Assembly: GCA_002049455.2 (NCBI GenBank)
Contig: KV919014.1
Span: forward strand, 52,512-116,511
Length of the DNA: 64,000 nucleotides
Origin: Porphyra umbilicalis
Lineage: Eukaryota > Rhodophyta > Bangiophyceae > Bangiales > Bangiaceae
Reading direction: 5' to 3'
Position numbers and translations under genes: made by a program. This document shows, piece after piece, positions 1 through 64,000 of the stretch. The notes below the pieces were generated by a model. It had not been told where the DNA came from. It saw only the letters and a program-made list of their open reading frames with translations, and did not search any database. Within the stretch, counting starts at the first letter, position 1. The number at the start of each line of letters is the position of its first letter.

Positions 1-2030
1 CCCCGCCACCGGCAGCCGCCCCCGCCGCCGAATGCCCCCCCAGCCGCCATCTGCAGCCCCCGCCGACCGCCACCGCCTCAGCTGCCGGCCGCCCCCCCCG
101 CCGCCGCTCTCCGCCTACGCTGCCGGCCGCCCCAACCGCCTGCGGTCGCCGCCCCCGCCGCCGGCCGCCCTCCCGGCCGCCGGCCGGCCTCCCCGCCGCC
201 GACCGCCGCCCCCGCCGACCGCCCTTCCCCCGCCGACGACCGCCGCACCCGCCGACCGCCCCCTCCGCCGCCGGCCGCCGCCCCCGCTGCCAGTCGCCGC
301 CGCCGCCGCCCGCCGCCCCCCCTGCCGCCGGCCGCCGCCTCCGCCGCCGAGCGCCCCCCTAGCCACCATCTGCCGCCCCTGCCGACCGCCGCCGCCTCCG
401 CCGCCGGCCGCCCCCCCCGCAGCCGCCCTTCGCCTCCGCCGCCGGCCGCCCCAACCGCCGGCGGTCGCCAACACCGCCGCCGGCCGCCCTCCCCGCCGTC
501 GGCCGCCGCCCCCGCCGCCGACCGCCGCCTCCGCCGCCGGCCGCCCCAACCGACGGCGGTCGCCGACCCCGCCGCCGGCCGCCCCCCCCGCCGTCATCCG
601 CCGCCTCCATTGCCGACCGCCGCCGGCGCCGCCGGTCGCCTCCCCCGCTGCCGGCCGCCGAATCCGCAAATTTGGCGCCCCCCTTGCCGCCGGCCGCCGC
701 CCCCTGCGCCGCCCTCCGCCTTCGCCGCAGGCCGCCCACACCGCTGGCGGTCGCCGCCTCCGCCGCCGACCGCCCCCCCCGCCGCCGGCCGCCGCCCCCG
801 CCGCCGGTCGCCGCCTCCGCCGCCCGCCGACCCCTTCGCCGCCCGCCTCCGCCGCCGCCGCCGAACGCCCCCCAAGCCGCCATCTGCAGCCCCCGCCGAC
901 CGCCGCCGCCTCCGCCGCCGGCCGCCCTTCCCGCCGCCGCCCTCCGCCTGGGCTGCCGGCCGCCCCAACCGCCGGCGGTCGCCGACACCGCCGCCGGCCG
1001 CCCTGCCCGCCGTCGACCGCCGCCTCCATCGCCGACCGCCGCCCCCGCCACCGGCCGCCTCCCGCGCTGCCGGTCGCCGCCTTCGCCGCCGACTGCCCCC
1101 CCCGCCGCCGGCCGCCGCCACCGCCGCCGCCCCCCGCCTCCGCCGCCAGCCGCCCCAACCGCCGGCGGTCGCCGCCTCCGCCGCCGACCGCCCCCCCCGC
1201 CGCCGGCCGCCGCCCCCGCCGCCGCCCTCCGCGTCCGCCGCCGGCCGCTCCAACTGCCGGCGGTCGCCGACACCGCCGCCGGCCGCCCCCCCTGCCGTCG
1301 GCCGCCGCCCCCGTGGCCGACCGCCGACTCCTCCGCCGGCCGCCTCAACCGGCGGCGGTCGCCGAATCCGCCTCCGGCCGCCCCCCCCGCCGTCGACCGC
1401 CGCCCGCGCCGCCGACCGCCCCAACCGACGGCGGTCGCCGACCCCGCCGCCGGCCGCCCGCCCCGCCGCTGGCCGCCACCCCCGCCGCCTACCGCCCCCC
1501 CGGCCGCCGAGCGCCGCCCTCGCCGACCGCCGCCGCCTCCGCCGTCGGCTGCCCCTAGCGCCGTCGGCTACCGCCCCCGCCGCCGGTCTCCGCCTCCGCC
1601 GTTACCCGCCTCGCAAGCCGCCGGCCACCGCCACCGCCGCAACTTGTCGCCTCCGCCGCCGGCCGCCCCCCCCGCCGCCGGCCGCCGCCCCCGCCGCCGC
1701 CCTCCGCCTCCGCCGCCGGCCGCCCCAACCGCTGCCGGCCGCCGCCTCCGCCACCGGCCGCCCCCCCCGCCGTCGGTCGCCGCCCCCGCCGCCGGTCGCC
1801 GCCTCCGCCGCCGACCGCCGCCCTCGCCGACTGCCGCTTCCGCCAACCGCCGTTGCTCCCGCCGCCGCCGCCACCACCGCCTCCGCCGCCGCCGCTGCCG
1901 CATCCGCGGCGGGCGCCGCCCGGCCAGGGAGTGGGCGCGGGTGGACCGACGGGGAGGTGGAGGCCGCGAGCCGTGCGATTAGAAGGAGGCGGGGGCGCAG
2001 GGGTGGGCGGGCTGGGGGAAGGGACGGCGG
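1..2030. repeat. GCC-rich low-complexity tract with ~94-bp periodicity
   Basis: The tract is almost pure C/G built from CCG/GCC words, so every frame on both strands stays open and the long Pro/Arg/Ala or Gly/Arg reading frames here are artefacts of composition. A recurring landmark (ccaaccgccggcggtcgcc and close variants) appears near 452, 546, 733, 965, 1153, 1249 and 1343. These spacings are near 94 bp or multiples of it, so the tract is a degenerate tandem array rather than a plain triplet repeat. It fades into unique GC-rich sequence after about 1,920. I see no gene. Confidence 0.8.
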
Positions 2031-2178
2031 AGAGGCAGGGAACCCCGCAAAAGCGCCAGCTGAGGTGGTGGGGATCTCAACTAGAACGGATCTGGTGGTA
2101 CACACTATGGACAACGATGTTAAGGAAATAAAAACCCTGCCCAACGGGGAAAAAAAACTCTTGTGTAACCTTGCGTCT

Positions 2179-3720
2179 CTACACAACATACGGGGACAGC
2201 AATTCGCCGCGGTCGCTCCATACGTGCGCCGTCTGGTCGGCACGGAGCTGCTCGTGCTCGGCGAGATTGCGCGTCTCACCCCATGCATCAAAGACAGCAA
2301 CCATACCGCCCGCGGGGGGCTGCTCCACAGCGTTCAGTGCCGAGGGCGGGTCAGCGACAGCGTCAGCGGCGGCCGAAAGGCCGCCGCCGTTGACGATGCC
2401 GCCGCCAGGTTCAGCTCCCCCGGCGGCAGCAGTGCTGCCATCACCTGACCCACCATCTTGGGCACCATGACCCCCCGCTGCAGCGGCAGCCTCACCTGCA
2501 GGACCCTCACCCTCACCACCCGCACTCCCACCCCCGTTAGTCCCTCGTGCATGTCTGCGGCGGCTCAAAAACGTGTCACGACGGGCCTCTACACACATGT
2601 TGTGTAGAATGCACACCGCCTTGTAAGTCATAATCAGCTGCTTCACGGAACGGCACCGTCCTGGGTGCAAGGCAATGTGAAACCGCTTAGTCAGGACGCC
2701 AAACAGCCGCTCAACATCCTTGCGAATCGCCTCCTGCAGACTGTTGAAGGTCTTTGCCTCGTCAGTCGATGGCATGGGGTGGGGCGACACTAGGAAGGCA
2801 TATCGAGGGTAGATACCATCGACAAGGTTGTATGGTAGCGTGCAAGTTGTCTCACTGATGGGACAGAGCACATCCCGCGGCGGCCACCGGCCGGCGGTGA
2901 CGTCGAGGTAGAGGGGCGATTGGTTCATATCGTTAATGTCGTTCAAGCTCCCGGGGGCACCGACAAACAGGTGCCAAATCCACAGGTCCTCATCGCAGAC
3001 GGCCTCGACAACAACGCCGCGCGAGCCTTTCCGGCTCTGATACGCGCCCGCCATGCCCGTCGGGCACTGATGTCACTCCCAGTGCGTGCAGTCCAGCGAG
3101 CCCATGCATCCAGGAAAGCCACGCACCGCATTGCGTTCCATCATCTTCTTCAGCTCAAAATTGTTAGGACGGCGCAGGTAGGTTGGTCCCCACCGCCGCA
3201 CAATGAGCTCCAGCAGTAGCTTTGTCGCTTGCGCCACAGTAGAACGAGAGAGTTGCACGTACTCGTCCGCACGGTTGGCCGCCTCGCCGTACGCGATGAC
3301 GCGGAAGGCGGCAACGACCTTTCGAAGAGGGTGGGCCTGCAGGCGACCCGTCGCGTTGATCCGCTGCTGGAAGAACGGCTCGTCCTTCACCGCCTGGTAG
3401 ACGCGTCGAAACACACTGCGCGGCACGCGAAACCGCGTCTCAAAGTCACGGTCGTCGTAGATGGGAGCCTCCGCATTGACCCTAAAGTAGTCACACTGGA
3501 TGTTGAAGAGCCCAGCGGCAACGTCACGCCGCTTGTTTGACCGACGCCCAGCAACGGAGCCACGGTAGCGACGACGGCTGCTGGCACGGCCGGAGCGCGA
3601 CCTTCGTCGAAGCAGGAACAGCACGCCCATGTGGGCGCGCACAGCGACACAAACGACGCCACCATCGTCGTCTGCGAGCAAAGATGCAGTGCTCGACAGC
3701 CCCGCTTCGTCAGCGTCCAT
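2179..3720 (-). pseudogene. PIF/Harbinger-type transposase, broken by one in-frame TGA
   Basis: This is a DDE_Tnp_4-type transposase that would excise and integrate a Harbinger DNA transposon. The first part (from 3,720) contains GSLDCTHWE, the block with the first catalytic Asp. The second part contains GAPGSLNDIND (second Asp) and EAIRKDVERLFGVL (catalytic Glu), followed by ILHNMCVE. The two parts lie in the same frame and are separated only by a TGA at 3073-3075, exactly where plant relatives have Trp (HWEW). After the catalytic core comes a Gly/Ala-rich tail of more than 100 residues that is not typical of the family. I did not find the Myb-like partner ORF or the terminal repeats. The family call is solid; the start at 3,720 is simply the first Met. 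Confidence 0.9.
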
Positions 3721-5040
3721 GAGTGCACAGCAGAGGGTCGCTAAGGCGGGTGGTCAGCGCAGGAGGTGGGGGACGAGTGGAACCGCCCGCTGCAGCGAGT
3801 AGCGGCAGCCGCCGCGGTCGGTGGCGCCGAACACGGCCAAACGTGCCGTGGGCGCCAATGCCACTCAATTACGGGTCGGCAGCGCAGGGGGGGGGGTACG
3901 GACCAATGCGCGCAGGTCGTAGTGGAGCTCGGAACACAAGGCTGGGGATGAAACAACGTAGAGGGGTAGCACACAAGTTGGGGTGGGTGCGCGGATCGTG
4001 CGTCTCAAACCGAGGACAGGGCAGGTGCCGCCGCAGCGAGTACGTCGTGGAGGAGGAACAGGGCGATAGAATAGAGCGAGGGTAAGGATGGGTGTGGTGG
4101 CCTGGGACGATGGCGGTGGTGGCGGTGCGCGTCACAGTGCTGGGCGCGACGTCGATCGGTCGGGCAGTGAACGGTCGGGCGACGCATGGCGCATTCCACA
4201 GCGACGGACCGAGTTCCCCCGCCACTCAATAGGAATTGTGCGCAGTGGTGGACCACCACCTGCCCCGCAAACAGTGGGAGGGAGCCATCCAGGTACCGCC
4301 TGGTCCTGGATCGACCCCCGCACCCCCTGTGCGGGGGCGCGGTGGGCGGTGGCGGACCACCAGCCCCCCCGAATGCGGCGGGCGGGCGCCGGGAGACGAC
4401 CGAGGCCGCCGCCCCCCCCCCCCCCTCCTCTGAAACCGTTCTGTGTGCGGTGGCGGACCGCCTATAGCCTGCAAATCGCTGTGTGCGTGTCGGGCCGGGC
4501 GCAACGCGCGATCCAGTCCGACCCCCCCCCCCCCTTCCAGTGGCTGTGAAGCAGTGTCGGGCGGCCCGCCACCTGCAAATATCAGTGTGCGTGTGGGGCC
4601 AGGCCGCCCACACGATCTCGCTCAGCCCCCCTCCCCCCCCGCCCTCTGAGGCTGTGCAACAGTGTTGGCCGCCCTGTCGCATCCAAGCGACCACAGGGAG
4701 GTGATGGCACCACCTGAACCATCCATCGTCCCGCCACCAACAGGCACTCCAGAGGCCAGATCGGGGGTCACGAGGCGAGCGAGAGCCTCACTGTACGCTT
4801 TTCTGAGGGACATGTCCGATCCCATCCCACGCGGCACGCACTGCACCCCGCGATAGAATCCGATCACACGACACCAACCGACTGCTCCGTCACCCAGCTG
4901 CAATCGACTAAAACTGTTGGTCCGCTGTCGAATGCCGAGGGCGGTCCTCATCGTAATAAAGTGGAGATCCGCGCCATTATATTTCAAAACTGATGAAGAT
5001 CCTTCCAACACACGTTGCGCCCTAAACCGATATATGTCGA
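3721..5040. other. Intergenic, GC-rich, with homopolymer C runs
   Basis: This stretch lies upstream of the Harbinger transposase and may be the rest of that element. It holds several C runs (about 4,411-4,425, 4,521-4,533 and 4,626-4,640) beside G/A-poor, Pro/Arg-coding frames that I regard as composition artefacts. I see no conserved gene, RNA or terminal repeat. Confidence 0.5.
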
Positions 5041-5329
5041 TATACATTTAGTTTGACTCTACCAATGAGAACGCAGAACACATTGGGGCCGGCACCGGAC
5101 CAGCCTCATTTCGCTTCACCAATGGGGCAGGTCCACACTGTGTGTTGGAATGAAGTTCCAGAAACTTTCTCGTGAAAGATATTCCAACATAAATATGGCA
5201 GTATCTTCTGAATTGGACGGAGGACAGCCCTCCAGAAAATCCCGAAACAAGACTGGCACATGATTTGGACGATTTTCTGTATGGGCGCGGCCAGAAAATT
5301 CTAGGAACTGGCCTTGTAATTATCCTTGC

Positions 5330-6020
5330 CGACCTCCAGCATCAACCCTGTAGTCTTTTCCCGGGATGGTCTCGGGAACTGGTCAGGAACAGTTCCCAGG
5401 ATTGTTCCTAAGATTGTCTCGCAGCATATCCAACAGTACGTTCGAAGGAAGATTCTTCGAAACACATGCAGAAACTGATGTCAACGAGCACAGCAAGCTA
5501 GGAACAGGATGTTGCTGCAAACTCCTCCCTGAAAAATGTGCGGCAAGGAACGAGCTTCCTGGCCCAATCCTTGCCTTGAAACAGAAGGAGACACCATGCC
5601 CGAAGAAGGGCGCGCGCGCGTTCAAAGGATAGTCGTGCGAGGAGTTCGTCGCTGTTCGTGTGGAACGTACCACAGCGAGACGGATGCTTGTCCTTATTCA
5701 ATCCTAGCCGCAAAATCGAGAAATCCACGGGATATGACTGAGGATCGGTATTTAATAGAGCCACATCGATTCTCGAGGTTGGTTCGACGCGTTTCTAAGA
5801 TCGTACTGTATTCATCCACAGATTGGCTCAGGACCGTCTGTCAGTTATTCCGAAGGATCGTCCTGAGGCGATCCCAAACCCGATGTGGGGCGAGACATGG
5901 AGTTAATCAGCACTTTCTCCTGCGAGCTCTTCCAGTGCTCCCGTCTAGTCTATCCTCAAGATCATCGTGCGGATCATCTGCGGAATCTTCAGGAACAGTC
6001 CCCCAGATAGTCGTCAGGAT
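5330..6020. repeat. Subterminal repeat region, left end of member 1
   Basis: This is lower-GC, non-coding DNA packed with variants of GGATCGTCCTGAGG and CAGGAACAGTCCC in both orientations (for example near 5,390, 5,865, 5,960, 5,990 and 6,015). The same vocabulary recurs at 19.74-19.95 kb and 53.6-55.3 kb, next to the other element ends. In CACTA-type elements such clusters bind the transposase; that role here is inference. Confidence 0.5.
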
Positions 6021-6560
6021 CAAACTGAGAACCAGGCAACGGACTAGCCCATGGCAGGAGCAGTTGCACAAGTGGACACGTCGCTTTGTCGCCCAAGTGC
6101 GGTTGATCTTGGAGGGTCTTGCAACCGGGAACGACGCAAAACGTACAGATCTGACTACCGGAACGTCGCTCGTCTCTGGCGCACGCGCCGGAGTTTCGGG
6201 AGAGCCTCGGCGTGGTGCATTGCCTCTGCACCGCCCTCCTCCAACGTTTCTCCTGCAACCTTGTCCTTGTACGCTGCTGTTATCGTACTGCCCCCGCTCC
6301 GTGCATATGCCCAGCTCGTGGTGTCACCTCTCCTCGCGTCGCACTGTGTACCGTCTCTATATGAGGATCTCTTTGTTCTGCTTTCCCTCTATGGTTGCGT
6401 TCTTGAGTTTGACCGTCTTATGCTTGACTATCCGTGTACACAAAAGGCCTCTTCCTGGACTGACGTCAAGTGTGTGTCACTACCACTAAACTTGGGTGAC
6501 TGCCCGTGCTCTTACAGAACGTCTTATTCCGCAGTGTACGACCACGGCACAAAAGAAGAC

Positions 6561-9548
6561 ATGAAGCGTCGCCGGCGCGGCCCGCGAGGTGCTGCCTTCT
6601 TTCATCTCAATGATGGGAACCTATTGCACATGGAAGAGCAGCAAGCGTCATCAGGCACGGCTGCCCGTACTGGCGGCTTGGAGGATCCTGACAGCAGCGT
6701 CGCAAACAAAACCCCAGATGATTCAGGCACCAGGAAGGCACTAGCGCATTCTGTGGGAGACTATGAGGACGTTGCTCTATCCTCCGACTCTGGGCGTGAC
6801 GGGTGTCCCTCAGATGACTCGGAATTCTCCTTCGAGGGGGACCGCGATCGTGGGGGCTTTGTATCACGTCGCGAGTTCGTGTGCTTCGGTTACCTGTACG
6901 GCAGAGCGCGCGTCACGCTGAGGCAGTACGACATTATGCGAGAGGCAGAAAACTCCTTTGATCCGACAGAAAAATGGCCGTCGCGGTGACGCTTGCGAAA
7001 ACTGCGCGAGCACATGTTGAAGTCTGCAATACCCCTACGACGGGAGACGACAACACGCCAGCTACCTGTTGGTAAAGGGAATGCCATGCGTAAACTGCCG
7101 AACGTGGAAGTGTCGTACATCACGTTTTCTGAGCACATGAAGAGGGACTTTGCGGATCCTGTAACAGCAGCACTGTTCCACAACAAAGGGGACTCTCGAA
7201 TGGGCACTGTCGAGCGACCGGCCGAGTTCTTTCAAACAGTGGCGGCCAGGGACCCCGCCAGGTTTAATGTGAACAGGGTCTTCTTCCGTGACGAACACAG
7301 CTTTGACATTGGATGCACCGCTAAGATCTCTTTTGATGAAGCGACCGTGTTCGAGGCCCGCTTGTTAAGCACCTCCATGGCGCCTGACGGATGCGTAACC
7401 ATATCGGCGTCCACGTATGCTCCTGAACGCACATTGCGGGTAGGTGACTCACTTGCGCTGTTTGAGGCGCTCCCCGGGTTTATGCCGCCAGAGCGCTCGG
7501 CGTCCTGTCTCTCGGATGAGCGCCGTGTTACGCTACGCTTCACGCGGTCCGGTGGCGTGTTTGTTATCGCCGTACGGGAGTCCACCGTGCATGAAAAGAA
7601 TTCATGGTCAGCTTTGACTGCCACCAGCCCCTTAGAGCTGTCACATGTGCCTCAGCCCTGCGAAGACAACGTTTCCGAGAAGGACCCATATGTGCTGTAC
7701 GTGTCGCTGTACGGCGACCAGTCCAATGTGCATAAGCGTCGCCGCGGAAGCCTGGAGGGCTACTACGGGGGTTACACATCGCTGTGCTTGCAGGATCGTG
7801 CGTATTCTGTCCGTCCTCTCTTTTACCTCCCCCCAGGAGCAAGCCCGGATGCCCTGCTCAAAAAAATCGTCGACGACTTGATAATAGCAGGTAAGGAGGG
7901 CTTGGCTGTCTATGACGCCTTCAAAAAGGAGAGTGTTGTTATTCGGGTGTACCTGTGCTTCGGTGTATTTGATTTCCCCATGGCCGCCAAGTTCTCCAAC
8001 TCAATAGGCGCCCCAGGCACAGAGCACTGCACAAGCTGCGACATTGTGCAAACAAAAACACACACAGAAAGGAAGGAGAGAGCGATGAGCAGCACGGTAT
8101 CTTTCAACGTGAAGGACTCACGGTACTCAAGAACGCAAGAGCAAACTTCCCTCATCATGTCTGTCATAAAGAACAAACCGGGACTATCGACAGACGCAGT
8201 GAAGGACGCACTCCTCTTGAATGGCATTACGGACAAGACAGGCAGTCTAATGATGCGCCTGGCCGAGGCCCGGGGACCTGGGACGTTTGACATACACGAG
8301 CACGTCATAGTTGCTCCTTCACATCTACTATACTACAACATCGGCTCACATCTCCTGATGGAAGCGTACGAGGCGCTCTCAGTTGAGCTGCGAGACAAGT
8401 TCATGGGGGAAATGCGCCGAAGTGCGAAGCGTGTTCCGACACACACGATCCTGTCCTCATTCGAGCCAGAAAAAATGGGTGCCACAACTCTGTCAATGTC
8501 AGATTATGCAGTGGTGATCACAGTAGGTCCCACTGTCATACAGTACCTTGTGCACAGGACGGCCACGTCACCTCACGCACGTGCTGCTCTCAGAGGTCTC
8601 AAGGCCCTGCGACGGTTTTCCACGGCACTGTTCTATGTGCCAACACTCTTTTCGGACGGGGAGAAGGCCATGAGAGAGCGGCCGACCGTCGCTGAGCTCC
8701 AAGTTATGGGCGAGAGCCTCATTATTGAGCTGCGTAGACTATTACCCTTTAACGGAAGTTGGGAGAGACCGTCCGTACATCATGTACTGGAACTGTTATA
8801 TCGCACCCTCCCACTTGCGCAGCTGGGGTCAGCGATATGTGAGCTCATTTTCGAGAAGCTCCACCAACATTCGAAGCGGGAGGTGAGCCAGAGTAACAGT
8901 CGGAACCCCGCTGAGTACTCCATGCAAAGGGGGAGAGACACAGAGCAGTCCTCACGGGTTCTTTCCATGCCCGGCGCACATGGGATTCCTGCTTCGTGGG
9001 TTCTTGGTCAAGAAGGCCAGCCACTGAAGTTTGTCTCTTTTCATAGCCTCGGTCCTCACAAACGACAATCACTGTCCACCAACATGCGCTGGCGTCCACG
9101 AACAGCCGCGCGCACGGTTCTGGGATCCACGGAGGAGTTCTGGCGAAGTCGTGCGCCCAACGCAACTCTGGCATTCTGGCGTCAAGCCACGCAAGCGCAT
9201 CGACCGTCTGTCCTCCGACAAGGGTCCACAGTGTCTCTGCATGAGAACGGAGCCACCCCCGAACACGAGTCCGGCTCCGATCTGTTGGATAGCAGAGAAT
9301 TGCGCTTTGTCCGTGTGCAGTCCATTGGAACAATCGATGGCGAGCTCCATGTCGCCTGTGAGACCTGGAAGATACCAGCCATGGCATTCAGCGTCTTTGG
9401 ACAGCCCGCTGAAGTCACAATCGACACTGAAGCTGGATTGTCTTTGATACCAGCTGACCATGTGAGACAACTTGCCTTCGTTCTGCCCTGCGGGCAGCAC
9501 AACGTGATGTTCACCAAGAGATCTGGCTTCCACTTCAAGAGTGGATGA
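6561..9548 (+). CDS. TNP2-like DDE transposase, member 1 (one in-frame TGA)
   Basis: This is the putative transposase of the element (995 residues counting the TGA). The start at 6,561 is chosen because the diverged copy at 53,199 begins with the same MKRRRRGPRG. It resembles the Transposase_21/TNP2 fold. VSLYGDQ near residue 385 is the likely first Asp. GVFDFPMAAK near 470 is the second, followed by a CxxC (CTSCD). LSMSDYAVVITVGP matches the helical insert, and HVLELLYR...CELIFEKLH near 764 supplies the Glu. A TGA at 6987-6989 replaces a Trp that the other copy keeps (SRWRL). Both copies are exactly 996 codons long despite heavy divergence, which indicates past purifying selection. The gene converges on the polyprotein gene with only 241 bp between stop codons. 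The family assignment is by motif order and needs a profile search. Confidence 0.72.
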
Positions 9549-9789
9549 CTGGGGGCGTTTTTGCCAATGCGGCTGCGCTAGGATGGGGCTGAGTGAAAGA
9601 GCATATTGTGTTCTCTGGATGTATCACCTCACCGAGCAAAACGAGCAATATTGTCAAGGCAGTATCACACGAAAAGGTAGATGAAAAAAGCACACAAACC
9701 TCCACGCCCCACCGGGAACGTCGGAAGTAAGAGCTCAGGACCCGGAGACTATCAAACAAAAGAAAATCAGTGGTAACAAGAAACATGTC

Positions 9790-12700
9790 TTACTCAAGAG
9801 GCACCCTTCCGCCCCCCCCCCCGAGCACCTTCAGCTTGTCCACCAACAGGTACACGCTGCTGTTGGACAGCCTCTGCACCAGCACAGGAGCATGGCATCC
9901 GGCCAGGTCCTTAGAAGTCGGAAGACCCTGGCGGAGCCGATCGTGCTCTGCATCGAACATGACAGGTGCACACCGCCAGCAGCACAGTGGCGCGTCAGGA
10001 ACCGCATCATCACCGAGCTGCTCAATGCACGCCGGGCAGACAACGGCAGAAATCCATGTGACCACACCACAGTGAGGGTATGAAGCGCCGTCAACAGAGT
10101 AGTATGTAGCAGTTCCCTCCATCTCGTTCGGGAGCACTAAGGGCTCACCCTCCCGCTGGATCGCATTTTCGACGATACACCGCTGAACAGCTCGTGATGT
10201 GCTTCCAAGGGCCACAGCAGTGGGCTTTTTGCCTCCCCAGCCTGGCTGAGAGTCCACTTCCATGAAGGTAACAACACTGTTGAGGTACTCTTCTAAGTAC
10301 GACACCATCACGGCGACATCTCGTCGGAACTCTGCTGGCTCCCACGCTTCATAGTTCTTTGCATCGCCGCACCACCACTCCCCGTCGGCTAGCTTCCGAG
10401 CGGCAAGCACCAGCGACTTTTCTAAAGGGATGTGGATTGTGAGCTTCGTACGCCAGTGTGCGGCATGTTCTATCGCATAGGAGAGCCAACCCGTGCATGC
10501 CAGGTTCACCGCAGAGGCTATGCTTGGTCCCCCGTTGAAACTACTGTGCAGTACGCCGTACCCCGTTACAACAAAGTCCCCAGTCTCCATCGTGTGGAAC
10601 CCCACGCGAACGCCATGCGCTAGAAACAGAGTCGCAGGCCAAAGGCACGCTTTCACGGCGAGTACCTCCCATACATCCCCTCCAGCCGCTGCCAGTACAG
10701 CGGGGTCCATGTGTTCTCGCATGACGCGCTCGGTTCGCGGACGTTCGGGGGCAGGAATAAGAAACCAAAACTTATTTGAGCCCTTCTGCAAGTACGATGA
10801 GGACTGCAGCAGACTGTTTTCCACGTGCCAGCTGAAGTGGGACCCTCTGGTCCCAGCGTAAAGCAGGTTGTTGTTGATCCCTTCGTACGTAGACGCGGCA
10901 CCGAGCATGGTGTGGTGGTTTAGAGTGCGTGGATTCTCAAAGCGCTCACAAGGAGGAACAGGAGCCGCTATGGCGGTACAGGAAGGGTCGCCAAGGCTCC
11001 TGCTGCACCCATCCTCGTTTCGAGGTGACATATCTGAAAGATAGTACACATCGATTGGTCTTGGCCCACCGCCCACCACCATCTTCTCGTTCCGAGCAGC
11101 GGTCACCTGTTGCACCCATGTGACGCTCGGATCATTCACACTGCTGAGGAAGCGTTTCACACCAAAGTCTTTGTACTTGGCTCGAAGGGAAGCTGCGCTC
11201 TCGCTGACCTTTCGGTTGAGTTCCGTAGCAGACAACCGCTTTTCCCGTTCTGACGTCAGCTGAGCCCTCAACTCTTTGCGTTTCACACTAGAGTCGGCCG
11301 CAGGCCTGCCAAAGAATGCGTCACTCACGATGGTCGGGTAATGTGGGAAGGTCCGGACGCGCGCCCTGAGCTTATCCCCGGTATGTCGCTTGGGCATGCG
11401 ACTGGACGGAGGACGCCTCTCGGGGGTTACTACTCGGAAAACGTGAGCACCAAATGTCCGAATCGACGCAATCTTTGATCGAATCAGACCGTGCATTCCG
11501 AATTCAGGAACCGATGTCAATTCGGTAACAGGTGCTGAGAGGAACTGCATGACATGTCGTGACGAGGACCCAACCGCCTGTGCAGATGCCTGCCCTTCGT
11601 CGTGATGTGCTGCTGCCGGGCCACGCGCCTCATTGGCATGTGAGCCGCGGTTTGAGGGGGCATGTACTTCTCTGGCAGCATCAACATCGTGCTTGATAGC
11701 ACCTTCTCGGCGCTCGGCCGTGGTTTCACGGCGGCGGCTGACCTCTGGGGCACCTTTGACGTGGTCTGGGCAGTGTTTTTTCGTCGTAGCGTTGTCGGAC
11801 ACAGGCCCGAGCTGCATTGCCCTCTCGATATACGGTACGTACGACGACCCGGAGCTTCCAGGTTTTCCTATGAAGCATGTAGAGGAGAGGGCCTCTGAAA
11901 TAAACCCGAGGTCCTCCGCGTCCAAGCTGGATAACGGATCGTCATGGCGCGAGGCAGAGACTCCACTAAACAGAGACAAATCACCCCCAAGTTGACCACC
12001 TCCCACATCACAACCGCTACCGCCATCATCGTCCCGATAGTCCGCAGCTGCAGCGTCGGTGGCCACATGTCGCGCGTCTCCAGCAGCTCCGTCATGATGG
12101 CGTCGATCGCGAGGGCGAGCGACAACGTGTCGATCGCCGTGCGCGGCGGCGTCGACGCGGGTGTCGACGGCGCCGCCACCTACGCCAGCACGGGCGGCGG
12201 CGTCTTGTTCTTGATGCACATGAACATCATCAACAGCAACTCCACCATCACGGCGTCGGTCGTGCGTGCGTGTTGCGAGGTCTCCATCGCCGTCGACGGC
12301 GGTGTCAGCACGGGCTCCTACATCGCGGCCTTCTACTCCAACACGGGTGTCGGCATCGTGACGTCGCTTCACATGATAGCCATCAACGACAACTCCACCA
12401 GCACTGCGTCGGTCCTGCGCACGTGCACCAACTCGTCCATCGCCGTCCACGGCCGCAACATCTCGTTTGCCGTCGCCGGCGCTGCTGGCAGCGTCCACAC
12501 GGGTGCCTGCAGGAACATGTGACTCATCAACAACGGATCCACGATCACGGCGTAGGCCGTGGGCGCGTGCGGCGACTTGGACATCGCTGTGCACGACGGC
12601 GTCGACACGGGCGCCGTCAACACGGCCGTCTCCTCCATCACGGCCATCGGCATCACGACCTGCACGCACATGTAACACATCATCAACAGCTCCACGATCA

Positions 12701-15378
12701 CGGCGTCGGCCGTGGGCGCGTGCGGCGACTTGGACATCGCCGTGCACGACGGCGTCGACACGGGCGCCGTCAACGCGGCCGTCTCCTCCATCACGGCCAT
12801 CGGCATCACGACCTGCACGCACATGTAACACATCATCAACAGCTCCACGATCACGGCGTTGGCGGTGGGCGCGTGCGGCGACTTGGACATCGCCGTGCAC
12901 GGCGGCGTCTACACGGGCGCCGCCAATGCGGCCGTCTCCTCCATCACGGCCATCGGCATCACGACCTGCACGCTCATGTAACTCATCAACAACAGCTCCA
13001 CGATCACGGCGTCGGCCGTGGGCGCGTCTGGAAACTTGTCGAGCTCGGCTCTCAACCTCATCTTCTTTGTCACGGGCACGGCCGTCGGTTCTGTCTGCGT
13101 CTTCACTCCCTCGAGCGCCACGATCCCCCGCTCGACCGGGAATGGAGCCGCCACCGCCGCCGCCATCGCTGCCGCCGCCGCCATCGCCGCCGGCATCGCG
13201 CGCGCTGCCACCTTTGCCAGCGTCTTCGTCGTCTGTTACGTCCTTCATGCAGTCCCCGCCGTCAGAGGCCTCGTCTTCGGACAGGTCGCACCCGTTCAAA
13301 AGATCCGCGGCTGGTTCTTGCTCATGCCAGACCTTGCCACCAGGGCGGTGCGGTTCAACAATGCGGCGGATTAGGCCACGCAGGCGCCGAAGAGAATGGG
13401 CCTTGCGCCATTGCGGGCCATCGTCGGCGCGCAAAAGGCACGCTGCTGCTGCGGGCTCAGCAGAGTGGAGAAGAGAAAAGTACGCCAGCAGGTTGTCGGC
13501 CGTGTCCGCCATCTCTCCGGCCGGGGTCCCCACACGGCGCACCGGCAATCGAGTCCTCAAGCATCCATTCACACGCATTCGCATGCCAATGCAGTCCTTG
13601 CTGCGCAGGCGGGTCTGGCGAATGGCTGCGGTCAAGGAGCAGAAGAGGCCGTTCAACACCTCAAAGTCAACCTCCGCGCCTCAATTCCCCGCGTATGTGT
13701 TGATGAGCACCACGGCGGCCCCGTGAACGGGCTCGGCTTCGCCGTCGAGCACGGCCTGAACAACCGACGGCACAACCTTGTCTAAGCCTCGAATAACCAC
13801 CCCCGACCAACCCCGTCCACTGTAAACCGGCATGACGACCGTACCGCCGCTGAACACGAGGCGGTTGAGCAAGACGCTGGCAGCCCTGTTCACGATCAAG
13901 ACGTCGTCCGTCGAGGCGTCCTTAACGTCCTCGCTGTCCAGTGCAGAGGGCACTCGCAGGCCACCGATAACACCGCTGCTTCTCGCCCAGTACAGGAACC
14001 ACAATAGGAGGCCGTCCATCATGTGCTTGGACATTTCCATGCCCTCTTCCAAGGACGCCAAGTCCGTTGCCGACAGTTGTAGGTGCCGCTCGTCGCGGAC
14101 CGGGAAAAGAAATCGTGGTGGCCCTGGGAGACTCGATGCGGAGGGCACCGGACAAACGGGCACAGAGCGTGTCCTCGAGGGTGCGCCTGCGCTAGAGGCG
14201 CGTGGCAGCACTTGAGGCCCATGCGGCGGCGGGGGTGCAAAGGTCGTGACAGTGGCCGTCGACGGGGGGTCGCCATCGCGACTGGCCTTTAGACGAAAGC
14301 GCTTAGGAGGAGGTGGGGCTTGGCGTAAGAGTGGCCGTATACGTGCGCTCAGGTCGGCCACAGCCTTGGCACGCGGCGCGATCGGCGTGTTGGAGGGACG
14401 CGGGGCCGGCACAGGAGCAGCAGGCGTCGCGAAAGGGTGGACAGAGGGCGGGGCACGGTGGGCCACGGCAGAGCATTGGCCCTCGCATCCGTGGGACGCC
14501 AAGGCTTGCTGGACGAGGAAGCCTGCTGCCGCAGTGTCGCCACAACTCGGCACACCGTCGACGTCTTCGTGTAAGATCCTTACAGCTGAAGCCAATAGCG
14601 AATCAATCGCTTCGACGTCGCCACAGCCGCCACGGCACTGGCTCAAAACTTGCAGCGGGCTGGGGCTGGGCAAGTACCCCGGCCCGGCGAGTTCCAGGGC
14701 CGACAAAAGCATCCGCATCTGCGTAGCTGTCAGCCCGCCTACACGACCAGCCAATACACGCCGCGCATCGTTGATGACCGCGATCATGTCGGGCGCAGAA
14801 TGGGACCCGTGGACGACATGCACCGCCCCACGTGCCATAGCATGTGTGCGCTGGGTCACCCGCCTGCCATGGCCATACGCTTTAGTCTGTTGCGTCGCCC
14901 CCGGCCGACCACGTACACTCATCCACCGCGCGAGCTGGAGACCCCTGACAGATATGGAGGCACTGCCTGTCACCGGGCCGAGCGGCGATCCGCTGCCATT
15001 GCCATGGTCTGGCACGTGGGAGGGCTCAACACGGCGAATCGGCTGGCCCTCGCCACCGCCTCGTCCTGTCCCGCTGCCACGGCCACGACGACGGCCACGG
15101 CCGCCACCGCGTCTGCTTCCAAGTATGCTGCCGTCCGGAATCGCGGGGGCCGAGTGGGCGTATCGATCGGCTTCTCGAGCCAGCGCCACCGCCCCTCGTT
15201 CAAAAGCATCCACGGCATCGACGGCCCGCGCGGCTTCTTCAACCACGCGGGCCGCTTCCGCAGTCATAGCGTCCGCCCGCCGACGGGCGCGTGCCACCTG
15301 ACGACGATGGTTGCGAGATAACTCGCCCGGCAACGGCCCGAGAGACTCTGATGCATCACCCCCCTCCATAGCCTGCAC
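9790..15378 (-). CDS. Polyprotein with C-terminal JmjN-JmjC-C5HC2-like module, member 1 (one in-frame TGA)
   Basis: The reading frame is 1,862 codons plus stop, with one TGA at 13681-13683; both sides are in the same frame. The order is as follows. First is a basic/acidic N-terminus with a Cys-containing block (CRGGCG...HGCEGQC). Next comes a Ulp1-like pattern at about 430-637 without obvious catalytic His or Cys. A 51-residue repeat array follows at about 780-1113. A JmjN-like segment lies at about 1287-1327, JmjC at about 1490-1627, and a C5HC2-like zinc module at about 1767-1810 (PHC, VVCPAC, LCCWRC). The JmjC part keeps HVE (H1518, E1520), K1536 in SNKFWF, and H1611 in GVLHSSFNGG, the Fe(II)/2-oxoglutarate set of KDM4/KDM5 demethylases. 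Histone demethylation is therefore plausible; the substrate is unknown. The start is the first Met near the homologous N-terminus of copy 2. Confidence 0.8.
12040..13040 (-). repeat. Coding 153-bp (51-aa) tandem repeats within polyprotein 1
   Basis: The landmark ctccacgatcacggcg recurs at 12088, 12241, 12394, 12538, 12691, 12844 and 12997. That is a 153-bp period with one unit 9 bp short. As 153 is a multiple of three, the coding frame is kept; it encodes Asp/Gly/Arg-rich 51-residue units (DGRDGGDGR, VDDVLHVRAG). Antisense frames also stay open for the same reason and are not genes. The array separates the N-terminal part from the JmjN-JmjC part. Confidence 0.85.
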
Positions 15379-15529
15379 CCACTCACGAGATGACGAGCCA
15401 AGAAGCGCAGTAGAATCAGAGTGGCGGTCAATAAAAAAGTCGGTGGTTGGTCGAGGGTAATGGGCAGAGCCCCCTACGCCACCGCAGCACGATCAGCTCT
15501 TTCGGGCGATCGGCGGCGGACTGCCTCGT

Positions 15530-16710
15530 ACCCACCTTCGGGGTGACGGGAGAACTTCCACAGTGAGGACCGCCCACCCGGTGGGGCGGGCAACTCAAAA
15601 GAACCAGCGGTCGGCCCCTGCAAAAGTGACACAGCCCGCGGAAATATCAGCGCGCAACGGCCCTCCTGGGCGGTGTGCACGAGTTCGGCGCGCACCCACC
15701 GGCGGGGTGACGAGCTCGATAAAACACGTCAAGCCGGCCCACCTAGTGTGCCGGCGACTTGCAACAGCCAGCGGTTGGCCCACGAGAAGGGACACAGCCC
15801 GCGGTAACAATAGCGCGCAACGGCCCTCCTGGGCGGTGTGCACGTGTTCGGCACGCACCCACCGGCGGGGTGACGAGCTGCAAACAATATGTCAAGCCGG
15901 CCCACCTGGTGGGCTGGCGACTCGCAACAACCAGCGGTCGGCCCCTGCAAAAGGGACACAGCCCGCGGAAATATCAGCGCGCAACGGCCCTCCTGGGTGG
16001 TGTGCACGAGTTCGGCGCGCACCCACCGGTGGGGTGACGAGCTCGATAAAACACGTCAAGCCGGCCCACCTAGTGTGCCGGCGACTAGCAACAGCCAGCG
16101 GTTGGCCCACGAAAAAGGGACACAGCCCGCGGTAACAATAGCGCGCAACGGCCCTCCTGGGCGGTGTGCACGTGTTCGGCACGCACCCACCGGCGGGGTG
16201 ACGAGCTGCAAACAATATGTCAAGCCGGCCCACCTGGTGTGCCGGCGACTCGCAGCATCCAGCGGTCGGCCCCAGCAAAAGGGGGACAGCCCGCGGTGCA
16301 AGCAACGCGCAACCGCCCGTGCGGGCAGTATGGACGCGTTCGGCACGCACCCACCAGCGGGGTGACGAGCTCGAAGGAAAAGTCAAGCCGGCCCACCCGG
16401 TGTGCCGGCGACTCGTAAATGCCAGCGGTCGGCCCGAGAAAAAGGGACACACCCCGCTGCACAAGCCAGCCCCGCTCGCCCAAATGGGCGATTGGTGACA
16501 CCCTCACACAAGCACCCGCCGGCGGGGTGACGAGTGATAATGCACAGTGAAGACCGCCCACCCGGTGTGGCGGCCACTCCAAAAGGCCAGCGGTTGGCCC
16601 CCCGCGAGAGGGACACAGCCCGCGGCTCCGCCAAAGCGCGATCGCCCGTTGGGGCGCTCCACGGCGGTCTGGCCCGCACCCACCGGCGGGGTAGCGGGCC
16701 TCAAAGCTCA
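15530..16710. repeat. 164-bp tandem satellite, about 7 copies
   Basis: The word cacccaccggcggggtgacg (or a close variant) starts at 15692, 15856, 16020, 16184, 16348, 16513 and 16677, so the period is 164-165 bp. Monomers share gcccgcgg and gcgcgcaacggccctcctgg. The period is not a multiple of three, so the reading frames through it are not genes. It occupies the 5' side of polyprotein gene 1; member 2 has a different satellite in the same place. Confidence 0.92.
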
Positions 16711-17069
16711 ATCGTGCCCCCAAAAACAAAGCCAAGGGGAAGTAGGAAAGAGGGGAACAGGGTGTGCAATAGTAGAATGAGATCAACAGAGGGGGGACAG
16801 TATTACCAAGCGAGTAGGGGATCGGTACATGCGTCGCTGGGGTACTAGACGTACTGAGTTACGGTACAGTGATGGCACGAGCTCTACGACGGTGATACGT
16901 GGTCGAGACCGCACGTGCTGCTCTCCGAGCGTAGCGGAGGACAGTACCAGGCTCGGCCGCGTGCTCTCGGCGTGCCACGGCCAGGCACGGCCGCCACAGC
17001 CGCGCGTGCGGCTGAGAGGCTGTGCGCTCCCCCCCCCACGCCGGATACGTCGGACACCCACGTCTGGCA

Positions 17070-17275
17070 GGCTGCGCGACGGGCGCGGAACACCATGTGA
17101 GATCACCCGTCGGCCCCGGCTGGGTGGACCGGATAGTGAGCAATCTCGAGAAACGATGGACACTGTTGCCTGGCGGCGGCGTGGAGGGCGCGGCGCACCA
17201 TGTGAGATCGCATGTCGGTGGCAGACGGGTGGACCGGATACTGAGCAATCTCGGGAAACGATGCAAAATATTTAC
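17070..17275. repeat. Two direct copies of a ~105-bp unit
   Basis: caccatgtgagatc occurs at 17091 and 17196, each followed by gtggaccggata and gagcaatctcg. This is a two-copy direct duplication in the promoter region between the divergent genes. Confidence 0.75.
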
Positions 17276-17924
17276 CACATGCAATCACACATGCAGTCAA
17301 ATACACGCCGCCGTTTCCGACAGGGATCTGCAGCAATACTGTAATCAGCACCGGCGACATTGCAGCGTACCCTGACTGGCTGCTAGACCAGGGTTTAGGG
17401 ACTCATCGCACCAGGACGTGGTTCTGGTTCTACGTGATCAATGCAACATGCATATGACGTGGCGCGACGGCGACAAATACGTCAACTTACGGTTTTCGTG
17501 CCCCGCATCTCCCGCTGGAGAGCAGTAGGCTGCTCCACGCATGTCCTGTATCCGGCTCTGAGAGGGCATCTGCGCCTGCTCAGGGAGGTCGTGAGTTCCA
17601 GCTCTGCGGGGCACTGACCCACGGAGATCCTGCTCTGGTGCTCGGGAGCTATGCGCTCGCCTCATATCCGACTCACTGAGAGCGTACGCCTTCTCTTTGG
17701 CAGATCCGAGTCACTCTGTAGGGCTGCGCCCATAGCTAAGCCCACCATACCTGATCCTGGAATCACTCCACTGTGCCTGAGACCTCGCTACGCTTGCGGA
17801 GCGCACGGTGTGCACGGTGACTGAGACTCGGTGACACGTGTGGAGATACACACCTCGACTGCCTCCCTGATGCGCTTGCGGAGCGACGGACGTTGATTGA
17901 GACGCGGTCACGGTTGCAGATACA

Positions 17925-18952
17925 ATGCCCTGCAGCGATGCTGATGATGTTCCTGATGCTCCCTCCCCATCGCCAGTTGTCAATGGCGCCCTGTTCGCGA
18001 GCGCCTGGAACGAACATGGAGTACGTTTCCCGCTTGAATCAGTGGTGTTTCGTGCACGGCTTCTATCCGAGTTCGTATCTCGGATGATCCCTGATCTATT
18101 ACTGGTTATACGAGTTTTCTGACGCTGTCTAACCCGTACGCATCATCCTCGTACTCGTGCCTTTCTGCCGCTGTGTCGCACCTCTTGCTGAACCAGGATG
18201 ACTTGAGTGTTCTGTTTTCGCGATACGCGCAGGCGATGCTAAAGAAGATCTCCAATGGAACAGTGAGCCCTGGGAAAAGGGGTAGCACCGTGGACTCGCC
18301 CGAACACGATTGCCTCTCATGGCTGGCCCCCCCTGGACAGCTGGAAGGACCCAACAGAGACTGTACTCGCTCACTTCGTGCAGTCATGACCAAAGCTGTC
18401 GAGAAGTACGCGAACCAGACAGATTACGCGGCCAACGGCTGGACAGGAACCAGACGTGCTGTAAAGATGGCTCTGAAGAAGGGTCTACGCACTCGCTGCA
18501 ACCGAAGACGCACCTCTGCTCGACTGCTTGCATATCGGACTCTCGGAGTATACATGGACAGTGACGTACCGGAGGCATCCATGGAACGCGTGGTCCTCAG
18601 TGCGGGCGCAGAAAATGTCGCTTCGGGCGGCGCGCTGGCCGAGAGCACAGTCTTTGGGTACCGTCTGAAGCTAAAAGACGGTGACAACGAGGTCGATCGA
18701 GCGCTTGATCTGAACGGAGCGGCCGCGACAATCATTGCTGAGCTTCTGTTTCTGGACTCAAGTGAAGTGTGGACCTCTGTGCGAGCAGCCGGAGCCGCCT
18801 GTCTGAAGAGCTATGTGGATACTGCACAGTACCCAAAGGTTTTGCGCCCGGAGAGTACCGAGGCTCGCAACGGCGTCGTCCGGTGCATGCGGGATGAGTT
18901 GCAGGACCTCAAGGCTGGCGATGTCAATCTCTCCGATGAAGAACCAGACTAG
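17925..18952 (+). CDS. Small two-exon gene of the TNP2/JmjC element, member 1
   Basis: This is a protein of unknown function, about 283 aa. Exon 1 is 17925-18020, the intron 18021-18196 (GTACGT...CAG), and exon 2 18197-18952. The diverged copy at 21650-20570 has the same structure: both exons 1 end in His-Gly, both donors read GTACGT in phase 0, and both acceptors are AG before GATGA. The N-terminus is acidic (SDADDVPDAP). The core contains DSPEHDCLSWLAP and GLRTRCNRRR, and the C-terminus is acidic (NLSDEEPD). I recognise no domain. The acidic tails and basic core would suit a DNA-binding or transposase-partner role like the second protein of CACTA elements, but that is only inference. Confidence 0.72.
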
Positions 18953-20569
18953 GAGGCTCGTACCGCTGCTACTTGCAGTCAACCCCTTGTCGTCTACCGT
19001 GCTGTCAAGGCCCACGACTCGATGGTGACGCCGGTGCGCATGACGTGCATACCGTCCAGAATACGTTCTTCATATACTGGTGGTCTCGCACGTTTTCTTT
19101 GTCGTTCCTGTTGTGTTTGACCGTCCATTTGCCTTTTTATTATTGTCATTTATTTGCTGGATCCTGTCGTTTTTCCATTTATTTTCCGCAGTTTTCTCCA
19201 ATATGTTTTCTTACATCCCGTCCACGAGAAAAACTGAGGAACCTCCTGTCGGTAAATCTGACAGATAAACAGCGTACCCACCAACGGAATCGTCTTGAAA
19301 CATGTCCTTGGGACTAGTTGCGCTCGTCGTCGCAAGAAGAAAATCAAAAGCAGCTCTTCAGCCGGTCCATGGAACCATCATGGGAATACTGTGGTCCTCC
19401 ATATTGAACACCTTCTTGGAGGACATACCTGGCTATATTGGCCGCAATATTCTGTCGCACGTTCCCAGAATCATCGCTATGCATCGTACACAGAGCTAGT
19501 CCTTTGTCTATTTTGGAGATGGTCTCTCCGTCTGACGTCGCAATCGTCCCTGGTTCAGGCTCTTGCGCAATTCTCAAGAAAGGAATCATGCGTTGCTTGT
19601 GCTCTTGCTCCGAGTACGTCGCCTAAGTGGGATTCTGATAAAACCCTGGACCAGTGCTTTGAAAGTGCCTATGGTTTCACTTGGGGTTCGGTCCGAAGAC
19701 CATACCCCAAGATACGCCGCAAATCTATCTTGTAAACAGACTGGAACATAGTCGTGGAAACAGTCCGGAAAACAGTCCGGACAACAGTCCCTGAACTGAT
19801 CCCAGGACCATTTTGCGTCGAAACCCAAGGTAATCACAGGATGGCACCAGACAAATTCCGAGAACGATCCGCGGGACGAATCGAGCCGTCTCAAGAGATA
19901 ATCCTCAAGATTATCTCACACAATTCCAGGAACTTTCCTGAAGATACGCCTCAGAGCTGCTTTCGATCGAAGAATAATCACTCCTCCTTATTTCTTTCGA
20001 AAGAAAAGATCTCACTTTATCTCGTGAATTTCATACCACCACGCAGTGACCCAGACCCATTCTTGTGAACGTGTACTCCGGATGAGCTTGAAAGAAATCC
20101 ACGGAAAAGCTCCTCTGCATCCTCCGCGGCATTTCCCTCGCACTTTTACGCAGATGGTCCTTGCTCTTTTTCAGAGGTCGGTCCGACGGGAAGACGCTCA
20201 GATTTATGAGCAATACACCTCCGAGGCAGTCTTCGAGGCCAATCCACAGGACTGTTCCTATGACGGCGGTGCATGACGGTCCCGTGCTCTTTCTTGGCGC
20301 GATATGCGAATGGTGGCAGGAATAAATTTAATACGACAAATAGGAACAAGTAAGAGTAACATGATACAGGTACGACAGTAAAAGAGATAAAAAGAGAAGA
20401 AAAAAACTGCTTCCTCCGCTCACTTGCAGAGATCTTCGTGGGACAGAGCTCGCCGGACAGGGCTCCTCAGATTCTCGGCGGAGCATGAAACCTGTATCTC
20501 TGTTGCCGAGGCAACAACGCCCTTGTGCAGCCGTATTCAAGGCATGTCGCGGAGCATCACGTCAGAACA
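18953..20569. other. Junction between the two mirror-image elements
   Basis: The two small genes face each other tail to tail with 1.6 kb between stop codons. About 18,953-19,290 and 20,290-20,569 look like 3' untranslated sequence. Between them lies AT-richer DNA with CAGTCC-type and GATCNTCCTGA-type words (for example 19,760-19,800 and 19,900-19,915), matching the subterminal vocabulary of both elements. The right end of member 1 and the left end of member 2 must lie here; I could not place the exact boundary. Confidence 0.5.
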
Positions 20570-21650
20570 TTAGTCTGAGTCTTCGTCAGATAGATCAATG
20601 TCACCGGCCTTCAGGTCTTTGAGCTCATCGCGCATGCAGCGTACGACGCCCTTGCGAGCCTCAGCGCTCTCAGGGCGTAAAAACTTAGGGTACGCGGCGT
20701 CGTCCACATATTTCTTTGAGCAAGCCGCAGCACCTTCACGCACAGATGTCCACACCTCGCTCGGGTCCAACAACAGGAGCTCCCCTACTATAGAACCGGC
20801 AGCTCCATTCATGTTCAGCGCTCGCTCCATTTCCTGACTGCCGTCCTGCAGTTTTAGGTGGTACCCAATGTTGCTTCCACTGGCCAGGGCAGCAGGCTGC
20901 GGGACTGGAGCGGTGTCGTTCACGCCGTGGGCCAAAACAACGCGTGCTAACGTGGCCTCTTTCACGTCAGTGTCCATGTATACCCCCAGGGTACTATAGG
21001 CAAGCAGTCGGGCCGATGCGCGTCGGCGATTGCATCGTGTTCGTAGACCCTTTCTCAGCGCAGCTCGCACTTCACGCCGATTCTGGGACCATCCGTTCGC
21101 GCCGTGGTCAATCTTTCCGACGCACTTCTCAACCGCCTTGTTCACAACAGCGCGCAGGGGGCGAGTGCAGTCTCGATTGGGGCCTTCCAGTTGTCCCGTC
21201 GGGGCGAGCCACGACAGGCAGTCATGTTCAGGCGAGTCAGCTGCGCTGCCATTCAAAGCAGGGTTCACAGACCCATTTCGTATCTTCTTGAGCATAGCTT
21301 GGCCGTACCTGGTGAACAGGCGGCTAGCCTCATCCTTCAGGAGACAAGCTCAACCAGCACGTAAGTATGGAAGGGGAATGAGGCGACACCGTCGCGTACG
21401 CACAACCAGCCATAAGCGAGCTTCTAAGTTAGGTCATACGTCGATGCAGCGCGCCTTGTGACGTTGCTCAGCAACGACAGCGCATCGCATGACCACATGC
21501 AGCCACCTGCTCCGTATCCAACAGCACTCAAGAACGTACCCCGTGAGAGCTCCTTACACTCGAGAAAAAGGCAGCATCGACAGCAGGTGAGCTGGCACCC
21601 GGTGAGCCATGCGGCGTGCCGGTGTCGTCTTCGACGTCAAATTCAACCAT
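20570..21650 (-). CDS. Small two-exon gene of the TNP2/JmjC element, member 2
   Basis: Exon 1 is 21650-21540, the intron 21539-21335 (GTACGT...AAG) and exon 2 21334-20570, giving about 291 aa. It is homologous to the protein at 17,925-18,952: shared blocks include DSPEHDCLSWLAP, QLEGPNRDCTR, LRTRCNRRR, TLGVYMD, SEVWTSVR, VVRCMRDEL and an acidic end (IDLSDEDSD). The aligned Met at 21650 (MVEFDVEDD) is preferred to the upstream Met at 21806, because it matches the first Met of the other copy. Function is unknown. It is divergent from the polyprotein gene at 23.7 kb across a region holding a 200-bp satellite. Confidence 0.72.
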
Positions 21651-22599
21651 CGTCGCGTTCGTACTCAAGCGGATGGCTGCAATAGCGTCGCACTGGATGA
21701 AGGGCAAAGCGTTCAGCTCCAGATAGTCACGGCAGTCCACAGAGCCAAACAGGACAGCTGGTGCCCGTAAAGGATTGGCAAGCGCGTGCATCAGAGCATA
21801 CCACATGCGGTGCGCTCAAAACGCGGTAACTGCGTTCGCGCACCTCCACCTGCACCCGCGTGCACCTCCGAAGTATCCGGGTGGCCACGGATTGCACATC
21901 AGACCGATGAAATTTCACCAGCCACGCCCCACAGTGCCCTCTTGCAGTAAGTACGTTCCTTGGCGACCATTGGTCGAGACCGCCTACGCCACAGTCTCGG
22001 AGACAGCCGCTGTGCCGAGAGCAAGGGAGGACCCCCGATGGCTTCAGATGAGCAAATCAGAGCCTTCATTCCGCGCTATGCGCTTGAGCAGTACTTCTAG
22101 GTAAACTTCTTCAGCTGGTCCTTCGCGAGGCTCACAAAATACTCCATTGTTTAGATTTTCGCGGGGAGATATGCCGTTATCCGGCCTCTGAATAGCGGCC
22201 GACGAGTGATCTCGATTCAGCCGTCGTCCCCGTCCATGCCGAGGGCGAATCTCGCGGAGCTACACGTTTGGGGGTCGCTAGGAAGCGCCGCAAGGAGGGG
22301 CTCGCTGCGCGCGCGCTGTGCGGGTGCGGGCAGGGCGGGTGTTTCATTCGTGAACAGGCGCTCGCCGAGCGGTGCGTGGCGCCCAGTCCGTGCTTCCCCG
22401 TCACCGTCGTTAGACCTCCCCCTTCGTCGTCACTGTTTTGCACACCACTTTTATCTCGCACACGCGCTGTTTGATCCATTTTCTCTCGCTGTCGCATCCT
22501 GAGACACCTCCACGATCCCCTCTCGCTCGATCCTTTCTAGCTCCACCCAGTCGCGTGATATCATACCCCCAGTGCGGTGCGATCATTGTTTACTCGCTG
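21651..22599. other. Intergenic, no gene seen
   Basis: This is sequence upstream of the small gene of member 2, before the 200-bp satellite. Short reading frames occur on both strands but none matches the other element copy or a known family. It probably contains the small gene's promoter. Confidence 0.5.
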
Positions 22600-23660
22600 G
22601 CCACTACGTGGAGGCCAGCCGGATCGCGGCCTGCCCCTCTGTCGGGCAGGGCCGCGCATCCGCGCCGTCGACAGGCGCGTCCCGCTCACGCGGCCGACCG
22701 CCGTCGTCGCCTGTGGGCCGCCTCTGCCGACAGGCGGCCCCTGGACACTGTTTGGGCCGCCTCTGTGGACAGGCGGCCCCGGTGTGAATCGGAGTCGGCC
22801 ACCTTCGGGGCGTGCCGGCTGCATCGTGGCCCGCCCCTCTGTCGGGCAGGGCCGCGCATCCGCGACGTCGACAGGCGCGTCCCGCTCACGCGGCCGACCG
22901 CCGTCGTCGCCTGTGGGCCGCCTCTGCCGACAGACGGCCCCCGGACACTGTTTGGGCCGCCTCTGTGGACAGGCGGCCCCGGTGTGAATCGGAGTCGGCC
23001 ACGTTCGGGGCGTGCCGGCTGGATCGTGGCCCGCCCCTCTGGCCGGCAGGGCCGCGCATCCGCGCCGTCGACAGGCGCTTCCCGCTCACGCGGCCGACCG
23101 CCGTCGTCGCCTGTGGGCCGCCTCTGCCGACAGGCGGCCCCTGGACACTGTTTGGGCCGCCTCTGTGGACAGGCGGCCCCGGTGTGAATCGGAGTCGGCC
23201 ACCTTCGGGGCGTGCCGGCTGCATCGTGGCCCGCCCCTCTGTCGGGCAGGGCCGCGCATCCGCGACGTCGACAGGCGCGTCCCGCTCACGCGGCCGACCG
23301 CCGTCGTCGCCTGTGGGCCGCCTCTGCCGACAGACGGCCCCTGGACACTGTTTGGGCCGCCTCTGTGGACAGGCGGCCCCGGTGTGAATCGGAGTCGGCC
23401 ACGTTCGGGGCGTGCCGGCTGGATCGTGGCCCGCCCCTCTGGCCGGCAGGGCCGCGCATCCGCGCCGTCGACAGGCGCTTCCCGCTCACGCGGCCGACCG
23501 CCGTCGTCGCCTGTGGGCCGCCTCTGCCGACAGGCGGCCCCTGGACACTGTTTGGGCCGCCTCTGTGGACAGGCGGCCCCGGTGTGAATTGGTGTCGGCC
23601 ACCTTCGGGGCGCGCCGGCTGGGCCACTTCCCGTCCCTCTGTCGGGCAGGGCCGTGCATC
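22600..23660. repeat. 200-bp tandem satellite, about 5 copies
   Basis: ggtgtgaat starts at 22781, 22981, 23181, 23381 and 23581: an exact 200-bp period. Each monomer contains two strong hairpins built on ggccgcct...aggcggcc and another around cctctgtcgggcagggcc. Copies alternate between two variants (dacgtc/gccgtc and gtcgggcag/ggccggcag), suggesting a 400-bp higher-order unit. The array sits just upstream of polyprotein gene 2. Reading frames through it are not genes. Confidence 0.93.
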
Positions 23661-26600
23661 CCTCTTTCGGATAGGCTGTCTGCGTGCCGCGTGCCTTTAA
23701 GAGAGCATTGGCACGGCGCCGACGCCGCAGCGTGCCACCGACCATGACAAAAGACGGGGCCCACTCTGATGAGATCGGCGACAACGGCGTAATGAGCGGA
23801 TCGGACGAGACGGCTGGGCGGGGGGCCAACTAAGCCCGTGGCCAGCGGCGCCGATTCGCCCGAGCACAGGTGCACGCCGCACGTATCGCCGCTGAGGCGC
23901 TTCGAATGGCCCAGGCGGCTGCAGCAGCCGCCGACGCTTTGCAAGCCCCGGGTCGAGACGCGGATTTGCACGCGCCTCGGAGCGGTGACTCCGGGCCCCG
24001 GCTGTTTGAGCCAGGCGGCGCTGTTCGTGGCGCCAATGGCCGCACGGTCGATTCCAGCGTGCGTGGCGGCGGTGGCACGCTGATCCGTGTCCCCAACCGG
24101 CGCGGCCTAGACGGGTCCCGATCAGGCCTCCAAGATCGACAATCAAGAAAGACCAGCCACACTGACGGGCCGTCGCACGGCCAAGCGGCATCAGATGTGG
24201 TGCAAGGGCCCAACGCTTCCCTCCGAGCGCGTGACCCCGCCGGGTCTGAAGCGCGGGTGCCGCAATGGCCACGCTTAGCTGCGGCGTTCTCGGCATCCGG
24301 TGAGGTGAGATATCACGCTCGTCACGCCGGCCTGTTGGTGTCGGAACGAGCTTCTGCTCGAACCGAGCACGCGATTGGATCGGGCCCTGCTCCACCGTCC
24401 ATTGCATCTCCGTTTGCCTCGGTCATCCGAGGGGCTCGTGGAACGCTGATTGGCTCCGTCGGCGGGCTATCTTCCGGGCAACTGACAATGGCCGTTTCTG
24501 CGCTCGATTTCGCTGGCCCGAGCTTCCTGCCAGACGATTCGCGATTGAAAGTTATGCGGGACTGCTCGGCGGGGTGTGGCAACGTGGTGGGTCTTGATTC
24601 GACGATGTTAGGCTCTGTAAGCATGCTGCAAGGTGGGGGCTCTGTTTCGCAGGCGGCTCGATTTCTCCTCCAGGGCCTCCTTGCACATGCATGCGATGGA
24701 GGATGCCGCCCCGCGCCACGCCCGCCGCCTCCACCGGTGGGATCACCACCAAACCGGCTCGCGCCATCTCGCCGACCCCGGCCCCCGCAACTCAACGATT
24801 CGCCGTCGACGACCCCGGCGCCTATTTCGTCGCCGACCAAGCGCCACCGCGGTGAAGGTTACCCTCGGCCAGAGCTGCAGCGAACTGCGGTGCGTGCTGA
24901 CGCCTCGGGTGAGCATACAGGGCCCAACGCTTCTGCCTCGGAGGGGCCGTGGCTCTTTCCCCGCAATACCGAGCGCCGCGTTGAGCTTTCGAGTGGAGAC
25001 GCTCAGTCTGTTCGTGGCAGGTGCTCATTGTCCCAGCGGGTTGTCGATGGTGTCTTCTTTTGGTTCCTCTCCCGGGCGGTCACGTCGCGATCGCGTGGCG
25101 GCACCCGTGTTTTGACTTCTATGACTGCTGACGCGTTCGCCGGCGCCGCGGCTGGCAAGTCGTGGAGGGTGCGCCTTGGGAGCAAGGCGATTAGGGACGG
25201 CATGGTTCTGAGCGGAGGAATGACGGTGATGCCTGTGCGTTCCGGCAACGTGTGGTGAGGGGTGGTCCTGAGAGACTTGGACCCAGTTTTGCCGGTGTTA
25301 GTGCGCTACATGCGGCGTGAGACGGACGCCGCCGAGGTCCTGAACTCGGCTAACGGCGCGATAGTGGTCATAGACACCTCTGGAGTTGGCGAGGGGGATG
25401 GGGGCTGGAATGAGTGTGTGCTTCAGGGGTTCATCAAGATGCTGGCCGTCGTTGTGGCGCAGGTTCATTCCATCGACACCGACTATTGCTTCCGCGTTGA
25501 GAGCAACTTGAGAACTATGCTGCCAGTGTCGGTCATTGCGCCGCGGCGGAGCGACGCGCGCGAGACAGCCGACAACCTCCTGGCGTACGTCGCTCTTCTG
25601 TTCGGCGCACCCAACGACGCTAGCAGGCGAGATTTCTTGGACCCACACTCTTCCAAGTGGCAGCAGGCGGCCTACGCCCCTGACTTCCGTCATCGCCTCC
25701 GGCACCTTCTCGTGGCTCATTACCCTGTGCATGAACAGCTCAAGGAGGAAGAGCAGGCTGATGCTATTTTGAGTGGACGCGCTGCTGACAACCCTGACGA
25801 TAGCGATGGCGGCGGTAGCTCTTGCCGAAATGCTCATATGGGCGACCGCGACGGTAGCCATGACGACGACGACGAGGGGCCAGGATCGGGGCGGGACGCA
25901 CGACACAGGAAGGGACGCAGCCGCCGCGGCGGATCTGGTGGTAGTGGCGGTAGCAGTGGCAGAGGCGGTCGACGAGCAGGTGCTGCCAGCGGCGGACGCC
26001 ATACTGACCATAGCCGACGTCGAGGCCAAAGCGGTGGCCAACAGCGGCTTGATGCTCGTTCCGGCGCAGGTGACCAAGTCCCAGCTCGTCTGTGCGCTGA
26101 CGGTGGACGGGGTGGCAGAGGTCAAGGTTGCAGTCACGGTCGATCTGATGGGCAAGTTGGCGGAGACGGTCAAGTCGCCGTTCGTGCTGGTCGTGGTGAT
26201 GATGGCGGACGGGGTGTTGCAAGTCAAGGTGCGGGCGGCGATTGCCATCAGCTTGGTGGTCGCGTTTGTATCCTCGTTGATGAGGCAGGTGGCGCCGGCG
26301 GTGGTGGCGACGGTTGCCGTCGTGGTCACGGTCCAGGTCGAGGCCGCTGTCGCGGTCGCGCTGACGGGCACGTTGGAGGCGACGATGGATTCGTAGGTGG
26401 TGCGGGTCGTGGCGCTTATGATGGACGAGATGGTCAAGGTGCCGCTCGAGGCGGCGGGCGCTGTGGGCCTGATGATCAAGTTGGTGGTCACGATGCAGTG
26501 GCAGGTGGTGCCGGCCGTATTGGCGACGGTGGCCGAGGTGGTCACGGTCCAGGTCAAGGCGGCGGTCGCGGTCGGGCTGACGGGCGCGTTGGTGGAGACG

Positions 26601-26968
26601 ATCAAGTCGCCGTTCGTGCTGGTCGTCGTGATGATGGCGGACGGGGTTTTGCGCGTCAAGGTGCGGGAGGCGATTGCCATCAGGTTGGTGGTCGCGTTGG
26701 TAGCCACGTTGGTGAGGAAGGTGGCGCCGGCGGTGGTGGCGACGGTGGCCGTCGTGGTCACGGTCCAGCACAAGGCGGCGGTCGCGGTCGTGCTGATGGG
26801 CGAGTCGGCGGCTACAATGGAGTCTTAATTGGTGCGGGTCATGGCGCTTTTGATATACGAGATGGTCAAGGCGCCGCTCGAGGCAGCGGGCGCTGTGGGC
26901 CTGATGCTCACGTTGGTGGTCACGATGCAGTGGCAGGTGGTGCCGGCCGTATTGGCGACGGTGGCAGT

Positions 26969-27335
26969 TGTGAAGTGTACTTCCGCAGTCCCCCAGGGAC
27001 AATTGGCCCTTGCGTAAGTCGTATGTCTTTGTATTTGTGTGGTGACACTGCATGTACTTGATTGTAGATCTTTCAGCGGGGAACCCATTAGGGGTTGAGC
27101 TCCGGGGGAGATTTGTGTGGGGAGCGGCGCCTGGAGTGTGAGGCTGTGGGCGCCCTCCGGAGGTGCGGGAGCTGCCCTGGGAGGTGCCGTGCGGGCCTTG
27201 TCGGCCGCGCCATTGGGGGTGCCTGGGAAGGCCCTGCGGCTGAGGCGGCCTGGGGGATATCAGGCACGGCTTCGCAGGCCTGGGAACGCAGTGCCTAGTA
27301 AAATAACGCACCCACTCAACATCATCGACTTCACA
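26969..27335 (+). repeat. Copia 5' LTR
   Basis: 367 bp, starting TGTGAAGT and ending ACTTCACA, with matching 8-bp inverted ends. Identical to the 3' LTR except near 27,020 (gtatgtc against gtaagtc). Confidence 0.95.
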
Positions 27336-27351
27336 GGTTATGGGCCCAGTG
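27336..27351 (+). promoter_or_regulatory. Primer binding site for half initiator tRNA-Met
   Basis: ggttatgggcccagtg directly follows the 5' LTR. It is complementary to the anticodon stem-loop of eukaryotic initiator tRNA-Met (core ctgggcccataacc), not to its 3' end. Drosophila copia and yeast Ty5 are known to prime from this internal part of the tRNA. Confidence 0.85.
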
Positions 27352-28654
27352 TCGCTGGTGGTGATCGTCGTCTTCCGCTCTATCGTTTGCGGGACGGCGC
27401 TCGTTGGGCTGCTGTGTGTTCCGGCGTCGGGCGGGCGGGCTTCGCCTCCCACGTCGTCAGTGTCGCGCCTCTGAGCGCGGTTGTTGTCGTCATGTCGGAG
27501 TACGGGCGCTACGGTGGCCCTCGCTTTGCGCAGCTGGACGACGATTACAAGGTCTGGGCCGTGTACTGCCGTGCACAGCTCATCAAGGAGAAGGTCTGGT
27601 CGGCGGTCGTGACGGACCGCCCCGCGTCCGGGAGTGATTCCAAGGGCAACTTGGTGGCGGACGCGTGGGACATCATGAACGAGTCGGCGTTGGCGACCAT
27701 CCAGATGTCGGTCAAGCCGGTTCATCTCCATTCGGTGACGGCGGTCAGTACGGCCAAGGATGCGTGGGACGCGCTCAAGGACATCTTTGAGGCGCGCGAC
27801 AACGCACGGCTGCTGCAGCTCATGCACGAGCTGAGCAACATCAAGAAGGACGGCGACGAGAACATCATCAAGTACACGTCGCGCGCCAAGGGCCTCCGCC
27901 AAGAACTCGCCATGCTGGGCAACCAGGTGGACGAGAACACACTCGTGCTGCAGATCCTGTCGGGTCTTCCAGCAGAGTACGACATGATCAAGACCGTTCT
28001 GGAGAACATGGACGGGAAGCGCAACCTCGCCGGAGTGAGCGCCAAGCTGCTCACGGTGGAGCAGCGCGCCAGCCGAGGGCGGTTGTCGTCGTCGATTGGC
28101 GTCAAGTCGCAAGCGTTTGCGGCATCGGCTACCAAGAAGCCGTGGGACAAAAAGGCGGTCGTGTGCTACTACTGCGACAAGAGAGGGCATATGAAGCGCG
28201 ACTGCCTCAAGAAGCAGGCCGACGACGCCAAGGGCAACAAGAAGCCAAGCGGCGGGCGTCGGGATGGTGGCGGGGGCGGCGGTGCACCTTCCCGTGCCGC
28301 ATTGGCCTACGCCGCGTCGGCAGGCCAGGAAGGGGAGCACAAGACTCCCGAAAGCACCAGTGGGATGTCTACCTGGGTGCTGGACTCCGGCGCGACCAAC
28401 CATAAGGCCGCCGGGGACAAGGGCTTCACCGTCAAGACATCGGGAAGCGGGGCCAAGGTCACTCTGGCTGACGGTCACAAGGTGTCCATTAAGGGGCACG
28501 GATTCGTCTCCATGGACGTGGGGGCGGGCAACACCAAGGTACGAATGGTCCTTGGTGAGGCCATGCTCGTGCCAGACCTGTCGGACAACCTGTTGTCTGT
28601 GCGTGCGGTCGACCGCCGCGGCGGAGCGGTGGTGTTTGTCGGAGACGCCTGCTA

Positions 28655-28703
28655 TTGCTGGTCCCCTAATTTTGTCCTGGCGGCCTGGGACTGGGACTGA
28701 CTG
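28655..28703 (+). repeat. Left TIR of the IS630/mariner-like element
   Basis: 49 bp starting TTGCTGGTCCCCTAATTTTG and ending GGACTGACTG. It pairs with 37552-37600 with three mismatches. Confidence 0.95.
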
Positions 28704-29078
28704 CATTTTCACAATAGCGGCGAAAGTTGTTTAAACATTAATGTATTCCATATCGGATGCAAACAAGTTGGAAACCAATACAAAAAGTAGTCATGTAAGT
28801 ACTTCGATCTCGCTAGTAAGCCTTGTGTGCCCTGTGGAAACAGGGTACGTGCCTCCGTTGCCAGCCGAATGGGAGACTCTCGACACACTGTGTCCCACCT
28901 GAGCAGGAAGCCACTGTTTCTCCCCTTTAGAACCCTTTTTCTGGGCTTAGATCCCGCTCGCTGCCTGCAACAGGCCAACATCCACAGATTCTTCAATCTT
29001 TCTTGACATTTCTTCCGGTGCATGGCTCTCGTCTGTTGACTGATTTGCCACACTTGGGCCTCACAATCGCCGCTCGGG
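28704..29078. other. Non-coding, between TIR and transposase
   Basis: AT-richer sequence inside the mariner-like element that should carry the transposase promoter. No gene seen. Confidence 0.5.
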
Positions 29079-30179
29079 TTGGCTCGGACAAGTGTGACAA
29101 CTTGTGTTGCACGATTCGCGCCACGCAGACGTCCCGACGCCTGGCGTACCGCTTGTGTCGACACGATGAAGTCAGCGCCAATGCGTCGGCTTGCTGTGTC
29201 GCTGCACCTCAATGATGGGCAGAGCCTAGAGACGGCAGCTCGTAACACGCGAATGTCCCGCAGGACACTGACTCGCTTTTTGGCATACGTCGAGGACACG
29301 GGTGAGGCCCACTATGCCCCCGAGAAGTGGAACACTCACGCTGACAGCTTTTTGAAGTGCCCAGATCTGCGCTCTGCGGTGCTTTTTGCTGTTGAGCAGT
29401 GCCCAGAGGCTTTTCTGGACGAGACATCGGACTTCGTCACTAACCTTCATCAACTGCTTGGCGAGGATGTTGTCATTTCTCCCTCCTCCGTTTCTCGTAT
29501 ACTCGCTGCGAATGGATTGACGCGTAAGGTGATCGAGACAGCCTTTATTACGCGAAACGAGCTTGACCGCGCGCGCTGGGTCCTTGATCAGTGGGACATT
29601 CCCCTGCGCGCTAGAGTTTACGTGGATGAGGCGCACCGCTGCGGACGGTCTGCCCACAGGAAGTGGGCCTGGTCACTGCGTGGGCATCGAGCCGAGTGTT
29701 ACCTAACGAGCTCTCGGGGGGTGAGCACGAGTTTCTTCGTTGCCATGAGCCACGACCGGGTTCTTGACTGGAAAATCACGCAGCCGCCCCCCGGCCAGAC
29801 CTCCGTCGACTTTTTGCTTTTCGCTCTGGAAAACTTGCTGCCGCACATGAATGCGTATGACCCTGCATTGCCCTGGTCTCAGCAGAACGAGCGCTGTGTT
29901 TTGATACTCGACAATGCCCGGGTTCACGACCAGGCCGCAATCGCCCTGATTGAGGCCGCTAGGGTGCTGGTGCGGCTCCTCCCACCCTACAGCCCCGACT
30001 TCAATCCGATTGAGGACGTGTTCTCAGTCGGGAGCAGCTGGCTGCGACGGCAGGTCACGCCCGAGCAGTTCAACGAGTGGCCCTTCTTTTGCATTGCGCT
30101 CATGCTATCCTATATCTCGCCGGCCATGTGTCGTGGCTTTGTCAAGGCCGCGGTGCGGAACTACACACTGTACATCTAA
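29079..30179 (+). CDS. IS630/Tc1-mariner DDE_3 transposase
   Basis: 366 aa, uninterrupted. The N-terminal helix-turn-helix region (QSLETAARNTRMSRRTLTRFL) should bind the terminal repeats. The catalytic core shows YVDEAHR (first Asp), LILDNARVHDQ (second Asp) and PPYSPDFNPIEDV (Glu). There are 33 residues between the second Asp and the Glu (DD33E), close to the DD34E/D spacings of Tc1 and mariner. The TA target duplication of the element agrees with this superfamily. A second Met at 29166 (MKSAPMRRLAV) gives a more family-like N-terminus and may be the true start. This is the only transposase in the window that looks fully intact. Confidence 0.94.
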   Translation: MARTSVTTCVARFAPRRRPDAWRTACVDTMKSAPMRRLAVSLHLNDGQSLETAARNTRMSRRTLTRFLAYVEDTGEAHYAPEKWNTHADSFLKCPDLRSAVLFAVEQCPEAFLDETSDFVTNLHQLLGEDVVISPSSVSRILAANGLTRKVIETAFITRNELDRARWVLDQWDIPLRARVYVDEAHRCGRSAHRKWAWSLRGHRAECYLTSSRGVSTSFFVAMSHDRVLDWKITQPPPGQTSVDFLLFALENLLPHMNAYDPALPWSQQNERCVLILDNARVHDQAAIALIEAARVLVRLLPPYSPDFNPIEDVFSVGSSWLRRQVTPEQFNEWPFFCIALMLSYISPAMCRGFVKAAVRNYTLYI

Positions 30180-30375
30180 CGGCCCGTAAGTGGTGCCCTC
30201 CCAACTGCCTCTTATCGATATCGGGAAAGATCGACAGCAGCGGTGCGCCACTGCTCTCACTAACTCAACCATTACCAACGCTTTCCGTTCCGCTGGTTCT
30301 CGTTCCCCGATCATACGCGCCTCACTTTTCTGTCACTAGATGCAACCCTGAACACAGAAAAGGCGAAAAGGCTGG
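30180..30375. other. Spacer between transposase and palindrome
   Basis: Short non-coding sequence; no feature seen. Confidence 0.5.
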
Positions 30376-32616
30376 GATCCGCGGCAAGCGCTCCCCGCCG
30401 GACCGCGCGCAACGGGATGTTGCATGCGGGCCGGCGGCGGGAGCCTGGCACGACGGACGGCGTGATTGGGCCGGCCGCGGTGGCGGTTGGACAGTCGGAG
30501 AGGCCATGTGAGGGGATTTGTGTGCTGTGTGGGACGGCAGAGTGGTGCGACAGCGGCGTCAGTACGGCCGTGGTGACGGTGGCGAAGGCCGCGTGCGTGG
30601 TGTGTGCTCGCATTCTGGGGTACGGCAGGGAGCGTGTGGATGGCGCCAGTAGCTCAGGGGACGGCAGTGTGCGCACCGGGGCTATGAGGAGGCCGTCGCG
30701 CATCACCGTCGGTGGTGGCCGGTGGCGGGGGTACGCGGGGAATACGTGAAACGCGGGCACTAACACACCTTGGATGCAAACCCCGCTTTTCTGTGCCTTC
30801 CTGTATGGTATTTTTGATTCTGATGGCACCACTGAACTTGGCAGGGGCGGAAACGCCAGGATCCGCGGCAAGCGCTCGCCGCCGGTCCGCGCGCAACGGG
30901 ATGGTGCATGCGGGCCGGCGGCGGGAGGCTGGCACGACGGACGGCGTGATTGGGTCGGCCGCGGAGGCGGTTGGACAATCGGATGGGCGATTGGAGACGT
31001 TTTGGCCTACTTGTGTCGTAGGGGGGTGTCACAGCGACCGTCCTGGGGTGCGCGCGGTACCTGTGTGCAGGTGCGTTGTGCGTCGTTTTGGTTTTTGGCG
31101 TTGCGTTCACGCTTTCGACGGCTCCGGTGACATAGGGCAGCCGTCGCTGATGCGTGCCGCGCGGGCACCACAGCGCAACTGCCATGAAGCCCGCAACGTG
31201 CGGCGGCTTTGGTGGAGTAGGCGAAACACGGACACACGGACACTAACGCAATGCGGCGCCAACTTCTCGTTTTTCTGTGGCTTCCCGTGTTCTTTTCTTG
31301 TTTTTGGTGGCGCCACTGAAGGAATCAGGGGCCGAATCGCCGGAGACGCCGGCGCATCAGCAAGGGCAGATCGATTTGCAAACGACGTTCTGTCACAAGC
31401 CGGCGTGGGCGGCGGGCGTGTCGGCCAGATCCTGGTCGCGGCCAGCTGGTCAGTTCTGGATGTTTGACTTTCCCCCCCATGCAGTTCCCTCGTCACTTGT
31501 CAGGTTCTGTGGACTCTTTTACTCCTTTTTGTGTTCGGTGTGGCTGTGTTGGCTTGTCGGTTTTGGCAGTTGGGCCCGCCGCCCTGTGGCCGCGGCATCG
31601 TTGGTGGACTTGCTTTGCCGTTTTGTTGCTTCCATCTCTTTGGTTCGCCTGTGTGGAGTCTTCTTCCCCTTCGGCTTTTTGTTGTTGTGTTGTGGTCCTT
31701 GGGGGATGTTCTCGTTTGTTTTCACTTTCACGCTTTGCGTTGGGCGCCTCTGCATTGTCGTCTGTTGGTCGTCCAGGTTACGCCTGCAGCATCGAACAAG
31801 GCTATCTTTACTCCGACACCGCCGCAATCGGTTCTTTTCGTACAGAGATGAGCATCTGTTGACAAGGACGGGCGTAGGATGTGGTGTGTGGCGAGACGGG
31901 AGGGGGGTTGGGAAAGGCTGGAGCGCGTCCGCGGTGGGGAGGGTAAGCCACGTATTCGGAGCAGAAAGCACGCAGATGTGGATGAGACTGGTTTGGAAAG
32001 AGGGAGGGTGGTTAAGCAGCGGTGGGCATTGATCGAGGCAGAAGGCTGCAGGGGAACAGGTGGGCTGACCACAAGGCGGGCGTGCACGGGGACTGCGTCA
32101 AAGGCAGGATGGCACCGAAGCGGAGGTAAAATAGTAAGGGAGGACGTTGGTGCTGAGCACGTAAGCATTGAAACACATCTCGGACTGTCCGATAAGGAAC
32201 GCCCGAGCGTCGGGTCAGGCGCCAGCGCTCGTCCACAGCCACCGGCAACAGCCCCAAGAGAGTGGCCGCTGTGATCAAGAAAAAGCCGGGGGGTGCATCT
32301 GCTAGAGAATGCCCAGCTTACGTCTCCGTAAGTGACAGAAAAATGCCAGACGATAGGGCGCGGGGGACGGTGGGGCCGGGGGGGGGGGCGGGGGGGAGAG
32401 GACGGCTGTTTCGGTTGCGAGGCAAACCGTACCAAGTCAATGCGACTGTGGGATCGGTTCCAGGGGGGTGGGGGCGAGCGGGCCGCACCACCCCACTAGC
32501 CTTGGTTTGTAAAACTTACGAGCGCACCGGCCGTCTCTGCCCGTGCCCTGGCCAGCCGACGGAGTGACGTGGTCCAATCGGAACATGATGGTACCTGCGT
32601 CAGCCAATGAAATCGA
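30376..32616. repeat. Left arm of large palindrome
   Basis: 2,241 bp whose reverse complement is 32863-35103 (positions sum to 65,479). The inner 1.8 kb is essentially identical: mirrored reading frames translate to the same proteins, one known difference being Cys/Arg near 32,511. The outer ~480 bp has a few mismatches. Reading frames here exist as mirror pairs with no recognisable domain and are not called as genes. Confidence 0.95.
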
Positions 32617-32862
32617 CAACGTTGTGGGACTGGTTCCAACGGGGTGGGGGCGTGCGGGCTGCGCTACCCCACTAGTCTCGGACCGTGAATTTTAGGGCTG
32701 CACCCGTCGTCTCTGCCCGTGCCCTGGCCTGACGACGGAGTGACGTGGTCCAATCGGATTGTGATGTCACTTGATTCAGCCAATGAAATCAACCACGTTG
32801 TCTCTCTCTGTCCGCCTTCAGTGTCGCTTGGCTCCGACAATCGAAGAAGTCCCGCACCGTGT
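32617..32862. repeat. Palindrome spacer with a diverged direct copy of the arm end
   Basis: 246 bp between the arms. Most of it (about 32,628-32,800) is a diverged direct repeat of the last ~175 bp of the left arm; both share gtggtccaatcgga and cagccaatgaaatc. The arm end was therefore tandemly duplicated before or during palindrome formation. Confidence 0.8.
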
Positions 32863-35103
32863 TCGATTTCATTGGCTGACGCAGGTACCATCATGTTCCG
32901 ATTGGACCACGTCACTCCGTCGGCTGGCCAGGGCACGGGCAGAGACGGCCGGTGCGCTCGTAAGTTTTACGAACCAAGGCTAGTGGGGTGGTGCGGCCCG
33001 CTCGCCCCCACCCCCCTGGAACCGATCCCACAGTCGCATTGACTTGGTACGGTTTGCCTCGCAACCGAAACAGCCGTCCTCTCCCCCCCGCCCCCCCCCC
33101 CGGCCCCACCGTCCCCCGCGCCCTATCGTCTGGCATTTTTCTGTCACTTACGGAGACGTAAGCTGGGCATTCTCTAGCAGATGCACCCCCCGGCTTTTTC
33201 TTGATCACAGCGGCCACTCTCTTGGGGCTGTTGCCGGTGGCTGTGGACGAGCGCTGGCGCCTGACCCGACGCTCGGGCGTTCCTTATCGGACAGTCCGAG
33301 ATGTGTTTCAATGCTTACGTGCTCAGCACCAACGTCCTCCCTTACTATTTTACCTCCGCTTCGGTGCCATCCTGCCTTTGACGCAGTCCCCGTGCACGCC
33401 CGCCTTGTGGTCAGCCCACCTGTTCCCCTGCAGCCTTCTGCCTCGATCAATGCCCACCGCTGCTTAACCACCCTCCCTCTTTCCAAACCAGTCTCATCCA
33501 CATCTGCGTGCTTTCTGCTCCGAATACGTGGCTTACCCTCCCCACCGCGGACGCGCTCCAGCCTTTCCCAACCCCCCTCCCGTCTCGCCACACACCACAT
33601 CCTACGCCCGTCCTTGTCAACAGATGCTCATCTCTGTACGAAAAGAACCGATTGCGGCGGTGTCGGAGTAAAGATAGCCTTGTTCGATGCTGCAGGCGTA
33701 ACCTGGACGACCAACAGACGACAATGCAGAGGCGCCCAACGCAAAGCGTGAAAGTGAAAACAAACGAGAACATCCCCCAAGGACCACAACACAACAACAA
33801 AAAGCCGAAGGGGAAGAAGACTCCACACAGGCGAACCAAAGAGATGGAAGCAACAAAACGGCAAAGCAAGTCCACCAACGATGCCGCGGCCACAGGGCGG
33901 CGGGCCCAACTGCCAAAACCGACAAGCCAACACAGCCACACCGAACACAAAAAGGAGTAAAAGAGTCCACAGAACCTGACAAGTGACGAGGGAACTGCAT
34001 GGGGGGGAAAGTCAAACATCCAGAACTGACCAGCTGGCCGCGACCAGGATCTGGCCGACACGCCCGCCGCCCACGCCGGCTTGTGACAGAACGTCGTTTG
34101 CAAATCGATCTGCCCTTGCTGATGCGCCGGCGTCTCCGGCGATTCGGCCCCTGATTCCTTCAGTGGCGCCACCAAAAACAAGAAAAGAACACGGGAAGCC
34201 ACAGAAAAACGAGAAGTTGGCGCCGCATTGCGTTAGTGTCCGTGTGTCCGTGTTTCGCCTACTCCACCAAAGCCGCCGCACGTTGCGGGCTTCATGGCAG
34301 TTGCGCTGTGGTGCCCGCGCGGCACGCATCAGCGACGGCTGCCCTATGTCACCGGAGCCGTCGAAAGCGTGAACGCAACGCCAAAAACCAAAACGACGCA
34401 CAACGCACCTGCACACAGGTACCGCGCGCACCCCAGGACGGTCGCTGTGACACCCCCCTACGACACAAGTAGGCCAAAACGTCTCCAATCGCCCATCCGA
34501 TTGTCCAACCGCCTCCGCGGCCGACCCAATCACGCCGTCCGTCGTGCCAGCCTCCCGCCGCCGGCCCGCATGCACCATCCCGTTGCGCGCGGACCGGCGG
34601 CGAGCGCTTGCCGCGGATCCTGGCGTTTCCGCCCCTGCCAAGTTCAGTGCTGCCATCAGAAACACCAATACCATACAGGAAGGCACAGAAAAGCGGGGTT
34701 TGCATCCAAGGTGTGTTAGTGCCCGCGTTTCACGTATTCCCCGCGTACCCCCGCCACCGGCCACCACCGACGGTGATGCGCGACAGCCTCCTCAAAGCGC
34801 CGGTGCGCACACAGCCGTCCCCTGAGCTACTGGCTCCATCCACACGCTCTCTGCCGTACCCCAGAATGCGAGCACACACCATGCACGCGGCCTTCGCCAC
34901 CGTCACCACGGCCGTACTGACGCCGCTGTCGCACCACTCTGCCGTCCCACACAGCACACAAATCCCATCACACGGCCTCTCCGACTGTCCAACCGCCACC
35001 GAGGACGACCCAAGCACGCCGTCCGTCGTGCCAGGCTCCCGCCGCCGGCCCGCATGCAACATCCCGTTGCGCGCGGACCGGCGGCGAGCGCTTGCCGCGG
35101 ATC
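32863..35103. repeat. Right arm of large palindrome
   Basis: Reverse complement of 30376-32616. Together with the short spacer it could extrude as a 2.2-kb hairpin or be transcribed into long double-stranded RNA. Confidence 0.95.
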
Positions 35104-35660
35104 CTGGCGTTTCCGCCCCTGCCAAGTTCAGTGGTGCCATCAGAATCAAAAATACCATACAGGAAGGCACAGAAAAGCGGGGTTTGCATCCAAGGTGTGT
35201 TAGTGCCCGCGTTTCACGTATTCCCCGCGTACCCCCGCCACCGGCCACCACCGACGGTGATGCGCGACGGCCTCCTCATAGCCCCGGTGCGCACACAGCC
35301 GTCCCCTGAGCTACTGGCGCCATCCACACGCTCTCTGCCGTACCCCAGAATGCGAGCACACACCACGCACGCGGCCTTCGCCACCGTCACCACGGCCGTA
35401 CTGACGCCGCTGTCGCACCACTCTGCCGTCCCACACAGCACACAAATCCCCTCACATGGCCTCTCCGACTGTCCAACCGCCACCGCGGCCGGCCCAATCA
35501 CGCCGTCCGTCGTGCCAGGCTCCCGCCGCCGGCCCGCATGCAATATCCCGTTGCGCGCGGACCGGCGGCGAGCGCTTGCCGCGGATCCTGGCGTTTCCAC
35601 CCCTGTCGAGTTCAGTGGTGCCATCAGAAACACAACTTCCACACAGGAAGGCACAGGAAA
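34620..35660. repeat. 482-bp tandem unit at the outer right arm
   Basis: gccatcagaa recurs at about 34650, 35132 and 35614, a 482-bp period. The right side has one more unit than the left arm, making the palindrome asymmetric at its outer edge. Confidence 0.85.
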
Positions 35661-35975
35661 GTGCGGATCGTCAATCTGGAGAGTTAGTTTCTGCGTTTCG
35701 AGTACCCGTCGCTTGAGCGTATTCCTGAGATGAGGCATATGTAGGATAGGTTCCGTCAGTGGTTGTGCTGCTTGAGAGAACCCCCCTCAGGCATTAACGC
35801 GAGCTGAGAACCATTGCAGAGCACCTGTCACGTGGGCGTCAGTGCGGTGTACCAGATGCTTCACCACAAACGTCATGGGTCGTTGATGTATCAGAGGCAG
35901 AGTTAGTATGCGTTGCGTGTTTGTATTGTTTCAGGCACGGGGGATGTCTTGGACTACTCGTTCTCCTCTTTGGTG

Positions 35976-37106
35976 TCACAGGTAACGTACATTAAACAGC
36001 GTCTGGAGGCCTTCGTTCCCGCGGCGGATCTCGGTGACAAACTGCGTCAGCGCCGCTCGGATTGAAACGGTCTTGAGGTCGGCGCTGTCGGCGCACTCCA
36101 TCAGGGTGGCCACAAGAGCAGAGGTCTCGAGCGACTCGGCGGTTAGAGCTTGACCGTAGAAGTGGTTAGGGGCACAGAAAAACGCGTTAAGAGTGTCCCT
36201 CACTTGCGACGCGAGCTCAACGTCCGATATATGTGCAAACTTCAGCCCAGCAGTGCGAAGCTGAGCACCAGAGCGAATAGAGTAGGGGTTCTCTGACCCG
36301 TAGATCTCAACGTTAGCACCAGTGCGCCTCGCTTGCACCCCAACAGTCCGCAAAACGTCGCTCAAGCTCTTTCGCTTAGCCGGGGTGTACTTCGGCTGCT
36401 GCATTGACCGAAACGTTCGGTCAAGGGTGCCAAGGGCTGCCGCTCGCGCCTCTTCGACGGTGCTAGCCCCGCCAAATGCTGGGACAACGGGGGGCTCCGG
36501 TACAGCGCGATCACCGTGGCGCACGCGATCCGCCGCAAGGGCGCCCGCAAGTCGGGCAGCCCCAGGATTCGCACCGGCGTCCAGCGCGGCCGCGACTGCA
36601 GCATCTGCATCTCTGGTCCGTGGCTGAGCTGCCGCGCCGCCCAATCCCGCGTCGTCGACTATCGTTGATCTGGCAACGTGGGACGCCACGTGCGACTCCC
36701 GCCCAGAATCGCCAGCCGTCGCGATCAGAGACTGCTTGGCGCGAGCCCGCTTCTCTTTCAATTGGCGAGGCGTAAGCTCCCGGGCATCGATGATCACTTG
36801 GAGTCGGGTGTGCATTGCAGCGATATCATGCATTTCGCACACGAACTTGGCCTCACGCCCCTTGGGAATCACGCACGACTGCATGTCCTCTGTGTGGCCT
36901 GGGATCTTGCACGTCATGCATGCCACAGGGCACACCGCGCACGTTGTCTGCCCACAACGGGTGACACACTGATAACAAGGATCTTGCACCAGTGGGCAGG
37001 TCGAAACCATATGACCCTGCATCCTGCATGCGCTGCAACGTCTGACACGAACTGATGCTGGAAGTCCAATACGGGGGAAATATCGGTAGCGAGCAGTTCG
37101 TGGCAT
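35976..37106 (-). CDS. CCHC zinc-knuckle protein of the mariner-like element
   Basis: 376 aa, uninterrupted, ending 0.5 kb inside the right TIR. The N-terminus has a classic CX2CX4HX4C knuckle (CSACRMQGHMVSTC), then a Cys-rich stretch (CYQC, CGQTTCAVC) and a second knuckle-like CMTCKIPGHTEDMQSC. Next is a basic segment (RQLKEKRARAKQ), an Ala/Asp-rich linker and a C-terminal domain (about 240-376) without a match I recognise. It is probably a nucleic-acid-binding accessory protein. Most Tc1/mariner elements encode only a transposase, so a second intact ORF is unusual. The start is the first Met, 60 bp before the knuckle. Confidence 0.7.
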   Translation of the reverse strand: MPRTARYRYFPRIGLPASVRVRRCSACRMQGHMVSTCPLVQDPCYQCVTRCGQTTCAVCPVACMTCKIPGHTEDMQSCVIPKGREAKFVCEMHDIAAMHTRLQVIIDARELTPRQLKEKRARAKQSLIATAGDSGRESHVASHVARSTIVDDAGLGGAAAQPRTRDADAAVAAALDAGANPGAARLAGALAADRVRHGDRAVPEPPVVPAFGGASTVEEARAAALGTLDRTFRSMQQPKYTPAKRKSLSDVLRTVGVQARRTGANVEIYGSENPYSIRSGAQLRTAGLKFAHISDVELASQVRDTLNAFFCAPNHFYGQALTAESLETSALVATLMECADSADLKTVSIRAALTQFVTEIRRGNEGLQTLFNVRYL

Positions 37107-37551
37107 GCAGAACAGCGGTGTTAGAAATTTGATCGAGGTCTGTATGAACGCAACTCAACAGTTATAGCCGCTACAAGCTGGCCCGAACCGCACGCACTGC
37201 AAACCAAATGCTATGAGCGTACTCGACGTCTGGGGCGCCCCGGTGGCATGAGCGCCGGCCGAGGCTCCAGATCCAGAAGGACCACCGGCCATGCTCGGCA
37301 GCCTTGATGACAAACAGGTTCCCTGTTGCTGAAGGCCTGGTGCTGGATGGCGACAGTGACAGGCCACACGTCGACGACGATGGTCGCGACGTCGACGGTG
37401 TGGAGAACGAATGTGGCCATGAGATCGGCGCCTCATGTGCCATAACTGTGACCACAACTACGCGGCAGGCCATGTAAATTGTGGACTTTGTCTTTGAAAC
37501 AACGTTGGACTTTTCCTAATCTTTCCAGGAAATGTTTTCATCACCAACTAA
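37107..37551. other. Non-coding, upstream of the CCHC gene
   Basis: Likely promoter region of the (-) strand CCHC gene within the mariner-like element; nothing else seen. Confidence 0.5.
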
Positions 37552-37600
37552 CAGTCAGTCCTAGTCCCAGGCCGGCAGGACAAAATTGGGGGACCAGCAA
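37552..37600 (-). repeat. Right TIR of the IS630/mariner-like element
   Basis: 49-bp inverted partner of 28655-28703, followed by the duplicated TA at 37601-37602. Confidence 0.95.
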
Positions 37601-40600
37601 TACATCCTCAGCGATGGAGAGGCGGTACTCTCAAGCGGGGTGTTGAGCAACGCGTCTGTCATCGGTTCGGTCAACGAGTCCGAGAACTACGTGCTCAAGG
37701 TGACGCCGGTCAAGGCTTCGGCAAGCGCCGCCTCAACACGCATGGACGGCGATGCGGAGCTGTGGCACCGCACGTTCAACCACTTGGGCTTCGAGAACCT
37801 CAAGCGAGTGGTCGGGATGGTCGACGGGATTCCAGCTTCGGTGGCGGACGCCAAGCGCATCCTTGGCACGGTGTGTGTCCCGTGTGTTGACGGCAAGATG
37901 GCGCGTTCCCCGCATCATCGCTCCACTACAACGAGCACCAAGTGCGAGTTGGTTCACACCGACGTCGATGGGCCCTTGACGGAGTCGTTGGGCGGTTCAG
38001 TATACTTCATGACGCTGATGGAGGACTCTACTGGCTTCATTACGGCGACGCCCATCAAGACGAAGGGGATGGTACCGGACGTCATCAAGGCCCGCATTAC
38101 GCAGCTTGGGACCCTCACCGGGCTCAAAGTGAAGCGGGTGCGCCTCGATGGCGCAAAGGAGTACGTCAGCCACGATCTCAAGGCGTGGTATGACAACAAG
38201 GGCATCACGTCGGAGAAGACGGCGCCATACTCGTCGCAGCAGAACGGCAAGGCGTAGCGTGCCAACCGCTACATCATGGAGCGCGTTCGCGCGGCACTGC
38301 TGGACGCCGGTGCGGAAGAGGAGCTGTGGGCTGAGGCGCTCTCCTCGGTCATCCACGTGCTAAACCGGTCCCCTAAGGCCGGGCAAGATGTGACGCCCCT
38401 TGAGGCGCTTACGGGGCGACGCCCTGACGTGAAGGGATTTCGCGTCTGGGGGAGCCGGGCCTGGGCTCTCAAGCCCAAGCAGCAGCAGCGCAAGCTGGAA
38501 CCAAGGACTGATGTTGGCCGTTTTGTTGGCTATACCGTTGGTGGAAAGGCCTACCGCATCCTCGAGGATGATTCAAACAAGATCTTCGAGCGCCGAGACG
38601 TGCTCATGGAGGAGATCCCAAGCAAGACCATGGACAAGACGTCTGCTTCTGGTTCAAGCGCCAGTCCTCGCCTGACGGCGTGGACGGATGGTGACAAGGA
38701 GAACGGTGCGATGAACATGCTGGACGCGGAAGTCCCCAGCGGGGACGAGTATGCTGCGCAGCAGTCTTCAGAGAGCGACGGCGCGCCGGACAAGGAGGCT
38801 GTCCATGACGCGGAAGACGGCGATGATGATGACGAAAACGAGGACGCGTCGGCTCAAAAAGGGCACCAAGTGCTGCCTAACTCCACAACGGAGAGTGATG
38901 ACGACGGGGCGCAAGCACCCCGGCGGTCCAAGCGCAAGCCGGCACCAAAGGTTACCTGGTGGGAGAGCAACCCAAAGGCGTACGTGGCAGCGGGGCCATT
39001 GGGTGACGCTAAGTCTGCCTGGGACCTGAGCAAGCCGCCGACCAACGCGAAGAAGGCGCGTGCACGCTCGGACTGGCCGCTATGGAAGGCGGCAGAGAAG
39101 GAAGAGTACCTGGCGCACAAGAAGCTTGGTACCTGGTCCAAGACCCAGAACAACAACAAGCGCAAGGCCGTCAAGACTCGGTACGTGTACGACATCAAGC
39201 GCGATTCGGAAGGCAACGTGAAGAGGTACAAGGCGCGCCTGGTCGCGCAAGGCTTCAACCAAGTGCCGGGGCGTGATTTTGACGAGACGTGGGCGCCAGT
39301 GCCCAGCTCGGCAACAACACGCGCACTCTTCGCGGTGGCCGCGGCCAAGGACAGGGAGGTTCACCACGTGGACGTCAAGACGGCCTTCCTCAACGCCAAG
39401 ATGGACAAGGAGATGTACATCAACCTTCCGAAAGGCACCGAGCCGGGGGAGGCACATGAGGTCTTCCGTCTCAACCTAGCTCTGTATGGGACAAAGCAGG
39501 CGGGGCGCCTGTGGGGCATCAAGCTCGCCAAAGAGCTCAAGGCTATGGGGGCAGTCCGGTCCAAGGTGGACCCGTGCCTCTACACGTGGAGCCACCCGGT
39601 GCACGGGCTGGTTTACATCCTCGTCTACGTGGACGATCTCATCGTTGCGGGAAAGAGCCTCGACGGGGTTCAAGCGGTAAAGAACTCGGTGTCGACGACG
39701 TTCGACGTGCGCGACATGGGGGAGGTCAAGGACTTCATCGGCATGAAGGTAATGCGAGACTGGGCGGCCAACACGCTCACCCTGAGCAACCCGGGGCATG
39801 TTATCGCACTCCTTGAGGCGTTTGGAATGTCCAACTCCACGCCCAACAAGACGCCAATGCTGTCGGGGGCCAAGCTGGCCAAGACGGGGGAGAACCTCTT
39901 GCCCGACGGCAACCGATATGCCGAACTTGTCGGCTCCCTGCTTTATCTCTCTACAACGACAAGGCCGGACATTGCCTTTGCCGTGGGCGTGCTGTCGCGC
40001 TACATGGCCTGCCCCGAGGAGGACCACATGCGCGCGGCCAAGGGGGTGCTTCGGTACCTTCGCGGGGCTACGCGCCTCGGGGTCGCGTACGGCACCTACA
40101 AGCCTCTCCAAGGGTACGTCGACGCCGACTGGGCGGGCGACGTTGACGCTCGTCGGTCGACGACGGGTTTCATCTTCACACTCAACGGTGGGCCGGTCTC
40201 GTGGGCGAGCAAGCGCCAGTCGACGGTGGCAACGTCGACGGCTGAGGCCGAGTACGTGGCCGCCGCGATGGCGACCAAGGAGGCCCTTTGGCTTCGCAAG
40301 CTCTTATCGGCGCTTGGCGTCGACGGCGGTGCCGTTCCCATGGGGGAAGACAACCAGGCGTGCCTGGCGCTCGTCAACAACCCCGAGGCAACGGGGCGCA
40401 CCAAGCACGTGGACGTCGCGTACCACATGGTGCGCGATTACGTGGCGCGCGGCGACGTGACCTTTTACTTCCTGCCGAGTGCTGAGATGCCCGCGGACGG
40501 GCTCACCAAGGCGCTGCCGGGGCCGGCGTTCAAGGCCTTCCGTGACGCAGCGGGTGTCGGGCCCGACTTGGGCGTGGCGGCGGGCGCGCTTGAGCCCGAC

Positions 40601-40741
40601 CTGGCGTGCTAACGCACGTCGTCACACTGCCCGGCTTTGGGGCGCTAAAGGGCTTTAGCGCATCCGGCTGGGCGGGCCCGGGCGCCGATTTCAAGAATTC
40701 GGGCCCGGATGTCGCGGCCTGGAAGATCGTTCCGGGACCGG

Positions 40742-40837
40742 CACGTGGCGCTGTTGCAACACGTGGCGCAGTTGCAACACGTGGCGCTGTTGCAACACGT
40801 GGTGCCGTTGCAACACGTGGTGTCGGTGCAACACGTG
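40742..40837. repeat. Six CACGTG boxes in an 18-bp tandem repeat
   Basis: CACGTG occurs at 40742, 40760, 40778, 40796, 40814 and 40832 within units of the form ttgcaacacgtggcgctg. It lies 130 bp after Copia pol, in the 3' region. CACGTG is the E-box/G-box core bound by bHLH and bZIP factors in many eukaryotes; regulatory use here is inference. Confidence 0.9.
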
Positions 40838-42879
40838 GCGATGGGGCTAAAGTGCTTTGGGCCCTCTTCTGGTGGTGCCCGACGGGCCGGATGGGGTCGT
40901 ACGGGCACCCGGACGGGTCGGGCGTGGTCAGGGCACCTGCCCGGTCCTTCCTGGGCCCTTTCCGAGGTCGGTTGAAAAACTGAGTTTTGGAAGGGGTCTA
41001 GGAGCATTCTTACCAATGTCGGGCCAACGGTCTGAATCGGTGAAATGAAACCGCTACGTGTGGCCCTGCGAGTGGTCAGTTGCCAACGGGCCAACGCGTT
41101 GCCAACGGGCAATGTAATGGATGAAGCAGAGTGGGCTACCTTTCGAAGATCTGAGCGCCGTTGGCCTCGACGTTGTTGGCCGCACTGCGTGGTTGCCAAC
41201 GGAGGACACGTATCAGCGTCGTCACCAGTATGGAAATGCAGAGGCGTCCGTAGAATGCGTGCCGAACATGTCACGGAAAGCGTGTGAACGGAGCCCGAGC
41301 CACCCAAATCAAGGCAATCTTGCGAGACACGTGGAGGCCTTTCGGTACCATTTGTGATTGAATCCGCTCGAGTGCGTGACACGTGCTGCGGTCGCACCCC
41401 CTCAGGTTGTGGAAGGTGTTGGAGGCTGAATCATGCCGGTCGAGCGGTCGCCTGCGACCACAGTGGCCTGACGAACCGCGCAAACGAGTGGCCCAAGAGC
41501 CATGTGCGTGTCCCTCTCTGCCGGGTGCGTGCCAACTTTGGCTGACGAGGGCGGCTTTCAAGGAGCTGGCACGCCGCACCTCCGGGCTGTTCTTTTCGAA
41601 AAGGACCTGGGCTCGGCCAGATGGGATGGATAAGGGGTTGCGACCGAGATCCGAGAACTTTTGAGTGCTTGTTTGTGCACTGTTGTTGTTGCCCAGTGCG
41701 GTTTCGGGCGTCTTGACAGTTGTGAGATTGGAAACGTAGACAGACCAGGCAGCAAGGTCACTGTCAAACCGTGCACTCGGGCGATAGAGCATGAGCGTTG
41801 TTGCTCGCCTCCGCGTGCTGTCCCGTTGTGTGTGATTGCTGACCACAGGGTGGGAGGCCAACCTCAACCCAGCCCCACCTCCAGCCCCACGCCGGCCGCA
41901 TCTCCAACGACGCCACTACCGCAAGACCAACCCCCCACACTTGTCCCACCTAGAACCAACCTAGAACTGTCCCGCCCCCACCCCACCTCCGCCCGAGCGC
42001 AGCGAACAACTATCAGCAGTAAACAGCGCTGTACTGGCAACGATGAGCGCACCCTTTGCCCTGGTCTGCCTGCGCCGTCCCCCGACCCGCCCCACGCGAC
42101 CGTCGCCTCATCATGGACCATGATGTTCCTCACCGTCCCTCCGCAACTGCACCGAAACGCCTCGGAGGCCGGATTGCAGCCCGCAGCCGCCGGCAGGCGG
42201 CCGCAGACTCCAACGCTCTGGGTCCAGTGCCGGGCAGTGGCCGCTTGCAGTCACTGCAGTCACAATTGGAGGCCACCGCCCGACGCTGGGCGTAGGGCCC
42301 AGGGGTCTGCGGCCGGCCACGGTGGGCATGCGCACCTGTTCGTCTTTTTTTCTCTCACATTTTTTCCCCACGGCAGCCGAGGGCGCCACTGCTGGTCCAT
42401 GCGGCCGCCGCTACGGCGGCAGCCATCGTACGGAGTTGAGGACGGCCGAGTGGCGGTGCACGCTCGCGCTCCCCCCCCTTCCTTTCCCACGCACCGCGGC
42501 GCTGCTCGCATGCACAGCCGCATCGCGCTTGTGCACTGCCTGTCTCGACGACGCCGCCCCAGACGCGCTGGGAGAGTACCCCCGCGCCTCAGGACTGGGG
42601 GCGGAACACCCAATTGAAACCCCATATTTTCGGCCACATGGCTGTGAGGCCGTAGGTCAGAGAGACGGGACGAGCTTCTGTGGGAGAAAAAAAAAAAGAC
42701 GAAGTACAGGAACAAAGGTCGCATCCACAAAGCTCTACGGCCACCGCGCCCGCGGAGATGCTCACCACGCTGGTGCCGCCGCTGAGGGCGGGAGGGTTGA
42801 CTGGAGCGGCGGGGCTGGCTGGTGCGGCCGCGCTGGGGACTGTCGCCAGTTTTGCTGCGCGGCGGCAGCGGGAGAGGAA

Positions 42880-44970
42880 GAGGGGGTGCGGATGGGTGTG
42901 GTTCTGGTGGACGGCGGCGCGGAGGTGGGGACGCGGCCATTAAAAGCTGCGGCGGCGGGAGCGAGGCGGTAGCCGGCGGTCGGGGACTGCTGCGGCAAAA
43001 GCGGCAGCCGCTGGCTGCGGGACGAGGCCAGGAGAAGGTGTGGCGGTCGGTGCGGGAGGCTGCGGGGGCGGCCACCGCGGAGGCGGCGGTCAGTGGCGTT
43101 GGCAGCGGCGGCGGCGACAGCGAGAAGGGGGGCGGGAGCGGGGTCGGCCGTCAGCGGGGGCGGCGACTGCGGGGGAGGCGGCGGCGGGGGCGGCGGACGG
43201 CGACGAAGAGGCAGGGCGCGACGGTGGGCGGCGGCAGCGGCGGAAGCGTCGGCCGGCAACAGCGGCGGGGGTGGCGAAAGCAGGGGCGGCCAACGATGCC
43301 GGTGCAAAGAGCGGCATGGGCGGCGCGGGCGCCGACGGTCGGCGGCAGCTTGGGCGGCCGTCGTCAGCGGCGCGGAAGGTCGCGCTGCAAGAGGCGGCGG
43401 AGAGGGCGAACGCGGTGGCCGTGGACGGCCGTGTCGTCGGCGGCGGCGGCGACGGTGGGGGCCGTGGTGGGCGGCGTTTTCATTGGTGGCGGCCAGGGCA
43501 GGTGCGGCGGTCGACTGTGGCGTCCGAAGCAGTTGGGGCCAGGAGGGAAGCGGCGCCGGGCGGTGGCGAGGGTGGCGGTCGTTTGCGGTGCAAACGGGGC
43601 CGGGGACGGCGGCGGCAGGATCAGCGATGGGGGCGGCGGCGGCGGCGGCGGCGGCGGCACCGGCGCGGGCAGGAGCAGTGGCGGGGGCGGCGGCTGGGGC
43701 TGGAGCCGGGGCCGGCGGCGGCGGCGGCGGCGGCGGGACAGGAGCCGGCGGCCGGTGGCGGCTGACGGGACGGCGTCGGTCCTTGTCGGTTGGGGCGGTC
43801 TCGGAAGTGGCGAAGAAGGCGGCGGCGGGCGCCGACTGGCGAGGCGTGGGCGAAGGCAAGACGGAACGAATGTCGGCGGGGGAGATGCTGGCGGTCCGTG
43901 GAAGCGATGACGCCCGTCGGCGCCGGCGTGAGGGCCGACGACGTCTCGGGCGGCGAACGGCGGCGGCGGGGTCGGCGTGCGGCGACGGTGGGGACGTGGG
44001 CGTGGGTGAGGGAGGTCGCAGGCAAGGGCCGTGACGGGGGAGGCAACGGGGGGCGCAGCGGTAGGCTTCGGCGACGACAGGGGCGGGGGTTCGGGCCGGG
44101 AAGGAGGGGGCGGCAGCGGGGACGGGGACGGCGAGGGCGCGGGGGGCGGCAGTCGGCAGCGGCGGAATGGGCGGTTGACGACGGCGGGGACGCGGGCCCG
44201 CGTGGGGCGGTGGTCGATGACGGCGAGGGGGCAGCGATCGGCGGCTGTAGCGGCGGAGGTTGTCGTCGTCGGCGGCGGTGACGACGGCGAGGGAGGCGGT
44301 GGGCAAAGGCGGCGGTCGGCGGGGGTAGCGGCTGGGCCGGCGACGGCTGGGGCGCGGGGGGCGGCAGATGGAGGCGTATGGGGGGGCGGACGATGACAGC
44401 CAGGATGCGTGCGCGGGCCGAGGCGGCGTTCAGCGACGGCGGGGGGTTCGGCTGTCGGCAGCGAGGGCGGCGGTCGGCGGTGGAGGTGGGGGCGGATGAC
44501 GACGATCGGGACGGGCGTGCGGGCGGTGGCGGCGATCTCTGCGGGCGGGGAGGGCGGCCGTCGGCAGCAGGGGGGCGGTCGGCAGAGGCGTTGAGGGAAG
44601 ATAGAGACAGCGGGGACGGGTCTGGGGGCCGTGGCGGAGATCGGCGGTGCCGGCGATCGGCGGGGGCGGTGGCGGCGGACGGGGCAGACGGCGACGGCGG
44701 GGACGGGGGTGCGGGCGGTAACGGCGATGCCGATGCCGGCGGTGCCGGCAGTCGGTGGGGCTGGAGGGGTCGGTGGGGGCGGCGGTCGGCAGGGGCGGCA
44801 TCGGTCGGCGGCGGGGACCTGGGTGAGGGCGGTACCTGCGGCGACGCCTGTGGCCGCCGTCGGCGGCGGCGCCTGGGGGGGCGGGGCAGAGAGGGTGCGT
44901 CGGTGGAGCGGCGATGGGGGAGGGGATGCGGGGGATGCCTGGGGTACCCTGGGGCAGTGTCTACAGTGAG
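42880..44970. repeat. GGC-rich low-complexity tract
   Basis: Nearly pure G/C (G-rich on this strand) with few T or A, so all six frames are long and open and the Gly/Arg or Pro/Arg reading frames are artefacts. It resembles the C-rich tract at 1-2,030 in the opposite strand sense. It has many G-runs that could form quadruplexes. Confidence 0.8.
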
Positions 44971-45373
44971 GGTGTAGGCTCAATTCATCAGGTGGCGGCA
45001 GGCGCGGCCGCTTGGCGACTGGGAGCGGGGCCGTGCCCCGGCCCCGCCTCGTGTGCCCCCTCAATCGCTCAGATCCACATGTTTCGTCAGTGTCGGTGTG
45101 ACAGCGCCGCGCGTCCGACGGGTCCTAAAGGGCGTTCGGCCACGTGCCAACGCAGGAGGGATACGTGACGCACTCCAACGATTGGAACCCTGAGGCCGAG
45201 CTGAATCGCGGCCGTCCAGTTCCGAGAGGTACCATATTCCATCCGTGGGTGGCTGTCGAAACAAAAATATGATAAATTGGGCAATCTGAGGACAATATGA
45301 ACTGCCACATGTCACTCATTTAACCCCGTGAAACCGCGATGGACCAATCAGAGCACAGAACCCGTTCGCCCCA

Positions 45374-45420
45374 GGGCCAACGAGTTGCCAACGGAGGCTC
45401 CGTTGGCAACTCGTTGGCCC
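45374..45420. repeat. Near-perfect 47-bp palindrome of TTGGCCAACG-type words
   Basis: gggccaacgagttgccaacg continues into its own reverse complement around a centre at 45,397. It is one of several ccaacg/cgttgg words inside the TA-flanked element. Confidence 0.85.
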
Positions 45421-45619
45421 CGGGGCCAACGGCTCCGACCCCGAATCGGACACAAGTACATTCGCGTTTTAACTCGCTTGACCTCCGTTGGCAACGCCGC
45501 GTGCACGTTCGACATTGTTACCCGCCCCGAGAACTGGCCAACGGCGAATTTGAGACACGTTTCTGCAACGTGTGCCCAATATGGCGTTGGCCCGACATTG
45601 GTGGGAATGCTCTAAAGGG

Positions 45620-45990
45620 CTTTAGCCCCGCCGTGAGAACGGTCATTGTGGGGGTGGTGCCCGATGGACCGGATGGGGTCCTACGGGCACAAGGGAGGCC
45701 CGGAGATGCCTCCGGCATCCTCGCGGGCCTGTTTTGGCCCCATCGGAGGTCGGTTGAAAAACCGACCTCTGGACATGGGGCTCCAGGGCTTTAGACCCCC
45801 GGCCAGAATGGTCACTGTGGGGGTGGTGCCCGATGGACCGGATGGGGTCCTACGGGCATCAGGGAGGCCCGGAGGTGCCTCTGGCATCCTCGCGGGTCTG
45901 CTTTGGCCCCATCGGAGGTCAGTTGAAAAACCGACCTCTGGACATGGGGCTAAAGGGCTTTAGACCCCTCTGCATGAAAGGGGTCTAAAG
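45620..45990. repeat. 168-bp tandem repeat in the Copia 3' region
   Basis: ccgatggaccggatggggtc starts at 45661 and 45829. A diverged third copy lies at about 40,857-40,975, on the other side of the 4.6-kb insertion, in the same orientation. Units contain the palindromic word ctaaagggctttag. Confidence 0.85.
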
Positions 45991-46081
45991 GGCTTTAGAC
46001 CCCTCGGTCAGATCGTCCCCGGAGAGCCTTGCATGGACTTTCGATGACGGGAATTTGACCGGGTGGGAGGAATTACCCTGG

Positions 46082-46095
46082 GGTACTGGGGGGAG
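46082..46095 (+). promoter_or_regulatory. Likely polypurine tract of Copia
   Basis: ggtactggggggag lies directly before the 3' LTR, the usual place for second-strand priming. It is G-rich but broken by two pyrimidines. Confidence 0.5.
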
Positions 46096-46462
46096 TGTGA
46101 AGTGTACTTCCGCAGTCCCCCAGGGACAATTGGCCCTTGCGTAAGTCGTAAGTCTTTGTATTTGTGTGGTGACACTGCATGTACTTGATTGTAGATCTTT
46201 CAGCGGGGAACCCATTAGGGGTTGAGCTCCGGGGGAGATTTGTGTGGGGAGCGGCGCCTGGAGTGTGAGGCTGTGGGCGCCCTCCGGAGGTGCGGGAGCT
46301 GCCCTGGGAGGTGCCGTGCGGGCCTTGTCGGCCGCGCCATTGGGGGTGCCTGGGAAGGCCCTGCGGCTGAGGCGGCCTGGGGGATATCAGGCACGGCTTC
46401 GCAGGCCTGGGAACGCAGTGCCTAGTAAAATAACGCACCCACTCAACATCATCGACTTCACA
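46096..46462 (+). repeat. Copia 3' LTR
   Basis: 367 bp, same ends and length as the 5' LTR, one mismatch. Followed by gccgt, the unmutated target duplication. Confidence 0.95.
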
Positions 46463-49400
46463 GCCGTCGTGGTCACGGTCCAGTTCAAGGCGGCTGTCGC
46501 GGTCGCGCCGACGGGCGAGTTGGCGGAGACGATCAAGTTGCCGCTTGTGCTGTTCGTGGTGATGATGGCGGACGGGGTGTTGCACGTCAAGGTGCGGGCG
46601 GCGATTGCCTTCAGTCTGGTGGTCGAGTTGATAGCCACGTTGATGAGGCAGGTGCTGCCGGTGGTGGTGGCGACGGTGGCCGTCGTGGTCGTGGCCCAGG
46701 TAAAGGCCGCGGTCGCGGTCGCGCTGACGGGCAAGTTGGTGGCGACAATGGAGTCGTAGGTGGTGCGGGTCGTGGCGCTTATGATGGACGAGATGGTCAA
46801 GGTACCGCTCGAGGCGGCGGGCGCTGTGGGTCTGATGATCAAGTTGGTGGTCACGATGCAGTGGCAGGTGGTGCCGGCCGTATTGGCGACGGCGGCCGTC
46901 ATGCTGACGGTCCAGGTCAAGGCGGCGGTCGCGGTTGGGCTGACAGGCGCGTTGGCGGAGACGATCAAGTCGCCATTCGTGCTGGTCTTGGTGATGATGG
47001 CGGACGGAGTGTTGCACGTCAAGGTGCGGGCAGCAATTGCCGTCAGTCTGGTGGTCGCGTTGGTAGCCACGTTGATGTGGCAGGTGGCGCCGGTGGTGGT
47101 GGCGACGGTGGCCGTCGTTGTCACGGTTCAGCGCAAGGCAGCGGTCGCGGATGCGCTGATGGTCTAGTTGGCAGAGACGATGGGGTCGCAGATGGTGCCG
47201 GTCGTGGCGCTAACGGTGGACGAGATCGTCAAGGTGCCTGTCGAGGCGGCGGACGCCGTCGCCATGATGGTCGAGTTGGTGGTCACGATGCAGTGGCAGG
47301 TAGTGTCTGCCGTAACGGCGACGGTGGACGAGGTGAACACATTCAAGAACAAGGTGGCAGACGCCGTCAGCCTGGTAGTCGAGTGGGGTATCATAACGAT
47401 GTTGATGACGATGAGGTACCTGGTGGTGCAGCAGGACGTGATCGTGATGATCAATGCCAAGGCGGAGGTCTCCGTCGGCCCTACGAACGAGGCGGCGGTG
47501 ACAATGAGGCCGCAGGTGAAGCTGGCCGTGGAGGTGATGGTGCACAAGGTAGTCAAGGTCATGGAAAAGGCGGCGGTCACGGTCGCCCCGATGATCGAGG
47601 TGGCCGTGACGACGACGTTGCACGTGGTGCTCATCGTGGCGCTGATGCTGGAAGGGGTGGTCAAGGTCAACGTCAAGGCGGCGCACACCGTCGGCCTGTT
47701 GGTGAAGGTGGCGATGTCGACGAGGTCGCTGACGACGGGGTCGCACGTGATGCTCGTCGTGGTGCTGATGCTGGACGGGATGGTCAAGGTCAACGTCAAG
47801 GCGACGCACGCTGTCGGCCTGTTGGTGAAGGTGGCGGCCTGAGGGGTGGGCGGGTGGCGCACGGTGGTGCTGAAGGCAGTGGTGAAGGGTGTCTGCATGC
47901 ACTGGCGCGGCTGCAGCACGATGAGTCGGTGGTGGAGCCGCAGACTGCCGAGCACGGTGGCACGAAGTTCCACTCAATTCCTGTCACCTGCATAACCACC
48001 CTTCCGGACCTCGGACTGCTTGGCTTGATTCGATCGCAGACAGCGTCCATCCGTACATTTGGCGCACACGTGTTTCGAATAGTAGCACCCCATATTCGAC
48101 CTGTGTCATGCGCGGCGCCAAAGCGGAAAGTTGGCGTGAAAGTCCGGGTGCGGAGTCAAACTTTCCCGCAGTACCCAACCATTGTCAGTGCGTCCTTCGG
48201 TGGTAGCACGCAGGCGCATCCTGGTGTGAATCGCGAAGGGCTACGAGATCAAATGCCGCCAGAAAGGGAGATGATGCTATCGAGTGCTGAGGTCAAGAAG
48301 AGGATGCGCGAGAGCAAAACCGCTCTTCGCGCCCGATACAAGGACTTTGGTGTTCCTCAGTTCCTTCAGAACGTCAATGATCCGAGGGTCACCTGGATGC
48401 GAGGTGTGACTGCAGGTGGGCGCGAGACCAGAGCCCTTGGTCCTGGAAAGCCCAAGCCAATAGAGGTGTGCTACGTCTCCGACATGACTCCAGCCAACGA
48501 AGATGGGTGAGGCAGGAGCCTGGGCGATCGAGCCTGTACAGCCAAACCGGAGCCCTTTCCGCCGAATGAGCGATTGCAGAACCCTCGTACTCTGAACCAC
48601 CACAGCATGCTTGGTGCCTGTGCCACATACGAAGGCATCAACACTAGCTTTCTCTATATGGGAAGCGTTGGGTCTAACTTTAGTTGGCATGTAGAGGACC
48701 ATCTGCTGCAGTCGACTTCCTACCTGCAGTCCGGGGCGAACAAGTTCTGGTTATGTGTTGCGAGGTCTGAGGTTCCAAAAATGGTACGCGTCATAAGTGA
48801 ACACATGGACCCTGTCGTTCTGGCAGCTACAGGAGGTGACGTGTGGACGTTTCTAGCGGAGAAGGCAGTCTTGTGGCCTGCGTCGTTTTTCCTTGCCCAC
48901 GGCGTTCGCGTCGGCTTCCACAAAATGGAAGTTGGCGACTTCGTCGTGACGGGCTACGGCGTTCCGCACAGCGGATTCAACGCGGGAACGAACGTAGCGT
49001 CTGCAGTGAACCTTGCGTGCACTGGCTGGCTTGCGCATGCTATTGAACATGAGGCCCGCTGGCGTGGAAAGATAGGGATTCTTATTCCATTCGAGAAGCT
49101 GCTCGTACTGAGCGCCCTGAAACTGGCTGCTGGAAAGTGGTGGTTTGGCGATGCGAAAGCCTATAAGGCGTGCGACCCAGCAGAGTTTCGACGGGACCTC
49201 CGAGTCATGACCTCCTTCTTGACCGAGTATCTAGACTGCATCCTTGCATACATGAGAACCGATTTGCATCCAGCCTGGAAGGGAGAAAACGCAGTCGTCG
49301 TGGACTTACAAGCGGCACCCCACGCTGTGAAGTAGTTTGTTACCGATAACGCGATCAAACCAGCCGGTCACGGGTTGGTGCTCCCCAACGAGAAGGATGG

Positions 49401-49713
49401 AGTCGTCACAGACTACTCTGTGGACGGTGCGGCGTGCCCTCATTGCGGAACTGTCGTCTGGATGTCCTTGGTCGTGTGCCCGGCATGCATTGACCAGCTA
49501 GGCGACGGAGCTGGACCGAGTGCGCCGATCTGCTGCTGGCGGTGCGCGCCGACCAAGTACGACGATCCGCACTACCGGCCCGAGCAGGCCAGCGGGAAGG
49601 AGCCGCACCTCGTTGGATGTCACGCTCCTTTGGTGGTGCAGCGGCTATCCAATGGCCGCGTGTACTCGCTAGTGGAGGAGCTGAAGACGATAGGGGACAT
49701 GGGTAGTGACTAA

Positions 49714-50211
49714 GTCGACAACGTTCTTGCATTTTGTGGGTTTCGTACTTCTTTGTCTGTATGTGAGTTGAGTGGCAGTTTCGTGATGCTCACTGGGGTG
49801 CCTTCATCATGTGATGCCTCTCCTTTGATTCCTTTGTTCCGTCGATCAACGGGGCGCTGCACGCACCAACGTCGCGGACAGAAACTCCCGCGCCATCGTG
49901 CACAGGGATCTGGCATGGCTTGCGATAGATTATACAAGCCATAGCGTCGGCACAGGTCTGTACGAAGAGTGAGGTCCCTTCCAAGAGAGAGAAAAAGAAG
50001 TGGTTGCGAGCGACGACTGGCAGAGATGGCGAAATGATACTTCGCTTTTGGCTTTGAATCTTAACTGAAAATGTGAACAACTCTCCCTACGAAACTTCTC
50101 TGCTTGTCTCTTGCGACCGTATCAGCACGATAGGTCTATAAAACGTCGTGCAATAACAGCCTTTTCTGGGCTACCGTCTCCGTGCTCCTCGCAAAACTCA
50201 TGCAGTCTCCC
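49714..50211. other. Convergent 3' region of member 2
   Basis: This holds the shared 3' flanks of polyprotein 2 (+) and transposase 2 (-). It is AT-richer and has no gene. The homologous gap in member 1 is 9549-9789. Confidence 0.6.
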
Positions 50212-53199
50212 TCAGCCGCTCTGAAAGTGGAAGCCCGACTTCTTTGTGAACAGTACCTTGTCCGCGCCGCAAGGGAGAACAAAAGCAGACTGCAGTACGC
50301 GCTCAGCTTGCACAAGTTCCACGCCGGACGTAGCGTCGAGTTGGACTACCGTAGGCTTCCCAACGATGCATAGGGCTGACGCAGGGGCTGTCCACCATTC
50401 ACATTCAAGGTACAGCTCTTCCGCAATTGTGCCAATCGCTCGGACGCGACCGAATTGTACTCTCTGCCCTCCTGTCGTGCTGGGGTCGTTCAATACGTCA
50501 CATGCATCTTCTTCTTGGAGCACAGACACTGTCGACCCCTCTCGAATGAAAAATGATCGCTGCGGGTGCCTGGCTTTCCTCCAGAACTTGACGGTCGCGT
50601 TGGGTGTGTGACCCCGCCAGAAATCTTCTGTCGAACCCAAAACCATGCTCAAGGCTTCCCTGCCGCACCACCTTTCGCCAGTGGCGGATGCCAACCGCCT
50701 CTGCGGAGCGAGCCTGTGAAAAGAGACGGCCTTCAATGGATTACCGCCGAGGCCAAGCAGCCACGATTTCGGAATGCCGTACTCATCAGGCATGGACAGT
50801 GCCCTTGAGTACTGCTCTGTGTCTGTCCACCTTTGCATTGAATATTCCGCAGGGTTCCGATGGTTGCTCTGGCCGATCTCGCGCCTCACCATCTGATGGA
50901 AGTTCTCGAAGATGAGCTCGCATATTGATGAGCCGAGCTGCACCAACGGTAGAGTACGATACAGCAACTCCAAAAGCCGATGAACGGCAGGCCGCTCCCA
51001 CTTTCCGCTGAACGGTAGCAGGCGGCGCAACTCAATCATCAGACTCTCGCCGAGACGTTGGAGCTCAACGACTGTTGGCCGTTCCCTCACGGCATGCTCT
51101 CCGTCAGAGCGCAGAGTCGGCCTATAAAACAGAGCAGTAGCGAAATGTCGTAGGGCCTTCAGAGCGGCAACAGTAGCAACCGCATGAGCAGAAGTACTTG
51201 AGGTGTGCACACTGTACTCCAGGACCGTGGGACCCACGGTAAGCAGCACTGCGTAGTCGGACATAGAAAGAGTCGTGCCACCCATTTTTTCAGGCTCCAA
51301 GGATGATAGGATCGTGTTTGTTGGAACATGTTTCGAACTGCGGCGCATTTCTGAAATGAATTTGTCACGCTGCCCGACAGAGAGTGCCTCGTACGCTTCC
51401 ATCAGGAGGTTGGATGCAATGTTGTAGTACAAAAAGTGAGATGGTGCAACAATGACATGTTCGTGTATGTCAAACGTCCCAGGACTTCGGGCCTCAGTCA
51501 GTCGCATCATCAGGCTACCTGACTTGTCCGTAACTCCATTTAGCAGGAGTTCGTCTTTCATAGCTTCTGCAGACAACTGCGTAGATCTCTTCAGGGAAGA
51601 CATGATGGCAGCTGTTCGCTCTTGCACTCTGGAGTACCTTGTGTCTTTGACATCAAAGGAAACTGTGCTGCTCATCGCGCGATCCCTCCTCTCGCTCTTA
51701 GTCTTCGGATGGACAATGTCGCAGCTGGTGCAGTGCTCAGTTCCTGGAGCTCCTATAGAGTTGGAGAACTTGGCCGCCATAGGAAAATCAAACACGCCCA
51801 GGCACAAGAAAACCCGAACCACGAAGTTTTCCTTTGAGTGCGCGTCATACACGGCAACACCTTCCTTGCTCATTTGGAGCATGTCCTCGACGACACGCTT
51901 CAAGAGAGCTTCAGGGTTTGCCCCAGGTGGTAAGTAAAAGAGTGGCCGAACGGAGAACGCACGATCATGCAAGCTCAGAGACGTGTACGCTCAGTAGTAG
52001 CCCTCTAAGCTCCCACGGCGTCGCTTGTACACGCTAAACTCATCCGCGTACAATGAAACGTACAGAGTGTGTGGGTCTTTTTCTGGCAGCTCGTCTTCGT
52101 TTTGCTCTGCAACTTGTGTCAGCTCAATCGGCTTTTCTGCCGTCAACAGCGTCCAAGAATCCTTTTCACTCTCGGTAGAGCTGCGCACCGCATTGATAAA
52201 CACACCGCCTGACCTTGTGAATCGTAGCGTGCACCGGCGAGCATCTTTAAAGCACAAAGCCCACGGATCAGGAGGCTCAATCCCATGCATGACATCAAAC
52301 AGCCCTAGTAAGTCCCCAACTCTGAGGGCGCTTGGTGGAGCATACGACGCCTCTGAGATCGAGACGTCTCCATCGGATGCAATCGCTGTGCTTTCCAATC
52401 GGGCCAGGAGCGTTGTGCTGCCATCCAAAAAGACAGAGACAATACACCCAATGCCGTACGTGTATTCGTCTCGGAAAAATCCGTTCTTGAAATTAAACCG
52501 AGACGGGTCCCTCGCAGCTACTGTTTGAAAAAACTCTGTTTGGCGCTCAACGGTCCCTGCGCGCGCATCCCCTTCGCTGTGGAACAGAGCTGCTGTGAAT
52601 GGGTCCTCAAAGTCCCTCTTGATGTGCACGGAAAAGGGAATGTAAGACACAGTAACGTCCGGCAGTTTGCGAAGAGCCTTCCCTTTGCCAACGGGTAACT
52701 GCCGCGTGGTCACTTCCCGTCTCAGAGGTATAGCGGTGTTCAGCATTTGCTTGCGCAACTGTTGTAAGCGCCATCTAGATGGCCACTTCTCTTTGGGGCT
52801 GAATGAGTTCTCTGCCTCTCGCATAATGTCGTACTGCCGCAGCGTGACACGCGCTCGACCAAAGAGGTACCCAAAGCAGAGAAACTCCCGGCGAGACGCA
52901 AATTGCCCGACTGGTCGTTCCACTTCACTGGAGATGTCTGTATCGTCAGAGGGGCATCCATCAGGCTCAGATTCTGAAGACGTGACTACATCTTGGTGGT
53001 CCTCTAGAGCGGGTGCTGGTGACGGCCTTCCTGACAGCAGGCCCAGGTTTAGCGTCACACCGCTATTTCCAGACTCCTCCATAGGCACTGCTCTCGAACC
53101 TGTCGTTGAGGTGGCCTGCTGCGACTGCATATGCATGAGGTCTCCATCGGCAAGATCGAAGTAGGCGGAGCCTCGAGGCCCCCGCCTGCGACGCTTCAT
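50212..53199 (-). CDS. TNP2-like DDE transposase, member 2 (one in-frame TGA)
   Basis: 995 residues counting a TGA at 51991-51993, where member 1 has Gly (EGYYGGYTS). It is homologous to 6561-9548 along its whole length and of exactly equal length. Candidate catalytic residues are kept: SLYADEF (Asp), GVFDFPMAAK (Asp) followed by CTSCD, and CELIFENFH (Glu). A Trp is present (SRWRL) where member 1 carries its TGA. The N-terminus has a basic MKRRRRGPRG, perhaps a nuclear localisation signal, followed by an acidic Ser/Asp stretch. It converges on polyprotein gene 2. Confidence 0.72.
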
Positions 53200-55340
53200 T
53201 GCCGGTTGGGGGCCAGAAACAGGGCAGCAAGCTGAGCTTCGAATTCACTCAATAGGGAGCTATGACGAAGCGGGGAGACGCAAGCAGACTCGATTCGGAT
53301 AAGACCAGTCCAGGAACGATTCGAATCGCGCTTCTGTACCCAGTACGAGCAGCCCTTGACAGAAGACGTCCCCGCGCACATCATCTGAGGTGTGGAATGG
53401 CAAGAGCGTAAAACCGCCCTGCCGCGTGTGCTCGATGCACACGAGGTTCTGATTCGTTAAACTCTCCTGAATCCAGAAGCTGGCAGCATGCTTGAGCTCG
53501 CGAACCGTCCAGGCAGCGTCCTACATGGCCGTGTGACGAACAATCCCAGAACTGGGACGAGTGTCGCCCTCAGAAACGACCGACGGAAGATCTCACAGAT
53601 CATCCCAATGGTACTCTGCTGTTACGTTCTTCGTGATCCCACGGACTATCCACGGAGCACTCCGCTTCTGATCCCAGGACATTGCGTAAGATCATCCCGA
53701 AGAAAATTACTGAAGTCTCCCTGAGAGAGTTCCAAGTAATTTCCGGAAGAAACAACGTGCGCCAATCTCACGACGATCCTGGCATCACATCCGGAGCATC
53801 TGTGGAAGAATTCGAGGGACTCCCTCCTACCGATCCTTCAATCGATGTGCGATAATTCGAAGGATCGTTCAAAGCTGTGTGCAGGATTGATTTGGATGCA
53901 ACAAACAGACAGACCTCGGGAAACCTCTGCGGACCATCTGAATCAAGCACCAGGATTAAATAAGGAAGAGGTCGCAAATCGCTGTGCAGCGCCCGCCCCA
54001 TTTCTGCGCTTCGGAGTTGATTCGTACTTCCAGGATTCCATCATGACCATTGAAGACCAGAATGGGGTCGATCGCGTTGACAGAAAAGCCTACACAGCGT
54101 TTTGTCCCCGATTCCTTAAAACTGGGAACTGCGAGATTCGAACACGCCCACCGATGGTTCGCAGAACAGTCGCACAGCGATCATGCGATCAAATGATGCC
54201 CACTTTTTGTTGATCTCTGAGACAGAGCCCGCAGTGGAGTTCAGCAGTGCTCGAATACCATCTGCACCGATATTCAGTGGGAATTATCCTCACACCAGCA
54301 CCTGCAGATTTGGCAATTGTCCGGCGAAGTTGCTGCCCCATGCTCATGAAGGATCATTCCGATTCGCTGGTTCTAATCGTGCTGCGTATCGTGCTGAGAA
54401 CTGTCCTGAAGTGGGAGTAAGATCATCCTGAGGATCGTGCTCAGGACTATCCTGGCGTCGGAGTACAATCATCCTGGGGATCGTCGTCATAGATTGAGTG
54501 AACGAGTGCGCAAGATTGATCTAGAATCCTGCCTCAAGGACTCGATCGTAGATGATAGCCTAAACTACTTCGAGTGACGTCGTGAGGAGGGTCTGCCGAA
54601 ACCGATCAGAGAGCAAGACCTGCCCATGGGGCGTCGCTCCTGGGCCACAAAGCGTGTGCAGAGTGAACCTCAATGTTACTTGGTAGTCGTGCGACCGACA
54701 CGCTGTTTCCCGGCGCAGAGGGGATGGGAACTGGGTAAACATGCGTCGGCTCGCACATCGAGAATACCGTGAAGTCCCGGACGCACCCAGTCCCGATTTA
54801 TCAATGATTGGGTCTCCTTCACGCGCAGTAAATTCGTTCTCAGCTCAGTGGCAATCTCGTCCCCTTTCGTCCTAACACAGCACGTCCCGAACTCGCAGTC
54901 CCCCGGTTCAATACGGTTCAGAAGCACTCGCACCAGTTTCTCAAGCGCATGAGTGATGTGTCAGATGGCAAGTTGGGCATTGCTCTGAACGAAGAAAATG
55001 TCCACAGGATTGTGTTCACACTGTTGACGAAATAGGCAGGCATTTTGTTTGCGGAAGAGGCAGTCAGACTATCAGTTGAACAAGTCCTCACATTTTGGTC
55101 GAATGACAGTCCCCGAGATGATCTGTGGGTCAGGATGACACTGCTTCTGGAACGATCCCCGAGTCAGTCCCGAAGATGATCCGTTGAACGAGTCCAGAAC
55201 TGTAGTGATGAACTGCCGAATCACAGAGGTCACTCGAGAATCAGGCAATCTGAAATGTTGGATTTTCGCTGATCCACGGAACTTTTGTGCACATGATCCT
55301 CCGAATCATGCTGAGGCCATCTCACAGGAGCTTTGCATGG
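53200..55340. repeat. 5' flank and subterminal repeats at the transposase end of member 2
   Basis: Non-coding, with many GATCNTCCTGA- and CAGTCCC-type words (dense at 54,410-54,490 and 55,095-55,200), the same vocabulary as the left flank of member 1. Short reading frames here have no support. The true end of the element was not located. Confidence 0.5.
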
Positions 55341-55459
55341 CTATCTCAAAACATTCTTTCGCGTCTACTCGTTATAGATTTACAAGCCGGCAAATTTAGA
55401 ACTATCCCGGCGATGAAATACCGACCCGCAGTGTAGTGGCCCCATTTTCTTAATAAAGA

Positions 55460-55532
55460 GACACGTTTCTGCTTCGTGGCGCAACGTGTAACGAATATGA
55501 GATGGGGCCGACGTTGTTGGGATTGCCCTAAG
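55460..55532. repeat. Relic end related to the 4.6-kb TA-flanked element
   Basis: gagacacgtttctgc...cgacgttgttgggattgccc parallels the right end at 45,550-45,612 (gagacacgtttctgc...cgacattggtgggaatgctc), again followed by ta. It is probably a remnant of the same family. Confidence 0.55.
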
Positions 55533-55805
55533 CGCGTCAAGCCCCGGAAGTCGCTGCGCGCGGTCACCACGTGCAGCTCGGGGCGGTAGAGGGGGCACGG
55601 GGGCAGGCGCCGTCTGGGCCCAGTGACCCCTGTGGTAGGACAGTCCTTCTCAGCCACGTAACTTCATTCGCTTTCAGCGTCACCGCGACCCTTCCAACAC
55701 TGACACGCCATCAGATCCCTCAGGACACGAATGCAGACTGCCACCTCTGAAACGGAGAGCAAGTCCCTTGATCTAAGTATATGTGTGCATCACTACACTT
55801 TGAGA

Positions 55806-57823
55806 TAGGGTTGCTCAGAACGCCCGGGGCGTCGTTAAGGGCGTCGTTAAGGGCGTCACTAAAGTCTATCTCATCTTATTAGTCCTATGGAAAAACGGCT
55901 CTGGTTTCGGCGCATGTACATCAATCGACCCCAAACTTCGTAGACGTATCAGAGGGTGGCCCTCGGATCCTCAGAAGAAAAGACGGAGCGCGAAGCGCAG
56001 CACATCCCACCCGTTGATGCCCACTTCCGCATTCGTATCGATCAGGGGCATCCGATCCGCCCGATTCTCGACAGCACCCGATTTATAACTGACCAAATTG
56101 GGAGGAACGCAAGGACAGGGAGGCTACGTTTTCAGCCTCGTGAGCGAGATCTCGTGATACCGCACGGATAAGGAGCAAAGACGCTGACAGCTGACCAAGG
56201 GAAGAGAATTCACGGTGAACAAGTATCTGAGAAGCGACAGCCATATCAACTTACTGGCAGCGGCCTCCGACTAATGCTGTCGGCGCCGGCTGCCTCCGCC
56301 CCGGCACGCGCGCCGTCTGAGCGCAGTGCCGCCTCCGTCCCCTGCCCCCCCCCCCCCCCACCCGCCCACGCTCGGGCCCTTCTGGTGGTGGGCAGGCGCA
56401 GTTGGCCCGTGCGGGCTGTGGGGTCGACAACGGGGCGGTGGATCTAGGCGCGGTGGCGAATACGGTTGCGATCGCAGTGCCGCCGCCGGCAGTGGCGGGT
56501 GCAGCCGTAGCGCTGACGCCGCTTACCACGGCGGGTGCGGTGCACGCGACCACGTCGGCGGTTGGAGCACGCCCGTCGCCGGCGGCGTCAGCCGCCGCGC
56601 TGAAATGCAGTGCGGCGCTCGTCGCCGCCGGCGCGACGCTCGTCACCGCCGGCGCAAAGCAACTGCAGTTGTGCGGAGCAGCTGTTCCCCCTACCCCCCC
56701 CCACCCTCCCCCCGCCCCCCCCCGCATAGCGCTCCCCGGTGGCGCCGTTGCTTTTCTGGAGCGAATAGTCCGCTTCGGCCACCGGTGCAGTGGCACACAC
56801 ACGCTGCCCCACGACGGCGACCGCGGGAGGCACGACAGCGACGGCGGGGAAAGGGTGGGGGGGTAGGTGTGCTATGGCGCTTGAGCCACTCAAAGAGGCT
56901 TTCGAGGGCACTCCTGGATTTAATTTGGGAGTGCCCATACACAGGCGCTCATTGGCTACTGACGAAGCGCGCGACTCGATGGACTGCCGGATCTCGTGAT
57001 ATCGAATCTCAAAACTCGCGCAAGAGATCGCACTTCTGGATGAGCGAACTTTTAAGTAGCCTCCCAATGTCAGGGGATCGCTGCAACAAAACGCTTACGC
57101 TTCTTCTCGACATACTCTTTACGGACGTCTACCTTCGGCCAGTGGGATTGGAGCGCTGCGCAGAGTAGTGCACTCGAATGCAAGAGGTATATGAACATGG
57201 GACAAATGCGAGAAACGGTGCTGTGACCTCGTGCGACTCGCCCAGTGTGCCGGAAGGCCTGAAAACGATGCGTCTGAGCCGTATCTTTTCGACATAGGTG
57301 TGCCGTTGAAGGGCTTCCTACAGAAGAATGTGTACCATTCCTTGCAGTAAAAAGGTTTGGGGGGTCTCTATCCCTTGTGTGAAGACTGCTTGCCATTTGC
57401 GGTCGTAGCGGCGAAGTTCTGGTCTCTCCAAAAAAAGTGCGGTTCTCAGAGGACTAATAGAGTGAGACAGACTTTAGGGCGTCATTTGGGCGTCGTGCGC
57501 CCTTAACGCCCCGACTCAAAAGGGCGTCAGCAAGGCGTCGCGAAGATAAAGTGTTCAGGGGGGTACACATGATTCAGCAGGTGGCGGCTGTGCACCTTGG
57601 TTGGGGACAGGCACCCAGTCTTGATTCAAACATTTCATATGAGAGCACAGTGTGGGTGCCACTTAACTTATATTGCGAGTATCGAGGGTGCTACTTGGGG
57701 CGTCGTGAGGGCGTTTTGGCTGCCTAATGGGGCGTCAGTAAGGCGTCTTATCCATCGCGCGCCCCTGATCAGCGTTAGGCGTCAGCTGACGCCCCCGAAA
57801 AAGGGGCGTCGTGTGCAACCCTA
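55806..57823. mobile_element. Non-autonomous hAT-like transposon, 2,018 bp
   Basis: The 8-bp direct duplication ctttgaga (55798-55805 and 57824-57831) flanks ends reading TAGGGTTGC on both strands, continued by imperfectly matching ACGCCC/GGCGTC words. An 8-bp duplication with short T/CAGGG-type ends is characteristic of hAT elements. GGCGTC/GACGCC words are concentrated at both ends (55,828-55,862; 57,475-57,545; 57,690-57,815) as subterminal repeats. No hAT transposase is present; the centre (56.25-56.87 kb) is GC-rich and low in complexity. Confidence 0.85.
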
Positions 57824-57857
57824 CTTTGAGAGCACCCTGTCCTAAAGGCCAGGGAAA

Positions 57858-57994
57858 TCCCGCACTCCAACAGTTGCAAAAGAGTTCCAAATCGGCCTCT
57901 ACGACCCCGCAGAGGCCGATTTGGAACTCTGTTGCAACAGTACGACCCCGCAGAGGCCGATTTGGAACTCTTTTGCGACAGTTGGAGTGCGGGA
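57858..57994. repeat. 137-bp foldback MITE
   Basis: tcccgcactccaacagttgc at the left is the near-exact reverse complement of the right end, and pairing continues through agagttccaaatcggcctct. Inside, a ~41-bp unit (acgaccccgcagaggccgat...) occurs twice in tandem. Nearly the whole sequence folds into one hairpin. Confidence 0.85.
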
Positions 57995-58224
57995 ATTTTG
58001 GGAGAACGTCTGTAGGTGCCGACGCTGTCTTCAACGTCGACGCGCAGAGCGCCGCGCGGGTGCATGGCGTCGCGGCCCTGAGCAGGCTGTCCCCAGAGAT
58101 GAAGAAAACAATAGGACTTGTGTTGTCTGTGAACTCAACAGTGCGATCCACTCCTCCTCCCTGCTGCGCCCGTCGCCCTTGGCGGCGCACCAACCCGGCC
58201 ACAGCTAGAGGTCAGACGCCCCCA

Positions 58225-59667
58225 TCACGGTCGCACGGGAGCCACATCAGCAATCGACGGGTAGCGAACTCCCTCCACACGCTCCATCGCAGTGTCAACC
58301 GTCAATCGCGTGCCATTCGCCGGCGCGACGGCGGGCACGATGACCAGGTGCGGTGCCGACGGGGCGGCATCTATATCAACGCCGCCGCCGACGTCGCTGC
58401 CACTGCTGCCGGCCGCCTGGGCTGCCCCATCATGTACATGACCGACGAGGCGTATGAGCCCACGCGAGGATAGGTCCGGGTTGAGCCCGGCGCCGAGCAC
58501 CCAGCCGTGGGTCCAGTCGGCGGCAACGACGGCGACGGCGATGGTTGCAACGACCCCCGTCGTCACGAGCACCGACATTGGCACGACTACAGGCGACTGG
58601 TAGACGGTGACGGTTGTCTGCGACCGCGTGTGGGCCAGCGTCACAGTCAGCACCTGGATGGCAAACAGCGCGGCCGCTTCGAGATCCCACAACTCCACGG
58701 AGCGGTAGAGAAGACTGCGACGGGAAACCCCGGGGGTCATTGAAAAGCCAGGCGGCGCAGTAAAGTCATAGATGCAGGTCGTCTTCTCAGCTGCCAAGAC
58801 TTGGGTGCGGTTTACGACGGGCCGGACGCGCACGTGCGGTTCTGTGAGCCGCCCCATGATCAGAACTATGCGGGACTTATTGCGGGAAACTCCGGCAATT
58901 GCCATCTCACCGCGGGCGGAGACCACCCCGTCGTCGTCTCTCACGACCATCCACTCGTTAATAGTCGAGTCCGCCACAAAGTGCAGCTCGGGCGACGTGT
59001 CAAAGGGGTACATAAGGTCGCTCGGGTACATGCTCGCGTCACCTGACGCAAACTCGGTAACTTGCACCTTCATAGCGGATGCCTCGCACGTCGCCCAGCG
59101 GAGAAGTACCCGGGGAATCCCGCCCCCACACACGTCGTGGCGCTGGCGCACACCCACGGCGGCAGCGAGACATACGTCCCCATACTTGGCGCCCTGGGCG
59201 GCTCCAGCGAGCACCTCGTCGACCGCCGTCGAGATGAAGCCTTCGCTGAAAAAAATGTCGTTGCGATTGGCAAACGCAGCTGCGTCGACGACTCTCAACG
59301 CCGTCTTGTCCCCTCGGATGGTGTTGCTTTGGTCAATGGTGGACAGCGCCACCGGCTTCGCAGCCACCACCACCACGGTCGTCAGAACAACTGCGGCGGC
59401 CCGGAAAGCGCTTGAGGGGCGGCGTGCCGCCGCTGGCACGTCGTCCCGTTGATGGGTGACGGCGTGAACGAGCGTCGACACGGACGAGAGTGGGCCCACC
59501 GTGTCGGCTGCAAGGCACAGGGGCAGGCGCCCGGCGTGGTAGAGGTGCACTCGGTTTGCCATGCGGATGGCCGCAGCGACAGCGATGAAGGCCAGCGCGG
59601 CGACAACAGTCAAAATGAGCTCGGAGACGGCGATGACGACGCCGCTGGATGCATAGATGTCGACCAT
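58225..59667 (-). CDS. Unassigned membrane protein
   Basis: 480 aa, one exon, Val/Ala-rich but with balanced composition, unlike the spurious frames elsewhere. Hydrophobic segments lie at about 9-34, 88-108 and 375-402. The ~265 residues between the second and third carry five or so Cys and polar loops (CGGGIPRVLLRWATC, CIYDFTAPPGF), suggesting a luminal or extracellular domain; the C-terminal ~75 residues are polar. I recognise no family. It is the best candidate for a host gene in the window besides the helicase, but it could still be a chance ORF in GC-rich DNA. It lies 230 bp from the foldback MITE. Confidence 0.5.
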   Translation of the reverse strand: MVDIYASSGVVIAVSELILTVVAALAFIAVAAAIRMANRVHLYHAGRLPLCLAADTVGPLSSVSTLVHAVTHQRDDVPAAARRPSSAFRAAAVVLTTVVVVAAKPVALSTIDQSNTIRGDKTALRVVDAAAFANRNDIFFSEGFISTAVDEVLAGAAQGAKYGDVCLAAAVGVRQRHDVCGGGIPRVLLRWATCEASAMKVQVTEFASGDASMYPSDLMYPFDTSPELHFVADSTINEWMVVRDDDGVVSARGEMAIAGVSRNKSRIVLIMGRLTEPHVRVRPVVNRTQVLAAEKTTCIYDFTAPPGFSMTPGVSRRSLLYRSVELWDLEAAALFAIQVLTVTLAHTRSQTTVTVYQSPVVVPMSVLVTTGVVATIAVAVVAADWTHGWVLGAGLNPDLSSRGLIRLVGHVHDGAAQAAGSSGSDVGGGVDIDAAPSAPHLVIVPAVAPANGTRLTVDTAMERVEGVRYPSIADVAPVRP

Positions 59668-61346
59668 TGTGGGTGCGTGTGTGCAGGGCTGAGATGACGA
59701 TTGTAGGGGAAGGCAGCTGAACAGTCGCGCACACGTCGTTGAGCGCTAAAAAAGACCGAGCGCTACCTTCATGTACTCGATGCGCCTGGCACCAGACCAG
59801 TTCTCACGGGTTGCACCAGCCACTCCACCCTTTTTACGTTGGCATGGTATCTTGTCCGAACGTGTTCCAGCGTGCCGCCGCGGCTGGCCGTGTGCTAAGC
59901 TCACTTACTGTAGGACGACTGAACAGGTTGGGCAAACACGGCTGCGCAAAGCAGATGGATGACAGAACGTCCGGTCTACTGTACCATTCGGTAGTCAGGG
60001 CAGCACGCCATTGGTGTGGGTGTCGCCTGCTGCCTGGCGGGGAAGACCGGCCTTTGCAACAATGCTCCGTTGGCGGCAAGATAATTTGCTCTGCTACAGC
60101 CTGACACCTGGAACACCAGCCTGTCGTGGAAGACGGGGCGCGAGGGGCAGGGGAGAAGGGGTTGTCTCCACGCTTGGTATGGAAGTGGGCCTCGTCCGCT
60201 CCGAGCACGCTGACTCCTAGGACCAAACTGGGGACGGTTGCTGCCCCTGCCCGATTGCCAGCTGGAAGGCATGCTATTAATTTATCGTTTGACAAGGCCA
60301 GATTTCCACAAGGATCAAATTGGCTATTACAGTCGTTCCACAAAAAACCTAGCACTCCGGCGGGATCAATAGTGCCCTCGACATCTCACATGTGCCTCTT
60401 TTGCGATGCAACGCTCTCGATTTTGGACCGGGGCTCTCGAAAATCCCTTAAACGTGACCAATCCACGATTCCAGGAGACGCTGAGCGGTCCCGGGGGACC
60501 TTCTCGTGAGGGACTTGAGATTTCTGAAACAAATTTTCGGGGACAGCCGACGACGCGCCCGACTTCTGCGTTCGTGGCAGGTCCATTGCAGACATGGCTC
60601 CAGAATGTCGCCCGTGTTCACACGTGGTGGGCACTATCGCGCAGGCCAGCAAATTGTTGCCTCGATAGTTCCCACGGCTCTGCGCCCTCATTGGCGCGAG
60701 GGTCTACCAGGCACTTCCCACTTTGTCGGTGATCTGGTAGACCAATGAGAGAGCGCCAGAGCGTCTCTATTGAGAAAGGGCCCATCAATAGATACCCCAC
60801 TTGTCACCGGCTCACGGACAGCGTGGAGGCAGGTCACAACTCAACGGGTTGGTGCCGTCGGAATCCTTCACGAATGGCCTCATCAGACGCGGGCTGCTCT
60901 GACACACGAGGCAGCACATGACAACAATGAGCCCTCCATCGCTGTTTCTGGCTCCCCACATGGTGGAGCCGGGCCCATCGGCCAATCTGGCTGGTCTCCC
61001 ACTGGCGGGCGTGCCAGGGGTCACATGTCCCATTTGAATATTCAGAGCGCGGAGGCGGGCCCGTCGTCCAATTTGGCTGACGGCCCAGTGCGAGGTGGAC
61101 AGAGACCAGCAGATCTTCTCTTGCGCGCTATTTTGGGACGGTGGCAAGTCCATTGCGAAATCATCGGGAATCGCAGCATATCTTGATCCTGCTTTGATCA
61201 CTTAACAATGGCCCGACGGTCGAGATCATGGGCCCGTTCTCGGTCGCTCGAAATTGCATTCTGAAAGTTGTGACGAGCCGGGCGCATATGTCGACCGGAC
61301 GACGGCGTCGCCGATCCGGTCCACGTCGCCACCGCGATCCGCATCC

Positions 61347-61377
<31 letters not shown>

Positions 61378-62360
61378 ACCCCGCCGCGCGATCCGCACCC
61401 CCCCCCCCCCTCCGCCACCCCCCCCCCCCCCACCGCCGCCGTCGCGGCCGGCGCCGGCGCCGCTCCCCCCCTAATCTCCATGCGCCCGTCACCGCTGTGC
61501 TGCTCTCGTCTGGCGTCCTCGCCCTTGTGCACGTTTCTTTTTGTCTTTTGGCTTGTTCACGTCGCTGGCCCTTTGTCGCCTGGAGATATAAAGTACTCTC
61601 GCTGTTGTTTCTTTCTTCGCCACCTGATCTTGGAGCTGTTGCTACAGGACTCAACGCGGAGTCCCTGCAGTTGAGTGCACCGCATCTTTGTCGACAACGT
61701 TCCTCATGGCCCGTTCCACATTGCACATAACATACTCGCTGAGAGCGAGAGGGGGATGCGCGCTCGGACCAGTACAACGAGGCCACAAACAACAACGCCA
61801 GCCCATTTATTCCCTAGACAACAACGAAGCAAACGAAGGGCAAAAGAGTACACCAAAAAGGCAGCCACAGCGGTGATCGGCACCAAAGGGGGAGGGCGGG
61901 GGGGCGGCGTGGGCTGCGGACGCGACGGCGGCGGTGGGGGGGGGAAGGGGGGGGGGGGGGGGGGGGACTCCTGTCAGAATCGTGGGGGGGGAAGGGATCT
62001 TGGTAAGATTGGTACCGATCCCAGCGGAGTCTACCCCTCATTTTCCACAGTGTCTCGCGCGTTTGGCCCGGGGCCCAGAGGCAGGCCTATATTTCGGGCC
62101 CACCGGGCCCATTGCTGACGGTGAGCCTGATTCGACCAGACATGATCGCTTGAACCGAACAATCATGTGCGTCTTCATCATTGTCATGTTGCAAAGGATG
62201 CTGGTGTTCTTCACGTCACATGAAGTAAATGGCATGTTCCTGCGAGTGTCCTACATTCTTGCAACCTGGTTCGGCGTGAGAGCGTGCAAGTAGGGCCGTA
62301 TGGCTCCGTGCGGCGTACGATGCGCACGTGCAGTAGGAGCAGCGAGCCAGAACAGCTACA
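59668..62360. other. Intergenic with homopolymer and inverted repeats
   Basis: I see no supportable gene. Features are an inverted pair ggtctaccag/ctggtagacc (60701/60734), a run of 30 C at 61348-61377 with further C runs to 61430, and G runs at 61936-61966 and 61987-61994. A TATA-like gatataaag lies near 61,583. The reading frames across the C and G runs are composition artefacts. Confidence 0.5.
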
Positions 62361-64000
62361 ATGGATTCACTCCCGCAGTCCACCTCTATGTCACCGGCCT
62401 ATGCCCCTTTTATCGGATGCCGGTGGCCGGGTACGCTGTCCGCGTCGCTCGTGTGCGCTGTGGATCTCCCCAGCCGTGAAGGTCGTCGAGCGCTGGCCCG
62501 ACATGTCTGGCGAGAAGGCGGCTTGGAGGTCATGGCGTTTGACTCTGCTGATGGCGCCGCTAGCTGGGTGGCTAGGGCTGCTCAGCAGCGTTCACTATCC
62601 TTACGGGTGGCTACGTCTATGCGCACTACGGAGCGTGCGGTGCGCGCACGTGCCGGTCGTGAGTGCCGGGTCTTTGACGTCGCCCATGTGGCAGACCAAA
62701 ACGGGCTTGTAGCCCTGATTTCTATGTGCAAGACCTCAGTCTTCCTCAATTGCTTTCCTACCACAGAGATGGCGCGCTCTGTGGCTCCTGCGCTTCGGCT
62801 TCCCACAGGGGCTCGGCCCATTCGAGTCGGATCGGATAGGGCATCTTCTGGTGCCGTCTTAACCGCATCCAGCGATCAGGGCGCTTCATCGCGGGGCGCA
62901 GCGCTGTCATCTCCCCAGCGATGGGGAGATAGTCGCTCGCAGAGCGACGCTGGAGCTGTGCTAAGAGTGAGCACACCTATTACGCGAAGGACTAGAGGCG
63001 TTGGTGCTCCTTCGGTTGGCCGTGCCCAAGGCCAACGGCGGTCCCGTCTGGGCCAAGTGCAACCGCGTCTGCCACCGAGCGACCCGTATGCCGCTTGTGT
63101 GTTGGCTCTGTTGCTGCAGAAGCAAAGCGTTTTCGTGACGGGCGACGCAGGGGCAGGAAAGACAACTCTGCTGAAGACGGTCAAACGACACCTCGTGGAG
63201 ATGGACCCCTTCATGGGGATGTGCGCAACAACGGGCATCGCGGCCTGCTGCTTGGGGGGACTTACGCTGCATTCGTGGCTTGGGCTGGTTCCGAGTGCTG
63301 TGGCGGCCGCTGCCACGGGCGCGTCGCCCTCTGACGTTGCCGCTCTGCTTCCTGTACCAGCACGCCTACGCATTCGAGCGGCTCGGATTCTAGTCATCGA
63401 CGAAATTTCGATGCTCGACGCTACTCTGCTGGACGCTATTGATGGCCTGTGCCGCTTTGTCCGCTCCACGCCCACCTCTCCAATGGGCGGATTGACGGTG
63501 CTGTTCTGTGGCGACTTTGTGCAGCTCGCTCCGGTGGCTGGCCAGGGAGTGTTCAAGGGTAGCTTTTCCTTCCGTGCTGTGGTCTGGAAGGCCCTGTTCG
63601 GCAAGCGTGCGGTTGTCCTAGCCACGGCGCACCGTCACGGCGGGGACCCTAGCTACCTCGGCCTTCTGCGGCGCCTGAGGCGCGCGGAGCTGACCGAGGC
63701 GGACGTGCTGGCCCTACAATCGAGGGTCGTGGACGGCGTCGCCCCCGTAGATGCAGTGTCGCTGTATGCCACAGTTGAAGAGGCTCGCCGGCACAACCAG
63801 CATCGTCTAGGCGCCCTGGGCAAACGCACAATCACGTACGTGGCCGAGAATTTTGGCGGACGGCTGTCTTCAGATGCAGCTCGGGTGGTGCTCGACTCAT
63901 TGACACCTGCGCCGGACAGCCTTGTCTTGTGCCTGAATGCCGCTGTGCTGGCTGTGTCCAATGTTTACTTTCACCGGCACGGGGTTTGCTCTGGTTGCCG
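62361..64000 (+). CDS. PIF1-family DNA helicase, 3' end beyond the window
   Basis: The frame is open from the ATG at 62361 to the window end (546 codons so far). It encodes a 5'-3' superfamily 1B helicase that unwinds DNA, G-quadruplexes and R-loops in PIF1 relatives. Visible motifs are Walker A GDAGAGKTT near residue 259, ATTGIAACCLGGLTLHSWLGL, Walker B LVIDEISMLD near 346, FCGDFVQLAPV near 383 and AHRHGGDPSYLGLLRRLR near 423. A later block, SLVLCLNAAVLAVSN, fits the region before the C-terminal motifs. About 230 N-terminal residues precede the helicase core without a recognised domain. The gene may be a host PIF1 or part of a mobile element; the window ends too early to tell, though no Helitron Rep motif precedes it. 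Confidence 0.9.
   Translation, partial: MDSLPQSTSMSPAYAPFIGCRWPGTLSASLVCAVDLPSREGRRALARHVWREGGLEVMAFDSADGAASWVARAAQQRSLSLRVATSMRTTERAVRARAGRECRVFDVAHVADQNGLVALISMCKTSVFLNCFPTTEMARSVAPALRLPTGARPIRVGSDRASSGAVLTASSDQGASSRGAALSSPQRWGDSRSQSDAGAVLRVSTPITRRTRGVGAPSVGRAQGQRRSRLGQVQPRLPPSDPYAACVLALLLQKQSVFVTGDAGAGKTTLLKTVKRHLVEMDPFMGMCATTGIAACCLGGLTLHSWLGLVPSAVAAAATGASPSDVAALLPVPARLRIRAARILVIDEISMLDATLLDAIDGLCRFVRSTPTSPMGGLTVLFCGDFVQLAPVAGQGVFKGSFSFRAVVWKALFGKRAVVLATAHRHGGDPSYLGLLRRLRRAELTEADVLALQSRVVDGVAPVDAVSLYATVEEARRHNQHRLGALGKRTITYVAENFGGRLSSDAARVVLDSLTPAPDSLVLCLNAAVLAVSNVYFHRHGVCSGC

Follow-up and report, generated by a model that had tools for sequence, protein, structure and literature searches.

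Does a JmjC gene lying beside a TNP2-type transposase gene, as in this stretch of red algal DNA, belong to a mobile element that carries its own tool against host silencing? The pairing of the two genes suggests as much. DNA-demethylating oxygenases and a histone methyltransferase have already been described as cargo of transposons (PMC12730594, in the sections used here), and the gene at this locus is of the eraser type, JmjC. We analysed the locus within a window of 64,000 nucleotides, meaning the whole stretch presented above (C254:52512-116511), and searched the genome (83.8 Mb in 665 contigs) for further copies of its genes. Coordinates of all features in the window are collected in Table 1.

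Table 1. Elements, genes and repeats of the window, with positions counted from its first nucleotide.
Feature	Position	Strand	Description
Element A	5671-20048	+	14,378 bp; 5'-CACAGCGAGA...CCACGCAGTG-3'; 2-bp target duplication AC; host site is element B
A transposase (Transposase_21/TNP2)	6561-9548	+	996-codon frame; TGA at 6987-6989 (codon 143)
A JmjC gene	9790-15378	-	split between two frames at about 13680: C-terminal part 9790-13680 (JmjC domain 10504-10863), N-terminal part 13681-15378
A 164-bp tandem repeats	15460-16600	.	between JmjC gene and third gene
A third gene	17925-18952	+	exon 1 17925-18020, intron 18021-18196, exon 2 18197-18952; 283 aa
Element B	5136-53986	-	5' terminus 53986 (CACAGCGATTTG on -), 3' terminus 5136 (CACTGTGTG on +)
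B third gene	20570-21650	-	exon 1 21650-21540, intron 21539-21335, exon 2 21334-20570; 291 aa
B 200-bp tandem repeats	22614-23713	.	between third gene and JmjC gene
B JmjC gene, N-terminal part (inferred)	23870-26968		severed by Copia insertion
Copia LTR retrotransposon	26969-46463	+	19.5 kb; in B's JmjC gene; foreign to element B
B JmjC gene, C-terminal part	46464-49713	+	JmjC domain 48649-49011; in-frame stops
B transposase	50212-53199	-	996-codon frame; one in-frame TGA (codon 403)
Separate non-autonomous element	54093-55433		CACAG...CAGTG ends, TA duplication

Boundaries and genes of two nested elements

The window holds two diverged elements of the TNP2/CACTA type, with copy A nested within copy B. 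The preliminary description had called them two strongly diverged members of one family, and DNA identities of 70% in the transposase and 67% in the JmjC gene agree with this. The 5' end of element A is common to its sister copies. On the JmjC side, homology to other A copies extends far past the JmjC gene and stops at position 20048, and all ten sister 3' ends examined share this end, finishing in CCACGCAGTG before they diverge. Because B-type copies run unbroken through the position of A (9 of 9 examined, reading GGAACGTACCCAGACC with small differences in two), we conclude that A inserted into B with duplication of AC; a side-by-side arrangement of A and B was considered and rejected. The target duplication of element B is TG/CA. 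Its length without the nested A and the Copia element is 14,971 bp (about 15.0 kb), a figure that assumes a 5-bp duplication for the Copia element. The latter has 368-bp LTRs that are 99.7% identical, and both gag and reverse transcriptase were detected in it. The span originally assigned to the pair, 5160 to 55340, needed correction: B ends at 5136 and 53986, and position 55340, rejected as an element end, falls in the separate element of Table 1. All or most of that separate element is held at 93-99% identity in at least 39 further places, among the best 40 of 1710 candidates scored.

The termini of the family read 5'-CACAG...CAGTG-3', and in both A and B the JmjC gene and the third gene lie between them, in line with the earlier view that the JmjC gene is part of the element. 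Target duplications measure 2 bp in all eight copies for which both ends were available (window A, window B, C117, C17, C294, C301, C27 and C20); C2, C92, C80a, C80b, C22, C74 and C401, each with a single end available, are outside this count. At the transposase-side terminus the flanks of the copies are mutually unrelated and the common sequence starts at CAC (28 copies in five groups, among those listed), with CCTTATTTAATCCT about 20 bases further inward. This 5' terminus was recognised in 26 of 30 copies, invariably as CAC and in 23 of them as CACAG; it is missing from L011, L013, L020 and L035. Copies L018 and L019 have their flank in common and probably represent the same locus on two haplotypes. 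The preliminary description had proposed to define terminal inverted repeats and target duplications by aligning copies; short CACAG...CAGTG ends and 2-bp duplications emerged, whereas a long terminal inverted repeat was sought in vain and the terminal repeats are short and imperfect. A subterminal motif, GGANNNTCC, gave a weak result when tested. The density of GGAYNRTC is 2.0-8.1 per kb in the ends versus 0.6-0.9 inside, which is a lead only, the motif having been chosen after the words were seen and two of the four ends lying at or below the shuffle maximum.

The transposase frames of A and B have the same length of 996 codons, as had been reported, both begin with MKRRRRGPRG, and each contains a single in-frame TGA. 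The domains expected by the preliminary description were found in part. Transposase_21 exceeded its Pfam cut-off of 28.6 in both window copies (29.4 and 33.7 bits), as did JmjC (PF02373; 3.6e-13 and 1.2e-16, or 50.4 and 61.6 bits against a cut-off of 24) in a gene that is convergent to the transposase in A and B alike. By contrast, Pfam gave no match to DUF4218 in the window transposase, nor to JmjN or zf-C5HC2 in the window's JmjC regions. Every copy that covers cysteines 347 and 350 of a C(2)C motif (at least 25 of 31) retains both, and several D, E and H residues, candidates for the H(3-4)H motif and the DDE triad, are likewise invariant. Where the genome's other TNP2 proteins show YDVMH or similar, this family has a shorter SH. 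Both window copies, A and B, are damaged. In the sister copy C16 the JmjC gene forms an uninterrupted frame of 2,570 codons, whose product has an N-terminal part of about 700 residues, then a repeat region of about 1,200 residues, and finally the JmjC domain with a cysteine-rich tail at the C-terminal end.

The small two-exon gene with a conserved intron, announced earlier without coordinates, we took to be the third gene of Table 1. It was present in both copies with a GTACGT donor, an AG acceptor and phase 0, exon 1 and the splice sites being called by eye. A location beyond the transposase-side terminus (5160-5670 and 54.0-55.3 kb) was rejected; the conserved gene lies at 17.9-19.0 and 20.6-21.7 kb. 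Between A and B the products of exon 2 are 66-68% identical. The third protein contains an arginine-rich stretch that is conserved, and its C-terminus is acidic. Neither Pfam (two sub-threshold matches) nor the PDB (no credible match) revealed a known fold or a DNA-binding domain in it. One PDB match, a viral non-structural protein at 2e-4, weakened to 0.28 when the profile of the family was used and was discarded as chance. Scans of viral contigs with the third gene and the JmjC gene, and of phages with the JmjC gene, found no relative.

Co-occurrence of the three genes across the genome

With the A transposase as query, 57 matches were obtained in the genome, distributed over 53 loci, a lower bound because these are the best 53 of 292 first-look candidates scored. 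A convergent JmjC gene (opposite strand, no more than 8 kb downstream) accompanies the transposase at 51 of the 53 scored loci and the third gene (transposase strand, no more than 30 kb downstream) at 42, so the three genes do co-occur in other copies, as the reading of the preliminary description requires. The two loci without a JmjC gene are C95 and C503, the latter on a contig that stops 0.9 kb past the match. Four of the eleven loci without a third gene (C138, C428, C486 and C503) are too near a contig end to show one. By simple arithmetic, randomly placed loci would form about 0.3 transposase-JmjC pairs and would have the third gene as a neighbour about once, and since the JmjC pairing recurs at 51 of 53 loci, chance is excluded. 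The idea of a chance neighbourhood or an assembly artefact could appeal to C16 and C391, probably a single locus present as two haplotypes, so that a few copies may count twice; it is refuted by a layout that recurs across dozens of contigs whose flanks and target duplications differ.

The same association is seen from the side of the JmjC domain. It has 105 matches genome-wide (all 112 candidates were scored). In 67 of them a convergent TNP2 match lies no more than 8 kb away, and in a further 21 the third gene lies at most 30 kb away on the side expected. The remaining 17 have neither neighbour; among them are C263, C30 and C344, the strongest three of all the JmjC matches, which resemble ordinary genes of the host. 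Because 88 of the 105 matches adjoin TNP2 or the third gene, counts of "host histone demethylases" may largely consist of transposons, and annotators of such genomes should treat JmjC counts with caution. Lineages in which the identity of the third protein drops to 37-50% (for example C228, C288, C284, C212 and C70) still have both the JmjC gene and the third gene, which indicates that the association of these two genes is old.

Selection, decay and shared history

Pairwise dN/dS was calculated by the Nei-Gojobori method, using the last 417 codons for JmjC. Between subfamilies it ranges from 0.07 to 0.17 for the transposase and from 0.09 to 0.20 for JmjC, with three same-subfamily pairs (dS 0.03 or less; dN/dS 0.46-0.83) left out of the range and dS saturated or undefined in many pairs. 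Unsaturated JmjC pairs give 0.17 (dS 0.33), 0.20 (window A versus C27, dS 0.35), 0.16 (dS 0.74) and 0.15 (dS 0.80). For the third gene, dN/dS is 0.07-0.14 in 10 of the 13 pairs computed, including values of 0.11-0.14 at a dS of 0.62-0.91; the ratio is 0.66 and 0.68 in two close pairs and undefined in the last. Purifying selection thus acts on all three genes between subfamilies. Within subfamilies dN/dS is often 0.5-0.9, exceeding 1 in a few low-count pairs, and therefore many copies decay after insertion. The stretches matched are free of stops in 18 of 31 transposases and 25 of 30 JmjC genes; the transposase query begins just past the TGA of window A, so that A is scored as open though it is interrupted. 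All three genes are open in the matched stretches of C16, C27 (393534), C20, C87 and C62. Elsewhere in the genome there are copies that look autonomous.

Transposase and JmjC distances among 29 copies correlate with a Mantel r of 0.991 (reached in 0 of 2000 permutations), and we conclude from this that the two genes have travelled together. The third gene follows a looser course. Window A and C27 differ by a dS of 0.37 in the transposase, 0.35 in JmjC and 0.90 in the third gene, and the corresponding values for window A and C157 are 1.63, 1.45 and 0.82. Since third-gene distances depart from those of the transposase, the three genes have not always been inherited as one block, and the comparison suggests that the third-gene end may have been exchanged between subfamilies.

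These results bear on whether the JmjC gene could be a passenger, taken up from the host and playing no part in the element. The 17 JmjC matches that have no convergent TNP2 or third gene, with their three host-like members, are the observation that such a view can draw on. It is disfavoured, and we consider it highly improbable, given that purifying selection on JmjC is as strong as on the transposase, that JmjC is found at nearly all scored transposase loci (51 of 53), and that it also occurs in lineages with divergent third proteins (37-50% identity). Across the subfamilies examined the gene is retained by selection of the same strength as acts on the transposase, and this makes the removal of histone silencing marks by a selfish element a testable proposition.

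Predicted role of the JmjC protein and relation to known transposons

The active site of the JmjC domain is conserved across the family. The HxE motif is present in all 28 copies that cover it, the lysine that binds 2-oxoglutarate in 29 of 29, and the second metal-binding histidine in 28 of 29, with aspartate in its place in L023. The nearest solved structures are those of Arabidopsis JMJ13 (6.4e-16) and KDM4D (2e-15). In the parts of the protein tested, no Pfam domain other than JmjC rose above its cut-off, and the cysteine-rich tail gave sub-threshold zinc-ribbon matches only. Among the Pfam matches to ten scanned segments of the window there was likewise no TET/JBP dioxygenase; the oxygenase that they contain matches JmjC. 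KDM4/KDM5-type demethylases usually have JmjN and zf-C5HC2 domains. The protein described here shares the JmjC domain and the HxE...H and K residues with the KDM4/JMJ13 demethylases but differs from them in having no JmjN or zf-C5HC2 match, in its very long, repeat-rich N-terminal part, and in being borne by a transposon.

Our best explanation, to which we assign a probability of roughly two in three, is a cut-and-paste transposon family of the CACTA-Mirage-Chapaev (CMC) clade, 14-15 kb in length here, whose JmjC protein removes repressive histone methylation and whose third protein is a DNA-binding accessory. Going by what is known of its family, the TNP2 transposase would cut at the CACAG/CAGTG ends and paste with a 2-bp stagger. 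The residues and relatives of the JmjC oxygenase point to histone lysine methylation as its most likely substrate, and the enzyme would erase repressive marks from the chromatin of the element, upon which the element's genes could be transcribed and its ends would become accessible. Precedent suggests that such an activity would relieve silencing of the element's own chromatin. CACTA elements are usually made up of two genes, one of them TnpA, and this two-gene make-up, together with the position of the third gene and the arginine-rich stretch of its product, leads us to guess that the third protein may be an accessory factor that binds DNA as the counterpart of TnpA. The proposal of the preliminary description that the element has its own chromatin-modifying enzyme is consistent with the conserved catalytic residues and with purifying selection on the gene, and to that extent appears plausible.

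JmjC oxygenases are diverse, and the protein could be an oxygenase acting on another substrate, for instance on the transposase or third protein of the element or on some other protein of the host. The failure to detect JmjN and zf-C5HC2 would fit this, as would the N-terminal flanking regions tested, which match no family; however, the closest solved relatives are histone demethylases of the JMJ13/KDM4/KDM5 type and the HxE...H and K residues are kept, and we regard a different substrate as unlikely. Less likely again is a role in chromatin targeting or in rivalry between elements, in which the JmjC protein would select open insertion sites or act on other elements instead of desilencing its own. 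Element A did insert into B, the C503 copy lies by eye just outside a B-type 5' end, and the JmjC gene persists in all subfamily groups examined, but abundant elements of any kind commonly nest repeatedly. Histone demethylation on behalf of the element itself remains the reading we prefer. A more specific version of it would have the very large JmjC demethylase and the third protein form an anti-silencing module, the third protein recruiting the demethylase to the subterminal repeats, that is ancient and spread over many subfamilies within one genome; we put this forward tentatively, with the odds somewhat against it. If true, it would amount to self-protection from histone-based silencing, analogous to the capture of TET/JBP genes against DNA methylation.

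The family resembles EnSpm/CACTA elements in its Transposase_21 domain, its 5'-CAC...GTG-3' termini, a CxxC motif past the DFP motif, and an extra gene that may be the counterpart of TnpA. It differs from them in its 2-bp (not 3-bp) target duplication, its short imperfect terminal repeats, its JmjC gene and its different third gene. In the sections of PMC12730594 used here, EnSpm is described with 5'-CAC..GTG-3' termini and 3-bp duplications, and the CMCT clade with CA..TG termini and duplications of 2-5 bp. The present family has the CA...TG termini, a duplication within the 2-5-bp range and the C(2)C motif of the CMC/CMCT clade as delimited in those sections (PMC12730594). Because its duplications are not of 3 bp, we file it as a CMC-clade, TNP2-bearing and CACTA-like family and not as canonical EnSpm. 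Giant EnSpm elements of up to 15.2 kb have been described in the brown alga Ectocarpus, and the word JmjC does not occur in the main text of that report (PMC12477816). Among the matches listed in searches of the open-access literature, none presents a CACTA element with JmjC by its title or the start of its abstract.

Relief of silencing encoded by the element itself is a likeness to VANDAL elements, which belong to another superfamily and whose anti-silencing protein, VANC, is not known to be an oxygenase. VANDAL MuDR elements with an anti-silencing protein are mentioned in PMC12730594, where, again in the sections used here, a SET methyltransferase carried by HarbingerS and MuDR elements in Phytophthora is also cited. 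The latter elements likewise place a histone-lysine-modifying gene on a DNA transposon; they belong to other superfamilies, and SET writes the methylation, whereas JmjC would erase it. The nearest precedent comes from fungi, in which, according to those same sections, DNA transposons of many superfamilies, EnSpm and Plavaka included, carry TET/JBP dioxygenases and probably thereby escape methylation-based silencing (Kojima 2025; PMC12730594). In the present family, too, a DNA transposon carries a predicted dioxygenase of the 2-oxoglutarate/iron type that would act against silencing, and again in EnSpm-like elements. The predicted target of the JmjC protein is histone lysine and theirs is 5-methylcytosine, and the duplications of the present family are 2 bp long, as opposed to 3 bp in EnSpm.

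Possible recombination and copy number in the family

Two A-type copies (A being the TNP2/CACTA-type element nested in its diverged relative B) lie in tandem on another contig of the genome (C80:140042-173253; stretches L010, L011 and L061). The pair shares TA at both of its outer ends, 5' and 3'; the 5' end of the second copy was looked for and not found, and the 3' end of the first is absent among the 3' ends recovered for A-type copies. The arrangement looks as if a single insertion had turned into a dimer through recombination. Third-gene distances between subfamilies conflict with those of the transposase and JmjC genes (L074, L077, L078 and window 18197-18952, exon 2 of the third gene of A), which suggests that the 3' module has been exchanged between elements. 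Contigs C16 and C391 (L049-L052), more than 99% identical over element and flank, probably represent a single locus in two haplotypes; some of the copy counts may therefore be too high.

Insertions in and beside B

The 1,341-bp element to the right of B has at least 39 further places in the genome (93-99% identity among the matches listed), and may be mobilised by a transposase of the A/B family or a related one. Since 24 other genome places match the stretch at 4200-5135 from its first base and end exactly at the 3' end of B, B has inserted into or next to another repeat.

Features within and around B
Feature	Position	Location	Details
Copia LTR element	26969-46463	Inside JmjC gene of B	368-bp LTRs, 99.7% identical
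DDE_3 transposase ORF	29079-30179	Within Copia element	
Inverted repeat, 2.3-kb	30342-32636 / 32843-35137 (arms)	Within Copia element	
Non-autonomous element	54093-55433	Right of B	CACAG...CAGTG ends, as in A/B family; 2-bp duplication TA

Window edges

An open frame at 62361-64000 encodes a PIF1-like helicase domain (9e-25), continues past the window end and is possibly part of another mobile element. At the left end (1-2000) lies a stretch of 87% G+C, a tandem repeat that is rich in CCG and has a period of 19 bp.
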